A stretch of DNA of 64,000 bases. Source: G965261055 sp965261055 [NCBI: Fibrobacteria bacterium] (GTDB taxonomy: Bacteria > Fibrobacterota > Fibrobacteria > UBA11236). This document shows, in pieces, positions 1 through 64,000 of the stretch. Below the pieces are notes generated by a model. That model ran no database searches, was not told where the DNA came from, and was given only the letters and a program-made list of their open reading frames with translations. Numbering within the stretch: position 1 is the stretch's first letter; every line of letters starts with the position of its first letter. The stretch covers positions 1,532,745-1,596,744 of the forward strand of contig OZ253440.1 in assembly GCA_965261055.1 (NCBI GenBank), in the 5' to 3' direction. Both the position numbers and the translations under genes were made by a program.

Positions 1-685
1 TGCCAAGTCGAAAACATATGAGTTTAAAATTATTTTAGGAAAAACATCAAACTCTTATGATTTATTTGGTAATGTTACAGATACAGGTCTAAAATATAAG
101 GGCTCTTTAGATGATATTCAAACAGTAGTAAACAGTGAATTTGTTGGAAACATTCAACAAGCACCACCAATTTTTTCATCGGTAAAATACCAAGGTACGA
201 GAGCCTATAAATTAGCTAGGCACGGTTTAGATATGAATCTTCAATCTAAACTTGTAGTTATCAAATCATTTGAAATTTTAAAATATAATTATCCTAAAAT
301 AGAGTGTAGAGTAATTTGTTCTAAAGGAACATATGTCAGGTCTTTAGCTCATGATTTAGGGCAAAAATTGGGTTGTGGCGGTGTTGCAGATAAGATTCAT
401 CGCACGCAGATAGGAGAATTTGCTTTAAGTAGTGCTCTAGAAGTTGATTCTGTTGTGGATCAGAATCAACTTATGCCTTTAGAGTCTTATTTTGGTGAGA
501 TTAAACCAATACAGCTTGAAGACGAACAAATGCGTTTAGTCACACATGGACAAACGATAAAGTGCTCTGTAGATATTAAAATAAATAGGTTGGTTAAGTT
601 ACTAAATACTAAAAATAAATGGATAGCATTAGGAGAGCAAACGTCAGAAGAAATTGGGTTGAAATCAATGCTTACAATTTTATAA
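1..685 (+). CDS. truB: tRNA pseudouridine(55) synthase TruB, 5'-truncated by window edge
   Basis: TruB makes pseudouridine 55 in the T-loop of tRNAs in the cytoplasm. The reading frame is already open at base 2 and continues to the stop at 683-685, so the gene starts before the window. About 227 residues are visible. They contain the family segments APPIFSSVKYQGTRAYKLAR (substrate-binding part of the catalytic domain) and CSKGTYVRSLAHDLGQKLG, both typical of TruB. The catalytic Asp of the GALDPLATG motif must lie upstream of the window. The C-terminal tail after about base 480 is more variable, as usual for the PUA-like end. A later ATG at 233 is internal and is not the start. The next gene follows after 72 bases on the same strand. 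Confidence 0.93.
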   Translation, partial: AKSKTYEFKIILGKTSNSYDLFGNVTDTGLKYKGSLDDIQTVVNSEFVGNIQQAPPIFSSVKYQGTRAYKLARHGLDMNLQSKLVVIKSFEILKYNYPKIECRVICSKGTYVRSLAHDLGQKLGCGGVADKIHRTQIGEFALSSALEVDSVVDQNQLMPLESYFGEIKPIQLEDEQMRLVTHGQTIKCSVDIKINRLVKLLNTKNKWIALGEQTSEEIGLKSMLTIL

Positions 686-757
686 AATCATTTTTTCTTT
701 ATAAGAATAAGCCTGTATTTTATACATTTCATACCATTGTTATTATAATAAAGTATT

Positions 758-3073
758 ATGTTACAAAAATTAAGTTTAAAGCAGATAGAAGAGTTTAAAA
801 AAGAACAAATTTCAAAGCGTAAAAAAATAACGGAACAGTCGTTGTCGAGATTGATTGACTTTTTTGAAAATGGTTTTAGCAATCATTATATCGTTAGTTA
901 TCGTAAAGATGAAATACTTAACCTAAGAGAAAGAACTGTTTCTAGAATTAAAGATGATTTTTTAGACTTTAGAAGTCTTGTTAGCCGTCAGCAGAGAATA
1001 ATAGAAACCCTCAAAGAAGGTGATGCTTTTACTTTTGAAGTAGAAGAAATAATTTTATCTACATATGACCGATTTTTACTTGAGGAATACTTTCTATCGA
1101 TTAAGCCTGATAAGAAAACAAGAGCAACAAATGCCAAGCAATTAGGTTTACAAGAATGTAGTGACTTTATCAAGCAGCAAACAACAGAATTTAATGCTGA
1201 AAAAAAAATGGAATCTTTTGTTAATCCAAAGAAAGGAGTTTCTACTATAGAAATAGTAAAGCAAGGTGCTTTTGATATTATTGCTGAAGAAATTGCGAAC
1301 AATTTAGAGCAAAAAAAAGAAATTTTAGAGTATGAATGGGAGGACGCAAGTTTAGAAACGAAAGCAATATTAAAAGAGCAAGACGATAAAAAATATAAGG
1401 AATTTCAAAAGTATTTAAATTTTTCATCTAAATTGGGCTTCCTTTCTCCTTTTCAGGCTTTACAAATTTTTCGGGCTCAAAAGTTAAAATTAATTCGAAT
1501 TCAAATTAAGATAAATGATGAAAAACATATATCTGATTTGATTCAAAGAAATATTAAGAAAAAAGGTGTCTTTGAGGAAGAGTTAAAAACAATTATGAAA
1601 GATGCTTATATGCGATTGATTAAACCTGTAATAGAAATTGAATTGCATTCTCGTCTAAAAAAGAAAGCTCAAAAAATGGCATTAGATGAAATTGAAAATA
1701 AATCTAGATGCATTTTTAATTCCAGATCGATAAGTGATACAGTTGTAATGGGAATTTATCCTGGAACTGAATCGGGATGTAAAATTGCTCTATTGGGTAG
1801 TGATGGGGAATTATTAGAGCAAAGAATAATTTTTTTGAGGCAGGAGGAATCTAAAGTTATTTTAACTGCAATGTTGGATGCTTTTAATGTTGGTATTATT
1901 GCTATTGCTGATGATCGAGGATTTCAAAAGTGCAATCAATTTATACGAAATTGTATAGTAACACTGAATAAGCCTCCAGTGTGTTTTTTCATTAGTAAAC
2001 TAGGAGCTATTGGCTATGCTAGTTCCCAAAAAGCTGAAAAAGAGTTTTCTAAAGTGGATAAGCCTATACGAAGGGCTATTTTTATAGCTCGGCAGGTACA
2101 AAGACCATTAGAAGTGTATGCAAATTCAGGCTACCATCTATTTGGCTTGCAAGCACAGAATGATATTTTAAACTCTTCAATTGTTCAGCAGAAAATAGAA
2201 GATGTTCTAAAAGGTGTTGTTCATTTTTCGGGAGTTGATGTTAACCGTAGTTCAGTTTCTATTTTAAAGCTAGTATCAGGATTAAATACGAAAACAGCAG
2301 AACAGATTGTTGCACATCGTGATAAAAATGGAAAGATACAAGCTCGTTCTGATTTTTATCGTATTCTAGGGTTAGATGCCTCAAGCTTTAAACAGGTTGC
2401 GGGTTTCTTAAGAATTTACAATGGAGCAAACTTATTAGATTCAACATCTATTCATCCAGATCAATATGAATTAGTAGAACAAATTTTGAGTAAAAACAAG
2501 GTGACTTTAGAGTCAGTTATGAAAGAACCTCAAAAATTAAAACAGATTCAATGGGAACGAGAGGCCACTAAAAATAATAAATTATTGATACAAGATTTGA
2601 AGAAAAAAATAGAGTGGTTGGTATTTTCACAAAGTCATAAGATTTCCGAGGATTATAGTTTAAAACATCAAAACATTTCTGAATTAAAACCAAATCAAAT
2701 TTGCAAAGCAATCGTGGTTAATGTTACTAATTTTGGTATTTTTATAGATGCTGGACTTGGTGAAAAGGCTTTTATACACATTTCTAATTTGAATAAGCCT
2801 TCCATATCTAAATTAGAAATTATTAAAGCAAAGTTTCTAGAATATGATGAAAAAACCAATAAAATTTCTTTCTCAATGAACGAAGTCAATCAAAAAATCT
2901 ATAGCTCTAAAAAGCAATTTAAAGTAAATAAAAAACAGGAAAAAAAGTACAATTCTAATAAACTTTATACTTTAGAAGAATTACAACAAAAGTTTGACGA
3001 TAAGGCTACTCTAAAGAAAAACAATGTGAAATTGAAGGTGTCTATTAAATCTATCATGAGAAGTGGTCGATAA
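758..3073 (+). CDS. tex: Tex-like S1 RNA-binding transcription accessory protein
   Basis: Tex proteins bind nucleic acids and affect transcription; they have a helical N-terminus, a YqgF/RNase H-like domain, two helix-hairpin-helix motifs and a C-terminal S1 domain. All are visible in this 771-residue product. The YqgF start GIYPGTESGCKIALLG lies near residue 333, the Tex segment with KEFSKVDKPIRRAIFIARQ near 435, the HhH region with GVDVNRSSVSILKLVSGLN near 495-515, AGFLRI near 550, and an S1 domain with VTNFGIFIDAGLGEKAFIHI near 655-675. The usual motif before the KEF segment is altered (GYASSQKAEKEF instead of YSASELAAKEF), so this is a divergent member. The tail after the S1 domain is lysine-rich. 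No clear Shine-Dalgarno precedes the ATG; a TATAAT sits at 744-749, close to the start. Confidence 0.92.
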   Translation: MLQKLSLKQIEEFKKEQISKRKKITEQSLSRLIDFFENGFSNHYIVSYRKDEILNLRERTVSRIKDDFLDFRSLVSRQQRIIETLKEGDAFTFEVEEIILSTYDRFLLEEYFLSIKPDKKTRATNAKQLGLQECSDFIKQQTTEFNAEKKMESFVNPKKGVSTIEIVKQGAFDIIAEEIANNLEQKKEILEYEWEDASLETKAILKEQDDKKYKEFQKYLNFSSKLGFLSPFQALQIFRAQKLKLIRIQIKINDEKHISDLIQRNIKKKGVFEEELKTIMKDAYMRLIKPVIEIELHSRLKKKAQKMALDEIENKSRCIFNSRSISDTVVMGIYPGTESGCKIALLGSDGELLEQRIIFLRQEESKVILTAMLDAFNVGIIAIADDRGFQKCNQFIRNCIVTLNKPPVCFFISKLGAIGYASSQKAEKEFSKVDKPIRRAIFIARQVQRPLEVYANSGYHLFGLQAQNDILNSSIVQQKIEDVLKGVVHFSGVDVNRSSVSILKLVSGLNTKTAEQIVAHRDKNGKIQARSDFYRILGLDASSFKQVAGFLRIYNGANLLDSTSIHPDQYELVEQILSKNKVTLESVMKEPQKLKQIQWEREATKNNKLLIQDLKKKIEWLVFSQSHKISEDYSLKHQNISELKPNQICKAIVVNVTNFGIFIDAGLGEKAFIHISNLNKPSISKLEIIKAKFLEYDEKTNKISFSMNEVNQKIYSSKKQFKVNKKQEKKYNSNKLYTLEELQQKFDDKATLKKNNVKLKVSIKSIMRSGR

Positions 3074-3084
3074 ATGAATAGTTG

Positions 3085-3113
3085 TTGCAATTTGCTTTAA
3101 AACTGACTAAATT
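3085..3113 (+). promoter_or_regulatory. Putative sigma70-type promoter of tRNA-Met
   Basis: TTGCAA (3085-3090) and TAAATT (3108-3113) are separated by exactly 17 bases, and the tRNA begins 14 bases after the -10 element. Each box matches the consensus at four of six positions. This is inference from spacing and context. Confidence 0.45.
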
Positions 3114-3127
3114 TTGGCGGTCTATAT

Positions 3128-3204
3128 GGCGGCTTAGCTCAGTTGGTTAGAGCAATGGAATCATAATCCATGTGTCTGGGGTTCAAATCCCTGAGCCGCT
3201 ACCA
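3128..3204 (+). tRNA. tRNA-Met (anticodon CAT)
   Basis: A complete 77-base cloverleaf is visible. The acceptor arm GGCGGCT pairs with AGCCGCT (one G-U pair at 1:72). It has a GCTC/GAGC D-stem, the anticodon stem ATGGA/TCCAT around loop ATCATAA, a T-arm with GTTCAAATC, and an encoded CCA. Anticodon CAT fits elongator Met. A tRNA-Ile2 with lysidine-modified CAT cannot be excluded by anticodon alone, but the TGGAATCATAATCCA arm is like that of many elongator tRNA-Met genes. Confidence 0.93.
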
Positions 3205-3254
3205 CTCTTTCAAAATGAAGAGTTTAGTTTTAAGTCTTTAAGAAAAAGGTTTGT

Positions 3255-4043
3255 ATGATGTTGAAGGGTAAAAAAGGTCTAATTTTAGGAGTTGCTAATA
3301 ATAAAAGTATTGCTTGGGGTATTGCTGAACAATTAATGAAACAAGGTGCTGAAGTTGCATTTAGCTATCAGAGTGAAAGATTAAGACTTGGATTAGACAA
3401 ATTACTAGTAGATTATCCTAGTTCAAAAAAATATTGCTGTGATGTTGGTAATCAAGAAGAAATTGATCAGCTGTCTAAAAATGTTGAAAAAGATTTTGAC
3501 AAGTTAGATTTTGTCGTTCATTCACTAGCTTTTGCTGATAAACATGACTTAGAAAATAAATTTATTAATACAAGTCGTGATAGTTTCTTAAAGTCAGTGG
3601 ATATTAGCTGTTATTCCTTAGTTGCTGTAATGCAATCGTTACAAGACCTTTTAAATGATAATGCATCTGTAATTGCTTTAACTTATTTAGGTGCAGTTAA
3701 TACCGTTCTAAATTATAATGTTATGGGTGTTTCAAAAGCAGCTTTGGAATCAACTGTGCGTTATTTAGCTATTGACTTAGGCGAAAAGAATGTTAGGGTA
3801 AATGCTATTTCAGCAGGACCGATTCAAACGTTGGCTGCTCGAGGTATTCGGAATTTTTCTGTCCTACATAAAATTCATCCAAAAATTTCTCCTCTTAAAA
3901 AATCTGTTACAATTGAAGATGTCGGTAATGTTGCCGTTTTCCTTTGTAGTCCTATGAGTCAAGCAATTAGTTCTGAAATTATTTATGTTGACGGTGGTTT
4001 TCATAATGTTGCAGTAGGTCCTATGGAAGTTTATAATTATTAA
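3255..4043 (+). CDS. fabI: Enoyl-[acyl-carrier-protein] reductase (NADH) FabI
   Basis: FabI reduces trans-2-enoyl-ACP in the last step of each fatty acid elongation round. The 262-residue product has the usual length. It shows the N-terminal nucleotide-binding segment GVANNKSIAWGIAEQL, typical of FabI rather than of FabG-type reductases. The catalytic region runs LTYLGAVNTVLNYNVMGVSK and carries the two Tyr and the Lys of the Y-x6-K arrangement. RVNAISAGPIQTLAARGI and the C-terminal IIYVDGGFH are also family segments. Two ATG codons follow each other at 3255 and 3258; the first is used here, after AAAGG. The gene lies 50 bases after tRNA-Met and 33 bases before dnaN on the same strand. Confidence 0.95.
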   Translation: MMLKGKKGLILGVANNKSIAWGIAEQLMKQGAEVAFSYQSERLRLGLDKLLVDYPSSKKYCCDVGNQEEIDQLSKNVEKDFDKLDFVVHSLAFADKHDLENKFINTSRDSFLKSVDISCYSLVAVMQSLQDLLNDNASVIALTYLGAVNTVLNYNVMGVSKAALESTVRYLAIDLGEKNVRVNAISAGPIQTLAARGIRNFSVLHKIHPKISPLKKSVTIEDVGNVAVFLCSPMSQAISSEIIYVDGGFHNVAVGPMEVYNY

Positions 4044-4076
4044 AGATGAAATTAAGTTAATTTATAAGGAGATAAG

Positions 4077-5183
4077 ATGAAATTTGAGTTTACCAAGGAA
4101 GCTATTTTAGGGCTTTTACAGATGGCAGAGAACGCAATACCTGTTAAAACAACCCTGCAAGTTTTAAGTAATTTTTTATTAGACTTGAAAGGTAATCAAC
4201 TTAAAATTATTGCAACTGATTTAGATTTAACGGTCGTTAGCCAGGTTGAAGTTGTTGGTGAACAAGATGGTGGTATTATTATTAACGCTAAAAAATTTGT
4301 AGAAGTGATTCGTGAACTTTCTAATGTTCCCGCAATTTGTAGCGTTGATGATTATGTTTTAAATATTAAAATGGAAACAGGTTATCAGTGTTCTATTGCT
4401 GGTTTTGATGTAAGTGAGTTTCCTTCTTTACCTAGTGAAGAGAATCAAAATAGTTTTGAACTTAGTATTGATCAGCTTCATTTTTTATATGAGAAAACAG
4501 CTTTTGCTGTTTCTAATGATTTTAATAGCCGTTTAAATTTAACAGGGATTTTTTGGAAATTAGATGGTCAAAATATGAATATGGTTGCAACGGATGGGCA
4601 TCGTTTAGGAAAATCTGAGATACCGTTTGAGGGTTCTAAAATAGATGGAGTAATTGTTTCCCCTAAAGCGATTAATCAAGTTATTAAAATGTCTGACTTT
4701 TTAAAAGAAACACAATTTAGAGTTTCTTTAAATGAGAGCTACATTCAAATTACTTCAAGTAATTTCACTATTTTTTCAAAACAAATAGAAGGACAGTATC
4801 CTGATTATAACAAGGTAATACCAGATCCTTCCGATCAAATAGCTACAGTAAATCGTGAAGAACTTATACAAGTTTTAAAACGAGTCTCTGCAATTACGAA
4901 TAATAAAACTCGGCAAGTAAAATTTTCTTTTGAGAAAGAATTATTGCGTTTATCAAGTCAAAATCAAGATTTAGGTGGAGAGTCAGAAGAATCTTTAAAG
5001 TCTTCTTATAAAGGTGATTCTGTTGAGTTAGGTTTTAATGCAATCTATCTTCTAGAAGTTTTAAAACTTGTTCATAGTGAATTTGTTCAGATTCAAGTCT
5101 CAACTGAATTAGGCCCAGCCCTTATTCGTCCAGAAGAAATTAATACTTATTTTTTCATAGTGATGCCAGTACGCTTGTCATAA
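4077..5183 (+). CDS. dnaN: DNA polymerase III beta subunit (sliding clamp)
   Basis: The beta clamp encircles DNA and tethers DNA polymerase III. The 368-residue product has the expected length and the three-domain layout. It starts MKFEFTKEAILGLLQMAENA, contains VATDGHRLGKSEI near residue 166, and ends NTYFFIVMPVRLS, the canonical clamp C-terminus. A strong AAGGAGAT ribosome binding site precedes the ATG. There is no dnaA next to it, so this is not the usual dnaA-dnaN origin layout. It sits between fabI and a thioesterase gene on the same strand. Confidence 0.96.
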   Translation: MKFEFTKEAILGLLQMAENAIPVKTTLQVLSNFLLDLKGNQLKIIATDLDLTVVSQVEVVGEQDGGIIINAKKFVEVIRELSNVPAICSVDDYVLNIKMETGYQCSIAGFDVSEFPSLPSEENQNSFELSIDQLHFLYEKTAFAVSNDFNSRLNLTGIFWKLDGQNMNMVATDGHRLGKSEIPFEGSKIDGVIVSPKAINQVIKMSDFLKETQFRVSLNESYIQITSSNFTIFSKQIEGQYPDYNKVIPDPSDQIATVNREELIQVLKRVSAITNNKTRQVKFSFEKELLRLSSQNQDLGGESEESLKSSYKGDSVELGFNAIYLLEVLKLVHSEFVQIQVSTELGPALIRPEEINTYFFIVMPVRLS

Positions 5184-5214
5184 GGAAATTAAGCAACTTA
5201 TTTTTTATAATTTA

Positions 5215-5601
5215 ATGCATGAAATTTTTTTAGCAGTTAGAGATTATGAATGTGATTTACAAGGAATTGTAAATAATGCTGTTTACCAAAATTACTTTGA
5301 ACATGCTCGTCATGAATATATAAAAACCTTAGGATCATCTTTTTCAGAGTATATAGATCAGGGTATTTTTTTAGTGTTGGTTCAGATAAATCTTAAATTT
5401 AAGAAATCGCTAAAAGCTCAAGACGAATTTAAAGTTTGTACTCAAGTTGTTAGACATTCTACTTTAAAATTTGGATTTGAACAAACAATTTATTATACTG
5501 GTAACGACCAAAAATATACAGAGGCTAGCTCTATTGTTGTGGCGAAGAATAAAGAAGGGCGTGTAATTGTTCACAACCTTTTGGATCAGCTGACATCTTA
5601 G
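5215..5601 (+). CDS. Acyl-CoA thioesterase, 4HBT/YbgC-like hotdog protein
   Basis: The 128-residue product has the hotdog thioesterase signature near its N-terminus: VRDYECDLQGIVNNAVYQNY followed by FEHARHEYI. The Asp in this D-x2-G-x-V-N-N-x2-Y segment is the expected catalytic residue of the 4-hydroxybenzoyl-CoA thioesterase family. These enzymes hydrolyse acyl-CoA thioesters in the cytoplasm; the substrate cannot be read from sequence. YbgC proteins are often linked to tol-pal genes, but none are nearby. The gene lies 31 bases after dnaN and ends in a likely terminator hairpin. Confidence 0.88.
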   Translation: MHEIFLAVRDYECDLQGIVNNAVYQNYFEHARHEYIKTLGSSFSEYIDQGIFLVLVQINLKFKKSLKAQDEFKVCTQVVRHSTLKFGFEQTIYYTGNDQKYTEASSIVVAKNKEGRVIVHNLLDQLTS

Positions 5602-5625
5602 TTTTTTTCTTATAAAAACTACTGT
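5599..5625 (+). terminator. Probable hairpin terminator after the thioesterase gene
   Basis: TAGTTTTT (5599-5606) and AAAAACTA (5614-5621) form a perfect 8-bp stem with a 7-base loop that overlaps the stop codon. The downstream sequence is T-rich but not a clean T-run. The stem is AT-rich, so its strength is uncertain. Confidence 0.4.
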
Positions 5626-5731
5626 TTTACTTTTGAGGAAACTTAAACTCGATTTAAGAAAATCTAATGCTTCAACACAAAAATGAGATAGAATATTTTA
5701 ACTTATATAGTATAAAAAGCAATAGGACAGA

Positions 5732-6716
5732 ATGATCAAGAAATCACTAAATGACAAAAAAGGACGAGTTTTATACTCAACTTTCTGATATTGAAAAAGA
5801 GTTAAAACATTACAAAAGTACTTTAAAGAGAAAGTTGTTTATTGCAATTGTGATGACCCAAAAGTCAGTAATTTTTTACATTTCTTCTCATACAATTTTG
5901 AAATTTTCGGTTTAAAAAATTGATTACAACCTGTTACAAAAGTCAAAATATGGACTCGTTCAGTCAAAACACTTTTAAACAAGCGATTTACCTTGAATAT
6001 GATGGTGACAAGAATGGCAATAATGTCCCAGACCCAGAGGAAATTGGTATTATTCATTTGAAAGGCGATGGCGATTTTAGAAGCGAAGAGAGTATAGAAC
6101 TGTTAAAACAAGCAGACATTGTGGTAACGAATCCACCTTTTTCTTTATTTAGAGAATATGTATCTTAATTAATTGAACATAAAAAAGTTTTTAATCATAG
6201 GAGATCAAAATGCTTTAACCTATAAAGAGACATTTAAATTGGTCAAACAGAACAAGGTATGGCTAGGATACGATAATGGAGGCACCAAATGGTTTCAAGT
6301 GCCAGATGATTACGACATGAAAACAGAATCAAGGAAAAAAATAGAAAATGGCGTGAAGTATTTCAGCAAAGGAAGCATTACTTGGTACACGAACATAGAT
6401 ACAACCAAACGACACGAAGATTTAATACTCTATAAAAAGTATGTTTCCGATGAATATCCAAAATATGATAATTATGATGCAATAAATATAGACAAAACAA
6501 AAGATATACCGATGGATTATGAAGGTGCCATTGGGGGTTCCCTATTACTTTTATGGATAAATATAATCCTGAAAATTTGAGATAATATGGATCACAGATA
6601 GGGGTGGAGACGGAATGTTGGAACAGATTAAATTACCACATGCTAGATACGATGCCCCTGTTGTCAATGGAAAAGGACTATATAAAAGAATTTTAATTAG
6701 AAACAAAAAGCTATGA
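5732..6716 (+). pseudogene. EcoRI-family adenine-specific DNA methyltransferase, decayed
   Basis: Fragments in different frames reconstruct an EcoRI-family N6-adenine methyltransferase. They are an N-terminal KKDEFYTQLSDIEKELKHY (from 5754), EKVVYCNCDDPKVSNF (near 5828), KKLITTCYKSQNMD (near 5915), the catalytic motif IV VTNPPFSLFREYV (near 6121-6160), KKFLIIGDQNALTYKETF (from 6182), a middle part through MDYEGAIG, and a C-terminal DAPVVNGKGLYKRILIRNKK. The frame is broken near 5750, 5827, 5917 (A-run), 6190 (A-run) and 6535 (G-run), and an in-frame TAA sits at 6166-6168. The last TGA (6714-6716) overlaps the ATG of the next gene as TATGA, the remains of a translationally coupled operon. The gene is inactive as it stands. 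Confidence 0.85.
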
Positions 6717-7795
6717 AAATAGAACTCAAAAAAATTACAGTAGGAGAACTAAGCAATGGGTTTAAAGATAACGACGAAAACGAAGTTTTGGGCTATGGTA
6801 GTAAACTTGATATTCGCCCACAATACCAAAGAGAATTTATTTACAAGGACAAACAACGAGATGCAGTTATGATACTGTTACAAAAAATTTTCCTTAGAAT
6901 GTAATGTATTGGGCAGAGAAAGAAGATGGAGATTTTGAGATCATCGACGGACAACAAAGAACAATATCAGTTTGTCAGTATGTAGATGGATTTTTTTCAG
7001 TAGAGGGGTTGGCTTTTCATAATCTTCCAAGCGATAAAAAAGAACAGATTCTAAATTATGAGTTAACGATTTATTTTTGTTCTGGAATCAATAGCAAAAA
7101 ACTAGAATGGTTTAAAATAATAAATATTGCTGGAGAAAAGTTATCAGACCAAGAATTACGCAATGCAGTTTATTCTGGTTCGTGGGTTTCAGATGTAAAA
7201 AGTACTTTAGTAAAAATGGTTGTGTGGCTTATAAAATGGGAAGTGACTATATAAAGGGTTCACCAATAAGACAAGAGTATTAGAAACCGCTATCAAGTGG
7301 ATTTCTAAAGGCGATATAAAAGAATATATGTCACAGCATCAGCATGAGCAGAATGGCAATGCTTTATGGATATATTTTCAAGATGTAATTACTTGGGTAG
7401 GTACTTTTACTTTTACCAAAAAAAGGAAGTTTATGAAAGGTGTTGATTGGGGTGTGCTTTATGATGAATATAAGGATGAAATATACGATACGAAAAAAAT
7501 TGAAGCAGAAACAGCAAAACTGATACTTGATGATGATGTAATAAAAAAGGGTAGTATTTATCCATTTATTTTAACACGTGATGAAAAATATCTTTCTATT
7601 CGTGCTTTTTCTGATTCTATGAAACAAAAAGTCTATGAAAAGCAAAAAGGAATTTGTGTGGTTTGTAAAAAGCATTTTGACATTTCAGAAATGGAAGGAA
7701 ACTATATTACACCTTGGCATGAAGGAGGAAAGACCATGGAGGCAAATTGTCAAATGTTATGCAAAGATGATAATAGAAGAAAATCTGGAAAATAA
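6713..7795 (+). pseudogene. DUF262-HNH (GmrSD-like) nuclease gene, decayed partner of the methyltransferase
   Basis: The N-terminal part (from ATG 6713) has the DUF262 opening and QYQREFIYKDKQRDAV, then FEIIDGQQRTISVCQYV with the DGQQR motif of the ParB/Srx-like DUF262 domain. The C-terminal part (7328-7795) carries an HNH-type zinc-finger region: CVVCKKHFDISEME, NYITPWHEGGKT and QMLCKDDNRRKSGK. Frames break near 6868, 7200 and 7280, with an in-frame TAG near 6893. The position where HNH proteins of this type have Asp-His before ITPW reads Asn-Tyr, so the catalytic His is also gone. It was probably the restriction partner of the upstream methyltransferase; that role is inference from gene order and domains. 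Confidence 0.82.
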
Positions 7796-7881
7796 AAAAT
7801 GGGATATAACAAAGAATATAGTTTATAGAGACTTATCCTAGTTAGTGTATATACTAATTGTTATATAAAACTATCTATCTA

Positions 7882-8613
7882 TTATTTTCCGTTCATTAAT
7901 ATCAGCATTTCTTTAACAGCTTGTTGAATACCGACATGAAGGGAACGACTAATAATGGAATGTCCTATGTTAAGCTCTTCTATTCCTTCTATATTAGCAA
8001 TCTTTGTAACATTTTGATAATTGAGACCATGACCAGCATTGACTACCAAATTATAATTTTTTGCGATAGCTGTCATTTTTTGCAGGTCGTCTAAATGTAG
8101 TTGCCAATGATCGTTGTAATACTGATAATCATAAGCTTGTGCATATGTTCCCGTATGCCATTCAACAGCATAGGCTCCAGTACGTCGAGCTGCTTTAATT
8201 TGCTCAAGCTTTGGTTCAATAAATAAAGAAACCAAAATGTTATGTGTCTTTAGGGTGTTTACGATTTTATTAATTTCATCTATTTTATCAACAATATTGA
8301 GGCCACCTTCAGTTGTCACCTCTTTTCGATTTTCTGGGACTAAAGTAACCATATCAGGTTCTAAATTAATAGCAGTTTGAACCATTTCTTGTATAGGAGC
8401 CATTTCAAGGTTCATATGTGTTTGTAAAGTTTTTCTTAATAATACGGTATCTCTGTCTTGAATATGGCGACGATCCTCTCTTAAGTGTAAAGTAATACCA
8501 TTGGCACCAGCAATCTCAGCTTGCAGGGCGACTGGCACAGGATCTGGTTCTCTACCTTGTCTTGCTTCTCGCAATGTTGCGACATGATCAATGTTAACTC
8601 CAAGTTTTGGCAT
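7882..8613 (-). CDS. pdxJ: Pyridoxine 5'-phosphate synthase PdxJ
   Basis: PdxJ condenses 1-deoxyxylulose 5-phosphate with 3-amino-2-oxopropyl phosphate to make pyridoxine 5'-phosphate. The 243-residue product starts MPKLGVNIDHVATLREARQG, an exact family start. It also has GITLHLREDRRHI, TLVPENRKEVTTEGGL and VNAGHGLNYQNV, the TIM-barrel segments that bind phosphate and hold the catalytic Glu and His residues. The length is normal. It lies 14 bases after the deacetylase gene on the minus strand and shares its transcription direction. An ATTAAAGGAGAAATT leader contains a clear AAGGAG ribosome binding site. Confidence 0.95.
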   Translation of the reverse strand: MPKLGVNIDHVATLREARQGREPDPVPVALQAEIAGANGITLHLREDRRHIQDRDTVLLRKTLQTHMNLEMAPIQEMVQTAINLEPDMVTLVPENRKEVTTEGGLNIVDKIDEINKIVNTLKTHNILVSLFIEPKLEQIKAARRTGAYAVEWHTGTYAQAYDYQYYNDHWQLHLDDLQKMTAIAKNYNLVVNAGHGLNYQNVTKIANIEGIEELNIGHSIISRSLHVGIQQAVKEMLILMNGK

Positions 8614-8627
8614 AATTTCTCCTTTGA

Positions 8628-9758
8628 TTAAGGGATGAGTTTAGAAATATGGACGAGATCAATTTTTTTGAACTTCCAGTCGCGTTGATTCGTATATTGA
8701 GAGATTGAATCAATAACTTCTTTAGAATAGGGTAATGCTATAATTTCATAGCCCTTTTTTAATGCTTGCTTAACTTTCTTATTCATAATAGATTGAAAAG
8801 GCTTTTTTTGTAAGTCTTTGAAGGAGATTTTAGATGTTTGTAAAATTGGATAATGGAGCTCTTGAGAAACATGGTGAGCAACATTATTCTTATTTTGAAT
8901 CATATCGATGAAGAGTAAATTCTTTTGTTTGAGTTGATTGAAGAGTTTAATGAGTAAGGGGCGGTGTTCCATAGAGCGGTTTCCATGCCAAGTTATAAAG
9001 CCTTTTGCTTTAGGGACAATATTAAGTTTTTCATCCAGATTGTTTTGGATGTCTTGTTGGTTATGGTGAATATAAATGGATTTGGGACCTGGTTTAACAT
9101 AAGGATACCTAGATGATTCCATATTGAGAAGTAAGTAAATTTCATTTTCAGATGAATTTAAATATCGATAAAATAAGTTAGAAAATTTGTTACTATTTAG
9201 GACGAAGTTTTTTTGATAAGGCTGATGATTTAAAATTGAAAAATCGTTACGGGTTAAGCTATCAATGCCGTAAAATATAAAAGCGATCTTAGTTAGACCG
9301 TGTAGATAATTTTTTCCCATACGAAAACGAATTTCTTTACATTTTTGGGAGGTGTTTTTTGATTGTAGTATTGGCTCTAAAAAGGCTGATAAAAAGTAGA
9401 GGTTTTTGTTTTTGGAGATATGTTTCCCAGAAGAAATTTTGACATTGTATCTTTTACAAATAGCTTTGAGTTTTAGAAGGTATTCAATATCGGAGAGACC
9501 TCGTGGTAAAGTTACAAGCCAAAGTGAATCATTTCTTTTTTTTGATATAGGTAATTGTTGGTATGTATTAGTAAAATCTGTTAGAATTTTTTCAATCCAA
9601 GATTGAGAATATTTTTTTTCTGGGGATAATTTTTCAGCTGATGCTAAATTATTTGTATTAAATAAGTTAGGATGTGTTGCGGTAAGAACTCTTTCACCAA
9701 ACAATAGAAGGAGACAAAATACACACAGAATTATTAATTTAGGAATCCAACTCATCAA
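8628..9758 (-). CDS. Divergent polysaccharide deacetylase family protein (YibQ-like)
   Basis: The 376-residue product has an N-terminal membrane anchor or signal (LIILCVFCLLLLFGERVL). The C-terminal two thirds match the divergent polysaccharide deacetylase fold (PF04748): IAFIFYGIDSL in the place of the usual IIIDDxG strand, MESSRYPYVKPGP, a QQDIQNNLDEKLNIVPKAKG helix, WHGNRSMEHRPLL in place of NHMGS, and KQKNLLFIDMI. The first metal-binding Asp pair reads YGIDS, so activity is uncertain. The family acts in the periplasm or at the envelope on unknown glycans. It precedes pdxJ on the minus strand and follows the tRNA-Asp/tRNA-Val pair. Confidence 0.72.
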   Translation of the reverse strand: MMSWIPKLIILCVFCLLLLFGERVLTATHPNLFNTNNLASAEKLSPEKKYSQSWIEKILTDFTNTYQQLPISKKRNDSLWLVTLPRGLSDIEYLLKLKAICKRYNVKISSGKHISKNKNLYFLSAFLEPILQSKNTSQKCKEIRFRMGKNYLHGLTKIAFIFYGIDSLTRNDFSILNHQPYQKNFVLNSNKFSNLFYRYLNSSENEIYLLLNMESSRYPYVKPGPKSIYIHHNQQDIQNNLDEKLNIVPKAKGFITWHGNRSMEHRPLLIKLFNQLKQKNLLFIDMIQNKNNVAHHVSQELHYPILQTSKISFKDLQKKPFQSIMNKKVKQALKKGYEIIALPYSKEVIDSISQYTNQRDWKFKKIDLVHISKLIP

Positions 9759-9868
9759 AGATCAAATCTAGAAATTATCTATTTAACTTTCTGTAAAGAA
9801 TTATTTATTTACAAGATTATCTCATTCAAAAATTTTCTTATTTAAGAAATAGTTTTTGAGAATGATGA

Positions 9869-9946
9869 TGGCGGAATGAACGAGACTTGAACTCGCAACC
9901 CCTAGCGTGACAGGCTAGTGCTCTAACCAAATTGAGCTACCACTCC
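9869..9946 (-). tRNA. tRNA-Asp (anticodon GTC)
   Basis: On the minus strand a 78-base cloverleaf is visible: acceptor GGAGTGG pairing with TCATTCC (with G-U pairs), D-arm GCTC/GAGC, anticodon stem CTAGC/GCTAG around CTGTCAC, a T-arm GCGAG/CTCGT around TTCAAGT, and an encoded CCA. The anticodon is GTC. It lies 10 bases downstream of tRNA-Val and in the same direction as aspS. Confidence 0.93.
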
Positions 9947-9956
9947 AATATCACCA

Positions 9957-10034
9957 TGGTGGGCACTGCAAGATTCGAACTTGCGACCCCCTCCTTGTAA
10001 GGGAGGTACTCTAAACCAACTGAGCTAAGCACCC
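9957..10034 (-). tRNA. tRNA-Val (anticodon TAC)
   Basis: A 78-base minus-strand cloverleaf is visible, with acceptor GGGTGCT pairing with AGTGCCC, an anticodon stem CCTCC/GGAGG around CTTACAA, a T-arm GCAAG/CTTGC around TTCGAAT, and an encoded CCA. The anticodon TAC reads Val codons. Its 5' end at 10034 directly abuts the stop codon of the small membrane protein gene (10035-10037), with no spacer. Confidence 0.93.
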
Positions 10035-10238
10035 TTATTCTTTTTCCTTCTTTGGTGTCATTAAAATGACAAAAGGAAGGTAGCAAATATAAGTCAATGT
10101 CAAAATGATTGGGGCAAGAGTTGTTGAAACCCAACTATCTACAGGAGGTATGGATAGCAAATAATGACCTAAAACAACAAGACAAATTCCTATTAGAATA
10201 GCAATATAATTTTTAAGATCAAAAAAGTGATTTTCCAT
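10035..10238 (-). CDS. Small two-helix membrane protein of unknown function
   Basis: The product is about 67 residues, mostly two hydrophobic segments: YIAILIGICLVVLGHYLL and APIILTLTYICYLPFVILM, followed by a basic-acidic tail TPKKEKE. I chose the ATG at 10236-10238 (MENHFFDLKNY) because AAGG lies a few bases upstream; the frame could be extended to a TTG at 10271 without a better site. It resembles small DUF3098-like inner-membrane proteins in layout, but I do not recognise it with confidence. It lies between aspS (53 bases upstream) and tRNA-Val (0 bases downstream), so it is probably co-transcribed with both. Confidence 0.6.
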   Translation of the reverse strand: MENHFFDLKNYIAILIGICLVVLGHYLLSIPPVDSWVSTTLAPIILTLTYICYLPFVILMTPKKEKE

Positions 10239-10291
10239 AACAACCTTGAGGCTCAAATCTAGTTTAGCCAAAAATAGATTTCAAGTTAATT

Positions 10292-12088
10292 TTATATATT
10301 TTTCTTTATATTATATATTTTTTTTATAGGCTGAATAGATAGCTCTTGTAATTGTTCTAGATGGACTTCAGAGGGAGAATTTTCCATAGGAGCAATTCCA
10401 GAACTATTTTTAGGGAAAGGAATGAAATCACGAATAGATTCTCGATTTTCCATTGTTGCTAAGAAACGATCAACACCGAAAGCAATGCCACCATGTGGAG
10501 GGGCACCATATTGAAATGCCTCTATAAAGTAACCAAACTTTTGTTTAATATCTTCTTTAGATAATCCTAGTAAATTAAAAATCTTAGTTTGTTGTTCAGG
10601 TTTGTGGATGCGAATTGATCCGCCTCCAATTTCAACTCCATTTAAAACTAAGTCATAAGCTTTAGCAATCGCTTTTTCAAAATTTCCTTGCTCTAATTTG
10701 GTCAAATCTTCTTCACGAGGTGCTGTAAAAGGATGGTGCATTGAGGTATAGCGTTTTTCGGTTTCACTATACTCAAACATAGGAAACTCGGTAACCCATA
10801 AGTAAACAGGTTCTTTGCCTTCAGTAAGTTTTTTTTCTTTAGCAATACGAGATCTTAGTTTTCCAATGGCATTAGCTACAATTTTTTCACTTCCTGCAAT
10901 AAAAAAGAGCATATCACCACTTTCTCCACTAATTGCTTGACTTAAACTTTCAATTTGTTCAGGTTTTAAAAATTTAGCAACTTGAGATTCAATACCATTG
11001 GCTCTTTGCCTCATCCAAACTAAACCTTTTGCCCCAAACAAACCAACATAAGCAGTTAAGTCATCAATCATTTTACGTGTAAAATCAACACATCCTTTAG
11101 CAGCTAAACCACGAACGACTCCTCCACAGTTAACAACATCACAAAAAACTTTAAAGTCACAAGTTTGTGCGATATGACTTACATCTTTGATTTCCAAATT
11201 ATAGCGTAGATCTGGTTTATCTGAGCCATATTTTAACATAGCTTCGCTATAAGGAAGTCTCATAAAAGGTGTTTGTACCTCTTTGTTCCAAATTTCTTTA
11301 GAAATTTGGGAGATCATTTCTTCAAATTCAGAATAAATATCTTCACATTCTACAAAAGACATTTCACAGTCTATTTGTAAAAACTCTGGTTGGCGGTCTG
11401 CTCTTAAGTCTTCATCGCGGAAGCATTTTGCAATTTGATAATATTTTTCAAACCCAGAAATCATAAGTAGTTGTTTATAAGTTTGTGGGCTTTGAGGAAG
11501 TGCGTAAAATTCTGTAGAGTGTAAACGACTAGGAACGAGAAAATCTCTAGCACCCTCTGGAGTACTTTTACACAAAATAGGTGTTTCTATTTCATCAAAT
11601 TTTTTATTGTGTAAGGCTGTTCTCCACGAATGCAAAAAACGACTTTTTAGGCGGATAAGATGATTTTGTTTAGAACGTCTCATATCTAGGTAGCGGTATT
11701 TGAATCGAATTTCTTCACCCTCTTTAGATTCTTCCTGAATATCATTGACTTCAATTATAGGTGTTAAACTAGAGTTTAAAATAGTAAGTGTGTCTACTAA
11801 AACATCAATGGCTCCTGTTGGTAGTGATGGATTAAGCATTCCTTCAGGACGAGATTGAACCGTACCTTCAATATGAATCACAAATTCATTACGCAATGAT
11901 TCTCCTAATTGGTGTGTTTTGTGATTGTGCTCAGGATTAAAGACGATTTGAGTTTTACCTTCACGATCCCTTAAATCAATAAAAATAACACCTCCGTGAT
12001 CTCGACGACGATCAACCCAACCTCTGATAGAAACTTTTTGATTAAGGTTTGTATCTCGGAGGGCATTGCAATGATGAGTAATTTGCAT
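10292..12088 (-). CDS. aspS: Aspartyl-tRNA synthetase
   Basis: AspRS charges tRNA-Asp with aspartate. The 598-residue bacterial-type enzyme shows the N-terminal anticodon-binding OB-fold (VSIRGWVDRRRDHGGVIFID), class II motif 2 (FRDEDLRADRQPEFLQIDCE), the bacterial GAD insertion in the middle, MHHPFTAPREED, and motif 3 GGIAFGVDRFLATM. I set the start at ATG 12088 (MQITHHCNALRD), which aligns with family N-termini and has AAGG at good spacing; the frame extends upstream to 12121. Its cognate tRNA-Asp lies about 350 bases downstream on the same strand. Whether it is discriminating or also charges tRNA-Asn cannot be decided from this window. Confidence 0.96.
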   Translation of the reverse strand: MQITHHCNALRDTNLNQKVSIRGWVDRRRDHGGVIFIDLRDREGKTQIVFNPEHNHKTHQLGESLRNEFVIHIEGTVQSRPEGMLNPSLPTGAIDVLVDTLTILNSSLTPIIEVNDIQEESKEGEEIRFKYRYLDMRRSKQNHLIRLKSRFLHSWRTALHNKKFDEIETPILCKSTPEGARDFLVPSRLHSTEFYALPQSPQTYKQLLMISGFEKYYQIAKCFRDEDLRADRQPEFLQIDCEMSFVECEDIYSEFEEMISQISKEIWNKEVQTPFMRLPYSEAMLKYGSDKPDLRYNLEIKDVSHIAQTCDFKVFCDVVNCGGVVRGLAAKGCVDFTRKMIDDLTAYVGLFGAKGLVWMRQRANGIESQVAKFLKPEQIESLSQAISGESGDMLFFIAGSEKIVANAIGKLRSRIAKEKKLTEGKEPVYLWVTEFPMFEYSETEKRYTSMHHPFTAPREEDLTKLEQGNFEKAIAKAYDLVLNGVEIGGGSIRIHKPEQQTKIFNLLGLSKEDIKQKFGYFIEAFQYGAPPHGGIAFGVDRFLATMENRESIRDFIPFPKNSSGIAPMENSPSEVHLEQLQELSIQPIKKIYNIKKNI

Positions 12089-12246
12089 ATTTATAACCTT
12101 ATAAAAATATTTAAGTTTCAAATTTACATTTTTACAATTTTGTTTTCATGGTTTTCCTTTAACTATTGAGGATTTAAATAGAATAGGATGAAACTAACTA
12201 TTTTTAAACAGTTAATATTTTTTACTTTTGGGGTTGGGAAATTATT

Positions 12247-14805
12247 TTGAAATTTGTGAAACAGTTTATTTTTATCCTCTGGTGTTGTTCAGTTGCTTTT
12301 GCACAAAACCTTGTATTGCTAGAAGTTGATACGGCAACACTTGCAGACTCTATAAAAAATAATTTTACAAAGAAAGATTCTATTACTCAAAAAATTAATT
12401 GGACTTCTGCTTTTTTTAATTACGATAGCCAAAAGTCTGTTTTTACTTTGTATGGTGAACCCCGTTTTATTATAGATAGTATGAATTATGACTCAAGTAT
12501 AGTTGTTGTTCCTAGAGATTATAGTCCTAAACTTATTTTAAATAAAAATAGAAAGTCAGCACTATTAGAATATAAAGGAGTGAAGCTTTTTTCTGATAGT
12601 ATCGTTCTTTTTCAGAAGGATCAATGGATTCATGCTGTTGGATACCCATACATTGATGACAATGATAATAAAATTTATGGAGAGTCTATTATTTATAATC
12701 ATAAAAAGAAGGTGGGTGAAATTGCGTATGGTAGTTTAAAAAAAGACAAGAATTTTTTTAATGGAATACACATTCGAAGACAAGAGAATGCGAATATCTT
12801 TATTTCGTATGGTGATATTACAACATGTAATCGTTTTGCAGAACTGCATTATTTTTTTTACAGTCGTTATATGGTAGTTGAGAATAAAAAACATGCAATT
12901 GTTAAACCAATTATTTTAAATATTGCTGATGTTCCTGTGGCAATGTTACCTTTCATGGTTATACCTTTAGGTAAAGAGCGTGTATCAGGTTTCACTCAGC
13001 CAAAAATAGGAGGGGATGAAGCTCAAGGTTTCTTTATTAAAAATGTGGGTTACTTTTTTGTTTTTAATGACTATGCCGATTTGCAAAGCACCGTTGATAT
13101 TCTTGAGGGAGTTTCTGGAACATTTGAAGCAATTAATTTTAAACATTTATTTCGTTATAAAAAGGGAGATAATTTACAAGGAAATGTAGAATTTAAAGCT
13201 TTTACAATAGGACTCTCTTCTGAGCTTCAAAACTGGGAGCTTAATTTTTCTCATAATCAAGTATTAACTCCAGATAAAAGACATAATATTAAAGGAAGTG
13301 GTCGAATTGTTTCCAGTCGAATTTTAAGTGAAGCGACAGAACGGTCTGAAGCTGTTAATCAAGACGCAAATTTCGAAATAGGTTATACGGGACCTATTCC
13401 TTTTGTTGATGATGGTAGTTTGGCTTTAACAGTGAAGCAAGATCAAAACTTAACAACAGAACGATTGACTAGGCAATTTCCATCTCTTTCTGTTAATAAA
13501 AGCGGTCAGGTTTTTCCTGCTTCAGATCCCATAGCTTGGTGGCATGAAGATTCTGAAGATGATAAACTAAAAATACCTTTTTATCGTAAACTCCAATATA
13601 ATTATACAGGTGGGGTTCAAATTTTTTTCTCAAGAGATTCTTTAAATGACCCTCGTGCGAATTTGTTGGGAGCTGCTAGAAATTTATTAGCATTTTCTTT
13701 TGATTATTCTTTATTTGATTATATAAATATTAAGCCTTCTATTCATATGTCTCATTTTTGGGTAGCTCATGATAATCCAACTTTTGTTTTCCAAAATCGC
13801 TTGGACACCGTTTTGATTAGCGGTAAAGATACTGTCATATCTGTTGTTGATACAATTAATCCGGATCAAGGAAGGTGGGGACAAAATGTATTTTTGTATA
13901 ATACAAATGTACGTATTAGTACACAGCTTTTTGGGTTGTTAAGTTCAAAATGGAGAACTATTCCAAAGGTGAGGCATACATTGACTCCCGCTGTTAATTT
14001 TTCTTATCAACCTAAAATTGATACAAATATTAACTTCGTACCTCCTACAGGAGCTTTTTCAGCAAGTAACGGTCAAAATGAAACGCGTTCTGTAGGTTTT
14101 TCATTAGGTAATGAAGTTGATATTAAATATTTAGAAGTAAAAAAAGATTCTACTGGTTTTCAAACAGGACAAGGAAAAGAAGTTTCTAAAAAAATATTTA
14201 ATATGGGTTCCAGTTTAAATTATGACTTTGAAGATAAAGATGGTCGAAAATGGAGTGACATTTCGTCTAATTTTTCTACAGAGATTATTAAATATGTTCC
14301 AGTAAGACTGTCGATAGTACACACTTTGTATGATGATTTTATTTCTCAAGGTCAAAGTAATCATATTATTTTTCCTATTTTAAAGAGTTGGAATTTTAAT
14401 TGGAGGTATGATTTTAATTATAAGGGAAAGTTTCACACAGGAAATTTTTTAATGACTAGAAAAAGTTCTCGGTGGAAAGACTGGAGTGCCAGTGCACGAT
14501 ACAGTATTGCTATAAATTCAGTGAGAGCTGGGTCAAATTTATTTAATACTACGGTTACTCATTCTCTTTCCGCAGGATCTAGTTTATGGGTTACAGAAGG
14601 TTGGTTTGCCGCCTATCGAACATCTTATGATTTTTTAGAAGGTAGATTCTCTTCACATGAATTCAATTTTACAAGAAAATTACACCGTTGGCAAATTAAT
14701 TTTAGATGGACTCCTATAGGTGCTTCTACGGGTTGGGATTTTAAAATTTATCTAATTGATATCCCTGATATCAAAATAGAGCGTTCAAGTATAAATGTGA
14801 ATTGA
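12247..14805 (+). CDS. LptD/OstA-like outer-membrane LPS-assembly protein
   Basis: The 852-residue product starts at TTG 12247 with a clear signal peptide (FIFILWCCSVAFA, cleavage before QNLV). Residues ~40-190 are an OstA-like beta-jellyroll region. They are followed by DITTCNRFAELHYFFYSR and ADVPVAMLPFMVIPLGKERV, the LptD-type link between the N-domain and the barrel (compare TTCD...P.Y.F and VPVxYLPF), then IKNVGYFFVFNDYADLQ. The remainder is rich in alternating aromatic beta-strands, as in a large barrel, and ends IERSSINVN. The family inserts lipopolysaccharide or related lipids into the outer membrane with LptE, which I do not see nearby. An upstream ATG at 12188 is in another frame and stops early. 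The gene converges on pstB, 30 bases away. Confidence 0.8.
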   Translation: MKFVKQFIFILWCCSVAFAQNLVLLEVDTATLADSIKNNFTKKDSITQKINWTSAFFNYDSQKSVFTLYGEPRFIIDSMNYDSSIVVVPRDYSPKLILNKNRKSALLEYKGVKLFSDSIVLFQKDQWIHAVGYPYIDDNDNKIYGESIIYNHKKKVGEIAYGSLKKDKNFFNGIHIRRQENANIFISYGDITTCNRFAELHYFFYSRYMVVENKKHAIVKPIILNIADVPVAMLPFMVIPLGKERVSGFTQPKIGGDEAQGFFIKNVGYFFVFNDYADLQSTVDILEGVSGTFEAINFKHLFRYKKGDNLQGNVEFKAFTIGLSSELQNWELNFSHNQVLTPDKRHNIKGSGRIVSSRILSEATERSEAVNQDANFEIGYTGPIPFVDDGSLALTVKQDQNLTTERLTRQFPSLSVNKSGQVFPASDPIAWWHEDSEDDKLKIPFYRKLQYNYTGGVQIFFSRDSLNDPRANLLGAARNLLAFSFDYSLFDYINIKPSIHMSHFWVAHDNPTFVFQNRLDTVLISGKDTVISVVDTINPDQGRWGQNVFLYNTNVRISTQLFGLLSSKWRTIPKVRHTLTPAVNFSYQPKIDTNINFVPPTGAFSASNGQNETRSVGFSLGNEVDIKYLEVKKDSTGFQTGQGKEVSKKIFNMGSSLNYDFEDKDGRKWSDISSNFSTEIIKYVPVRLSIVHTLYDDFISQGQSNHIIFPILKSWNFNWRYDFNYKGKFHTGNFLMTRKSSRWKDWSASARYSIAINSVRAGSNLFNTTVTHSLSAGSSLWVTEGWFAAYRTSYDFLEGRFSSHEFNFTRKLHRWQINFRWTPIGASTGWDFKIYLIDIPDIKIERSSINVN

Positions 14806-14835
14806 TAGTGGATTCTAACTCAATTTTTTAAAATT

Positions 14836-15534
14836 TTAAATATAGTGGTGTGTAACCTTGTTTGTTTTCTTTTTAAATTCTAAAATATGATCGGAGATTT
14901 TTTGGACTTGTTTTTTATTGTGCGAAACTAAAACAATGGAAATGTCTTTTTTAAGTTCTACAATTAATTTTTCTAGTTTTTCAGTAGCTAGCTCATCTAA
15001 AGAAGCAGTTGGCTCATCTAGTAATAAAGCTTTAGGGTTTACTGTTAATATACGAGCAAAACACAATCTCTGTTGTTGCCCTTGAGATAAGTTTAGTCCA
15101 TTATCTTTTAAACGGTCTTTCACCTCTTTTAAGAGGTGAACCTGATTAAGAGCTTTTTCAACGATTTCTTGCCATTGTCTTTTAGGTGCAAGTTTTAGGT
15201 ATTTTATTCCGAAAATAACATTATCAAAGATTGATATGGGATAAATCACAGGGTTTTGGAAGACCATACCAGCTTGTAATCGCAAATCATATTTATTATA
15301 GTTTTTAATGTTTTGGTCATTAAATAAGATTTCTCCAGTATAAGAAAAATCATTTTGACTATCGTTTAAACGATTTAGTGTTTTAAATAAGGTTGATTTA
15401 CCAACTCCTGAAGGACCTAAAATGCTAGTGACTTTTTGATGTTCAAAGCGTACAGATAGATTAGATAAAATTTCTTTTCTGTCGTAAAGGAGAGAAACAT
15501 TTTTAAGTTCAAAGATAGGTGATGTTTTTGTCAT
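14836..15534 (-). CDS. pstB: Phosphate ABC transporter ATP-binding protein PstB
   Basis: PstB hydrolyses ATP to drive phosphate import through PstC/PstA. The 232-residue product has Walker A GPSGVGKSTLFKTL, Q-loop MVFQNPVIYPISIFDNV, Walker B ALLLDEPTASLD and H-loop VLVSHNK. The ABC signature reads LSQGQQQRL, where PstB normally has LSGGQQQRL, a change of the first Gly to Gln. Variant signatures exist in active ABC proteins. The start ATG overlaps the pstA stop (ATGA). It is the last gene of the pst run; no phoU follows, which is unusual because PhoU usually controls Pst activity. Confidence 0.9.
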   Translation of the reverse strand: MTKTSPIFELKNVSLLYDRKEILSNLSVRFEHQKVTSILGPSGVGKSTLFKTLNRLNDSQNDFSYTGEILFNDQNIKNYNKYDLRLQAGMVFQNPVIYPISIFDNVIFGIKYLKLAPKRQWQEIVEKALNQVHLLKEVKDRLKDNGLNLSQGQQQRLCFARILTVNPKALLLDEPTASLDELATEKLEKLIVELKKDISIVLVSHNKKQVQKISDHILEFKKKTNKVTHHYI

Positions 15535-16376
15535 TTTATATTGGCTTGCTGAATTTTTTTTCTAGAAAAGATTGATAGTAAGTTTACACTCGAAATCATG
15601 ATGATTAGAACAAGAGCTGTTCCCCAAGCATTTTGTCGAGCGACAGGATGTATTGCTTCTTGAGCTAAAACTAAAATGTGAGTTTGTAATGTTGTAACTG
15701 GGTCAAAAAAACTTGTAGGAATAGCAGTTCCATAGATTGTAGTCGCAGTAAACATGATTGCAGCAGTTTCACCAACAACTCTGCCTATTCCAATTAATGA
15801 ACCAGTAATGATTCCTCTAGTACAATAATGTAAAGTAATAGCCGTAATACGCTGCTCTATACTAAGCCCCATGCTTTTGGCTTGTTCATTAAATTCTTCA
15901 GGAATGTTTTTAATAGCATCGTTGATATTTAAAATTAAAGTAGGCAAAACAACTAGAGATAGGATAAGACAGCCACTTGTCCAAGAGACTCCAAATTTGA
16001 ATAAAGAACAAAATACTAAGTATCCAATAAGACCAATAATAATTGTGGGTGTAGCATTTAGTCCATAAAGAATGGACTCTATAATTTGTTGGATTTTTTT
16101 TCTTTTTAAATAATGATGAGTATAAAGTGAAAAACCTAAAGAGATAGGAAGGCTAATGGTAAGGCAGCTTACGGTTAAAATAAGTGTTCCAATGATTTGA
16201 TAGAAGACACCTCCACTTTTTCCAAAGTCTGAAGAAGGTTGTGTTAAAAATTGCCAAGACAAACTTCCTAGCCCTCTTTCAAAAATGGTATAAAGAACGG
16301 ATCCCAGTATAAAAAAAACAAGACCCGTTCCTAAAATACAACTGTAAAGTAGTATGTTAGATCTAATTTTTCGCAA
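15531..16376 (-). CDS. pstA: Phosphate ABC transporter permease PstA
   Basis: The 281-residue product has six predicted membrane helices, starting with ILLYSCILGTGLVFFILG. The cytoplasmic loop EEFNEQAKSMGLSIEQR is the EAA-type coupling segment that contacts PstB, and IGRVVGETAAIMFTA is the conserved PstA/PstC membrane motif. PstA forms the inner-membrane phosphate channel with PstC. The start overlaps the end of pstC by 14 bases, and the stop overlaps pstB, so the four genes are translationally coupled. Confidence 0.92.
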   Translation of the reverse strand: MRKIRSNILLYSCILGTGLVFFILGSVLYTIFERGLGSLSWQFLTQPSSDFGKSGGVFYQIIGTLILTVSCLTISLPISLGFSLYTHHYLKRKKIQQIIESILYGLNATPTIIIGLIGYLVFCSLFKFGVSWTSGCLILSLVVLPTLILNINDAIKNIPEEFNEQAKSMGLSIEQRITAITLHYCTRGIITGSLIGIGRVVGETAAIMFTATTIYGTAIPTSFFDPVTTLQTHILVLAQEAIHPVARQNAWGTALVLIIMISSVNLLSIFSRKKIQQANIK

Positions 16377-17232
16377 ATACTCTCCTTTTTCTTTTAAAGA
16401 GAGATTTCAAACGAAAACTAAGCCACATGAACGACACGACTATAGTAATTAAAGTCACACCTAAGGCCATTAAAGCAGACCAATGTTCTGGGTTATTGAT
16501 AGCCTCTGCTGCTTCGCGACCAAGCTTAGATGTAACTGTTTGAGAAGGGTCTAAGATGTTATATAAGGGTGAAGGGAGTGAATCAATGCTACCAATAACG
16601 AGCATGACGGCAATCGTTTCACCGATTGCACGACTTAGTGCTAGTAAGGACGAACTTGTTAAACTACGAAAGGCAAAAGGTAGAACGACATAGAATGAAA
16701 TTTCAGTGTTATTAAGTCCTATAGATTTAGCTTGTGTTCTAAACTTTTGTGGAACATCTTGAAATGCATCATCGTATAATGTAATTAACATAGGAAGAGT
16801 CAAAAAAGAAAGTAATAAACTTGCTGTTAGGATATTATTTCCAGAAGGGGTGTGAAAGAAATTTTGGATAATAGGAGACAAAATAGAGAGTCCAAATAAT
16901 CCATAAATAACACCAGGGATTCCTGACATTAGTTCTGCAACAATTTTAATAAACATATGTATGGGTTGAGGTAGTATTTCGGACATCATTAAACTACAGC
17001 ACAAAGCTAATATAATACAAATAAAACCAGATAAAAAAGTAACAATGAGTGAAACTATAATCATGGTTAAGAATCCATATTGACTATCTGACGGAAACCA
17101 TTCTGTTTGAAACAAAGGAATTGGTCCGAATTCAAACCAGAAAGGAAGGGATTCTTTTAAAAAATAAAGAGAAATGAATGAGATAAACCCGATTAAAATC
17201 CAAAAACTTACATGGGAATAAATTTTAAGCAT
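16363..17232 (-). CDS. pstC: Phosphate ABC transporter permease PstC
   Basis: The 289-residue product is an inner-membrane permease with predicted helices at FWILIGFISFISLYFL, FLTMIIVSLIVTFLSGFI and others. It contains the coupling loop KFRTQAKSIGLNNTEI and the motif LSRAIGETIAVMLVIG, both typical of PstC. It partners PstA in moving phosphate from PstS across the membrane. The start ATG overlaps the pstS stop by one base, so the pair is tightly coupled. Confidence 0.92.
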   Translation of the reverse strand: MLKIYSHVSFWILIGFISFISLYFLKESLPFWFEFGPIPLFQTEWFPSDSQYGFLTMIIVSLIVTFLSGFICIILALCCSLMMSEILPQPIHMFIKIVAELMSGIPGVIYGLFGLSILSPIIQNFFHTPSGNNILTASLLLSFLTLPMLITLYDDAFQDVPQKFRTQAKSIGLNNTEISFYVVLPFAFRSLTSSSLLALSRAIGETIAVMLVIGSIDSLPSPLYNILDPSQTVTSKLGREAAEAINNPEHWSALMALGVTLITIVVSFMWLSFRLKSLFKRKRRVFAKN

Positions 17233-18065
17233 TATATATTAGAGATGAAGCCTTCCTCTTCAATAATTTTTTGTGCTTCTGAACTTTGAATAAAGTTGAT
17301 AAACTTCTTTAACTGGGTTGTCATTTTATTTGAATTTATAAGAATATTCAAGTTTCTTAAAATAGGGTAGGATCCATTTCTAATATTTTCTTTGGTTGGT
17401 TTGATGATTTGATTGTTTTTAAGTTGAATAGGCATTGCGTAAATTTTTTCATTAATCCACGGTAGAGAAAGCATTCCAATGCCAGTATTAGAGGATGATA
17501 AAATTGTTTGTTCTTCGTTGTTTGATCCTGAAACAGATTTTGCACCAGGAGCTTTTTCGGTTTTATTTCCAAAAATATAATTCATAAAAACATGACGTGT
17601 TCCTCGGGAAATTTCTTTATCAATAGGGAAGATTATAGCATCTTGTCCACCTAATTCTTTCCAGTTTTTGATTTTACCTTTATAGATAGCGGCAATCTCT
17701 TTTTTAGAAAGGCTAGAAACTCCACTTAGAAAGATTTTTTTAGAAACAGCACAAGTTACAGCATCTTTTGCAACAATGATAACACGAGGGGTAAAAGATG
17801 TAAAGTGTTTGAGTTCTTTGGGTGTTATTTCTCGAGAGACCATGCCAATATCAGCAGTCCCATTGAGAATGGATGCGACACCAATGCCTGAGCCTCCTGG
17901 ACTAATATTAAAAGAAATAGTAGGGTTTTTCTTTTGATAAAGTTCGGCGATGTTCTGAATAATAGGTAACACTGTTGTAGATCCGCGTATAATAATCTTA
18001 TTATCAGATTTTGAATTACAAGAGGCTAACAATGAAATTAAAAGGACTTTATATATTAGATTCAT
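17232..18065 (-). CDS. pstS: Phosphate-binding lipoprotein PstS
   Basis: The 277-residue product is a PstS-type phosphate-binding protein. It has a lipoprotein signal (YKVLLISLLASC, lipid Cys at residue 16). The ligand-binding loops are visible: IIIRGSTTVLPIIQNIAE, GGSGIGVASILNGTADIG and SREI, then a ISRGTRHVF loop. It captures phosphate at the outer face of the inner membrane and hands it to PstCA. It is the first pst gene and lies 17 bases after hisD, with no room for a terminator, so readthrough from the amino-acid genes is likely. Confidence 0.92.
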   Translation of the reverse strand: MNLIYKVLLISLLASCNSKSDNKIIIRGSTTVLPIIQNIAELYQKKNPTISFNISPGGSGIGVASILNGTADIGMVSREITPKELKHFTSFTPRVIIVAKDAVTCAVSKKIFLSGVSSLSKKEIAAIYKGKIKNWKELGGQDAIIFPIDKEISRGTRHVFMNYIFGNKTEKAPGAKSVSGSNNEEQTILSSSNTGIGMLSLPWINEKIYAMPIQLKNNQIIKPTKENIRNGSYPILRNLNILINSNKMTTQLKKFINFIQSSEAQKIIEEEGFISNI

Positions 18066-18082
18066 AATAGTCGAAGATGAGC

Positions 18083-19360
18083 TTAAAGTCTTTTGCGGAT
18101 AGCATCGGCATGATGAATGAATCCTTCATGCTCTGCAAGTGCTATAATTTTTTTACCATTTTTAAGGATTGCTTTTTGAGAGTATTTTAAATAATTAGTT
18201 CTTTTATAAAAATCGTAGACTCCTAAAGGGGAAAAGAAACGAGCTGTTCCGTGTGTAGGTAGAACATGATTTGGACCAGCAAAATAATCTCCAACAGGTT
18301 CAGAGCTATAAGGTCCATCAAAAATAACCCCTGCGTTTTCAATGTGTTTCATCCATTCTTTATTGTTATCAGTGATAAGTTCTAAATGTTCTGGAGCAAT
18401 GTCATTCGCTAATTTACATCCTAGATCCAAATCTTTTGTCACGAAGATGCGACCATATTTTTTAATAGAATGTTTTAAAAGTTCTTTTTTGGGAGATACT
18501 TGAATCTGTTGTTTTAAGCATTCTTGAATAAATTTAGCATGGTTTAAATCGTCAGTAATACATAGAGTCGCTTCAAACCCAGAGCCATGTTCAGCTTGAG
18601 AGAGTAAGTCAGCAGCGATCCAATCAGGATCGGCTGATTTAGAACAAATAACTAAAATTTCGGAGGGCCCTGCAATCATATCTATATCAACGACTCCAAA
18701 TACTTCCTTTTTAGCAAGTGCCACAAAGTGATTTCCAGGACCTACAATTTTGTCAACAGGCTGTATCGTTTGAGTTCCATAAGCGAGCAGTCCGATAGCT
18801 TGAACACCACCTATTTGGTAAACTTCTTTAATACCTAAAGACATAATAGCGAATGCAACGCTAGGATCAATTTTGTCTTTGATGGGTGTTGTAATCACAA
18901 TTTTAGATACTCCAGCAATTTGTGCTGGGACAATATTCATAATTACAGAAGAAGGATAAACTCCAGATCCACCAGGTACATAGACACCAACTCTTTTTAA
19001 GGGCCTGATAAATTGTCCTCTTTCAACTCCATCGTCTGCCTTTGTAATCCAAGATTTTTCAATTTGGTTTTTGTGAAAAGAATGTACATTACGAATAGAA
19101 TGTAGGATAGCTTTTTGTACTAAAGGAGGGCAGAGGGATGATTGGTTTTCTAAAGTCTTTTCTGAAATAGTAATAGAATTATTTTGGATACCATCATATT
19201 TTTTAGCGTACTTTAGAACGGCTGAATTGCCTTTGTTTTTAATTTGTTTTAAAATGTCTTGGGTTGTTTTAATTGAGGTTGAATCTACTCCAGAATTACG
19301 ATTTAAAATAGATTGAACATCAGTCGATTTTAAACTTGAGATAGGAACAATCTTAATCAT
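18083..19360 (-). CDS. hisD: Histidinol dehydrogenase HisD
   Basis: HisD oxidises L-histidinol twice to L-histidine, the last two steps of histidine synthesis. The 425-residue product has GVYVPGGSGVYPSSVIMN, DMIAGPSEILVI and LLSQAEHGSGFEATLC (zinc and catalytic region), plus APEHLELIT and GPNHVLPTHGTARFFSPL near the C-terminus. The start is ATG 19360, whose A is the last base of the cimA stop (TAATG). A frame extending upstream to 19429 is not needed and would overlap cimA heavily. No other his genes are in the window. Confidence 0.95.
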   Translation of the reverse strand: MIKIVPISSLKSTDVQSILNRNSGVDSTSIKTTQDILKQIKNKGNSAVLKYAKKYDGIQNNSITISEKTLENQSSLCPPLVQKAILHSIRNVHSFHKNQIEKSWITKADDGVERGQFIRPLKRVGVYVPGGSGVYPSSVIMNIVPAQIAGVSKIVITTPIKDKIDPSVAFAIMSLGIKEVYQIGGVQAIGLLAYGTQTIQPVDKIVGPGNHFVALAKKEVFGVVDIDMIAGPSEILVICSKSADPDWIAADLLSQAEHGSGFEATLCITDDLNHAKFIQECLKQQIQVSPKKELLKHSIKKYGRIFVTKDLDLGCKLANDIAPEHLELITDNNKEWMKHIENAGVIFDGPYSSEPVGDYFAGPNHVLPTHGTARFFSPLGVYDFYKRTNYLKYSQKAILKNGKKIIALAEHEGFIHHADAIRKRL

Positions 19361-20967
19361 TAGGAAAAAGTAGTTTGAGAAGAGTCTGCATTTAAAACAT
19401 AGTGAAAACCGTCTAAGATAGCAATCCATGATGCTTGAATAATATTGGTAGACACTCCAATTGTCCCCCAGCTAAAATCTTTTCTTTTTTCTTTTTCAAA
19501 GTCTTTAAATCGAATCCACACGCGAACTTTAGAAGCACTTCCTTTCCCGTGATCTAAAACACGAACTTTAAAGTCATAAATGTAAACGCTTTTAAGTTTT
19601 GGAAAGTAAGGGCTTAAAAGAAAACGAAGGGAGTTCATGATTGCATCAACTGGGCCATTGCCTTTTTGGGAGCTTTCTTTAATCTCTGAACCAATTTTTA
19701 GTTGAACATTAGACATAGAGCTAATTTTTTGATTACTATCAAATTTTTCACTGACATTATAAGAGAGAGCTTCAAACAGTTGGTTAAAACGATTAAAAGC
19801 TTTTTTTACAATGAGTTCAAAACTAGCTTCGGCAACTTCAAAGTGATATCCATTATCTTCCATGGTTTTAATTTGTCTTAAAATTTCTACAACTTCAAGA
19901 TCTTTTTTTTGAGCATTAGGTTCGATCAGTTGAACTTTGCTTAGGACTAAGCCACTACCACTTTGATTTGAAACGACAAATTCACGTTTATTTCCAATAA
20001 TTTTAGGATGAATATGTTCAAAACTTTGGGCAACTTTGATGACACCGTCAATGTGAGCTCCGCCTTTATGGGCAAAGGCTGTTTCACCCACATAAGGTTG
20101 TCGTTCATCATCGGCTAGATTTGCAATTTCACTTATAATTAAGCTTACTGAGCGTAAAGATGTTAATTTTTTTTCAGAAACAATAGGGTAACCCATTTTG
20201 AGTTGTAAATTGGGAATAATTACTGTTAAATTTGCATTCCCGCAACGTTCACCATAACCATTAAAAGTACCTTGAATCTGAGTTGCTCCAGCTCGTACAG
20301 CTGAAAGAGAGTTAGAAATAGCTGTTCCTGTATCATTGTGAGCATGTATTCCTAGTGGAATATCAATATGTTTAGACACTTCTATAAAAACTTCTTCGAT
20401 CTCCCACGATAAGGCCATTCCACCATTGGTTTCGCATAAGGTGATTGAATCAGCTCCTCCATTTTGAGCTACTTTTAAGGTTTTAAGGGCATAGTCAGGA
20501 TTGACTTTGTAACCATCAAAAAAATGTTCGGCATCGTAAATAATTTCTCGATTGTGAGACTTTAAAAAAGCAATAGAATCTTCAATCATTTGAAGATTCT
20601 CGGATAGGGAGCATTTAAGAATATGCTCTACATGTAAGTCCCATGATTTTCCAAAAATTGTAATAACGGGAGCTTGAGATTCAATTAGAGCTAATAACCC
20701 AAGATCTTGATTAGGTTTGTTTATAGGTCGTCGTGTGCTTCCGAAAGCACAAATTTTGGCATTTTTCCAAGTCATCTTTTGAGTTTGTTTGTAAAACTCT
20801 ATATCTAAAGGGTTCGTTGCATTTGGCCAACCACCTTCAATGTAGTGAACGCCAAATTCGTCTAAGAGTTTAGCAATGGCTAGTTTATCTTTCAAAGATA
20901 AATTTAGACCTTTTGCTTGATTTCCATCTCGGAGGGTCGTATCATATATTTTAAGTTCTTTTTTCAC
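19360..20967 (-). CDS. cimA: (R)-citramalate synthase CimA
   Basis: CimA condenses pyruvate with acetyl-CoA to citramalate, the entry to the threonine-independent isoleucine route. The 535-residue product starts KELKIYDTTLRDGNQAKGLN, with the DTTLRDG motif of the LeuA/CimA family, and has the CimA-specific YIEGGWPNATNPLD (where LeuA differs). HAHNDTGTAISNSL gives the metal-binding His pair. The C-terminal ~130 residues form the regulatory LeuA dimer domain (VYIYDFKVRVLDHGKGSASK), which is often the isoleucine-sensing part. It is the first gene of a minus-strand run into hisD and pstSCAB, and diverges from rpiA. Confidence 0.92.
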   Translation of the reverse strand: MKKELKIYDTTLRDGNQAKGLNLSLKDKLAIAKLLDEFGVHYIEGGWPNATNPLDIEFYKQTQKMTWKNAKICAFGSTRRPINKPNQDLGLLALIESQAPVITIFGKSWDLHVEHILKCSLSENLQMIEDSIAFLKSHNREIIYDAEHFFDGYKVNPDYALKTLKVAQNGGADSITLCETNGGMALSWEIEEVFIEVSKHIDIPLGIHAHNDTGTAISNSLSAVRAGATQIQGTFNGYGERCGNANLTVIIPNLQLKMGYPIVSEKKLTSLRSVSLIISEIANLADDERQPYVGETAFAHKGGAHIDGVIKVAQSFEHIHPKIIGNKREFVVSNQSGSGLVLSKVQLIEPNAQKKDLEVVEILRQIKTMEDNGYHFEVAEASFELIVKKAFNRFNQLFEALSYNVSEKFDSNQKISSMSNVQLKIGSEIKESSQKGNGPVDAIMNSLRFLLSPYFPKLKSVYIYDFKVRVLDHGKGSASKVRVWIRFKDFEKEKRKDFSWGTIGVSTNIIQASWIAILDGFHYVLNADSSQTTFS

Positions 20968-21033
20968 GATAACTAAGATAGTAAAAAGTAGATTTGTCTC
21001 TTTTAGATTTTTAAAAACTGATAAAGAAAGTAA

Positions 21034-21042
21034 TGCTATAAT
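21034..21042 (+). promoter_or_regulatory. Extended -10 promoter element upstream of rpiA
   Basis: TGCTATAAT is a TGn-TATAAT extended -10 box, 72 bases before the rpiA start. No good -35 box is present, as is allowed for extended -10 promoters. The divergent cimA start lies 67 bases away. This is a motif-based prediction. Confidence 0.5.
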
Positions 21043-21113
21043 ATTTTATTCTTTAAAGAAGTTTTAAAAGAATGTTAAATTTTGTTGATAAGAACAAAGT
21101 TTGAAGGAAAAGT

Positions 21114-21803
21114 ATGGAAACATTAAAACAACAATTAGGTTTTGAGGCTGCAGAAAAAGTGCAAGATGGAGTTTTAGTAGGCTTAGGTACTGGGTCTACT
21201 ACAGCTTTTTTTATTAAAGCTTTGGGAGATAAATTTAAAGCAGGGCAGTTACAGCGAACAGTGTTTACTTTTAGTTCTTATTCTACTTGGCTTTTAGCAA
21301 AAGAGTGTGGCTTGCCTTTAATCCCGTTATCTGAAGTTTCCAAAGTTGATTTGTATGTTGATGGAGCTGATGAAGTTGATTTACAATTGAATTTAATAAA
21401 GGGTAGAGGTGCCGCTATGGTTCAAGAAAAAATTTTAGCAGAGACGGCTGAACATTTTTTGATTTTGATAGATGAAACCAAAGAAGTAGATACTCTTTGT
21501 TCAAATTTCCCATTACCTGTGGAATTTTTGCCAGCAAGTCTTGCTAGTGTTCAAGATAGGTTACAATCTTTAGGTGGAATTCCTAATTTAAGATTTGGCA
21601 TTAAAAAAGATGGACCAGTGGTGAGTGATCAAGGCTTTTTTATTTTTGATACGGAATTTAAAGAGACTCAAAACTGGAAAAAGTTAGATACTAAAATGAA
21701 TTCTATTCCTGGAGTACTTGGTCATGGTTTATTTTTGAATGACATTGTTAATGAAGTTTGGATTGCTTCCAAAGAAAATGGAATTACCAAAAAATCTTGT
21801 TAA
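21114..21803 (+). CDS. rpiA: Ribose-5-phosphate isomerase A
   Basis: RpiA interconverts ribose 5-phosphate and ribulose 5-phosphate in the pentose phosphate pathway. The 229-residue product has the phosphate-binding VGLGTGSTTAFFI, the catalytic DLYVDGADEVD and KGRGAAMVQEKILAE, all in the family order and spacing. GAAGGAAAAGT gives a good ribosome binding site before ATG 21114. It stands alone on the + strand between minus-strand clusters and ends in two tandem hairpins. Confidence 0.96.
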   Translation: METLKQQLGFEAAEKVQDGVLVGLGTGSTTAFFIKALGDKFKAGQLQRTVFTFSSYSTWLLAKECGLPLIPLSEVSKVDLYVDGADEVDLQLNLIKGRGAAMVQEKILAETAEHFLILIDETKEVDTLCSNFPLPVEFLPASLASVQDRLQSLGGIPNLRFGIKKDGPVVSDQGFFIFDTEFKETQNWKKLDTKMNSIPGVLGHGLFLNDIVNEVWIASKENGITKKSC

Positions 21804-21850
21804 GTTACAGTCTAAGTAACTTAATTTTACCTAAAAATATTAGGTAAAAT
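21801..21850. terminator. Two tandem hairpins after rpiA
   Basis: TAAGTTAC (21801-21808) pairs with GTAACTTA (21816-21823), and directly after it ATTTTACCTAA (21824-21834) pairs with TTAGGTAAAAT (21840-21850) in a perfect 11-bp stem with a 5-base loop. The first stem includes the rpiA stop codon. No T-run follows on +, so termination strength is uncertain; the second hairpin might also be a protein-binding palindrome. Confidence 0.5.
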
Positions 21851-21892
21851 AAAAGGGTAAAACTACGAGAAATATGGAAATTTTTGATGAGG

Positions 21893-22054
21893 TTAGATTT
21901 TTGGATTGTATTTATAAGAAACATTTACAAAAATAATAAAAGAAAAAAATCCCCATTCTGTAGTCAGAAAATCATCATTATAATAAATATCACTTTTAAA
22001 TAAACATGATTCAACATTTTCATAACCACAGTTCCCAAAGCAATAAATAGTAAG
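21893..22054 (-). pseudogene. Short minus-strand remnant, possible outer-membrane barrel C-terminus
   Basis: An open stretch of about 53 codons on the minus strand ends KSDIYYNDDFLTTEWGFFSF then IIFVNVSYKYNPKI and stop. The alternating aromatic pattern and the end VNVSYKY look like a last beta-barrel strand. There is no start codon with a ribosome binding site, and a stop lies directly upstream. I read it as the tail of a lost gene; the family is not certain. Confidence 0.3.
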
Positions 22055-22117
22055 TTATGAAGATGTTTAAGTTTTAAAAAATGTATGGCTTATTACGGTT
22101 TTGTAAAGTTTGCAGAT

Positions 22118-22315
22118 AAGTTTATTATGAAATGCCTTGAAAAAACTTAACCGAAGTAATTTGAAAATACGAGCTAAAGTAGATAGAGTTGTAATTTTAA
22201 TATTATTTTTGCTAGGTTCAATTCTACCAGTATTGATATTCTATCGGAATATACTCTAAATTGACCAAAATTACGGAATTGTCTCACCTCTTTTAATCTA
22301 ATAGCAACTGGATTT
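22118..22315 (-). pseudogene. XRE-family helix-turn-helix regulator remnant
   Basis: On the minus strand one frame reads NPVAIRLKEVRQFRNFGQF and then, after a shift near 22220, a second frame reads RIEPSKNNIKITTLSTLARI followed by FKLLRLSFFKAFHNKL. Together these match the order of a short XRE/Cro-type regulator (IxxRIKExR...F, then YIxRIExGxxNxxLxTLxxIAxAL). The first half lacks a start and the two halves are out of frame, so it cannot be made intact. It sits beside the OMP remnant in a patch of dead genes. Confidence 0.55.
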
Positions 22316-22429
22316 AAAATTTGTCGATTTTGATTACATATTTGTAATGAACAAAACTAAAACCATTGATTAACACTCCAACAATATCTATCATTTCAAT
22401 AAAATATGTAAATCGTGGAGATCTAAAAC

Positions 22430-23072
22430 ATGCAAAAAATTATTTTATTTTTTTTGTTTTTTAGGCAATACAACAATTCCTTTCGCACAAAGTTTGATAA
22501 CAAAATTTGGTATAAAAGGGGGGAGTTGGAATATATGGCGAAGTTCTAGTGAAATAAGAATTCCTTAATCAGAGCTTGGATGGCTTGGTGGGGTTTTCAT
22601 TTCAATTTTAGACAATAAAGGAATAACCACTGGCGATCTATTATTTATCCGAGACAAAGGTATTAACAAAGAGAGAGAAATAGCCTATAAAAGTGATAAT
22701 TTATTAGTCAACATTAATAGATCTTTTTTTGTGTCAAATAATAGCTTAGAAAATAAAATATCATTAGATGTAGGTTTTTATTTAAGCTTGATTGTAGACC
22801 AATATGGTCTTCGGTGGGAATACAACGACGGGCTTTTTAGGTGGCCGTCTAATGTTCCTAATTTATTGACAAGTGGAATTGATGGTGGTTTAAATTTTGG
22901 ATTATCTTATCATATAAATGATAACATGCGTATTGTTGCAAGATATAGTCATAGTCTCTGTATTATTGACGAAGGGGAAGAGATATCAACTTATAATGAT
23001 AGTTACAGAGAAATACTAATTTATAGTGACAGAATACAATTTTCATTTGACTATGTGTTGGGTGATTTTTAG
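22430..23072 (+). pseudogene. Outer-membrane beta-barrel protein (porin-like), decayed
   Basis: A start with GGAG before ATG 22430 gives MQKIILFFLFF. A frame change leads to GNTTIPFAQSLITKFGIKGG, the end of a signal peptide and the mature start typical of small outer-membrane barrels. After a stop at about 22567 and another shift, LGWLGGVFISILDNKGITTG continues open to 23072, including LSYHINDNMRIVARYSHSL and ending FSFDYVLGDF. The barrel half (from ~22576) is about 165 codons. The intact form would be about 210 residues, like PF13568-type barrels common in Bacteroidota. At least two frameshifts and one stop make it inactive. Confidence 0.7.
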
Positions 23073-23266
23073 TAGAATATAAAGTAACCCAATATCTTAA
23101 ATATCAACATAAATTAGAATGATTTTGTGTTTATCATAATATTTATTTATTAGCCAAACTTAACGAGAGTAGTGGGATTGTCTATCCTCAAGATGGCTAT
23201 AACATCGTACAAGGAGTATAAAAAATTAGGTAGTTTGAACTTTGATAGAATTCTCTACTTCTATTG

Positions 23267-24583
23267 TTAATTGTTTGTATTAATTGTTGGATAATTATCA
23301 AGTATATATTGGTAATTCTCATTTGAAAATTTGTCTTTATTGATTAAGCTAATTAGCCAATAAGTCATATTAATAGAGATATGAGGACTAGAGGAGTAAG
23401 TGATGGGTTTTAATTCTCGTTGTCCTTTAATTATAAGACCATCTTCTATTTCTCCAACATCAATACCCATTTTTTTAAAAGATAAAATCATAGAATGTAG
23501 AAGGTCAGTATTGAATTGTCTTAAGAATTCAATGTTTCGAATAATGGTTTTACCTTTGGCAAAAGCTCCTGCTAAAATTAAAAAAGGAATTTGTTGTGTC
23601 ATTTTTTTTACAGAATCTAAAGTAAATTTCCGACCGACTAAAGGGGAATATTCTACTTGGATTTGAGCAATAAAGTCATTGTTTTTACTTTGCTTTTTAA
23701 TTTGAATTTTAGCACCCATTCGCTTGAGAGCAGAAAAGAAAAAATTACGACTTCCATTAAAACAAATATTTGATAATTTGATTTTTGCTTTAGGAGTAAG
23801 GATCGCCATTATAGTGTAAAAAGAAGCTAAATTTAAGTCGTTAGGAATAGATATAAAAGGTTTTTGTGGAAAACGAGTTTCTTTATTTAGAAGAAGCCTT
23901 AGGTTTTCTTTTTTCTTTTTGGTTTTTTGTAATTTTAGCAATCTTTTTTCTAATTCGTTTGCTGTCTCTTCTTCCGATTCATTTTTATTATAGATAATTG
24001 GCAAACGAAAATGATCTAATAAGGTTTCGAATTGATTTTCTCCCCAATCACCGTGTGGTAACTGTAGAGGTTTTATGAGTAAGAGATGAGAAAAGAGCAA
24101 GCATGTCTTAGTTAAAAAGTGAGGTTTTATTTTAAATAATTCTTCAGATTCTGAATTGAAATTTTGAGCAATGTATAAGGAGCTTTGTGAATTGGTTTTT
24201 TGAGTAGACCAATTTAAAAAAGGTTTCAAAGGTAAGAAAGATGTTGAGTGGATTAAAGGATCTATTTTAATTGTATTTAAACTTTGACTTACTGCAAACC
24301 AACTCATAAACAAGCAGAACAAAAGTTCGTTTTCAACTTCTATAGGTTTCTCAATACTTAATGGAGTTGCAGGAGTTTTTATTTTAAGAATGTCATTTTC
24401 AAATTTCCATTTGCTACCTAATTCTCTGAATTGTTGTAAGAGTTTATTTGTGAAGTTTGAAAGAGGAAAATTCTCAATTGTAATTTCTTTATCAGTTACT
24501 GTTGATAGAAAAATAAGGTAAATAGATATATTTTGGTCACCTGTAAGTTTTATGTTTTGTAGTAGTGGTAGAAGTTGCGTCAT
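23267..24583 (-). CDS. EPSP synthase (AroA) homologue lacking active-site residues
   Basis: The intact 438-codon frame has the two-domain layout of 5-enolpyruvylshikimate-3-phosphate synthase: an N-terminal LTGDQNISIYLIFLS, a middle IPNDLNLASFYTIMAIL, GSRNFFFSALKRMGAKIQI, and IPFLILAGAFAKGKTIIRN. The key residues are gone. GDKSISHR reads GDQNISIY (Lys to Gln, Arg to Tyr). The SSQ phosphate loop is absent. The Asp before IP in the second domain reads TQQIP, and RxKExDR reads RQFNTDL. A basic insert (residues ~210-240) is added. It should not make EPSP. It follows tyrA by 2 bases, so it is still in the aromatic operon. Either it is a pseudo-enzyme with a new role or it is in early decay. Confidence 0.75.
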   Translation of the reverse strand: MTQLLPLLQNIKLTGDQNISIYLIFLSTVTDKEITIENFPLSNFTNKLLQQFRELGSKWKFENDILKIKTPATPLSIEKPIEVENELLFCLFMSWFAVSQSLNTIKIDPLIHSTSFLPLKPFLNWSTQKTNSQSSLYIAQNFNSESEELFKIKPHFLTKTCLLFSHLLLIKPLQLPHGDWGENQFETLLDHFRLPIIYNKNESEEETANELEKRLLKLQKTKKKKENLRLLLNKETRFPQKPFISIPNDLNLASFYTIMAILTPKAKIKLSNICFNGSRNFFFSALKRMGAKIQIKKQSKNNDFIAQIQVEYSPLVGRKFTLDSVKKMTQQIPFLILAGAFAKGKTIIRNIEFLRQFNTDLLHSMILSFKKMGIDVGEIEDGLIIKGQRELKPITYSSSPHISINMTYWLISLINKDKFSNENYQYILDNYPTINTNN

Positions 24584-24585
24584 AA

Positions 24586-25707
24586 TTATCTTAAGTAGGC
24601 GAAATATCCTTTGTTGATTAATACTCCTAGAGCTTTTTGAGCTTCTTTTTTTTGTTTAAAACTAATCAATAAATTTCCAGACTCTTGTTCTTTGACAGTT
24701 AATAAATGAATGTTTGTTATATTGAGGCTTTGTCGTTCTAAGTAGCTTAGAATAAGTTGTAAAGCACCTGGTTTATCCTCAATGCGTATAATAAGTTCTC
24801 CGTTATAAGGGTTAAATCTTTGATTTTTTTTGGCGTATTTTTCACGAATATTTTGTGATGTTTTAAAGACTTGTTCTAGGTGTTCTAGGTTTTGATTTTT
24901 AATATTGCTTCTTATATGAATTAAAGTTTCAATCATATGGTCAAGATGTTTTTCAATATTATTAGAATTTGTTGCAAAGATGTCTTTCCAAATATGAAAA
25001 GGAGATTGAGCTAAGCGTGTCATGCTGTTAAAACCTTCTCCAGCAATTGTGAGTCCTTCTAAAGTTTTAGAAGATTTTTGACTGATAGAGTATGCGAGTC
25101 CAGTTGCAATAAGTTGGGGAACGTGAGAGAACTGGGAGACTAATTGATCATGTATGACGGGGTCAATTTCGAAAGAGTAAGCACCAACTAGTGCAATAAA
25201 GTCTTTGGCTTGTTGTAAGGAATGGGGTTTTGTATCAGAATTTGCTGATAAAATCCAAGGAATATTTTCGTAAAGAATAGGGTCACAAGATTCTATTCCG
25301 TTATGCTCACTACCAGCCATAGGATGAGAACCAATAAATATTATGTTAGGAGATAAACGAAAAGAAGAAGATGCTTCTTTACAGATAATTTCTTTTGTGC
25401 TACCTACATCTAAAATAAGACAGTGGTGGTTGGTTTTTAGGGGAGTCGTTTTCCATTTATTTAAAAGGCTCAAAATATGTTGAATAGGAGTGCAAATAAC
25501 TAAGATATCACATTGGTTTAAAACAGTGTCAATATCATTGTAAGAAAAAGCAAAATCAATCAAACCATTTTCCGTTGCAATGGAAAGAGACTTTGGAGAA
25601 GAAATACCGCAAATTTTAATTTTAGAATCTTTAGATTTAATTGTTGCGGCTAGCGAAGATCCAAGTAAGCCTAGTCCTACGATTCCTAATGTTTTTAAGT
25701 TTTTCAT
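24586..25707 (-). CDS. tyrA: Prephenate dehydrogenase with C-terminal ACT domain
   Basis: TyrA oxidatively decarboxylates prephenate to 4-hydroxyphenylpyruvate on the way to tyrosine. The 373-residue product has an N-terminal Rossmann motif GIVGLGLLGSSLAATIK and the catalytic HPMAGSEHNGIES. The helical dimerisation part follows, with QLVSQFSHVPQLIATGLAYS. Residues ~300-373 form an ACT domain (LIIRIEDKPGALQLILSYLE), a likely tyrosine-sensing regulatory part. The start overlaps the aroQ stop by 4 bases (ATGA). Chorismate mutase, TyrA and the AroA homologue are in one transcription unit. Confidence 0.94.
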   Translation of the reverse strand: MKNLKTLGIVGLGLLGSSLAATIKSKDSKIKICGISSPKSLSIATENGLIDFAFSYNDIDTVLNQCDILVICTPIQHILSLLNKWKTTPLKTNHHCLILDVGSTKEIICKEASSSFRLSPNIIFIGSHPMAGSEHNGIESCDPILYENIPWILSANSDTKPHSLQQAKDFIALVGAYSFEIDPVIHDQLVSQFSHVPQLIATGLAYSISQKSSKTLEGLTIAGEGFNSMTRLAQSPFHIWKDIFATNSNNIEKHLDHMIETLIHIRSNIKNQNLEHLEQVFKTSQNIREKYAKKNQRFNPYNGELIIRIEDKPGALQLILSYLERQSLNITNIHLLTVKEQESGNLLISFKQKKEAQKALGVLINKGYFAYLR

Positions 25708-25970
25708 AAAGACTTAGGTACTTCTAATGCTTTATTTTCCTGAATAATGATATTAAAAATATTTGTTACAGCTTCGGTAGAGAGTGGTCCTTTATTATTG
25801 TCTTTTAAAGTTTCAAAAATAGAATTCTCTCGTTGCGAGTCTGTAACAGGAATATTGTATTTTTCTTTTTCTTTTCCAATTTGGACAGCTATAAAAGCTC
25901 TTTTATTAATGAGCTCTAGAATTTTCAGATTGATATCATCAATAATTTTTCGATAGGTTTCCATATTCAT
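25704..25970 (-). CDS. aroQ: Chorismate mutase, AroQ type
   Basis: The 88-residue helical product matches stand-alone AroQ chorismate mutase, which converts chorismate to prephenate, the substrate of the next gene. It shows YRKIIDDINLKILELINKRA, IGKEKEKYNIPVTDSQRE and GPLSTEAVTNIFNIIIQENK, giving the three-helix order with the conserved Arg, Lys and Glu/Gln positions. Two start codons are possible (25970 and 25964, MNMETYRK); the second Met may be the real start. It is the first gene of the minus-strand aroQ-tyrA-aroA-like unit and diverges from actA. Confidence 0.9.
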   Translation of the reverse strand: MNMETYRKIIDDINLKILELINKRAFIAVQIGKEKEKYNIPVTDSQRENSIFETLKDNNKGPLSTEAVTNIFNIIIQENKALEVPKSL

Positions 25971-26056
25971 GGGGGTAAATATAGATATTTTATAAAAAAA
26001 CTTTTAATCTACTTAAATATTTTCTACTTTCTGTTGGAAAAAAATAGTGAATAAAT

Positions 26057-26707
26057 ATGATTTTTCCTAAGTGGACTAATAAGTTGCCTTTCGTAGTTCC
26101 TACTGTATTAGGTGTTCTCGTTGTTTCTGTTGCTTTGAGTTTGTGGTATTGGGGCACTGATAAACATTTGGTGGTTGGCTATAAACCTGTACAGCCAATT
26201 AAGTTTAGCCATGTTAAGCATGTTAAGGGCTTAGGTATGGATTGTCGATATTGCCATTCACAAGTAGAGAGATCTCCAGTGGCTGGTGTTCCCTCTACGG
26301 AAACTTGTTTGAATTGTCATTCTGTCGTTAAGAATGATTCTCCAGAAATTGAGAAGCTACAAGGTTATCACGATGCGAATCAACCAGTTCCTTGGGTTAA
26401 AGTACACAAGTTGCCAGAGTATGCTTATTTTGATCATAGTGCTCATGTGAATAAAGGTGTGAGTTGTGTAGAATGTCACGGTCGAGTAGACCAGATGCGA
26501 GAAGTTATGCAAAAAAAATCTTTATCAATGAGTTTTTGCTTAGATTGCCATCGTAACCCAGTTACTCGAGTACGTGATAAGTCCTTGGTGACTAATTTAG
26601 GTTGGAAACCAGCTGATGATAATTTAGACCCTATTCAATACGGTAAAGAGATTATTAATAAATATCATATTAAACCTAGAGTGGATTGTTCAACATGTCA
26701 TCGTTAA
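26057..26707 (+). CDS. actA: Alternative complex III subunit ActA, pentaheme cytochrome c
   Basis: ActA carries electrons within alternative complex III, a quinol:cytochrome c oxidoreductase unrelated to bc1. The 216-residue product has an N-terminal membrane anchor (FVVPTVLGVLVVSVALSLW) and five CxxCH heme-binding motifs: CRYCH, CLNCH, CVECH, CLDCH and CSTCH. This is the count expected for ActA. The last CxxCH is 3 residues from the end, and the stop overlaps the start of actB by 13 bases. It is the first gene of a 13-kb respiratory cluster. Confidence 0.95.
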   Translation: MIFPKWTNKLPFVVPTVLGVLVVSVALSLWYWGTDKHLVVGYKPVQPIKFSHVKHVKGLGMDCRYCHSQVERSPVAGVPSTETCLNCHSVVKNDSPEIEKLQGYHDANQPVPWVKVHKLPEYAYFDHSAHVNKGVSCVECHGRVDQMREVMQKKSLSMSFCLDCHRNPVTRVRDKSLVTNLGWKPADDNLDPIQYGKEIINKYHIKPRVDCSTCHR

Positions 26708-29700
26708 AAGATCAAAAAAATCAAGATTTTAATCAAAGAAAAAGAGGAGATGGAGGTCAATTCAACTCTTTAGCAATGTCGTCTTGGAAAAGTTTGGATG
26801 AATTGTCCAACTCTGAAGGTTTTCAAAATTTTGTTCATCAAGAATTTCCAAAACAGGCTTCAGAAATTTCTGGGTCAGGTGTTTCTAGACGTCAATTTCT
26901 AGGATTGATGTCTTCGTCTATAGCTTTGGCTGGTATTACAAATTGTAATTTAATACGTCGACCTAAAGAACATATATTGCCTTACAATAACCAACCTGAA
27001 AATATTGTTCCAGGTCGTCCTACTTATTATACAACTGCTGTTGCGATTGGTCAAGAGGTAACAGGCTTATTAGTAGAAACACATGAAGGTCGTCCTACAA
27101 AAATAGAAGGAAATTCAAAGCATCCAAGCAACCTAGGATCTACAAATTCTTTCCACCAAGCGGAAATCTTAAATCTTTATAATCCGAATCGCCTACAATT
27201 TATTACGGCTTATGATAAAAAGGTTTCAGAAAGTTTTTTTAGAAAAGAACTTTTAGCTCTTATTGATAAACACAAATTTCGTAAAGGTGCTGGTCTTGTG
27301 TTTCTAGCCGAATACTTTACATCTCCTTCTCTTTATGATTTAAAGAGAAAAATCAGAAAAAAGCTACCCAAAGCAGAATGGTATACTTATGAACCAGTAA
27401 ATCAAGACTTATCTGAAAATGCTTTAAGCAAAATTATTGGGCAGTCATCTTTTGCTCGTTATGATTTTAAAAAAGCTTCTAGAATTGTTTCTTTTGATTG
27501 CGATTTTTTGGGTCAAGAAGTAGATAGTATTTTGTACTCTAAAGATTTTGTTTTTCGTCGAGATGTTGATGCTCATATAAAAATGAACCGTCTTTATATG
27601 TTGGAATCTCAATACTCTCTTACGGGAGTTAGAGCTGATCATCGTTTTGCTTTAAATCCTAGAGAAGTTCAGAACAGCTTATGGATAATGGCTGATTGTT
27701 TTTATAATTCTATAGGATTAGAATTGCCTTATGGCGTTCAAAAAGTTTTTATAAATACAATTAGACAGGCTGTTGGTTTAATCCCAAGAGAAGTTAAAGA
27801 AAAAACAAAGTGGTTACCAGCTCTTTGTCGTGATTTAATTCAGTATAAAGGGGAAAGTTTAATTTGTGTGGGTCAAGATCAGCCTGAATCATTACATGCA
27901 TTAGCTCATCTTTTAAATGAGAGTCTAAATTCCGTAGGTAAAACCGTCTTTTATCTTCCACACCAAACGAAGGTTTATAATCAAAGCTCTAATAAGGTAT
28001 CGTCTCTCTCTACTTTGAGTCGCCGAATGGCTCAAAATAAAATAGAAACACTTTTTATTTTAGGAGGGAATCCTAGCTTTTTGGCTCCGGGTGATGTTAA
28101 TTTTAGTTCAGTGATTAAAAAGATAAAGAATACATTTTATTTAGGCTTTTTTGAAAACGAAACATCAAGGGATTGCAATTGGGTCATTCCTCAATCTCAT
28201 TTCTTGGAATCATGGGGAGATGTCCAAACGCGTGATGGTATTGTTAGTATTGTTCAGCCTTGTATTATGCCCTTGTATAATTCAATGAGTCCTCTTTTAT
28301 TATTAGATACAATCTTGGGTGGTAAACATGATGAATTAGGAATTGTTAAAGACTATTGGCAAAAAAAATATAACAATTCTTTGCGTTTTGATAGTCTTTG
28401 GAAATTAGCCTTAAAGAGAGGTGTCTTAAAAAATAATAAAAAGACTTCAATTCGATTTATAACAAATGCCTCTGCACTTAAGAAGTTTTGTCTTTTGTAT
28501 ATTGAAGATCTGCGTGATATTCAAAATAAAAAAAGTATGGTTCAATTGGCTTTTAAGCCTCATGCAACTCAGTATGATGGTCGCTACGCTGAAAATACAT
28601 GGTTGCAAGAGTTGCCAGACCCTCTTACTCGATTGACATGGGATAATGCTGCGATTATAAATGTAAAAACAGCTAAAAAATATAATTTAATGGGCGATTT
28701 TTTAGATGGTAACAGCGGTATAGCTTTGGGAAAAAATAATGTTAAAATGATTCGACTTGCTGCCAATAAAAGAGTAATTGATTTACCCGTTTTTATTTTA
28801 CCTGGTATAAGTGACGATACAATTATTCTTAATGTTGGATATGGTCGTTCCGTAGTAAGTGAAGTTAGTCAAGGAACAGGTTTTGATGTATCACCGTTAC
28901 GTTCTACAAAACATTTTTACAATGTATGTGACGCATCTATTTCGACATTGTCTAAAAGCTATCCTTTAGCTTGTGTTCAAGAGCATTGGTCTATGGAAGG
29001 TCGAGATTTAGCTCGACTTAAAGACCAAAAAGAAAAAGAAGATCATCACGCTGGTCGCCATGGGGTAGCTCCGAGTCTTTTTAAAGAGCAAGACTATTCT
29101 CAAGGTCATCAATGGGGAATGACAATAGATCTTAATAAATGCACGGGTTGTGGAACTTGTGTAACTTCGTGTCAGGCTGAAAACAACATACCAGTTGTTG
29201 GTAAAAAAGATGTTATTCTAAATCGTGAAATGCATTGGATTCGCATGGATCGTTATTTTGTTGGTGATGAAGATAATCCATTTGTAGTACACCAAGCTGT
29301 TGCTTGTCAGCATTGTGAGATGGCTCCGTGTGAAACAGTTTGTCCTGTTAGTGCGACCACACATTCTACAGAAGGTTTAAATGAAATGACTTACAATCGT
29401 TGTATAGGAACGCGTTATTGTTCAAATAATTGTCCTTACAAAGTACGTCGTTTTAACTTTTTTAATTACACGAATGAATTTGAAGAAACTGAAAAAATGG
29501 TACATAATCCAGATGTTAGTCTTCGTTTTAGAGGGGTAATGGAAAAATGTACTTATTGTGTGCAACGTATTAATGAAAAGCGTATTGAACATAAAAATCA
29601 AGGAGAAGAGGTTATACCTGATTCTTCAATTACTACCGCTTGTGAACAATCATGTCCTGCTGATGCTATTATTTTTGGTAATATTAATGACCCAAAAAGT

Positions 29701-29856
29701 CGTGTTGCTCAGAGTAAAAGAAGCAAAAGAAATTATGACTTGTTGGCAGAATTAAATACGCGTCCTAGAACTTCTTATTTGGGTCGAGTGCTAAATCAAA
29801 ATCCAGAAATTAAAAATTATGTAAAGCAAATTAAATCAGTTTCAGCACATCATTAA
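26695..29856 (+). CDS. actB: Alternative complex III subunit ActB, molybdopterin-like/iron-sulfur protein
   Basis: ActB is the large periplasmic-facing subunit of alternative complex III. The 1053-residue product begins [10 protein letters not shown] and has a TAT-like segment [18 protein letters not shown] long molybdopterin-oxidoreductase-like domain follows (no Mo cofactor is bound in this family). A C-terminal four-cluster domain has [45 protein letters not shown], and the pair CTYC...[11 protein letters not shown] chose ATG 26695; the frame opens at a TTG three codons earlier. It overlaps actA and is followed by actC after 2 bases. Confidence 0.95.
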
Positions 29857-29858
29857 TT

Positions 29859-31259
29859 ATGAATCAAGATTTTTCCAGTAAACAAATAACTAGAGTGCCT
29901 CTTATATTGAATGATAGAAGCTATAGTGAGGTAACAGATCTTGTTTCCAATCCCATTGAAGTTTCATTAAGAAAGACTCCATCATGGATATTAATAGGTT
30001 TAATGAGCTCTTTATCCTTATTAGGGCTATTGGGTTCTGTTATTTTTTACTTAGTTTGGGAAGGTTTAGGTGTTTGGGGATTAAATGTACCTAACGGTTG
30101 GGGTTGGGCGATTGTCAACTTTGTTTGGTGGATTGGTATTGGTCATGCTGGAACTCTTATTTCTGCTATCTTGTTCTTGTTTCGTCAGAATTGGCGTACT
30201 GGAATTAATCGCTTTGCTGAAGCGATGACTGTCTTTGCTGTGATGTGTGCTTTAATTTTTCCAGGAATTCATGTAGGTAGAATTTGGGTTGCTTATTATA
30301 TGTTTCCTCTACCTAATCAAATGGATATTTGGCCAAATTTTAGAAGTCCTTTGTTGTGGGATATTGTTGCAGTAAGTACTTATGGTTTAGTCTCTTTTAT
30401 GTTTTGGTATGTTGGTTTAATTCCAGATCTTGCTACTATTCGGGATCGTGCAACCAATCGTGTTCGTAAATTAATATATGGTATTTTTGCTTTAGGGTGG
30501 AGAGGAGCAAACCGTCATTGGAAACATTATGAAAAGGCTTACCTCATTTTAGCAGGAATTGCAACGCCATTAGTATTATCTGTACACAGTATCGTAAGTT
30601 TTGATTTTGCGGTTTCTAATTTGCCAGGTTGGCACACTACCATCTTCCCTCCTTATTTTGTTGCAGGAGCGGTGTTTTCTGGTTTTGCTTTGGTATCTAC
30701 CTTAATGATTATTGCGAGAAGTGTATTTAACTTTAAAGATTTGGTAACTATACATCATATGGAAAATATGAATAAAATTATGTTACTTACTGGTTCTTTA
30801 GTTGGGTATGCTTATGCTATGGAATTTTTTATAGCTTGGTATAGCGGTAATCCTTATGAACAATTTGCTTTTGTTAATCGTGCTTTTGGTGCTTTTGGTT
30901 GGGCATACTGGATTATGATTACTTGTAATGTGATTAGTCCGCAATTGTTTTGGTTCAAAAAGATTCGTCAAAATATGTTGATTACTTTTATTATCACTAT
31001 TTTTATTAATATAGGAATGTGGTTTGAAAGGTTTGTAATTACAATTACATTACACGCTGACTTCTTACCATCAAGCTGGGGTTACTATCGTCCAACATGG
31101 GTTGATGTTTGTACTTATTTGGGTAGCTTTGGACTTTTCTTTACTTTATTTTTGTTATTTTTGCGATTTATACCACAAATTGCAATTTCTGAAATTAAAA
31201 ATGTTATGTCTTCCGAAGAACACGCTAAACATCATAAGGAGTTACATTCTGATGTTTGA
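29859..31259 (+). CDS. actC: Alternative complex III subunit ActC, NrfD-like membrane protein
   Basis: The 466-residue product has about ten predicted membrane helices, for instance [40 protein letters not shown] and [20 protein letters not shown]. These are the ActC/NrfD family segments; the GHAGTLISA and HVGR parts are strongly conserved and are thought to lie near the quinol site. It binds quinol together with the other membrane subunit ActF. It overlaps actD by 8 bases. Confidence 0.94.
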
Positions 31260-31794
31260 GAAAAAAGATAGTCTTATTTTAGCTGAGTACGAAACAGAAA
31301 GTGATTTACTTAAAGCTGCTGAAAAAATAAAAGATTTAGGTTACCGTAATTGGGATACGCATAGTCCTTACCCTATTCATGGCATGGATGATGCAATGGG
31401 TCTTAAAAAATCAAAATTAGGTTGGCTTTCTTTTATTTTTGGAATGATTGGTGCTAGTGGAGCCTTTTTGTTACAGTGGTGGATTAGTGTTCACGCATAT
31501 CCTCTTGTTATTTCTGGAAAACCATTGAATAGTTACCCTGCTTTTATACCTATCACTTTTGAAGGTGGGATTCTATTTACGGCTTTAGCTACAGTATTTG
31601 GAATGTTATTTTTAAATAGGCTACCTCAGTGGTATCATGTTTTGTTTTTAAGTCAGCGTTTTCAAAAAGCAACTGATAATGGTTTTTTTATTAGTTTAGA
31701 AGCTAAAGATCCACAGTACGATCGAGAGTTTTTAACAACTTTTGTTAAAGAGATAGGTGCTGTTTATGTTGAGGTGGTTCAAGATGATGAATAA
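31252..31794 (+). CDS. actD: Alternative complex III subunit ActD (DUF3341)
   Basis: ActD is a small membrane subunit of alternative complex III with no cofactor. The 180-residue product starts [17 protein letters not shown] and has the family segment [16 protein letters not shown], then two predicted helices ([20 protein letters not shown] and a second near residue 110). I set the start at ATG 31252, which overlaps the actC stop; a longer frame from 31102 lies wholly inside actC and is not credible. It overlaps actE by 11 bases. Confidence 0.93.
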
Positions 31795-32374
31795 AATTTT
31801 GGTACTTATTGCATTATATATCTCTGTTTTGATAGGAGGATGTAGAGGTCAACTTTCTGAAGAGCCTCCGATTCATTTAAATCCAAATATGGATAACCAA
31901 CAAAAAAGTCGCCCCTATGGGAAAAATAGTTTTTTTAAAGATAAAAGAAGTATGAGACCCTCTCCAGAAGGTGTTGTTGCTTGGACTACTAAAAATGTGA
32001 GTGACTCTTATGAAACAGGTAAAACTTCAAAGGGTTTTCTAAGAAAAAATCCAGAAAAATTAACGGAGCAGTTTATTCGTCGAGGACAAGAACGTTTTAA
32101 TATTTATTGTTCAGTTTGTCATGGCTATACTGGTTTAGGAAATGGTATTGTTATACGAAAGGGTTTTGTACCTGCACCTAGCTATCTAGATGATAGGATT
32201 TTATCTCTTTCTGACGGAGAATTTTTTTCTGTAATTACAAATGGTGTTAGAAGTATGCCAGCTTATGCTAAACAAATTTTAGTTAAGGATCGATGGGCAA
32301 TTGTCAGTTACATTCGAGCTTTGCAAAAAGCAGGTAAAGCTTCTAGTAAACATGTTCCAGTTAACCTAAGGTAG
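31784..32374 (+). CDS. actE: Alternative complex III subunit ActE, monoheme cytochrome c lipoprotein
   Basis: ActE is the exposed monoheme cytochrome c of alternative complex III. The product of about 196 residues starts [20 protein letters not shown], a lipoprotein signal with the lipid Cys at residue 20. One heme site FNIYCSVCHGYTGLGNG lies near residue 106, and a methionine-containing NGVRSMPAYAKQI is the likely axial ligand loop. The start (ATG 31784 or 31787) overlaps actD; an extension upstream is unlikely. It probably passes electrons to the fused cytochrome of CoxB. Confidence 0.93.
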   Translation: MMNKILVLIALYISVLIGGCRGQLSEEPPIHLNPNMDNQQKSRPYGKNSFFKDKRSMRPSPEGVVAWTTKNVSDSYETGKTSKGFLRKNPEKLTEQFIRRGQERFNIYCSVCHGYTGLGNGIVIRKGFVPAPSYLDDRILSLSDGEFFSVITNGVRSMPAYAKQILVKDRWAIVSYIRALQKAGKASSKHVPVNLR

Positions 32375-32387
32375 AGAGATAGACATA

Positions 32388-33563
32388 ATGGGCAAAGAAA
32401 ATCAAAAAATAAAGGCAAAATTTTTAACAAAGTTTTTTTTCTTCTTAGGTATGTGTGGTGGAATTGGCCTGCTTTTTTCGTTTTTTAACGATAAAGAGCA
32501 GTTTGCATTTTCTTATTTGGTAAGTTTTGTTTACTTCCTTTCTTTAAGTTTAGGTGGATTGTGGTTTGTATTGATGCAACATGTGGCTAAAGCGGGATGG
32601 AGTGTTCTCGTCCGTCGTATAGGTGAAATGGTATCCTCTAATTTATTTTGGATGGGTCTTTTCATTTTACCTCTTCTCTTTTATAGTACAGGAGACTTAT
32701 TTCCTTGGCTTCAAAAAGAAGCGAGTCATGATGCTATTTTAGTTGGAAAAAGTTTTTACCTTAATTTACCATTTTTCTTCATTAGAACTCTAATTTACTT
32801 TGTATTTTGGGCATGGATTTCAAAAACATTATATTCTATTTCTTTGAAACAAGATTATACTGGTAAAGTTGATTTGACAACAAAAATGCATAATAGAGCT
32901 ATCTTTGGTGTCATTATGTTTACTTTAACATTGACATTTTTCTCTTTTGATTGGATTATGTCTTTAGATCCACATTGGTTTTCTACTATTTTTGGAATTT
33001 ATTATTTAGCTTGTTCTATTGTTGGTTTTTTAGCTTTGCTTGCCCTAATAATGGGTGTGCTCAAAAGTTCAGGGTATCTGAAGGGTTTGTATAGCATAGA
33101 GCATCAACATGATATAGGTAAGTTGCTTTTTGCTTTCAATGTGTTTTGGATTTACATAGCCTTTTCTCAATTTATGTTGATTTGGTACGCAAATCTTGGA
33201 GAGGAAACAACTTTTTATCATTTACGTTCTAATGGTAATTGGAAAGAGTTTAGTACTGTTTTACCTATTTTACATTTTGTGATCCCCTTCTTCTTTTTAA
33301 TTTCTAGAGAAGTAAAGAGAAATACTTTTGCTTTATCTATTGCTGCTGTTTGGTTACTTATTGTAAATTATTTAGATATTTATTGGCTTATCATGCCAAA
33401 TTATCAGAGGACAGGAGCTTCTTTTGGTTGGACTGATGTTATGAGTATCTTATTTGTTGGTGGATTTTTCTTTTATATGTTACTTACTAAAATGCAGTCG
33501 GAGTCTTTGTTTCCAAAAAAAGATCCTTATTTGCATGAATCCTTGAATTTTAAAAACAGGTAG
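32388..33563 (+). CDS. actF: Alternative complex III subunit ActF, membrane protein
   Basis: The 391-residue product is a polytopic membrane protein of the second NrfD-like type in alternative complex III, with about ten helices (FFFLGMCGGIGLLFSFF, FAFSYLVSFVYFLSLSLGGL, FFFIRTLIYFVFWAWISKTL). DWIMSLDPHWFSTIFGIYYL is the conserved ActF segment, and FGWTDVMSILFVGGFFFYML lies at the C-terminus. It pairs with ActC. It lies 13 bases after actE with a GAGAGAT leader. Confidence 0.92.
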   Translation: MGKENQKIKAKFLTKFFFFLGMCGGIGLLFSFFNDKEQFAFSYLVSFVYFLSLSLGGLWFVLMQHVAKAGWSVLVRRIGEMVSSNLFWMGLFILPLLFYSTGDLFPWLQKEASHDAILVGKSFYLNLPFFFIRTLIYFVFWAWISKTLYSISLKQDYTGKVDLTTKMHNRAIFGVIMFTLTLTFFSFDWIMSLDPHWFSTIFGIYYLACSIVGFLALLALIMGVLKSSGYLKGLYSIEHQHDIGKLLFAFNVFWIYIAFSQFMLIWYANLGEETTFYHLRSNGNWKEFSTVLPILHFVIPFFFLISREVKRNTFALSIAAVWLLIVNYLDIYWLIMPNYQRTGASFGWTDVMSILFVGGFFFYMLLTKMQSESLFPKKDPYLHESLNFKNR

Positions 33564-33569
33564 TCTCTT

Positions 33570-33851
33570 ATGGATACAAATCAAGAAACAGAAAATATCC
33601 CTAAACTTTATGTTGTTTTAACAATTTTGTTTATTGTTGTTACGGTTATTGTTACATTTGTCGGTGCTATTTTTTTTGTACAAAATTATAAAGCAAGCAT
33701 CTATGGAGCATCAAGGTCTGAGCAAGGTACATCTGTTGAAATTAATTTGATTAAGTCAAAAGAATTGGCTATACTTTCTAGCTATAAAAAAATAGGTAAT
33801 GATCAATATCGAATTCCTATTGATAAAGCAATTAAAGAATTAGTTGACTAG
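33570..33851 (+). CDS. Small single-helix membrane protein in the respiratory cluster
   Basis: The 93-residue product has one predicted helix (LYVVLTILFIVVTVIVTFVG) and an acidic N-terminus MDTNQETENIPK. The C-terminal part has YRIPIDKAIKELV, a pattern that I associate with short proteins found between alternative complex III and oxidase genes in other phyla. I do not know a named function; it may be an assembly or subunit protein. It lies 6 bases after actF and 16 before the SCO gene. Confidence 0.75.
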   Translation: MDTNQETENIPKLYVVLTILFIVVTVIVTFVGAIFFVQNYKASIYGASRSEQGTSVEINLIKSKELAILSSYKKIGNDQYRIPIDKAIKELVD

Positions 33852-33867
33852 TTCTTAGAAGATTATT

Positions 33868-34659
33868 TTGAAATCTTTATTAATTATAGGTTTATTCGTT
33901 TTTTCTGTTTTTTCGAAAGAACAGTTACCTATTGATTTAGAAAAAGTTGGAGTTGTAGAGCACTTAGGCGATACTTTAAATTTAAATTTACCAGTTACAA
34001 ACAGTGTTGGAGAAACACGACCTTTAGCTGCTTATTTTGAGCCAGGAAAGCCCGTTTTATTAACAACGGTATACTACGAATGCCCAATGCTTTGCAATGT
34101 AATTTTGAATAGTCTTATTACAGGTTTAGATCAAATGAAATGGATTCCTGGAAAAGAGTTTAAAATTGTTAGCATTAGCATAGACCCAGAAGAAGGAAGC
34201 AAATTGGCAAAAGCTAAAAAAGGCTTTTATATTGATGCAATGAAAAATAAGCCGATTCATGACGGGTGGGATTTTTTTACTGCATCTAAGGAAGTTATCA
34301 AAGAAATTACTTCTACAGTAGGATTTAATTATAAAAAATTGGATAATGGGGAATATTCTCATGGAGCGGCTATTTTTGTTCTCTCGGATAATGGTCAATT
34401 AATGCGTTATATTTATGGGATAGATTACACTGGCTTCAAGCTGAAAAGGTCTTTATTAGATGCTAAAAATAAAAAACAAGTCTCCGTAATTGATAAAATC
34501 ATTATGTTTTGTTATCAATACAGTAAAGATGCTAAAGGATACATTTTGTTTGCTAAAAACTTAATGACAGCAAGTGGGATTTTTATTTTATTTATTGTGT
34601 CTTTTGTGTTGTTTTATTTTTGGATAAAAGAATTTAAAAAAATGAAGAAAAGGGACTAA
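33868..34659 (+). CDS. SCO1/SenC-type copper chaperone
   Basis: SCO proteins deliver copper to the CuA site of cytochrome oxidase. The 263-residue product starts at TTG 33868 with a signal peptide (LLIIGLFVFSVFS). It has the copper-binding Cys pair TTVYYECPMLCNVI and the His of SHGAAIFVLS, which together form the SCO metal site. A C-terminal helix (SGIFILFIVSFVLFYFWI) anchors it in the membrane, less common than an N-terminal anchor but seen in SCO proteins of this cluster type. The coxB ATG follows the stop directly. Confidence 0.92.
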   Translation: MKSLLIIGLFVFSVFSKEQLPIDLEKVGVVEHLGDTLNLNLPVTNSVGETRPLAAYFEPGKPVLLTTVYYECPMLCNVILNSLITGLDQMKWIPGKEFKIVSISIDPEEGSKLAKAKKGFYIDAMKNKPIHDGWDFFTASKEVIKEITSTVGFNYKKLDNGEYSHGAAIFVLSDNGQLMRYIYGIDYTGFKLKRSLLDAKNKKQVSVIDKIIMFCYQYSKDAKGYILFAKNLMTASGIFILFIVSFVLFYFWIKEFKKMKKRD

Positions 34660-35598
34660 ATGAGCGAAGATATGAATTTTTTACTGCCAGAAAAGGCGTC
34701 TACATTTATAAGATTTTTTGATCCTCTGTATTACGGGTACACTTATATGGCTTTAGTGATTTTAGCCGTAATAACACTTGTAGTGGTTCTTTTTGCAATA
34801 CGTTATCGTCGAAAAAATGAAGCACAGCTTGCTAAAAAACAAATTACACATAATCTTTTATTAGAAATTATTTGGACGACTGTTCCTGCAATTATTTTTA
34901 TGTTTTTGTTTATTTTAGGTTGGAAAGGCTTCATTAAGATGAGTATTTCTCCAATTGACTCTATGCAAATTAATGTTGTTGGACAAAAATGGAAATGGAC
35001 TTTCAATTACGAAAATGGTGCAAGTGAAGATACTCTTGTTATTCCCGAGAACACAAATATTAAATTGTTAATGACATCCAGAGATGTTTTACATTCTGTT
35101 TTTATTCCAGCTTTTAGAACTAAAAAAGATGTATTACCTAATCGTTATACAACTCTTTGGTTTAATGCAATAAAAAAAGGGTCTTATCATTTATTTTGTA
35201 CAGAATTTTGTGGAAGGGATCACTCTCGCATGGTTACTAAAGTAAAAGTAATTTCAAAAGAAGCTTATTTAGAGTGGTTGAAAAAAGCAGAAAAAGGACC
35301 AAAGGGAACACCTGCAGAAATTGGAGCAATTCTTTACAATAAAAAAGGTTGTAATGCTTGTCATTCGGTTGATGGTTCTCGAATTTTAGGACCAACATGG
35401 AAGGGTCTTTGGGGAAGTAAAACTTCAATTACTGGGCAGGGGAAGGTGCTAGTAGACGAAAATTACATCAGAGAATCTATAACAGAGCCTGCAGTTAAAA
35501 TTGTAGAGAGTTATCCTCCAGTTATGCCAACTTACAAAGGTCAATTATCTGATTCTGAAATTGATGCTATTATTGTTTACATTAAGACATTAAAATAA
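34660..35598 (+). CDS. coxB: Cytochrome c oxidase subunit II with fused cytochrome c (caa3)
   Basis: CoxB receives electrons at CuA and passes them to CoxA. The 312-residue product has two N-terminal helices, then the CuA domain with VLHSVFIPAFRTKKD, and the metal site FCTEFCGRDHSRM (Cys-x3-Cys-x3-His-x2-Met). Residues ~210-312 add a cytochrome c with GCNACHSVDGSRILGP and VMPTYKGQ as the axial Met. The fusion marks a caa3-type oxidase. The start abuts the SCO stop, with a good ribosome binding site inside that gene. Confidence 0.96.
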   Translation: MSEDMNFLLPEKASTFIRFFDPLYYGYTYMALVILAVITLVVVLFAIRYRRKNEAQLAKKQITHNLLLEIIWTTVPAIIFMFLFILGWKGFIKMSISPIDSMQINVVGQKWKWTFNYENGASEDTLVIPENTNIKLLMTSRDVLHSVFIPAFRTKKDVLPNRYTTLWFNAIKKGSYHLFCTEFCGRDHSRMVTKVKVISKEAYLEWLKKAEKGPKGTPAEIGAILYNKKGCNACHSVDGSRILGPTWKGLWGSKTSITGQGKVLVDENYIRESITEPAVKIVESYPPVMPTYKGQLSDSEIDAIIVYIKTLK

Positions 35599-35613
35599 GG
35601 TCATTAAATTATC

Positions 35614-37212
35614 ATGAGTGAAAATCCTAATATCAATTTTTATAAAGCAGAAAAAGGTTTATGGTCTTGGTTAACAACTGTTGATCATAAGCGTATAGGG
35701 TTAATGTATCTAGCAGGAGTTTGCTTAGCATTTCTATTGGGAGGTGTGATGGCATTGACTTTGCGTTTAGAATTATTTTCTCCAGCAGAAGGTTTTGTCT
35801 CTTCTGATGGATATAATCAACTGTATACATTACATGGTGTTATCATGGTTTTTCTTTTTGTAATCCCTGCTATACCAGGTGCGCTTGGAAATTTTTTCTT
35901 GCCAATTCAAATGGGAGCTCCAGATGTTGCTTTTCCTAAACTAAACCTATTAAGTTTTTATCTTTGGTTAGTAGGTTTGGTAATCTCTTTATTTGCTATT
36001 CTCATTGGTGGCTTAGATTCGGGTTGGACTTTTTATGCTCCTTATTCTATTTCTGAAAATCCAGCTGTTTTATGGGCTACTACTGCTGCATTTATTTTGG
36101 GTTTCTCTTCTATATTAACAGGGATAAATTTTGTTGTAACTGTTCACAAGTTAAGAACGAAAGGTCTTACTTGGAAAAGAATGCCTCTGTTTACTTGGGC
36201 TTTATATTCAACAGCTATAGTACAAGTTATTGCAACCCCAGTTATCGGAGTTACTTTGCTACTTTTGATTTTAGAAAATGTGATGCATATAGGAATTTTT
36301 GATCCAGCCTTAGGTGGTGATCCTGTGTTATTTCAACATTTCTTTTGGTTTTACTCTCATCCAGCTGTTTACATTATGGTGTTACCAGCTTTTGGAATTG
36401 TTTCTGCTATTATTCCAACATTTTCTCGTCGAACGATTTTTGGAAGAACGGCAATTATGGTTTCGACGGTTATCATCGCTCTTGTGGGATTTCTTGTTTG
36501 GGGACACCATATGTTTGTTTCTGGTCAATCCGTTGTTGGTTCTACAGTATTTTCGTTTCTTACTTTCTTTGTTGGTATTCCAACAGCGATTAAAGTCTTT
36601 AATTGGCTTATGACTCTTTACAAGGGCTCTATAGATCTTAGAACACCAATGTTGTATGCTTTGAACTTTTTGATTCTGTTTTCAATAGGGGGCTTAACTG
36701 GAATTATTTTAGCTATTCTTTCTTTGGACATACATTTGCATGATACTTATTATGTAGTCGCACATTTTCACTATACGATGATGGGTGGTGCTGTAACGGG
36801 TTTCTTAGCTGGAATACATTATTTTTGGCCAAAAATGATTGGTAAAATGTATAATGAACTATGTGGTCGTATTAGTGCTGTTTTATTTTTCGTTGCTTTT
36901 AACCTTATTTTTATTCCTCAGTTTATTATGGGTTCTTTGGGAATGCCACGTCGTTATTATACTTATGCTCCTGAATTTACAATCTATCATCAGTTGTCAA
37001 CGATTGGAGCTTTACTTATGGGAGCAACTTTATTTTTTACTTTGGTATATCTTGTACATTCTATTTTTAGAGGTAAAAAAGCAGTTGATAACCCTTGGGG
37101 AGGAACAACTTTAGAATGGACGAATACGAAAACACCACCTGTTCAATTTAATTTTGAAGAGCCTCCAGTTGTGACTCAGATGCCATACATTTATGATGCG
37201 GAGGAAAAATAA
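35614..37212 (+). CDS. coxA: Cytochrome c oxidase subunit I (A2 type, caa3)
   Basis: CoxA holds heme a, heme a3 and CuB. It reduces oxygen to water and pumps protons. The 532-residue product has [12 protein letters not shown] near the first heme ligand, [30 protein letters not shown] (CuB His pair) and [17 protein letters not shown] (heme ligands). The YSHP motif without the Glu of HPEVY is the mark of A2-type oxidases. Several short frames on both strands inside it are shadows. Its stop overlaps the coxC ATG. Confidence 0.97.
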
Positions 37213-37874
37213 TGAGCATACCAGAAAATGTCGTTAGGCACCATGTTGCTCACCATTTTAAATCAGGTGAACAGGAATTTCAATCAGCTAAATTAGGAAT
37301 GTGGCTTTTCCTAACAACAGAGATTATGTTGTTTGGTGGTCTATTTTGTGCATATGTAGTTTTTAGAGCATTATATCCAGATATGTTTGCTGAAGCATCA
37401 GCTACTTTAGATTGGAAATTAGGAGGTATAAATACTCTCATTTTAATTGCCAGTTCTTTTACAATGGCAATGGCTGTGCGTAATGCTCAAATGAATCAAT
37501 TTAGAGCATTAGTGATTAATTTAGTGATTACTTTCTTATGTGCTGGTGCTTTCATGGTGGTAAAGTATTTTGAATATGCTCATAAAATTCACGAAGGTAC
37601 TTTATGGGCTGGGAGTTTTTCAGCAGCAGGTTTTGAAGATCCTAGAACACCTATTTTTTTTGGAATTTATTTTTTGATGACAGGTTTACATGGATTTCAT
37701 ATTCTAATTGGAATGGCCTTTATTGCTTGGCTTGTTTATCGTTCTTGGCATCGTCATTTTTATTCTGAGTATTTTACACCAGTCGAAATGGTTGGTTTAT
37801 ACTGGCATATTGTTGATATTATTTGGATTTTCTTATATCCTTTACTGTACCTTATTAATGGAGCGAGTTTATAA
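37212..37874 (+). CDS. coxC: Cytochrome c oxidase subunit III
   Basis: CoxC is a membrane subunit that stabilises proton pumping. The 220-residue product has helices at LGMWLFLTTEIMLFGGLFCA, ILIASSFTMAMAVRNAQMN and FFGIYFLMTGLHGFHILIGM, and ends VGLYWHIVDIIWIFLYPLLY. These are the family segments, including the E-I-x-x-F-G and G-x-H-x-x-H patterns. It overlaps coxA and coxD by a single base each. Confidence 0.96.
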   Translation: MSIPENVVRHHVAHHFKSGEQEFQSAKLGMWLFLTTEIMLFGGLFCAYVVFRALYPDMFAEASATLDWKLGGINTLILIASSFTMAMAVRNAQMNQFRALVINLVITFLCAGAFMVVKYFEYAHKIHEGTLWAGSFSAAGFEDPRTPIFFGIYFLMTGLHGFHILIGMAFIAWLVYRSWHRHFYSEYFTPVEMVGLYWHIVDIIWIFLYPLLYLINGASL

Positions 37875-38233
37875 TGAGTGGAAGTCATCATGCTATACCT
37901 TTTAAATATTTAGTTAGAACTTTTATAGCTCTAATTTTCTTTACAGTGTTAACTGTTGTTACTTCATCCTTGGATGTAGGTCATTTCCACAATTTACATA
38001 TTATTATTGCTGTCGCTATTGCATCTGTTAAAGTCGCAATTGTAGGTATGTATTTTATGGGATTAAATTTTGACAAGCGTTTGAATGTAGTGATTTTTTT
38101 AGGAAATTTTTTATTTTTATTCTTGTTTATTTTTATTACTGTTGCTGATTTAAAAACACGTAGTTACGGTGATTATCAAGATGATCAATTGGTTCCTTTT
38201 GAATCACCTGTTGATGTAGCTAATGAGAAATAG
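37874..38233 (+). CDS. Cytochrome c oxidase subunit IV (CoxD-like)
   Basis: The 119-residue product has three predicted helices (YLVRTFIALIFFTVLTVVTS, HNLHIIIAVAIASVKVAIVG and VVIFLGNFLFLFLFIFITVA). The IASVKVAIVGMYFM segment matches the prokaryotic cytochrome c oxidase subunit IV/CoxD family. It is the last oxidase subunit in the unit; an inverted repeat follows directly. Confidence 0.88.
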   Translation: MSGSHHAIPFKYLVRTFIALIFFTVLTVVTSSLDVGHFHNLHIIIAVAIASVKVAIVGMYFMGLNFDKRLNVVIFLGNFLFLFLFIFITVADLKTRSYGDYQDDQLVPFESPVDVANEK

Positions 38234-38234
38234 G

Positions 38235-38277
38235 GTTAATTAAAACCTTATCTTTGTTATCCAGTATTTTAATTAAC
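38235..38277. other. 11-bp perfect inverted repeat between coxD and the next gene
   Basis: GTTAATTAAAA (38235-38245) and TTTTAATTAAC (38267-38277) are perfect reverse complements, 21 bases apart. No T-run follows. It could be a weak terminator of the respiratory cluster or a regulator site for the following gene, whose TTG start is 17 bases away. Confidence 0.4.
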
Positions 38278-38293
38278 TTAGGAAGATTTAAAA

Positions 38294-38974
38294 TTGTCTC
38301 GTCAAATTCCAAAAAAATTTAAAGAAGCTCAACATTCTCTATCTTGGAGTCGTCTGTTATTATTTTTTTTAGGAGGTTCGTCTTTATTTATCTCCATTTT
38401 AATTGTGTTTTTATTTTTAGCAGTTTGGATTCCAGCTAAGAAATTTATTTCAGAAAAACCTTTTGAAATTGATTATATTCCAACCTCAGAAATGGAAGAA
38501 GAACTAGTTTCTAAAAAATTGAAAACATTTTTTCTTGAAACTGTTGACAATTCTTCAGATACATTATCTTTTGATGGAATAGAATTCAATCATCTTGTTA
38601 ATGTTAGTCCTTTAGTAAAGGATTATAAAGTTAAGTACTTGATTACTTTGGGTGATAGTACTTTTAACTTGAGATGCGTAGCTCCTTTAGCTTCTGTCCG
38701 TAACCAAATGGTAAGTATTGTTCGTTTTCTAAACATTGACGGATATCTAAATGCCGAATTAGAAGGTTTGTTTAAGATTAAGGGGAAAAAAATCTTGATG
38801 GTTTCAATATATTCTCAAATGAATGGATTACCAGCTCCTTTTGCTTTACTTGGTGGACGTACAAATGTAGATATCTTGAAATATTTTCCAAATCGATTTT
38901 TATATGATAAGAACCGAAAAGAATTAAAGGAAATATTTATTCGTAATAAAAAAGTGTATGTTGTAAGACAGTAG
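38294..38974 (+). CDS. Inner-membrane protein of unknown function after the oxidase genes
   Basis: The 226-residue product starts at TTG 38294 with AGGA upstream, has a basic N-terminus, one strong helix (LLLFFLGGSSLFISILIVFL) and a large outside domain with the pattern DKNRKELKEIFIRNKKVYVV at its end. I do not recognise the family. Its place after coxD and in the same direction suggests a link to oxidase assembly or an independent envelope protein. A hairpin follows it. Confidence 0.65.
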   Translation: MSRQIPKKFKEAQHSLSWSRLLLFFLGGSSLFISILIVFLFLAVWIPAKKFISEKPFEIDYIPTSEMEEELVSKKLKTFFLETVDNSSDTLSFDGIEFNHLVNVSPLVKDYKVKYLITLGDSTFNLRCVAPLASVRNQMVSIVRFLNIDGYLNAELEGLFKIKGKKILMVSIYSQMNGLPAPFALLGGRTNVDILKYFPNRFLYDKNRKELKEIFIRNKKVYVVRQ

Positions 38975-38983
38975 TAGGCTCAA

Positions 38984-39004
38984 ACCTCTTTTGAAATAAG
39001 AGGT
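38984..39004 (+). terminator. Hairpin after the unknown membrane protein gene
   Basis: ACCTCTT (38984-38990) pairs with AAGAGGT (38998-39004), a perfect 7-bp stem with a 7-base loop. The sequence after it is not a strong T-run. It may end the respiratory transcript before ribBA. Confidence 0.4.
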
Positions 39005-39117
39005 GTATCTCTTAAATATTAAAAAATAATTATATAACAATCTCAAATTTCTTTGTTATTTTTTTAACTTTGAAGTTAATAGTTTTCGAAACTAAAAAGG
39101 CAATATAAGGGCAATTC

Positions 39118-40314
39118 ATGTTAAATAAAGTTGAAGATGCAATTCAGGATATTCGCAACGGAAAAATGGTCGTTGTCGTTGATGATGAGGATCGAGAAAA
39201 TGAAGGTGATTTAGTCCTTGCTGCTGAATTTGCAACGCCTGAAAAGGTTAATTTTATTTTAAAACACGCTAGGGGACTTGTTTGTGTTGCCCTTAAAGAA
39301 AAAAGAATAATCGAATTAAATTTACCCCCTATGGTAAGTCGTAATCAAATGTCTTTGAATACAGCTTTTACTGTTTCCGTTGAAGTTAAAGAAGGTATTA
39401 CTACAGGGATCTCGGCACAGGATCGAAGCCGAACGATTCAGGCTCTAGCTAATCCAAATCTTTTATCTGATGATTTTGTTAAACCAGGGCATATTTTTCC
39501 ACTACAAGCAAAAAAAGGTGGTGTGTTGGTAAGAGCTGGTCATACGGAAGCGTCTATTGATTTATGCGAAGCTGCGGAAGTTTTCTCAGCAGGGGTCATT
39601 TGCGAAATTTTAAATGACGATGGTACGATGGCTCGTTTACCAGAGCTTAAAACATTTGCAAAAGAGTTTGATTTAAAAATTATTTCTATTGCTGATTTAA
39701 TCTCCTATCGTCGGAATAATCAAATTTTAATTGAAAAAATGGCTGCACCTAAGATGCCTACACGTTATGGCTTGTTTCAGGCCGTTACATTTAGAGAAAC
39801 AATGACGGGACAGGAGCATTTGGCTTTAATGAACGGAGAAATAGATCCATCTAAGCCTGTTTTAACTCGAATTCACTCCGAATGTTTAACAGGAGATGCT
39901 TTAGGCTCTTCTCGTTGTGATTGTGGTCAGCAGTTAGATTTGGCTATGAAAATGATTGCTAAAGAGGGTGGAATTTTAGTTTATATGAGACAAGAAGGTC
40001 GAGGTATCGGTTTGTTAAAGAAAATGCAAGCATATGAATTACAAGATCAAGGGATGGATACTGTGGAAGCTAATATTCATTTAGGTTTTTCACCAGATAT
40101 GAGAAATTATGGAATAGGAGCTCAAATTTTGTCATCTTTAGGCGTTCGTAAAATGCATTTGATTACGAATAATCCAGAAAAGAGGATAGGCTTGAGTTCT
40201 CATGGATTAGATATTGTTAAGAGAGTACCTCTTGAAATTCAATCTAATGTACATAATCAACATTATTTAAAAATTAAAAAAGAAAAAATGGGACACGACC
40301 TTAGAGGAATCTAA
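39118..40314 (+). CDS. ribBA: Bifunctional DHBP synthase/GTP cyclohydrolase II RibBA
   Basis: RibBA makes the two precursors of riboflavin from ribulose 5-phosphate and GTP. The 398-residue product has an N-terminal DHBP synthase domain (VVVVDDEDRENEGDLVLAAE and RAGHTEASIDLCEAA). The C-terminal GTP cyclohydrolase II domain has RIHSECLTGDALGSSRCDCG, with the zinc Cys residues, and YMRQEGRGIGLLKKM. The 143-base leader shows no FMN riboswitch. The ribH ATG starts at the base right after the ribBA stop. Confidence 0.96.
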   Translation: MLNKVEDAIQDIRNGKMVVVVDDEDRENEGDLVLAAEFATPEKVNFILKHARGLVCVALKEKRIIELNLPPMVSRNQMSLNTAFTVSVEVKEGITTGISAQDRSRTIQALANPNLLSDDFVKPGHIFPLQAKKGGVLVRAGHTEASIDLCEAAEVFSAGVICEILNDDGTMARLPELKTFAKEFDLKIISIADLISYRRNNQILIEKMAAPKMPTRYGLFQAVTFRETMTGQEHLALMNGEIDPSKPVLTRIHSECLTGDALGSSRCDCGQQLDLAMKMIAKEGGILVYMRQEGRGIGLLKKMQAYELQDQGMDTVEANIHLGFSPDMRNYGIGAQILSSLGVRKMHLITNNPEKRIGLSSHGLDIVKRVPLEIQSNVHNQHYLKIKKEKMGHDLRGI

Positions 40315-40785
40315 ATGAAAGAAATAAAAGGTATACCAAATGCTAGTGGGCAAAGAATTGGGATTGTTGTTGCTAGGTTTTATCGAGATATTGCTGATTG
40401 TTTATTAAATGGAGCTTTAAAATGTATACAAAATTATGATGGAGATTTAGACAATGTTACGGTTGTTGATGTTCCTGGTGCTTTTGAAGTGCCTCAAGCA
40501 TCTAAGCATATGTTAGAATCCCAAAAGTACGATGCAATTGTTACTTTAGGTTTAGTTGTTAAAGGAGAAACCCATCATTTTAATTATATAAATAATTCTA
40601 TGGCTCAACAGCTTTCTGTAATGAGTATTGAATCTGATGTTCCAATTGTTTTTGGTGTTTTAACCACGCTTAACCAAAAACAAGCTCAACACCGTTCCAA
40701 AGAAGACAATAATAAAGGTTGGACTGTGACCGAAACTGCTTTAACAATGCTTTCTGTCTTAAAGCAAATTAAACATGCAAAGTAA
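40315..40785 (+). CDS. ribH: 6,7-dimethyl-8-ribityllumazine synthase RibH
   Basis: RibH condenses the pyrimidine and DHBP products into lumazine, the direct riboflavin precursor, and often forms icosahedral shells. The 156-residue product has VVARFYRDIADCLLNGAL, VDVPGAFEVPQASKHML and LGLVVKGETHHFNYI, with the conserved active-site His, and GVLTTLNQKQAQHR. It lies directly after ribBA and overlaps nusB by 11 bases, a common rib-nusB layout. Confidence 0.95.
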   Translation: MKEIKGIPNASGQRIGIVVARFYRDIADCLLNGALKCIQNYDGDLDNVTVVDVPGAFEVPQASKHMLESQKYDAIVTLGLVVKGETHHFNYINNSMAQQLSVMSIESDVPIVFGVLTTLNQKQAQHRSKEDNNKGWTVTETALTMLSVLKQIKHAK

Positions 40786-41197
40786 AAGTCAGCGAAAGTC
40801 TCGAGAATTTGCTTTACAATTTTTGTATGCTTTACATATGAGTGGTAAAGATGGATTAGATTGTTATGAACTGAAACAAATTTTGTTAACAGAATTAAAT
40901 TTGAGTCAACTTTTGTTAGAATATGGAGAAAATCTGGTACTTTCTATACAAAAGAATCAGGCCATTTTAGATGAGGTGATTCAAAGGTATTCTGAAAAAT
41001 GGGATTTACAATCTATTTCTATTATTGAAAGATTTATACTTTTAATTGCCTCTGCAGAGCTTTATTATTATAAATCAATTCCTATTAAAGTTGTGATTAC
41101 TGAGGCTGTTCAACTGTCAAAAAAATATTCGGCGAAAAATTCTTTTCAATTTGTTAATGGAATTTTAAATGCAATAAGTCAAGACCTGCCATGTTAA
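40775..41197 (+). CDS. nusB: Transcription antitermination factor NusB
   Basis: NusB binds boxA RNA together with NusE and promotes antitermination on rRNA operons. The 140-residue helical product starts MQSKSQRKSREFALQFLYAL, a typical NusB start. RFILLIASAELYYYKSIPIK and VVITEAVQLSKKYSAKNSFQ followed by FVNGILNAI form its C-terminal half. It overlaps ribH. It is the last gene before the long repeat region. Confidence 0.95.
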   Translation: MQSKSQRKSREFALQFLYALHMSGKDGLDCYELKQILLTELNLSQLLLEYGENLVLSIQKNQAILDEVIQRYSEKWDLQSISIIERFILLIASAELYYYKSIPIKVVITEAVQLSKKYSAKNSFQFVNGILNAISQDLPC

Positions 41198-41342
41198 ATA
41201 ATTAAAAAAATAGAAAAGTCTGTTTTCAATTGATTTTCAAGGGTATAAAAATTAATTTGTGTATGGTGTTAATTCAACGGATCTACTTAATTTTGATTAA
41301 AATCTACAAAAGCATTGGGGAATGATATAGATGAGTTCTCAA

Positions 41343-41567
41343 TTAGAAAACTTTCATTTGAACACTTTCTATTCTCTGTTTAATATTATCTAAAGTAGCT
41401 CTTACCCATTCTTGCCTATTTTAAAAGTGATCATGCAGATCTTTTTCAACTTCTCTAAAGTGATGAGTCAGCCCTTTATATTCCATTTTATAGTTTCTAT
41501 TGAAGTCACTTATTTGGTATGAATTTAATCTACATTTCCAGTTCGTAGCAATTCTAACTTTGTATCG
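41343..41567 (-). pseudogene. Unrecognised minus-strand coding remnant with internal stop
   Basis: About 73 codons read as protein-like sequence, with YQISDFNRNYKMEYKGLTHH, FREVEKDLHDHF, then an in-frame TAA (41421-41423), then NRQEWVRATLDNIKQRIESV and QMKVF and stop. No start codon with a ribosome binding site is present. The composition is that of a soluble helical protein. I do not recognise the family. Confidence 0.35.
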
Positions 41568-41788
41568 TTAGGTTACTATGTATATCCATTTTCTAGTAAA
41601 TTTACTTAAGTACAAATGATTTAAATCACATCAGTGGTTTTGGAAAATGAATTTTGTGGAATAGATTGTTATGGTGACATTATGATTGATACAGTTTTAA
41701 ATATTGTTACGAAAATCATGTAAAGATTATGTAGTTACAGTCTATATTACTAATAATTGAAGTAATGAGGAATATAGTTTTTTTATTA

Positions 41789-41815
41789 ACTTGCTGGAAT
41801 TATAAAGTATTGTTA
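41789..41815 (+). promoter_or_regulatory. Promoter-like element shared by lipoprotein genes 1 and 2 (copy 1)
   Basis: The 27 bases from ACTTGCTGGAATTATAAAG to TATTGTTA match the 27 bases at 51689-51715 at 23 positions. Both copies lie upstream of a paralogous lipoprotein gene. The shared sequence includes TTGCT and a TATA-like core. Here it lies 29 bases before ATG 41845. Promoter function is inference from conservation and position. Confidence 0.5.
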
Positions 41816-41844
41816 CCTTTGTGAAATTAGGGTCGGAGGTTCTT

Positions 41845-44800
41845 ATGATTAGGTTATTTACATTTATAGTGCTAGCATTATCTGTTTTCAATTGTAATTT
41901 GTTTGGAAACTTAGAGCCGAGTTCAGTAAGTGTAAGTAGCGTGAGTGTTGATAATTCTAGCGTAGATCTATCAGTGGGAGGTAGATTAACAGTAGTAGCG
42001 ACAGTATCACCATCTGATGCGACAGACCAAGCATTGACATGGTCAAGTAGTGATAGATCAAAAGTGATAGTATCATCTCTTGGCGTAATAACAGGAGTAT
42101 CAATAGGAACAGCAACTATCACCGTAACGACAACAGATGGAGAGTACACAGCGGGAGTGGCTGTAACAGTAACAGCAGCAGTAAGTGTAAGTAGCGTGAG
42201 TGTTGATAATTCTAGCGTAGGTCTATTAGTGGGAGGTAGATTAACAGTAGTAGCGACAGTATCACCACCTGATGCGACAGACCAAGCATTGACATGGTCA
42301 AGTAGTGATAGATCAAAAGTGAGAGTATCATCTTCTGGCGTAATAACAGGAGTATCAATAGGAACAGCAACTATCACCGTAACGACAACAGATGGAGAGT
42401 ACACAGACACAGTAGCTGTAACAGTAACAGCAGAATTAGTAAGTGTAAGTGGTGTGAGTGTTAATAATCCTACAGTAAGTATAGCAGTGAGCGACTCGTC
42501 AAAATTAATAGCGACAGTATCACCACTTGATGCGACAAATCAATTATTGACATGGTTAAGTTCTGATAGATCAAAAGTGAGAGTATCATCTTCTGGTGTA
42601 ATAACAGGAGTATCTTCGGGAACAGCAACCATAAGAGTAACGACAGTAGATGGAAATTACAGTACTGTAGTGAAAGTAAGCATAATAGCAATAGTGGTAA
42701 GCGTAAGTGGTGTGAGTGTTAATAATCCTATAGTAAGTATAGTAGTGAGCGACTCGTCAAAATTAATAGCGATAGTATCACCACCTGATGCGACAAACCA
42801 ATCAGTAAGATGGTCAAGTAGTGATGAATTAATAGCGACCGTATCATCTTCTGGTGTAATAACAGGAGTATCTTCGGGTGCAGCAACTGTCAGAGTAATG
42901 ACAGTAGATGGAAATTACAGTACTATAGTGAATGTAAGAATAATAGTACCAGTAGTAAGCGTACGTGGTGTGAGTGTTGATAATTCTAGAGTAGGTCTAT
43001 TAGTGGGAGGTAGATTAACAGTAGTAGCGACAGTATCACCACCTGATGCAAACCAATCAGTGACATGGTCAAGTAGTGATGCTGGTATAGTGACTGTATC
43101 AGATGGAGTAATAACCGGAGTATCCGCAGGAGAAGCGAAAATACTAGCGACTTCTACAGTAGATGATTCTAAAGCAGATACAGTAACGGTGACAGTAACA
43201 GCGTCAGCATCAGTAAGGAGTGTCACTTTGAATAAAGCGACATCAAGTATTAAAGTAGGAAGCAGTGAACAATTAACAGTGTCAGTAATAGTATTGGGTG
43301 GAGCGTCACAATCAGTGAGTTGGACAAGTAGTGATGTTGGTATAGCGACTGTATCACAGGGAGTAATAACAGGTATATCAGAAGGAGAAGCGAAAATACT
43401 AGCGACTTCTACAGTGGATGTTTCTAAAGCAGATACAGTAACGGTGACAGTAACAGCGTCAGCAGTAAATGTAACCCCATTGGTAAGGAGTGTCACTTTG
43501 AATAAAGCGACATCAAGTATTAAAGTAGGAAGCAGTGAACAATTAATAGTGGCAGTAATAGTATTGGGTGGAGCGTCACAATCAGTGAGTTGGACAAGTA
43601 GTGATGCTGGTATAGTGACTGTATCACAGGGAGTAATAACAGGTATATCAGAAGGAGAAGCGAAAATACTAGCGACTTCTACAGTAGATGATTCTAAAGC
43701 AGATACAGTAACGGTGACAGTAACAGCGTCAGCATCGGTAAGGAGTGTCACTTTGAATAAAGCGACATCAAGTATTAAAGTAGGAAGCAGTGAACAATTA
43801 ACAGTGTCAGTAATAGTATTGGGTGGAGCGTCACAATCAGTGAGTTGGACAAGTAGTGATGCTGGTATAGCGACTGTATCACAGGGAGTAATAACAGGTA
43901 TATCAGAAGGAGAAGCGAAAATACTAGCGACTTCTACAGTGGATGTTTCTAAAGCAGATACAGTAACGGTGACAGTAACAGCGTCAGCATCGGTAAGGAG
44001 TGTCACTTTGAATAAAGCGACATCAAGTATTAAAGTAGGAAGCAGTGAACAATTAACAGTGTCAGTAATAGTATTGGGTGGAGCGTCACAATCAGTGAGT
44101 TGGACAAGTAGTGATGTTGGTATAGCGACTGTATCACAGGGAGTAATAACAGGTATATCAGAAGGAGAAGCGAAAATACTAGCGACTTCTACAGTGGATG
44201 TTTCTAAAGCAGATACAGTAACGGTGACAGTAACAGCGTCAGCATCAGTAAGGAGTGTCACTTTGAATAAAGCGACATCAAGTATTAAAGTAGGAAGCAG
44301 TGAACAATTAACAGTGTCAGTAATAGTATTGGGTGGAGCGTCACAATCAGTGAGTTGGACAAGTAGTGATGCTGGTATAGCGACTGTATCACAGGGAGTA
44401 ATAACAGGTATATCAGAAGGAGAAGCGAAAATATTAGCGACCTCTACAGTAGATGATTCTAAAGCAGATACAGTAACGGTGACAGTAACAGCGTCAGCAT
44501 CGGTAAGGAGTGTCACTTTGAATAAAGCGACATCAAGTATTAAAGTAGGAAGCAGTGAACAATTAGCAGTGTCAGTAATAGTATTGGGTGGAGCGTCACA
44601 ATCAGTGAGTTGGACAAGTAGTGATGCTGGTATAGCGACTGTATCACAGGGAGTAATAACAGGTATATCAGAAGGAGAAGCGAAAATACTAGCGACTTCT
44701 ACAGTAGATGATTCTAAAGCAGATACAGTAACGGTGACAGTAACAGCGTCAGCATCGGTAAGGAGTGTCACTTTGAATAAAGCGACATCAAGTATTAAAG

Positions 44801-47800
44801 TAGGAAGCAGTGAACAATTAACAGTGTCAGTAATAGTATTGGGTGGAGCGTCACAATCAGTGAGTTGGACAAGTAGTGATGCTGGTATAGCGACTGTATC
44901 ACAGGGAGTAATAACAGGTATATCAGAAGGAGAAGCGAAAATATTAGCGACTTCTACAGTAGATGATTCTAAAGCAGATACAGTAACGGTGACAGTAACA
45001 GCGTCAGCATCGGTAAGGAGTGTCACTTTGAATAAAGCGACATCAAGTATTAAAGTAGGAAGCAGTGAACAATTAACAGTGTCAGTAATAGTATTGGGTG
45101 GAGCGTCACAATCAGTGAGTTGGACAAGTAGTGATGCTGGTATAGCGACTGTATCACAGGGAGTAATAACAGGTATATCAGAAGGAGAAGCGAAAATATT
45201 AGCGACTTCTACAGTAGATGATTCTAAAGCAGATACAGTAACGGTGACAGTAACAGCGTCAGCATCGGTAAGGAGTGTCACTTTGAATAAAGCGACATCA
45301 AGTATTAAAGTAGGAAGCAGTGAACAATTAATAGTGGCAGTAATAGTATTGGGTGGAGCGTCACAATCAGTGAGTTGGACAAGTAGTGATGCTGGTATAG
45401 CGACTGTATCACAGGGAGTAATAACAGGTATATCAGAAGGAGAAGCGAAAATACTAGCGACTTCTACAGTAGATGATTCTAAAGCAGATACAGTAACGGT
45501 GACAGTAACAGCGTCAGCATCGGTAAGGAGTGTCACTTTGAATAAAGCGACATCAAGTATTAAAGTAGGAAGCAGTGAACAATTAACAGTAGCAGTAATA
45601 GTATTGGGTGGAGCGTCACAATCAGTGAGTTGGACAAGTAGTGATGCTGGTATAGCGACTGTATCACAGGGAGTAATAACAGGTATATCCGCAGGAGAAG
45701 CGAAAATACTAGCGACTTCTATCAGTAGATGTTTCTAAAGTAGATACAGTAACGGTGACAGTAACAGCGTCAGCAGTAAATGTAACCCCATTGGTAAGGA
45801 GTGTCACTTTGAATAAAGCGACATCAAGTATTAAAGTAGGAAGCAGTGAACAATTAGCAGTGTCAGTAATAGTATTGGGTGGAGCGTCACAATCAGTGAG
45901 TTGGACAAGTAGTGATGCTGGTATAGCGACTGTATCACAGGGAGTAATAACAGGTATATCAGAAGGAGAAGCGAAAATATTAGCGACTTCTACAGTAGAT
46001 GATTCTAAAGCAGATACAGTAACGGTGACAGTAACAGCGTCAGCATCGGTAAGGAGTGTCACTTTGAATAAAGCGACATCAAGTATTAAAGTAGGAAGCA
46101 GTGAACAATTAACAGTGTCAGTAATAGTATTGGGTGGAGCGTCACAATCAGTGAGTTGGACAAGTAGTGATGCTGGTATAGCGACTGTATCACAGGGAGT
46201 AATAACAGGTATATCAGAAGGAGAAGCGAAAATATTAGCGACTTCTACAGTAGATGATTCTAAAGCAGATACAGTAACGGTGACAGTAACAGCGTCAGCA
46301 TCAGTAAGGAGTGTCACTTTGAATAAAGCGACATCAAGTATTAAAGTAGGAAGCAGTGAACAATTAACAGTGTCAGTAATAGTATTGGGTGGAGCGTCAC
46401 AATCAGTGAGTTGGACAAGTAGTGATGCTGGTATAGCGACTGTATCACAGGGAGTAATAACAGGTATATCAGAAGGAGAAGCGAAAATACTAGCGACTTC
46501 TACAGTAGATGATTCTAAAGCAGATACAGTAACGGTGACAGTAACAGCGTCAGCATCGGTAAGGAGTGTCACTTTGAATAAAGCGACATCAAGTATTAAA
46601 GTAGGAAGCAGTGAACAATTAACAGTGTCAGTAATAGTATTGGGTGGAGCGTCACAATCAGTGAGTTGGACAAGTAGTGATGCTGGTATAGCGACTGTAT
46701 CACAGGGAGTAATAACAGGTATATCAGAAGGAGAAGCGAAAATATTAGCGACTTCTACAGTGGATGTTTCTAAAGTAGATACAGTAACGGTGACAGTAAC
46801 AGCGTCAGCATCAGTAAGGAGTGTCACTTTGAATAAAGCGACATCAAGTATTAAAGTAGGAAGCAGTGAACAATTAATAGTGGCAGTAATAGTATTGGGT
46901 GGAGCGTCACAATCAGTGAGTTGGACAAGTAGTGATGTTGGTATAGCGACTGTATCACAGGGAATAATAACAGGTATATCAGAAGGAGAAGCGAAAATAT
47001 TAGCGACTTCTACAGTAGATGATTCTAAAGCAGATACAGTAACGGTGACAGTAACAGCGTCAGCATCGGTAAGGAGTGTCACTTTGAATAAAGCGACATC
47101 AAGTATTAAAGTAGGAAGCAGTGAACAATTAATAGTGGCAGTAATAGTATTGGGTGGAGCGTCACAATCAGTGAGTTGGACAAGTAGTGATGCTGGTATA
47201 GCGACTGTATCACAGGGAGTAATAACAGGTATATCAGAAGGAGAAGCGAAAATATTAGCGACTTCTACAGTGGATGTTTCTAAAGCAGATACAGTAACGG
47301 TGACAGTAACAGCGTCAGCATCGGTAAGGAGTGTCACTTTGAATAAAGCGACATCAAGTATTAAAGTAGGAAGCAGTGAACAATTAACAGTGTCAGTAAT
47401 AGTATTGGGTGGAGCGTCACAATCAGTGAGTTGGACAAGTAGTGATGTTGGTATAGCGACTGTATCACAGGGAGTAATAACAGGTATATCAGAAGGAGAA
47501 GCGAAAATACTAGCGACTTCTACAGTGGATGTTTCTAAAGCAGATACAGTAACGGTGACAGTAACAGCGTCAGCATCAGTAAGGAGTGTCACTTTGAATA
47601 AAGCGACATCAAGTATTAAAGTAGGAAGCAGTGAACAATTAACAGTGTCAGTAATAGTATTGGGTGGAGCGTCACAATCAGTGAGTTGGACAAGTAGTGA
47701 TGCTGGTATAGCGACTGTATCACAGGGAGTAATAACAGGTATATCAGAAGGAGAAGCGAAAATATTAGCGACCTCTACAGTAGATGATTCTAAAGCAGAT

Positions 47801-50800
47801 ACAGTAACGGTGACAGTAACAGCGTCAGCATCAGTAAGGAGTGTCACTTTGAATAAAGCGACATCAAGTATTAAAGTAGGAAGCAGTGAACAATTAATAG
47901 TGGCAGTAATAGTATTGGGTGGAGCGTCACAATCAGTGACATGGACAAGTAGTGATAATACAATAGCAACAGTCAATTCTAGTGGTGAAATTACGGCATT
48001 AATAATAGGAACGGCAATAATCACAGTGACATCTACAGTAGACACGACTCAAAAAGCAACTGCTACAATTACAGTTATAGCAGCAACAGTAAGTGTAAGT
48101 GGTGTGAATATTACTAGTCCTACAGTAAGTATAGTAGTGGGAGATGCATCACCAGTTGAAGCAACAGTATTACCAGCTAATGCGACCAATCAATCAGTGA
48201 CATGGTCAAGTAGTGATTCTTTAGTAGCGACAATTGATGCGAATGGTGTTATCACAGGAGTATCAGTGGGAACAGCTAACATCATAGTAGAAACAACAGA
48301 GGGTGAATTTAAGGATACAGTAGTCGTAACAGTAACACCGATATTGGTAACAGGAGTGACTTTAAATACTAATGCTGTTACAGTAGGAGAAAATTCAAGT
48401 GCGAGAGTATTGGCGATGGTAGTTCCTAGTGAAGCGACAAACCAAGCAGTGACATGGACAACGAGTGATACCACTGTAGCGACAGTAGATTCAAACGGTG
48501 TTATCACAGGAGTATTAGTAGGAACAGCGGACATCATAGTCACAACCACAGAAGGTGAATTTAAAGATACAGTAGTCGTAACAATAACGCCGATATTGGT
48601 AACAGGGGTAACTTTAAATACTAATACTGTTACAGTAGGAGAAAATTCAAGTGCGAGAGTATTGGCGATGGTAGTTCCTAGTGATGCAGCGGACACGTCA
48701 GTAAGTTGGACAACGAGTGATACTACTGTAGCGACAGTAGATTCGAACGGTGTTATCACAGGAGTATCAGTAGGAACAGCGGACATCATAGTCACAACCA
48801 CAGAAGGTGAATTTAAAGATACAGTAGTCGTAACAATAACACCGATATTGGTAACAGGGGTAACTTTAGAGGATGGTGTTATTACAGTAGTAAGAAATGC
48901 AACTGTGAGAGTCATGGCAACGGTAGTTCCTAGTGAAGCGACAAACCAAGCAGTGACATGGACAACGAGTGATTCTTCAGTAGCGACAGTTGGTTCAAAC
49001 GGTGTTATCACAGGAGTATCAGTGGGAACAGCTAACATCATAGTAGAAACAACAGAGGGTGAATTTAAAGATACAGTAGTTGTAACAGTAACATCCATAT
49101 TGGTAACAGGAGTGACTTTAAATACTAATGCTGTTACAGTAGTAAGAAATGCAACTGTAAAAGTCGTGGCAACGGTAGTTCCTAGTGATGCATTAGACAG
49201 AGCAGTGACATGGTCAAGTAGTGATTCTTCAGTAGTGACAGTAGATTTAAACGGTGTTATCACAGGAGTATCAGTGGGAATAGCTAACATCATCGTGGAA
49301 AAAACAGATCGATATATACTGAATCGATTTAAAGATACAGTAGTCGTAACAGTGGTAATACCAGCAGTAATAAGTGTCTCTCTTGACAAAACAAGATCTG
49401 GTATTGTCGTAGGAGCAAAAGACACGGTAACAGCGACAGTAGTATCAGTCGGTGGAGATGCAAAAACAGTCAATTGGAGAACGAGTGATGCCGCTGTAGC
49501 GACAATTGATGCGAATGGTGTTATTACAGGAGTATCAGCGGGAACAGCAGTCATCACAGCGACTTCTACAACAGATCTTAATAAAATAGCAAGGTTAGAG
49601 ATGATAGTAGCAAATAACATTTCAACACCAAACTCTTATCTAATTACTCATACAATAACAGATTTCTATATTGGTGGGGGTATTGACAGAGCAAGTCAAG
49701 TAGCAGCCATTTCTAATGGCGATAAAACAACTAATGTTAATAGTCAACCGTATCAAGTACACATTGGTAACATAAGCAATGCGACGATTACTCATAACTT
49801 TACTAAGTCTTATAAAAATGGTGTTTATAAATATTATGGTAACAATAATGCTATTAATACTATGAATGGTGCTACTGTACAGTTTATAATTGATGATACT
49901 GTTGTTGTTGAAACAGTGACAATTTCAGATGCGACCAAGGATATTACAGTGATTCCTGATCCATCAATTGTTTTTAATAAAGTGGTGACAACCTTTCCGA
50001 ATCCCTCCGCTTCTTTTTATGAGATAGAGATTTTGGGAAGTGAAGCGACACAATCAGGAGGTATTTATTCTGTAGTGATAGCTATTCCAGCCTCATATGG
50101 TGGTTATCTTGAAGTGGGTGAGAGTCTTCAATTATCAGCAATTGTATCGGTGGCAACCTATAGAACTGCAGAGACAGTAACTTGGGAATCAAGCGATCCT
50201 ACTATAGCGACAGTTGATTCTAGTGGTGAAGTTAGGGTAGTATCAGGAGGAGGCACAGCAACCATCACAGCAATTTCTACAGTAGATCCTACTGTAAAAG
50301 GAAAATCAGAGATTATAGTACTAGAAAATATTTCAACAGCGGCTACTATTACTCATACAATAGAAAATGTGTTTCCGATTCATAATAGCGATTATGATAC
50401 AGAAGCAAAAGTAATAGTAGCGATCTCTGATGGCGATGACACAACGGATGCTAGTAGTTCTGAGCGTTATCAGGTACAGTTTAGTGACTTAAAGAATCCT
50501 ACTATTACCCATAATTTTTCTAAGACTTATAAAAATGGTGTTTATACCTATTACGGTCGTGACGCGAGGCTTGACATTAATAATATGAATGGTAGTACAG
50601 TACAGTTTATGCTTAATAATATTGTTGTTGAAACAGTGACAATTTCAGATGTGACCAAGGATATTAGAGTGGCTTCCAGTCTATCAATTGTTTTTAATAA
50701 AGTGGTGACAAATTTTAATAATACCTATGGTGCTTTTTATGAGATAGAGGTTTTGGGGCTTGAAGTGATAGGCTCAGTAGGAGGTGTTTATTCTGTAGAG

Positions 50801-51499
50801 ATAACTGCTCCAGCCTCATATGGTGGTTATCTTGAAGTGGGTGAGAGTCTTCAATTATCAGCAAAGGTATTGGCAAACTTGAGAACCGCAACAACAGTAA
50901 CTTGGGAATCAAGTGATTCCGCAATAGCCACAGTCAATCAAAGTGGTGAAATTATGGCATTAGTAGGAGGCACAGCAACCATCACAGCAATTTCTATAGC
51001 AGAAACGACTCAAACAGCGACTTTTATAATTGGAGTAAGAAAAAATATTTCAACAGGGGCAACTATTACTCATGCAGCATCAAATTTCATTGAGGTTGCG
51101 AATAGTGAGTATGACACAGATGCAAAAATGATAGCAGCCATCTCTGATGGTGATAAAACAACTGTGGCTAGTTCTACTAAAGATTATCAAGTATCCATTG
51201 GTTACAATTGGACTAGTCGTCCTACTATTACCCATACTTTTTCTAAGACTTATAAAAATGCTATTTATACCTATTATGGTCGTAACGACATGAGTGCTAT
51301 TGATGAAATGGATGATGCTACTGTATCGTTTATGAATGATACTACTGTTGTTCAAATAGATACAATTAAAGATCCAACACAGGATATTACAGTGATTTCT
51401 GATCCATCAACTGTTTTTAATAAAGTGGTAACCTCTTTTCGACTTGGTGCAGTTAAGTTTTATGAGATAGAGATTTTGGGTGTTGAGGTGACGGAATAG
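41845..51499 (+). pseudogene. Giant BIG2-repeat surface lipoprotein (gene 1), frameshifted once
   Basis: The start is ATG 41845 after GTCGGAGG. The signal IRLFTFIVLALSVFNC puts the lipid Cys at residue 17. Five varied BIG2 domains are followed by 19 near-identical 85-residue BIG2 units (43207-48080) and six varied BIG2 domains. The end is three copies of a ~145-residue module (ISDGDKTT...YQVHIG...ITHNF...FYEIEILG) alternating with two BIG2 domains. An extra T near 45721 (ACTTCTATCAGT in place of ACTTCTACAGT) shifts the frame to a stop at 45738. Reading then continues open in the other frame from 45755 to 51499. Repaired, the protein would be about 3217 residues with about 32 BIG2 domains. It is probably an exported cell-surface adhesin; the role is inference. 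Confidence 0.8.
43207..48080 (+). repeat. 19 tandem 255-bp BIG2 units within gene 1
   Basis: Units begin at 43207, 43477, then every 255 bases from 43732 to 45517, and from 45788 to 47828. Two junctions (before 43477 and 45788) carry an extra 5-codon linker that makes AVNVTPLV. Each unit encodes SVRSVTLNKATSSIKVGSSE through KADTVTVTVTAS, 85 residues. Copies differ at few places: LTVSV/LIVAV/LAVSV, DAG/DVG and TVDDSK/TVDVSK. The last unit changes to a different BIG2 sequence halfway. The low divergence points to recent expansion or homogenisation. Confidence 0.95.
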
Positions 51500-51552
51500 T
51501 CATACCAACAAAAAACGGAAACCAACAAAAAACCGCGAGATAACAGTTTCTA

Positions 51553-51668
51553 CCATTCTGTACTGGTATTCAATACTTTTCCAATAATCCCGTAGCAAAT
51601 ACCCCCAAAAACCTTGGCATTGACTTGAGGCGGCTAACCAATTTTAGAATAAACTGATTTTTAATTAG
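51553..51668. repeat. Intergenic repeat, copy 1 (after gene 1)
   Basis: About 116 bases starting CCATTCTGTACTGGTATTC and containing CCAATAATCCCGTAGCAAA and CATTGACTTGAGG recur at 55071-55184 after gene 2 with few changes. Both copies lie between a gene stop and the next lipoprotein gene. It is not coding in an obvious frame. It may be a co-duplicated 3' flank or an untranslated RNA element. Confidence 0.85.
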
Positions 51669-51688
51669 TTTATTTTTATTCTTATTAT

Positions 51689-51715
51689 ACTTGCTAGAGT
51701 TATAGAATATTGTTA
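51689..51715 (+). promoter_or_regulatory. Promoter-like element shared by lipoprotein genes 1 and 2 (copy 2)
   Basis: It matches the element at 41789-41815 at 23 of 27 positions, with the same TTGCT and TATTGTTA ends. Here it is followed directly by T-rich sequence and the 14-bp tandem repeat, which lies between it and the gene start. Function is inferred from conservation. Confidence 0.5.
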
Positions 51716-51720
51716 TTTTT

Positions 51721-51822
51721 TACCCATACAGGGTTACCCATACAGGGTTACCCATACAGGGTTACCCATACAGGGTTACCCATACAGGGTTACCCATACA
51801 GGGTTACCCATACCATACAGGG
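51721..51822 (+). repeat. 14-bp tandem repeat in the leader of gene 2
   Basis: The unit TACCCATACAGGGT occurs six times perfectly (51721-51804), then a seventh degenerate copy ends at 51822. The ribosome binding site GGGGAG follows at once, and ATG 51832 lies 9 bases further. Each unit can fold as ACCC-ATACA-GGGT. Because the array lies between the promoter-like element and the start, copy-number change would alter leader length and structure. Confidence 0.95.
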
Positions 51823-51831
51823 GAGATTTCT

Positions 51832-54800
51832 ATGATTAAGTTATTTACGTTTATATTGCTAACATTATCCGTTTTCAATTGCAACCTTTTTGACGATTCA
51901 ACACCACTTATTCCAGTAAGTAGTGTGAGTGTTGATAATTCTGTAGTAGGTTTAGTAGTGGGGGATGCATCATCAACAGTTGTGGCGACCGTATCACCAG
52001 CTGATGCAACAGACAAAGCAGTCACTTGGACAAGTAGTGATAGCGCAATAGCGATCGTATCATCTAGCGGTGAAATAGAAGCAGTATCAGTGGGAACAAC
52101 AACCATTAAGGTAATAACAGCAGACGGAGGTCACACAGCGAGAGTAATTGTAAGAGTTACAGCATCAGCAATAAGTGTAACGGGTGTGCGTGTTGCTTCT
52201 GTAGTAGGTTTAGTAGTGGGGGGTGCATCATCAACAGTTGTGGCGACCGTATCACCAGCTGATGCGACAGACAAAGCAGTGAGATGGACAAGTAGTGATA
52301 CCGCAATAGCGACCGTATCATCTAGTGGTGAAATAAGAGGGGAATCAGAGGGAACAGCGAACATCATAGTCACAACAGTAGACGGAGGACACACAGACAC
52401 AGTAGTTGCAAGAGTTACAACAACAGCAGTTAGCGTAACGAATGTGAGTATTGCTCTTAATACATTTAATCTAGTAGCGGGACTTTTTACAGAAGTAGAA
52501 GCGACCGTATCACCAGCTGATGCAACCAATAAAACAGTGATTTGGTCAAGTAGTGATTCTTCGGTAGCAACGGTCAATCAAAGTGGTAACGTTACAGCAT
52601 TAGCACTAGGAACAGCAATGATCATAGTCAGGACAATGGACGGAGGTCACACAGACACACTAGTTCTCACAGTAACAGGAGTCAGTGTGACGAGTGTAAG
52701 TGTTAGTAACGATACAGTCAATCTAGTAGTGGGAATTTCATCAACCCTCACAGCAACAGTAGAACCAATTAATGCAAGTAACAAAGCATTGACATGGGCA
52801 ACAATTGATGAATCCATAGCGACAGTTAATTCAAACGAAATAAGGGGAGTAGCAATCGGAACAACAACCCTCACAGTCAGGACAACAGATGGAGGACATA
52901 TGGATACAGTAGTTGTCATAGTCACAGCACCAGTCAGAGTAAGTGGTGTGACTTTTAATCATGATACATTATATTTAGTACGCGGAGCGATAGTACGATT
53001 TTCAGTGACAGTATTACCATATAATGCGACAGCTAAAAGAGTGACATTCTCAAGTAGTGATGAAAACATAGCGCCAATATCAGTTGGCGAGATAACAGGA
53101 GGATCATTGGGAACAGCGAACATCATAGTCACAACAGTAGACGGAGGATACACAGACACAGTAGTCGTCATAATAGGAGTCAGTGTGAGTGTTGATATTG
53201 AAACAGTCAATTTAGTAGTTGGAGAAACCGCGACAGTTGTGGCGACGGTATTACCAACTAATGCTATTGATAAATCAGTCAGTTGGAGATCAGGTTCTGA
53301 TAGGATAGCAACAGTTGATGCAAACGGTGTTATCACAGGAAGATCAGCGGGTGACGTATTCATCAGAGTAACGGCAACAAACGGAGGTCACACAGCGGAA
53401 TTACTCGTAAGAGTAACAGCAGAAACAGAAATAGAAACAGCAGTAAGTGGTGTGAGTGTTGATATTGGAGCAGTCAATCTAGTAGTTGGAGAAACCGCGA
53501 CAATTGAGGCGACAGTATTACCAGCGACTGCAACCAATCAAGTAGTGATATGGTCATCAAATGGTCATTTTGGAATATTGAGTATAGCACAAGATTCAAG
53601 AAGAGCAATAATAAGAGGAGTAGGAGTGGGAACAACAACCCTCACAGTCACAACAACAGAGGGAAGATACATAGACACAGTAGTTGTGGTAGTCACAGGA
53701 GTCAGTGTGACGAGTGTGAGTGTTGATAGTGATACAGTCAATCTAAAAGTGAACGAGACATCATCAATCACAGCAACAATATTACCCGCTAATGCAACCA
53801 ACAAAGCATTGACATGGACAAGTAGTGATTCATCAATAGCGACAATATCAAGTTTTGGACTACAAGGTATCCTAACAGGAGAATCATTGGGAACAGCAAC
53901 AATCACAGTTAGGACAACAGACGGAGGATACATAGACACAGTAGTTGTCATAGTCACAGGAGTCAGTGTGACGAGTGTGAATGTTGTTCGTGATACAGTC
54001 AATCTAGGAGTGGGAGCAACAGAAACAGTAGAAGCGACAATATTACCCGTTAATGCAAGCAACAAAGCAGTGACATGGTCAAGTAGTGATAATGCAAAAG
54101 TGACAGTTGATGCAAACGGTGTCATAACAGCAGTAGCAATCGGAACAGCAACGATCACAGTGACAACAACAGATGGAGATTACACAGACACACTAGTTGT
54201 CATAGTTACAGCACCCGTAAGTGTAACGAGTGTGAGTGTTGTTCGTGATACAATTAATCTAGGAGCGAGAGAGTCATCAACAATCGCAGTGACAGTATTA
54301 CCCGTTAATGCAACCAACAAAGTAGTGACATGGTCAAGTAGTGATATCTCAATAGCGACTGTATCAAACGGTATAATAACAGGAGGATCATTGGGAACAG
54401 CAACCCTCACAGTCACGACAATAGATGGATCTCACACAGACACAGTAGTTATTACAGTGACAACAGCATTTTTTAACATGCAGACAAGGGGAGAGGCATG
54501 GAGTGGTCGATCTATTACAGAAACAATTAATGCCAATAATATTGTGGATCTTCAGAGAGGAGGTTTTGATACAAAAAATATGGCTTTTACTGGCGGTTTT
54601 AATTCATCAGCATCTGAAGGGTTACTTTATGCATCGGGAGGAACTGGAAAAGGTCTTACATTCGGTTATAAAGACGGTGCTTTTATTGTAAGTATAGGTG
54701 AGGGTAATAATATAGATGCACAAGTAACAGGTTTATCTCAAAATACAAATTATATATATCAAATACAAATTCGGTCCAACAATGTAATTGAGGTTGGTGT

Positions 54801-54999
54801 TTATGAAGGAACTGGTTTATTCCTCAATGATATTGGATTCGATGTAACAACTGGTATTGTAGGGATAGATCTTGTTGATGGCAATGCATCAAGTTACCTT
54901 CGTTCTACTGGATCATTACAATACCCTTTAGCAGATTTTCAGGGAATTGCATCAAGGATTCTTTTCATCAGTGGTTCAGCAGATGTTCAGGATTATTAG
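51832..54999 (+). CDS. BIG2-repeat surface lipoprotein (gene 2)
   Basis: The 1055-residue product has a signal MIKLFTFILLTLSVFNC, almost the same as gene 1. About eleven BIG2 domains follow, each with the SVSV...TVSPADATDKAVTWTSSD...GVITG...TVTTTDGGHTDTVVV pattern. They are more diverged from each other than the gene 1 units. The last ~180 residues (from TRGEAWSGRSITETINANNI to ISGSADVQDY) form a separate domain with YKDGAFIVSIGEG and YIYQIQIRSNNVIEVGVYEG. It looks like a beta-sandwich of the concanavalin/LamG kind, but I cannot name it. The protein is probably lipid-anchored and exposed. The frame is intact. Confidence 0.85.
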   Translation: MIKLFTFILLTLSVFNCNLFDDSTPLIPVSSVSVDNSVVGLVVGDASSTVVATVSPADATDKAVTWTSSDSAIAIVSSSGEIEAVSVGTTTIKVITADGGHTARVIVRVTASAISVTGVRVASVVGLVVGGASSTVVATVSPADATDKAVRWTSSDTAIATVSSSGEIRGESEGTANIIVTTVDGGHTDTVVARVTTTAVSVTNVSIALNTFNLVAGLFTEVEATVSPADATNKTVIWSSSDSSVATVNQSGNVTALALGTAMIIVRTMDGGHTDTLVLTVTGVSVTSVSVSNDTVNLVVGISSTLTATVEPINASNKALTWATIDESIATVNSNEIRGVAIGTTTLTVRTTDGGHMDTVVVIVTAPVRVSGVTFNHDTLYLVRGAIVRFSVTVLPYNATAKRVTFSSSDENIAPISVGEITGGSLGTANIIVTTVDGGYTDTVVVIIGVSVSVDIETVNLVVGETATVVATVLPTNAIDKSVSWRSGSDRIATVDANGVITGRSAGDVFIRVTATNGGHTAELLVRVTAETEIETAVSGVSVDIGAVNLVVGETATIEATVLPATATNQVVIWSSNGHFGILSIAQDSRRAIIRGVGVGTTTLTVTTTEGRYIDTVVVVVTGVSVTSVSVDSDTVNLKVNETSSITATILPANATNKALTWTSSDSSIATISSFGLQGILTGESLGTATITVRTTDGGYIDTVVVIVTGVSVTSVNVVRDTVNLGVGATETVEATILPVNASNKAVTWSSSDNAKVTVDANGVITAVAIGTATITVTTTDGDYTDTLVVIVTAPVSVTSVSVVRDTINLGARESSTIAVTVLPVNATNKVVTWSSSDISIATVSNGIITGGSLGTATLTVTTIDGSHTDTVVITVTTAFFNMQTRGEAWSGRSITETINANNIVDLQRGGFDTKNMAFTGGFNSSASEGLLYASGGTGKGLTFGYKDGAFIVSIGEGNNIDAQVTGLSQNTNYIYQIQIRSNNVIEVGVYEGTGLFLNDIGFDVTTGIVGIDLVDGNASSYLRSTGSLQYPLADFQGIASRILFISGSADVQDY

Positions 55000-55070
55000 A
55001 TAGAGTAGATGACTCTATAATAAGTCCATCATAAATAAGTCCTTCATAATTTTAGTGATTACTTGAGTTC

Positions 55071-55184
55071 CCATTCTGTACTAGTATTCAATACTTTTCC
55101 AATAATCCCGTAGCAAAACCTCCAAAAACCCTAGCATTGACTTGAGGTGGGTAGTTATGTTAAAATAAATTGATTTTTAATTAG
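55071..55184. repeat. Intergenic repeat, copy 2 (after gene 2)
   Basis: This is the second copy of the intergenic element at 51553-51668, starting CCATTCTGTACTAGTATTC and ending TTTTTAATTAG. Copy spacing and gene order show that it travels with the 3' side of BIG2 lipoprotein genes. Confidence 0.85.
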
Positions 55185-55233
55185 ATTTTTTTTATCTTTC
55201 GGTTTTAAACTTATTTAAAATAACAAGGATTGA

Positions 55234-57921
55234 ATGATGTGTAAGTTAATGATAATGATAATGATAATGATATGGAATTGCGGAAATCCTATTCAAACAG
55301 TAGAGGTAAGAGAAAATGCTTCAACAGATTCTCTGACTACTACTATTACCCATACAATAACAGCTTATTTTTTACCTCCAGATACCGATTATAATACAGC
55401 AGAAAAACAAATAGCAGCCATCTCTGATGGCGATAAAACAACGGATGCTAGCGATACTGAACAGTATCAAGTACATATTGGTAATCAGACGGGTGCCACG
55501 ATTACACATCGCTTTTCTAAGAGTTATAATAAGGGTGCTTATACCTACTATGGTCGTGACAGAGATGTTGCTATTTCTACTATGAATGGTAGTACTGTAC
55601 AGTTTATGAATGATAGTATTATTGTTGAAACAATTCTAATTTCAAATCCAACACAGGATATCACAGTGACTCCTAGTCCATCAACTATTTTTAATAAGGT
55701 GGTGTTAACTATTGCAGGTGAGTTTGCTGCTTTTTATGAGATAGAAATTTTAGGAGATGAAGTGTTCCCAGTAGGAGGCATTTATTCTATAGAGCTAATG
55801 TCTTCAGCATCTCATGTTAAACAAGGTGACAGTCTTCAATTATCAGCAGTCGTATCGGCAATAAATGGAGTTGCAAAAACAGTCACTTGGAGAACAAGTG
55901 ATCCCGCAGTAGCAACAGTCAATTCTAGTGGTGAAGTCTCGGGAGTATCAGTAGGCACCGCAACGATTACAGCGACTTCTACAGCAGACACGACTCAAAC
56001 AGCAGAATTAGAGATTGTAGTAGAAGAGATTGTAGTAGAAGCGCCAAAAGCACCAAACATTTCAACGGAGGCTACGATTACTCATACAATAACAGCTTTT
56101 TATACGGGGGGGGGTATTGACACAGCAACCCAAATAGCAGCCATCTCTGATGGTGATGACACAACGGATGCTAGTGCTTCTGAAGACTATCAAGTACACC
56201 TTGGTATTATAAGCAATACAACGATTACACATAGTTTTTCTAAGACTTATAATACTGGTATTTATACTTATTATGGTCGTAACGACGGTAATGCTATTTC
56301 TGCTATGAATGGTAGTACAGTACAATTTATGGATGATACTATTGTTGTTGAAACAGTGACAATTTCAAATGCGACAAAGGATATTATAGTGACTCCTAGT
56401 CCATCAACTATTTTTAATAAGGTGGTGTTAACTATTGCAGGTGAGCTTGCTGCTTTTTATGAAATAGAAATTGTTGGGGTTGAAGTGATAGCATCAGTAG
56501 GAGGTATTTATTCTATAGAACTAATGTCTCCAGCATCTTATGTTAAACAAGGCGGCAGTCTTCAATTATCACCAGTCATATTGGCAATGAGTGGAGTTGC
56601 AAAAACAGTCACTTGGAGAACAAATGATTCTTCGGTAGCGACAGTTGATACGAACGGTATTATCATAGGAGTAAGAGAAGGAACAGTGATAATAACAGCA
56701 ACTTCTACAGCAGATACTACTCAAACAGCAGAATTAGAAATTTTAATAGGAGAAAATATTTCAATAGGAATAGTGGATTCTATGGAAACAGGGGCTACGA
56801 TTACTCATACAATAACAGCTTTCTATACCAATGTGATTAACTCAGCAACTCAAATAGCAGCTATCTCTGATGGTGATGACACAACTGATGTTAGTGGTGA
56901 AGCGTATCAAGTACATATTGGTAATCAGGCGGGTGCCACGATTACACATAGTTTTTCTAAGGCTTATAATACTGGTATTTATACTTATTATGGTCGTAAC
57001 GACGGTAATGCTATTTCTGGTATGAATGGTAATACAGTAAAATTTATGATTGGTAGTACCGTTGTTGAAACAGTGACAATTACAAATGCGACAAAGGATA
57101 TCATAGTGACTCCTAGTCCATCAACTATTTTTAATAAGGTGGTGACAACTTTTTCGAATCCTTGGTCTGCTTTTTATGAGATAGAGATTTTAGGAGTTGA
57201 AGCGATAGCACCAGTAGGAGGTGTTTATTCTGTAGAACTAATGTCTCCAGCATCTTATGTTGATTGTATTGAAGATGGTGACACGCTTCAATTATCAGCA
57301 GTCGTATCGGCAATAAGTGGAGTAGCAGAAACAGTCACTTGGAGAACAAGTGATGTCACTGTAGCGACAGTCAATCAAAGTGGTAAAATCACGGGAATAT
57401 CAGAAGGAACAGTGACAATTACAGCGATTTCTACAGCAGATATTACTAAAATAGCAGAATTAGAAATTTTAGTAAAAGGCCGCATTTCAACAGAGGCTAC
57501 GATTACTCATACAATAACAGCTTTCTATATTGATGGAGGTGTTGACACAGCAACCCAAATAGCAGCCATCTCTGATGGTGATGACACAACGGATGCTAGC
57601 GATACTGAACCGTATCAAGTATTTATTGGTAATCAGACGGGTGCCACGATTACACATAGTTTTTCTAAGAATTATAATAAGGGTGTTTATACCTACTATG
57701 GTCGTAACTCTGAGAGAGCTATTTCTGCTATGAATGGTAGTAAAGTACAATTTATGAATGATACTATTGTTGTTGAAGTATTTATAATTTCAGGTGCGAC
57801 AAAGGATATTATAGTGACTCCTAGTCCATCAAGTGTTTTTAATAAAGTGGTGACAACTTTTCCAAATGCTTGGTCTTCTTTTTATGAAATAAAAATTATT
57901 GGGGTTGAAGCGACACAATAA
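55234..57921 (+). CDS. Surface lipoprotein of alternating unknown modules and BIG2 domains (gene 3)
   Basis: The 895-residue product starts MMCKLMIMIMIMIWNC, with a short signal and the lipid Cys at residue 16, after AAGGATTGA. It then alternates four ~145-residue modules with three BIG2 domains. Each module has ITHTITAFY, AISDGDDTTDAS, YQVHIGN, ATITHSFSKTYNTGIYTYYG, MNGSTVQFM, VVETVTI, ATKDI and AFYEIEILG. The module order and the end FYEIEILG resemble a discoidin-like jelly-roll, but the match is only in pattern. The protein is probably exported and surface-bound. The frame is intact and ends before a strong terminator. Confidence 0.82.
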   Translation: MMCKLMIMIMIMIWNCGNPIQTVEVRENASTDSLTTTITHTITAYFLPPDTDYNTAEKQIAAISDGDKTTDASDTEQYQVHIGNQTGATITHRFSKSYNKGAYTYYGRDRDVAISTMNGSTVQFMNDSIIVETILISNPTQDITVTPSPSTIFNKVVLTIAGEFAAFYEIEILGDEVFPVGGIYSIELMSSASHVKQGDSLQLSAVVSAINGVAKTVTWRTSDPAVATVNSSGEVSGVSVGTATITATSTADTTQTAELEIVVEEIVVEAPKAPNISTEATITHTITAFYTGGGIDTATQIAAISDGDDTTDASASEDYQVHLGIISNTTITHSFSKTYNTGIYTYYGRNDGNAISAMNGSTVQFMDDTIVVETVTISNATKDIIVTPSPSTIFNKVVLTIAGELAAFYEIEIVGVEVIASVGGIYSIELMSPASYVKQGGSLQLSPVILAMSGVAKTVTWRTNDSSVATVDTNGIIIGVREGTVIITATSTADTTQTAELEILIGENISIGIVDSMETGATITHTITAFYTNVINSATQIAAISDGDDTTDVSGEAYQVHIGNQAGATITHSFSKAYNTGIYTYYGRNDGNAISGMNGNTVKFMIGSTVVETVTITNATKDIIVTPSPSTIFNKVVTTFSNPWSAFYEIEILGVEAIAPVGGVYSVELMSPASYVDCIEDGDTLQLSAVVSAISGVAETVTWRTSDVTVATVNQSGKITGISEGTVTITAISTADITKIAELEILVKGRISTEATITHTITAFYIDGGVDTATQIAAISDGDDTTDASDTEPYQVFIGNQTGATITHSFSKNYNKGVYTYYGRNSERAISAMNGSKVQFMNDTIVVEVFIISGATKDIIVTPSPSSVFNKVVTTFPNAWSSFYEIKIIGVEATQ
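55249..55272 (+). repeat. ATGATA hexanucleotide repeat in the gene 3 signal peptide
   Basis: Four perfect ATGATA copies encode MIMIMIMI in the hydrophobic core of the signal. Length change by one copy keeps the frame and adds or removes two residues. Gene 4 has a related but interrupted ATGATA stretch in its signal. Confidence 0.9.
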
Positions 57922-57957
57922 GTGACGCAATAGTTTTTAATCATAAGAAATGATAAT

Positions 57958-57995
57958 AAAGGTATCTCTGTTGTGAGATGCCTTTATTATTTTAA
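57958..57995 (+). terminator. Rho-independent terminator after gene 3
   Basis: AAAGGTATCTC (57958-57968) pairs with GAGATGCCTTT (57975-57985) with one T-G pair and a 6-base loop, followed by ATTATTTTAA. The stem is 11 bp and the position, 37 bases after the gene 3 stop, fits a terminator. Confidence 0.8.
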
Positions 57996-58042
57996 TAAAA
58001 TCTATTGATCGAGAGAACTTAAAAATACAATCTATTCACCAT

Positions 58043-58234
58043 TTGCTATCGTTTTTGTGGTCTAAGCCTCAATTAGATTCTTTTCAATGGAAAAATAAAA
58101 CCGTTACATTAAAATATAATTATTTAAAAAATCAATGGGGTAAACCGTCTTCAATTCAAAAAATTGAGCTGTATCAACAACACACAAAACTGGCTGAAAT
58201 AAAAATAATTTCCTATCAAAAATACAAACCTTAA
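58043..58234 (+). CDS. Short unrecognised frame, possibly a C-terminal gene fragment
   Basis: From TTG 58043 the frame encodes SFLWSKPQLDSFQWKNKTVT and LKYNYLKNQWGKPSSIQKIE, ending KIISYQKYKP. The same frame is open upstream to about 57998 without a start and ribosome binding site. The beta-strand-like, basic end resembles the C-terminus of envelope lipoprotein-type proteins, but I do not recognise it. It may be the remnant of a lost gene. Confidence 0.3.
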   Translation: MLSFLWSKPQLDSFQWKNKTVTLKYNYLKNQWGKPSSIQKIELYQQHTKLAEIKIISYQKYKP

Positions 58235-58278
58235 TACATCGTATTACAAAAATATCGGCTACTTTCTAATCTAATCAA

Positions 58279-59176
58279 TTAAGTGGTATCAGGCATAAAA
58301 AGCTCTTCTACCAAAATAAAAGCGATACCCTTTTCTACATAGGCTGATTCCCCTACAAAAATAGGACAAATTTTTTGTTGATCAGCAAGCATTGTAATTA
58401 ATTGAGAAGGGAAAAAAGCAGTCTTTTCCAATTTAATTTCTGTTTGATCGGGATAAATAAAAATAGGTTGTCCTAACTCAAGAGTTTAACTCAAGAGTTT
58501 GATAATCTGTTAATTTGGGATGCAAAAAAACAAGAGGAATTTGTTCGTCATCTCGAGGAAAGTCTACCCTTAAGTCAATAGTTTGATAATAAATAAAAGA
58601 TGAATGGGTGAGATTACCAGTTTTTAATTGTTCTATCGCTTTAAGAATATTTTCTAATGCATTTTTAACAATACTGTAATTGTCATAACTGGCTTGACCT
58701 TGACCGATAGAACTCACCTCTAAGGTAATCGCCAAAGGACTGACTATAGCAGACGATTTTTTAAATTCAGTTTCATAAAGAATAAAACTATTGGGTGTAC
58801 TTTTTAATAATAAGCTGGCTAAAAATTGTGTGACAGGTGTCCACTCGGAAAAAATAAAAGACACTCCCATATTAGAAGTCGTAGAATGTAAATCTACCAA
58901 TAGTTCAGATTTAGTCATTTGTTGTTCAATTTCTAATGCTCTATCCACTTCGTAAATAGAGGGGTTCGCTTGCTTGTGTTTTTTAAATTGTTGATTTAAA
59001 TCAACAGTAATATAACAGCTATTTCTTTGAATCGCATCAATATTACCTAAAAGAGGTTTTAAACGAAGTGTTGTGTCAAGCGTCATACCTCGTTTAATTT
59101 CTTGAACCAAATGCACCCCTATCCGCTCGTTTCCGTGTACCCCACCTAAAATATGAATAGGTTCTATTTCTTGCAT
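58279..59176 (-). pseudogene. Aspartoacylase-type gene broken by a 13-bp tandem duplication
   Basis: The frame from ATG 59176 to 58502 encodes an aspartoacylase (AstE/AspA family zinc deacylase). It has the zinc motif ILGGVHGNERIGVHLV, LKPLLGNIDAIQ, VDLNQQF and VDLHSTTSNMG, then LAITLEVSSIGQGQASYDN. The frame then meets a stop at 58478. In the next frame the missing end is present: LGQPIFIYPDQTEIKLEKTA followed by FFPSQLITML and GESAYVEKGIAFILVEELF, to a stop at 58279. Removing one of the two 13-bp copies at 58475-58500 restores one continuous frame of about 293 residues. The family hydrolyses N-acyl amino acids such as N-acetylaspartate. Confidence 0.85.
58475..58500 (-). repeat. 13-bp direct duplication that disrupts the aspartoacylase gene
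   Basis: On + the unit AACTCAAGAGTTT occurs twice in tandem (58475-58487 and 58488-58500). On the coding strand this is AAACTCTTGAGTT, itself near-palindromic (AACTC-TT-GAGTT). One unit deleted gives the frame LELGQPIFIYPD; present, it gives LELNS and a stop. Confidence 0.93.
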
Positions 59177-59179
59177 ATT

Positions 59180-59600
59180 TTAGCTGTTGTTTGATTGCTG
59201 TGTAAACTGATCGTAAGATTTAATAATATTTTGATAACTGATCATACCCAATACTTTTTTTTCTTCAGAAAGAACAGGCAATTCCAATTGTCCTGAACGC
59301 AGGAACTTTTCACAAGCGAAATGCAGATCCATTTCTTCTGTTAATTTAAAAGAAGGAGTCATTAAATCTTCTACAATAATCAACTGATAAGCCAACCCCT
59401 CTAATAGAATTTTACGAAGTTGTGCCATACTCAATAAACCGATAAGTGTATCGCTATCACTAATTACTGGAAAAACTTCTTGTGAGCTGTCAATAATCAT
59501 TTTTTTCAGTTTTTGAATACTTTGATGCGGTTTAACACAATTTATTTTTTGATTAAATCAAAAATGTCTTTTATGTATACAGACTCTAAAATATCATCTT
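59180..59600 (-). pseudogene. C-terminal CBS-domain remnant of a ClC-type chloride channel
   Basis: From ATG 59500 to 59180 the frame encodes two CBS-like segments (SSQEVFPVISDSDTLIGLLS and VEDLMTPSFKLTEEMDLHFA). The same frame reads upstream INCVKPHQSIQKLKK, and after a one-base shift in an A-run near 59550 also DILESVYIKDIFDLIK. This order (KVxDI, VxPxxSxxxLxxxI, FPVV) is that of the CBS tail of ClC channels and related transporters. No membrane domain remains upstream. The fragment lies 3 bases before the broken aspartoacylase gene. Confidence 0.6.
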
Positions 59601-59721
59601 AACGGTAAAATTTGGTTTAGTAGTCAGACGTTATTTTAATTGTTATTAATAGCCCTGTAGTCAATGTTGTCATTGAAAGTCAAAAATTCATTTTGGTAAT
59701 AGTCATGGAGTGGCTTATAAT

Positions 59722-59741
59722 TTTATTTATTTATTTATTTA
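59722..59741 (+). repeat. TTTA tetranucleotide repeat upstream of gene 4
   Basis: Five perfect TTTA copies lie about 61 bases before ATG 59803. Nothing else in the leader is repetitive. Position fits a promoter-spacing element, but no clear -35/-10 pair brackets it. Confidence 0.85.
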
Positions 59742-59802
59742 TTGTACTTAAATACAAGAGAATTTTATACATTGTTGATTTTACTATAATAGGGATTGAT
59801 AA

Positions 59803-62800
59803 TGAATAAATTAATGATAATGATAATTATAATGATGATATCAAATTGTAATCAAAATCCTATTCAAACAGAAGAGTTAGAAACAGAAGAAGAGGTTCCA
59901 GTAGCAGCAAGAAACATTTCAACAAGGGCTACTATTACTCATTCAATGATAAATTTTCATATCTCTAGCACTACCGTTTATGACACAGAATCAAAACAAG
60001 AAGCAGCGATCTCTGATGGCGATAAAACAACTAATGCTAGTGCTTCTGAAGAGTATCAAGTAAACCTTAATAATATAGTCAATGCCACGATTACACATAG
60101 TTTTTCTAAGACTTATAAAAATGGTGTTTATAAATATTATGGTAATGATATTAGTAGTGTTATTTCTGTTATGAATGGTAGTACTGTACAATTTATGCAT
60201 AATAATACTGTTGTTGAAACAGTGACAATTACAAATGCGACAAAGGATATCACAGTAACTCCTAATCCATCAACTGCTTTTAATAAAGTGGTAATAACCT
60301 TTGCAGGTAATTGGGCTGCTTTTTATGAGATAGAAATTTTGGGAGATGAAGCGATAGCATCGGTAGAAGGAGTTTATTCTGTACAGATAGTTCCTCCAGC
60401 ATCTTATGGTGATTATGTTGAAGTAGGTGAAGAACTTCAATTATCAGCAGGTGTATCGGCAATCAGTGGAGTAGCAAAAACAGTCAGTTGGACAACAAGT
60501 GATGCCACTGTAGCGACAGTCAATTCTAGTGGCGAAGTCACCGTATTAACAGTAGGAACAGCAACAATCACAGCGACTTCTACAGCAGATATGACTCAAA
60601 CAGCAGAGTTAGAGATTACAGTATTAGAAAATCTTTCAGTAGGGGCTACACTTACTCATACAATAACAGCTTTCAATGTGGTTTCGAATAGCCCTTATGA
60701 CACAGAATCAAAACAAGAAGCAGCGATTTCTGATGGCGATAAAACAACTGATGCTAATGCTACTACTCGCTATCAAGTAGGAATTGGTGGTGCTCAGACT
60801 GGTGCCACGATTACACATAGTTTTTCTGGTACTTATAAAAATGGTGTTTATAAATATTATGGTGCTAACCATGCTCTGACTACTATTGCTATGAATGGTA
60901 GTACAGTACAATTTATGAATGATAATACTGTTGTTGAAACAGTGACAATTACAAATGCGACAAAGGATATCACAGTGGTTCCTAATCCATCAACTGTTTT
61001 TAATAAGGTGGTGACAACTATTGCAAGTTATGGTGCTGCTTTTTATGAGATAGAAATTTTAGGAGATGAAGCGATAGCATCAGTAGGAGGCGTTTATACT
61101 ATAGAACTAATTGTTCCAGCATCTTATGATGGTTATGTTGAAGTTGATGATAGTCTTCAATTATTAGTAGATGTATTGGTAATCAATGGAGTCACAGAAA
61201 CAGTTAGTTGGACAACAAGTGATGCCACTGTAGCGACAGTAAGTGGTAGTGGGAAAATCACTGCATTAACAGCAGGACTGGCAACAATCACAGCGATTTC
61301 TATGGCAGATACGACTCAAACAGCAGAGTTAGAGATTACAATAATAGCAGCAAACAACATTTCAATAGGGGCTTCTATTACTCATACAATGATAGATTTT
61401 CATATCTCTAGCACTACCGCTTATGACACAGAAGCGAAACAAGGAGCAGCGATCTCTGATGGCGATAAAACAACTGATGCAAGTGCTTCTGAAGAGTATC
61501 AAGTAAATTTGGGAGCAATTACAAATGCCACGATTACACATAGTTTTTCTAAGACTTATAAAAATGGTGTTTATAAATATTATGGTAATGGTATTAGTAG
61601 TGTTATTTCTGCTATGAATGGTAGTACAGTACAATTTATGAATGATAATACTGTTGTTGAAACAGTGACAATTACAAATGCGACAAAGGATATCACAGTG
61701 GTTCCTAATCCATCAACTGCTTTTAATAAAGTGGTGATAGCTTTTGCAGGTACTGTTGCTACTTTTTATGAGATAGAAATTTTAGGAGATGAAGCGATAG
61801 CATCAGTAGGAGGCGTTTATTTTGTAAATATAATTATTCCGTCATCTTATGGTGATTATGTTGAAGTAGGTGAAGATCTTCAATTATCAGCAGATGTATC
61901 GGCAATCAGTGGAGTAGCAAAAACAGTCAGTTGGACAACAAGTGATGCCACTGTAGCGACAGTCAATTCTAGTGGCGAAGTCACTGTATTAACAGTAGGA
62001 ACAGCAACAATCACAGCGACTTCTACAGCAGATATGACTCAAACAGCAGAGTTAGAGATTACAGTATTAGAAAATCTTTCAGTAGGGGCTACACTTACTC
62101 ATACAATAACAGCTTTCAATGTGGTTTCGAATAGCCCTTATGACACAGATGCAAAAATGGTAGCAGCGATTTCTGATGGCGATAAAACAACTGATGCTAG
62201 TGCTACTACTCGCTATCAAGTAGGAATTGGTGGTGCTCAGACTGGTGCCACGATTACACATAGTTTTTCTGGCACTTATAAAAATGGTGTTTATAAATAT
62301 TATGGTGCTAACCATGCTCTGACTACTATTGCTATGAAGGGTAGTACAGTACAATTTATGAATGATAATACTGTTGTTGAAACAGTGACAATTACAAATG
62401 CGACAAAGGATATCACAGTGGTTCCTAATCCATCAACTGTTTTTAATAAGGTGGTGACAACTATTGCAAGTTATGGTGCTGCTTTTTATGAGATAGAAAT
62501 TTTAGGAGATGAAGCGATAGCATCAGTAGGAGGCGTTTATACTATAGAACTAATTGTTCCAGCATCTTATGATGGTTATGTTGAAGTTGATGATAGTCTT
62601 CAATTATTAGTAGATGTATTGGTAATCAATGGAGTCACAGAAACAGTTAGTTGGACAACAAGTGATGCCACTGTAGCGACAGTAAGTGGTAGTGGGAAAA
62701 TCACTGCATTAACAGCAGGACTGGCAACAATCACAGCGATTTCTATGGCAGATACGACTCAAACAGCAGAGTTAGAGATTACAATAATAGCAGCAAACAA

Positions 62801-64000
62801 CATTTCAATAGGGGCTTCTATTACTCATACAATGATAGATTTTCATATCTCTAGCACTACCGCTTATGACACAGAAGCGAAACAAGGAGCAGCGATCTCT
62901 GATGGCGATAAAACAACTGATGCAAGTGCTTCTGAAGAGTATCAAGTAAATTTGGGAGCAATTACAAATGCCACGATTACACATAGTTTTTCTAAGACTT
63001 ATAAAAATGGTGTTTATAAATATTATGGTAATGGTATTAGTAGTGTTATTTCTGCTATGAATGGTAGTACAGTACAATTTATGAATGATAATACTGTTGT
63101 TGAAACAGTGACAATTACAAATGCGACAAAGGATATCACAGTGGTTCCTAATCCATCAACTGCTTTTAATAAAGTGGTGATAGCTTTTGCAGGTACTGCT
63201 GCTGCTTTTTATGAGATAGAAATTTTAGGAGATGAAGCGATAGCATCAGTAGGAGGCGTTTATTTTGTAAATATAATTATTCCGTCATCTTATGGTGATT
63301 ATGTTGAAGTAGGTGAAGATCTTCAATTATCAGCAGATGTATCGGCAATCAGTGGAGTAGCAAAAACAGTCAGTTGGACAACAAGTGATGCCACTGTAGC
63401 GACAGTCAATTCTAGTGGCGAAGTCACTGTATTAACAGTAGGAACAGCAACAATCACAGCGACTTCTACAGCAGATATGACTCAAACAGCAGAGTTAGAG
63501 ATTACAGTATTAGAAAATCTTTCAGTAGGGGCTACACTTACTCATACAATAACAGCTTTCAATGTGGTTTCGAATAGCCCTTATGACACAGATGCAAAAA
63601 TGGTAGCAGCCATTTCTAATGGCGATAAAACAACTGATGCTAGTGCTACTACTCGCTATCAAGTAGGAATTGGTGGTGTTCAGACTGGTGCCACGATTAC
63701 ACATAGTTTTTCTGGCACTTATAAAAATGGTATTTATAAATATTATGGTGCTAACCATGTTCTGACTACTATTGCTATGAAGGGTAGTACAGTACAATTT
63801 ATGAATGATAATACTGTTGTTGAAACAGTGACAATTACAAATGCGACAAAGGATATCACAGTGGTTCCTAATCCATCAACTGTTTTTAATAAGGTGGTGA
63901 CAACTATTGCAAAGAATGGTGCTGCTTTTTATGAGATAGAAATTGTAGGAATTGAAGCACCATCAGTAAGAGGAGTTTATTCTATAGAACTAATTGTTCC
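59803..64000 (+). CDS. Giant surface lipoprotein of alternating unknown modules and BIG2 domains (gene 4), cut by window edge
   Basis: ATG 59803 follows TAGGGATTGATA, like the leader of gene 3. The product starts MNKLMIMIIIMMISNCNQNP with the lipid Cys at residue 16. A Glu-rich linker follows. The frame is then open to the window end, 1399 codons. It contains six ~145-residue modules (for instance AISDGDKTTDASASEEYQVN, HSFSKTYKNGVYKYYGN, MNGSTVQFMNDNTVVETVTI and AAFYEIEILG) alternating with BIG2 domains (SWTTSDATVATVNSSGEVT). Each pair of modules forms a 481-residue higher-order unit. Short frames on the minus strand inside it are shadows. Confidence 0.85.
59913..64000 (+). repeat. 1443-bp higher-order tandem repeat in gene 4
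   Basis: Equivalent points lie at 59913, 61356 and 62799, exactly 1443 bases apart. Units 2 and 3 are almost identical at the DNA level, while unit 1 is more diverged. Each unit holds two module-BIG2 pairs (717 and 726 bases). The third unit is cut by the window end, so the total copy number is unknown. Confidence 0.93.

What the first reader, a model, noticed from the sequence alone, without database searches (positions are those of the whole stretch)
41845..64000. Four adjacent giant lipoproteins sharing two repeat modules form a variable surface-protein locus
Genes 1-4 lie in one direction, are all predicted lipoproteins, and are built from BIG2 domains and a ~145-residue module in different orders and numbers. 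Copies differ in age: some arrays are nearly identical, others diverged. Flanking sequences are shared too. This looks like a locus that grows and reshuffles by recombination, as in surface antigen or adhesin families. I know of no named system with this exact pair of modules.
Basis: partly seen in the sequence, partly recalled or inferred. Interest (0 to 1): 0.85.

Follow-up and report, generated by a model that had tools for sequence, protein, structure and literature searches.

The report
Recombining stalk-and-lectin surface protein genes
An unidentified AT-rich bacterium carries a cluster of four genes for very long, probably surface-anchored proteins, built from copied stalk domains and a second domain with the fold of sugar-binding lectins; this is most likely a set of adhesins whose length and tips change by recombination, a known kind of system with an unfamiliar sequence.

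Summary
Four same-direction genes start at 41,845; the last runs off the window. Gene 1 has about 32 BIG2 domains plus three ~145-residue modules, gene 2 ten BIG2 and no module, gene 3 four modules alternating with three BIG2, gene 4 at least six and five. Gene 1 is split here by a one-base frame break near 45,720. Two minus-strand ORFs separate genes 3 and 4. The Cys leaders have non-canonical lipoboxes.

The module has no credible Pfam match, but its AlphaFold model (pLDDT 79) resembles discoidin/CBM32/fucolectin domains. Gene 1 is a chimera: leader, stalk and 3' flank resemble gene 2, its tip resembles genes 3 and 4. Eighteen of 19 255-bp units in it are 95-100% identical, with variant sites shuffled among units as gene conversion would do. 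Gene 4 carries a 1,443-bp repeat of two module-BIG2 pairs.

Best reading: fibrillar, probably glycan-binding adhesins of the "Periscope" type. Strain-to-strain variation, export and sugar binding are untested. No relative of the module was found in the collections searched, and the phylum was not identified.

The parts
41845..51499 (+). Gene 1: leader with Cys, about 32 BIG2 domains, with a tip of module-BIG2-module-BIG2-module; split into two ORFs by a one-base frame break near 45,720
43220..48095 (+). Array of 19 BIG2-coding units of 255 bp (the 1st and 10th carry about 15 extra bases); the first 18 are 95-100% identical, the last 75-76%
49622..51490 (+). C-terminal tip of gene 1: three ~145-residue modules with two BIG2 between, 57% and 55% aa identical to genes 4 and 3
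51500..51831 (+). Intergenic region 1/2: 127 columns (51,553-51,679) repeated at 55,071-55,195 at 87%; leader segments also found upstream of gene 1
51720..51813 (+). Six perfect copies plus a partial of the 14-bp unit TTACCCATACAGGG just before the gene 2 ribosome-binding site; no other copy within two mismatches in the window
51832..54999 (+). Gene 2: leader with Cys, ten BIG2 domains, unrelated C-terminal region (54,463-54,999) of unknown fold
55234..57921 (+). Gene 3: leader with Cys, four modules alternating with three BIG2
59802..64000 (+). Gene 4 (open at the window end): leader with Cys, at least six modules and five BIG2, in a 1,443-bp higher-order repeat
56056..56487 (+). Module copy modelled with AlphaFold2: discoidin/CBM32-like jelly roll

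Best explanation
The locus encodes a family of fibrillar, probably glycan-binding adhesins. Shown from the sequence: each protein starts with a hydrophobic leader followed by Cys; genes 1 and 2 continue as long rows of BIG2 domains; genes 1, 3 and 4 carry a domain predicted to have the discoidin/CBM32/fucolectin fold, at the C-terminal end in gene 1 and alternating with BIG2 in genes 3 and 4; units have been copied and shuffled within genes, and gene 1 combines parts of the two gene types. Inferred: the leader is lipidated and the proteins reach the outer surface; BIG2 rows act as stalks that hold the lectin-like domains away from the cell; unequal recombination between near-identical units changes stalk length (gene 1) and the number of binding domains (gene 4), and exchange between paralogues swaps tips, so the cell varies reach and avidity. 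This is how published Periscope Proteins are proposed to work.
For: Big_2 above cut-off in 4 of 4 proteins scanned. Module model pLDDT 79, pTM 0.79; Foldseek best match the lectinolysin lectin domain 3le0, E 5.9e-6, TM 0.68, and the first 13 of the 50 rows listed are lectin or CBM-type modules; VIA-align Z 11.5-11.8 for lectinolysin 3le0/3lek, CBM32 4uap and the S. pneumoniae fucose-binding module 2j1t. Mosaic variants: 35 of 78 site pairs show all four combinations, and neighbouring units are no more alike than random ones. Gene 4 higher-order repeat at 1,443 bp: copies 1/2 95.6%, copies 2/3 98.6% identical, differences in clusters. Gene 1 chimera: first 451 residues 50% identical to gene 2, tip 57% and 55% to genes 4 and 3. 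Third-codon GC of the array genes (0.18-0.25) is like that of five housekeeping genes (0.18-0.23), so the locus looks resident rather than newly acquired.
Against: Lipoboxes are non-canonical and no export test was possible. Three module copies scanned alone reached no credible Pfam family, and profile-profile support for F5/8C is weak (20% one way, 3.8% the other). The highest VIA-align rows are BIRC6 chains (Z 11.6-12.6), and SUN, muskelin and APC/C domains appear among Foldseek's rows from rank 14 on: relatives of this fold that, as far as I recall, are not lectins, so fold alone does not show sugar binding. Gene 1 as assembled would stop after 1,297 residues, before its tip. Distinct variants in the array (6 synonymous, 12 replacement; expected synonymous share 26%) do not depart clearly from neutral. 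No second isolate, so no length variation was seen.
Confidence: 0.55

Rival explanations
1. Nutrient capture: the proteins are lipid-anchored glycan-binding proteins in which BIG2 domains are spacers and the CBM32-like domains hold polysaccharide near the cell, as SusE/SusF-like proteins do (recalled).
For: The best fold neighbours are lectin domains and carbohydrate-binding modules, several from enzymes; genes 3 and 4 repeat the lectin-like domain many times, which suits multivalent capture more than a single tip.
Against: No SusC/D-like or glycoside hydrolase gene was recognised by eye among the ORFs; not every ORF was family-searched, the transporter recognised is the phosphate one (PstS), and one divergent polysaccharide deacetylase is present at 8,628-9,758. 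The near-identical unit array of gene 1 is not needed for capture.
Confidence: 0.2
2. Antigenic variation: the domains are mainly decoys, and recombination serves to change epitopes under immune or grazing pressure.
For: Gene conversion mosaic in gene 1 and clustered differences in gene 4; paralogues with exchanged parts.
Against: The gene 1 stalk units are nearly uniform rather than diverse, and variants show no excess of replacements. No silent copy: the locus matches nothing in the first 41.8 kb of the window by blastn or tblastx (the rest of the genome is not held). Nothing shows that the organism lives in an animal.
Confidence: 0.12
3. Decay or drift: the arrays are by-products of replication slippage in genes that are no longer needed.
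For: Frame break in gene 1; other broken genes in the window: restriction-modification or defence remnants at 6,173-7,795 and a 13-bp tandem duplication at the end of the reading frame of an AstE-like gene.
Against: Genes 2 and 3 and the visible part of gene 4 are fully open over 2.7-4.2 kb, and the 19 units of gene 1 keep frame apart from one base.
Confidence: 0.08
4. Assembly artefact: the copy number, mosaic and frame break of the gene 1 array are partly assembly or base-calling errors.
For: Near-identical 255-bp units over 4.9 kb are hard to assemble; the frame break lies inside the array.
Against: The first 18 units differ by about five bases on average and two carry an insertion of about 15 bases at different places; the modular anatomy outside the array does not depend on it.
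Confidence: 0.05

Closest known systems
Periscope Proteins (SasG, Rib, Sgo_0707, CdrA; PMC9704523 and PMC8201768, passages read)
   Same: Long row of folded domains encoded by near-identical tandem DNA repeats, with a separate putative binding domain away from the anchor; homologous recombination is the proposed motor.
   Different: Leader with Cys instead of a sortase motif or barrel; lectin-like modules also alternate with BIG2 (genes 3, 4); several paralogues with exchanged parts; length variation among strains not shown.
Leptospira LigA/LigB (PMC7821625, passages read)
   Same: Exported lipoproteins made mostly of tandem Big_2 domains, with paralogues that share their N-terminal part and differ at the C-terminal part.
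   Different: Lig domains are only moderately alike and 'not repeats'; LigB has 12 BIG2 and a C-terminal extension with putative Big_5 domains; no discoidin-like domain is mentioned in the passages read. Here gene 1 has about 32 BIG2, 18 of them from near-identical units, and genes 1/2 share their N-terminal parts at only 50%.
Inverse autotransporters (intimin/invasin family; 2-47 BIg repeats per PMC9704523)
   Same: N-terminal anchor, BIG stalk, C-terminal effector domain.
   Different: No N-terminal barrel here: BIG2 or the module follows the leader directly.
F5/8 type C / CBM32 / F-type lectin domains (3le0, 4uap, 2j22)
   Same: Same predicted jelly-roll fold over 126-129 aligned residues, with the DGD...T and C-terminal YEIEI motifs in register with F5/8C sequences.
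   Different: 12-17% identity to these three, no Pfam match, no tested ligand; used as a repeat alternating with BIG2.

Membership tests
Pfam Big_2 (PF02368) | Score above the curated cut-off | tested here: met
   112-422 bits against 22.8 in 4 of 4 proteins scanned; the second ORF of gene 1 was not scanned with Pfam
F5/8 type C / CBM32-like domain | Discoidin-type jelly-roll fold | tested here: met
   On a predicted model of one of 13 copies: Foldseek E 5.9e-6 and TM 0.68 to 3le0; VIA-align Z 11.7, rmsd 3.1, 129 aligned
F5/8 type C / CBM32-like domain | Pfam F5_F8_type_C (PF00754) sequence match | tested here: not met
   3 of 13 module copies scanned alone at E up to 10: none listed PF00754; nor did the four proteins at E up to 1
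F5/8 type C / CBM32-like domain | Profile-profile sequence similarity | tested here: inconclusive
   hhalign of 13 modules against 18 F5/8C domains: probability 20%, 108 columns; reverse direction 3.8% over 20 columns; three controls with the module or a reversed profile 0.3-0.8%
F5/8 type C / CBM32-like domain | Sugar or ligand binding | not testable with these tools
   no binding data; ligand residues were not mapped
Periscope Protein | Tandem folded domains of very high DNA identity | tested here: met
   18 of 19 units 95-100% identical
Periscope Protein | Repeat number varies between strains | not testable with these tools
   no second isolate; no genome held for the window
Periscope Protein | Attached to the cell surface | tested here: inconclusive
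   leader and Cys in 4 of 4, but non-canonical lipobox
Periscope Protein | Functional domain at the cell-distal end | tested here: inconclusive
   gene 1 ends in modules with a lectin-like predicted fold, gene 2 in a region of unknown fold; genes 3/4 have modules throughout
Inverse autotransporter | N-terminal beta-barrel (IAT_beta) | tested here: not met
   not among Pfam matches of the four proteins scanned, which include all four N-termini; repeats start right after the leader
Leptospira Lig proteins | Sequence kinship with LigA/LigB | not tested
   no Lig sequence was compared; only the architecture was set beside the review

The most novel reading that the evidence does not exclude
A locus in which three properties of one kind of surface fibre vary by repeat recombination: stalk length (255-bp units of gene 1), number and mixture of lectin-like domains (1,443-bp unit of gene 4, tip exchange between paralogues), and expression (a 14-bp hairpin-forming array in the gene 2 leader), in a lineage that could not be identified and with a module that has no relative in the collections searched.
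Probability: 0.12. Interest if true: 0.7.

Novelty: new variant of a known kind. Interest (0 to 1): 0.45.

Why it matters
If the reading is right, this extends the Periscope idea (surface proteins that change length by recombination) to probable lipid-anchored proteins of an unidentified lineage. It also adds a second step: lectin-like domains that are themselves multiplied and exchanged between paralogues. The near-identical arrays, mosaic variants and chimeric gene give concrete predictions for long-read population data.

Tried and rejected
Module relatives: pattern scans gave 88 stretches in genome contigs and 77 in viral contigs, none a relative by tblastn. The gene 3 protein found nothing by tblastn in plasmids or phages. 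The module profile found nothing in 395 and 132 genomes at E 1e-4 and in 75 and 337 genomes at E 1e-3. These empty answers have no positive control, and as far as can be told the home lineage was not among the groups. The solved-structure search by sequence gave two weak matches, E 0.72 and 2.3. NCBIfam gave nothing above its cut-offs for the four proteins.

Organism: the ActB scan kept the best 80 of 251 relatives, best 43%. ActB reached at most 45% over full length in 148 genomes of the phylum of a Rhodothermales genome, of which 81 matched at E 1e-100; higher values there are for partial matches. Aspartyl-tRNA synthetase reached at most 51% in five sets of 16, 77, 61, 59 and 75 genomes. Phylum left open.

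Gene 2 C-terminus: one weak Pfam match below cut-off and a single-sequence model too poor to use (pLDDT 39). I thought of a laminin-G-like domain from memory; no call supports it.

Gene 2 leader: no promoter-like or terminator-like site was found at 51,480-51,900, no Rfam family besides the three tRNAs in the window, no copy of the doubled 14-bp unit in viral contigs. The start regions of genes 3 and 4, which lack the array, are also largely paired in the same calculation, so pairing at the gene 2 start is not distinctive.

Considered and rejected: inverse autotransporter (no barrel); recent import of the genes (third-codon GC like housekeeping genes); a higher-order period in gene 1 (one of 14 lags at p 0.02, not significant after correction). 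BIRC6 chains lead the VIA-align list (Z 11.6-12.6); rows within 1 of each other are ties, and they were not read as kinship.

BIG2 elsewhere: Big_2 matched in 2 of the 8 genomes used for the F5/8C comparison; nothing was made of it.

Literature: searches. Papers seen as passages only: PMC7821625, PMC9210967, PMC9704523, PMC8201768, PMC8286594; the others as listings. The SusE/SusF comparison and the canonical lipobox are recalled.

Full report
WHAT IS THERE. The first 41 kb of the window is ordinary AT-rich bacterial chromosome with alternative complex III and cytochrome oxidase genes and riboflavin, histidine and aromatic synthesis genes (recognised by eye in the ORF translations, except where a family search is cited) and three tRNA genes. 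From 41,845 four long genes follow on the + strand. Gene 1 (41,845-51,499) is split into two ORFs by a one-base shift near 45,720, inside a near-identical array. Gene 2 is 51,832-54,999, gene 3 is 55,234-57,921, and gene 4 starts at 59,802 and leaves the window. Between genes 3 and 4 lie two minus-strand ORFs, AstE/AspA-like and CBS, so the four are a cluster but not strictly adjacent.

DOMAINS. Pfam Big_2 is far above its cut-off in the four proteins scanned, with 15, 10, 3 and 5 stretches in the first ORF of gene 1, gene 2, gene 3 and visible gene 4. A home-made profile, built from one seed, gives the same numbers and 17 more in the second ORF of gene 1, about 32 in all. The ~145-residue module occurs 13 times, 3 in gene 1, 4 in gene 3 and 6 in gene 4, none in gene 2. 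Gene 2 ends in 178 residues that match none of the six other parts compared and could not be folded.

THE MODULE HAS A KNOWN FOLD. Three of 13 copies scanned alone hit no credible Pfam family. An AlphaFold2 model from an alignment of ten of the 13 copies has pLDDT 79 and pTM 0.79, with residues 19-34 poor. Foldseek's best PDB match is the fucose-binding lectin domain of lectinolysin (3le0, E 5.9e-6), and the first 13 of the 50 rows listed are lectin or CBM-type modules; SUN, muskelin and APC/C domains appear from rank 14 on. VIA-align gives Z 11.5-11.8 for lectinolysin, CBM32 4uap and the pneumococcal fucose-binding module 2j1t, and 11.6-12.6 for the BIRC6 chains that lead its list, a tie. Profile-profile comparison with 18 F5/8C domains from seven of eight genomes searched gives only 20% probability one way and 3.8% the other, against 0.3-0.8% for three controls, though the DGD...T and C-terminal YEIEI motifs fall in register. 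So: discoidin/CBM32-like fold likely, sequence membership not reached, sugar binding untested.

RECOMBINATION. Gene 1 has 19 units of 255 bp, of which 18 are 95-100% identical and the last 75-76%. Variant sites are shuffled: 35 of 78 pairs of informative sites show all four combinations, 17 of 36 by hand count from that output if the four sites beside a 15-base indel are dropped, and neighbouring units are no more alike than random ones. Gene conversion or unequal crossing-over explains this better than repeated mutation; misassembly could mimic part of it. Gene 4 carries a 1,443-bp double unit (two modules, two BIG2), 95.6% identical between copies 1 and 2 and 98.6% between copies 2 and 3 over the 1,200 bases available, with differences in clusters. 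Gene 1 is a chimera: its first 451 residues are 50% identical to gene 2, and its tip 57% and 55% to genes 4 and 3. The last ~170 bases of its stalk are already of the gene 3/4 type, 76-77% at DNA level. Leaders of genes 1/2 and of genes 3/4 are shared, as is a 127-column stretch downstream of genes 1 and 2 at 87%. Distinct variants in the array are 6 synonymous and 12 replacement, not clearly different from neutral (expected synonymous share 26%).

EXPORT. All four proteins begin with a short hydrophobic leader and Cys. The residue before Cys is Asn in all four, unlike PstS and the ActE-like protein in the same window, whose leaders read LASC and IGGC. Lipidation is plausible but not established.

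GENE 2 LEADER. Six perfect and one partial copy of a 14-bp unit lie between a segment shared with gene 1 and the ribosome-binding site. The RNA folds better than 200 of 200 shuffles (z -3.8). Three of the four bases of the GGGG in the ribosome-binding site are mostly paired and the start codon is about 90% paired in the native sequence, but the start regions of genes 3 and 4, which have no such array, are largely paired too. Copy-number control of expression is a speculation.

RELATIVES AND ORGANISM. No relative of the module was found in the collections searched, and the phylum was not identified. These negatives are weak: the scans need short exact peptides, and the genome sets had no positive control.

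VERDICT. The anatomy fits a fibrillar adhesin family of the Periscope kind, with lectin-like domains that are themselves multiplied. Periscope Proteins are described as surface proteins with highly identical tandem domains that change in number (passages in PMC9704523 and PMC8201768); the high identity is met, the change in number cannot be tested here. Leptospira Lig proteins (passages in PMC7821625) are the nearest lipoprotein analogue I know, but their domains are not near-identical repeats. I rate it a new variant of a known kind.

Noticed in passing
51720-51813: Six perfect copies and a partial of the 14-bp unit TTACCCATACAGGG directly before the gene 2 ribosome-binding site, absent before its paralogue gene 1; the leader folds strongly (z -3.8), though the start regions of genes 3 and 4 without such an array are largely paired as well.
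   Followed up: partly
58474-58500 (minus-strand gene 58478-59176): A perfect 13-bp tandem duplication sits at the end of the reading frame of an AstE/AspA-like gene and probably shifts it; a 50-residue ORF just beyond (58279-58431) may be the rest of the gene, not family-searched.
   Followed up: partly
6173-7795: Fragments of an EcoRI-type adenine methylase, a GmrSD-like N-terminal domain and an HNH endonuclease in separate short ORFs: a decayed restriction-modification or defence region.
   Followed up: partly
about 45720: A one-base shift in a single 255-bp unit splits gene 1 into two ORFs; sequencing error or real break cannot be told.
   Followed up: partly
55247-55272 and 59797-59836: The leaders of genes 3 and 4 are coded by short repeats of TAATGA type, giving runs of Met-Ile before the Cys.
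   Followed up: no
54463-54999: The C-terminal region of gene 2 has no family match above cut-off and no relative among the parts of the locus compared; possibly a different tip domain.
   Followed up: partly
42001-54000: The array genes have higher GC and stronger purine skew than the rest of the window although their third-codon GC is like that of housekeeping genes; the shift probably comes from their Thr/Ser/Val/Ala-rich composition.
   Followed up: partly
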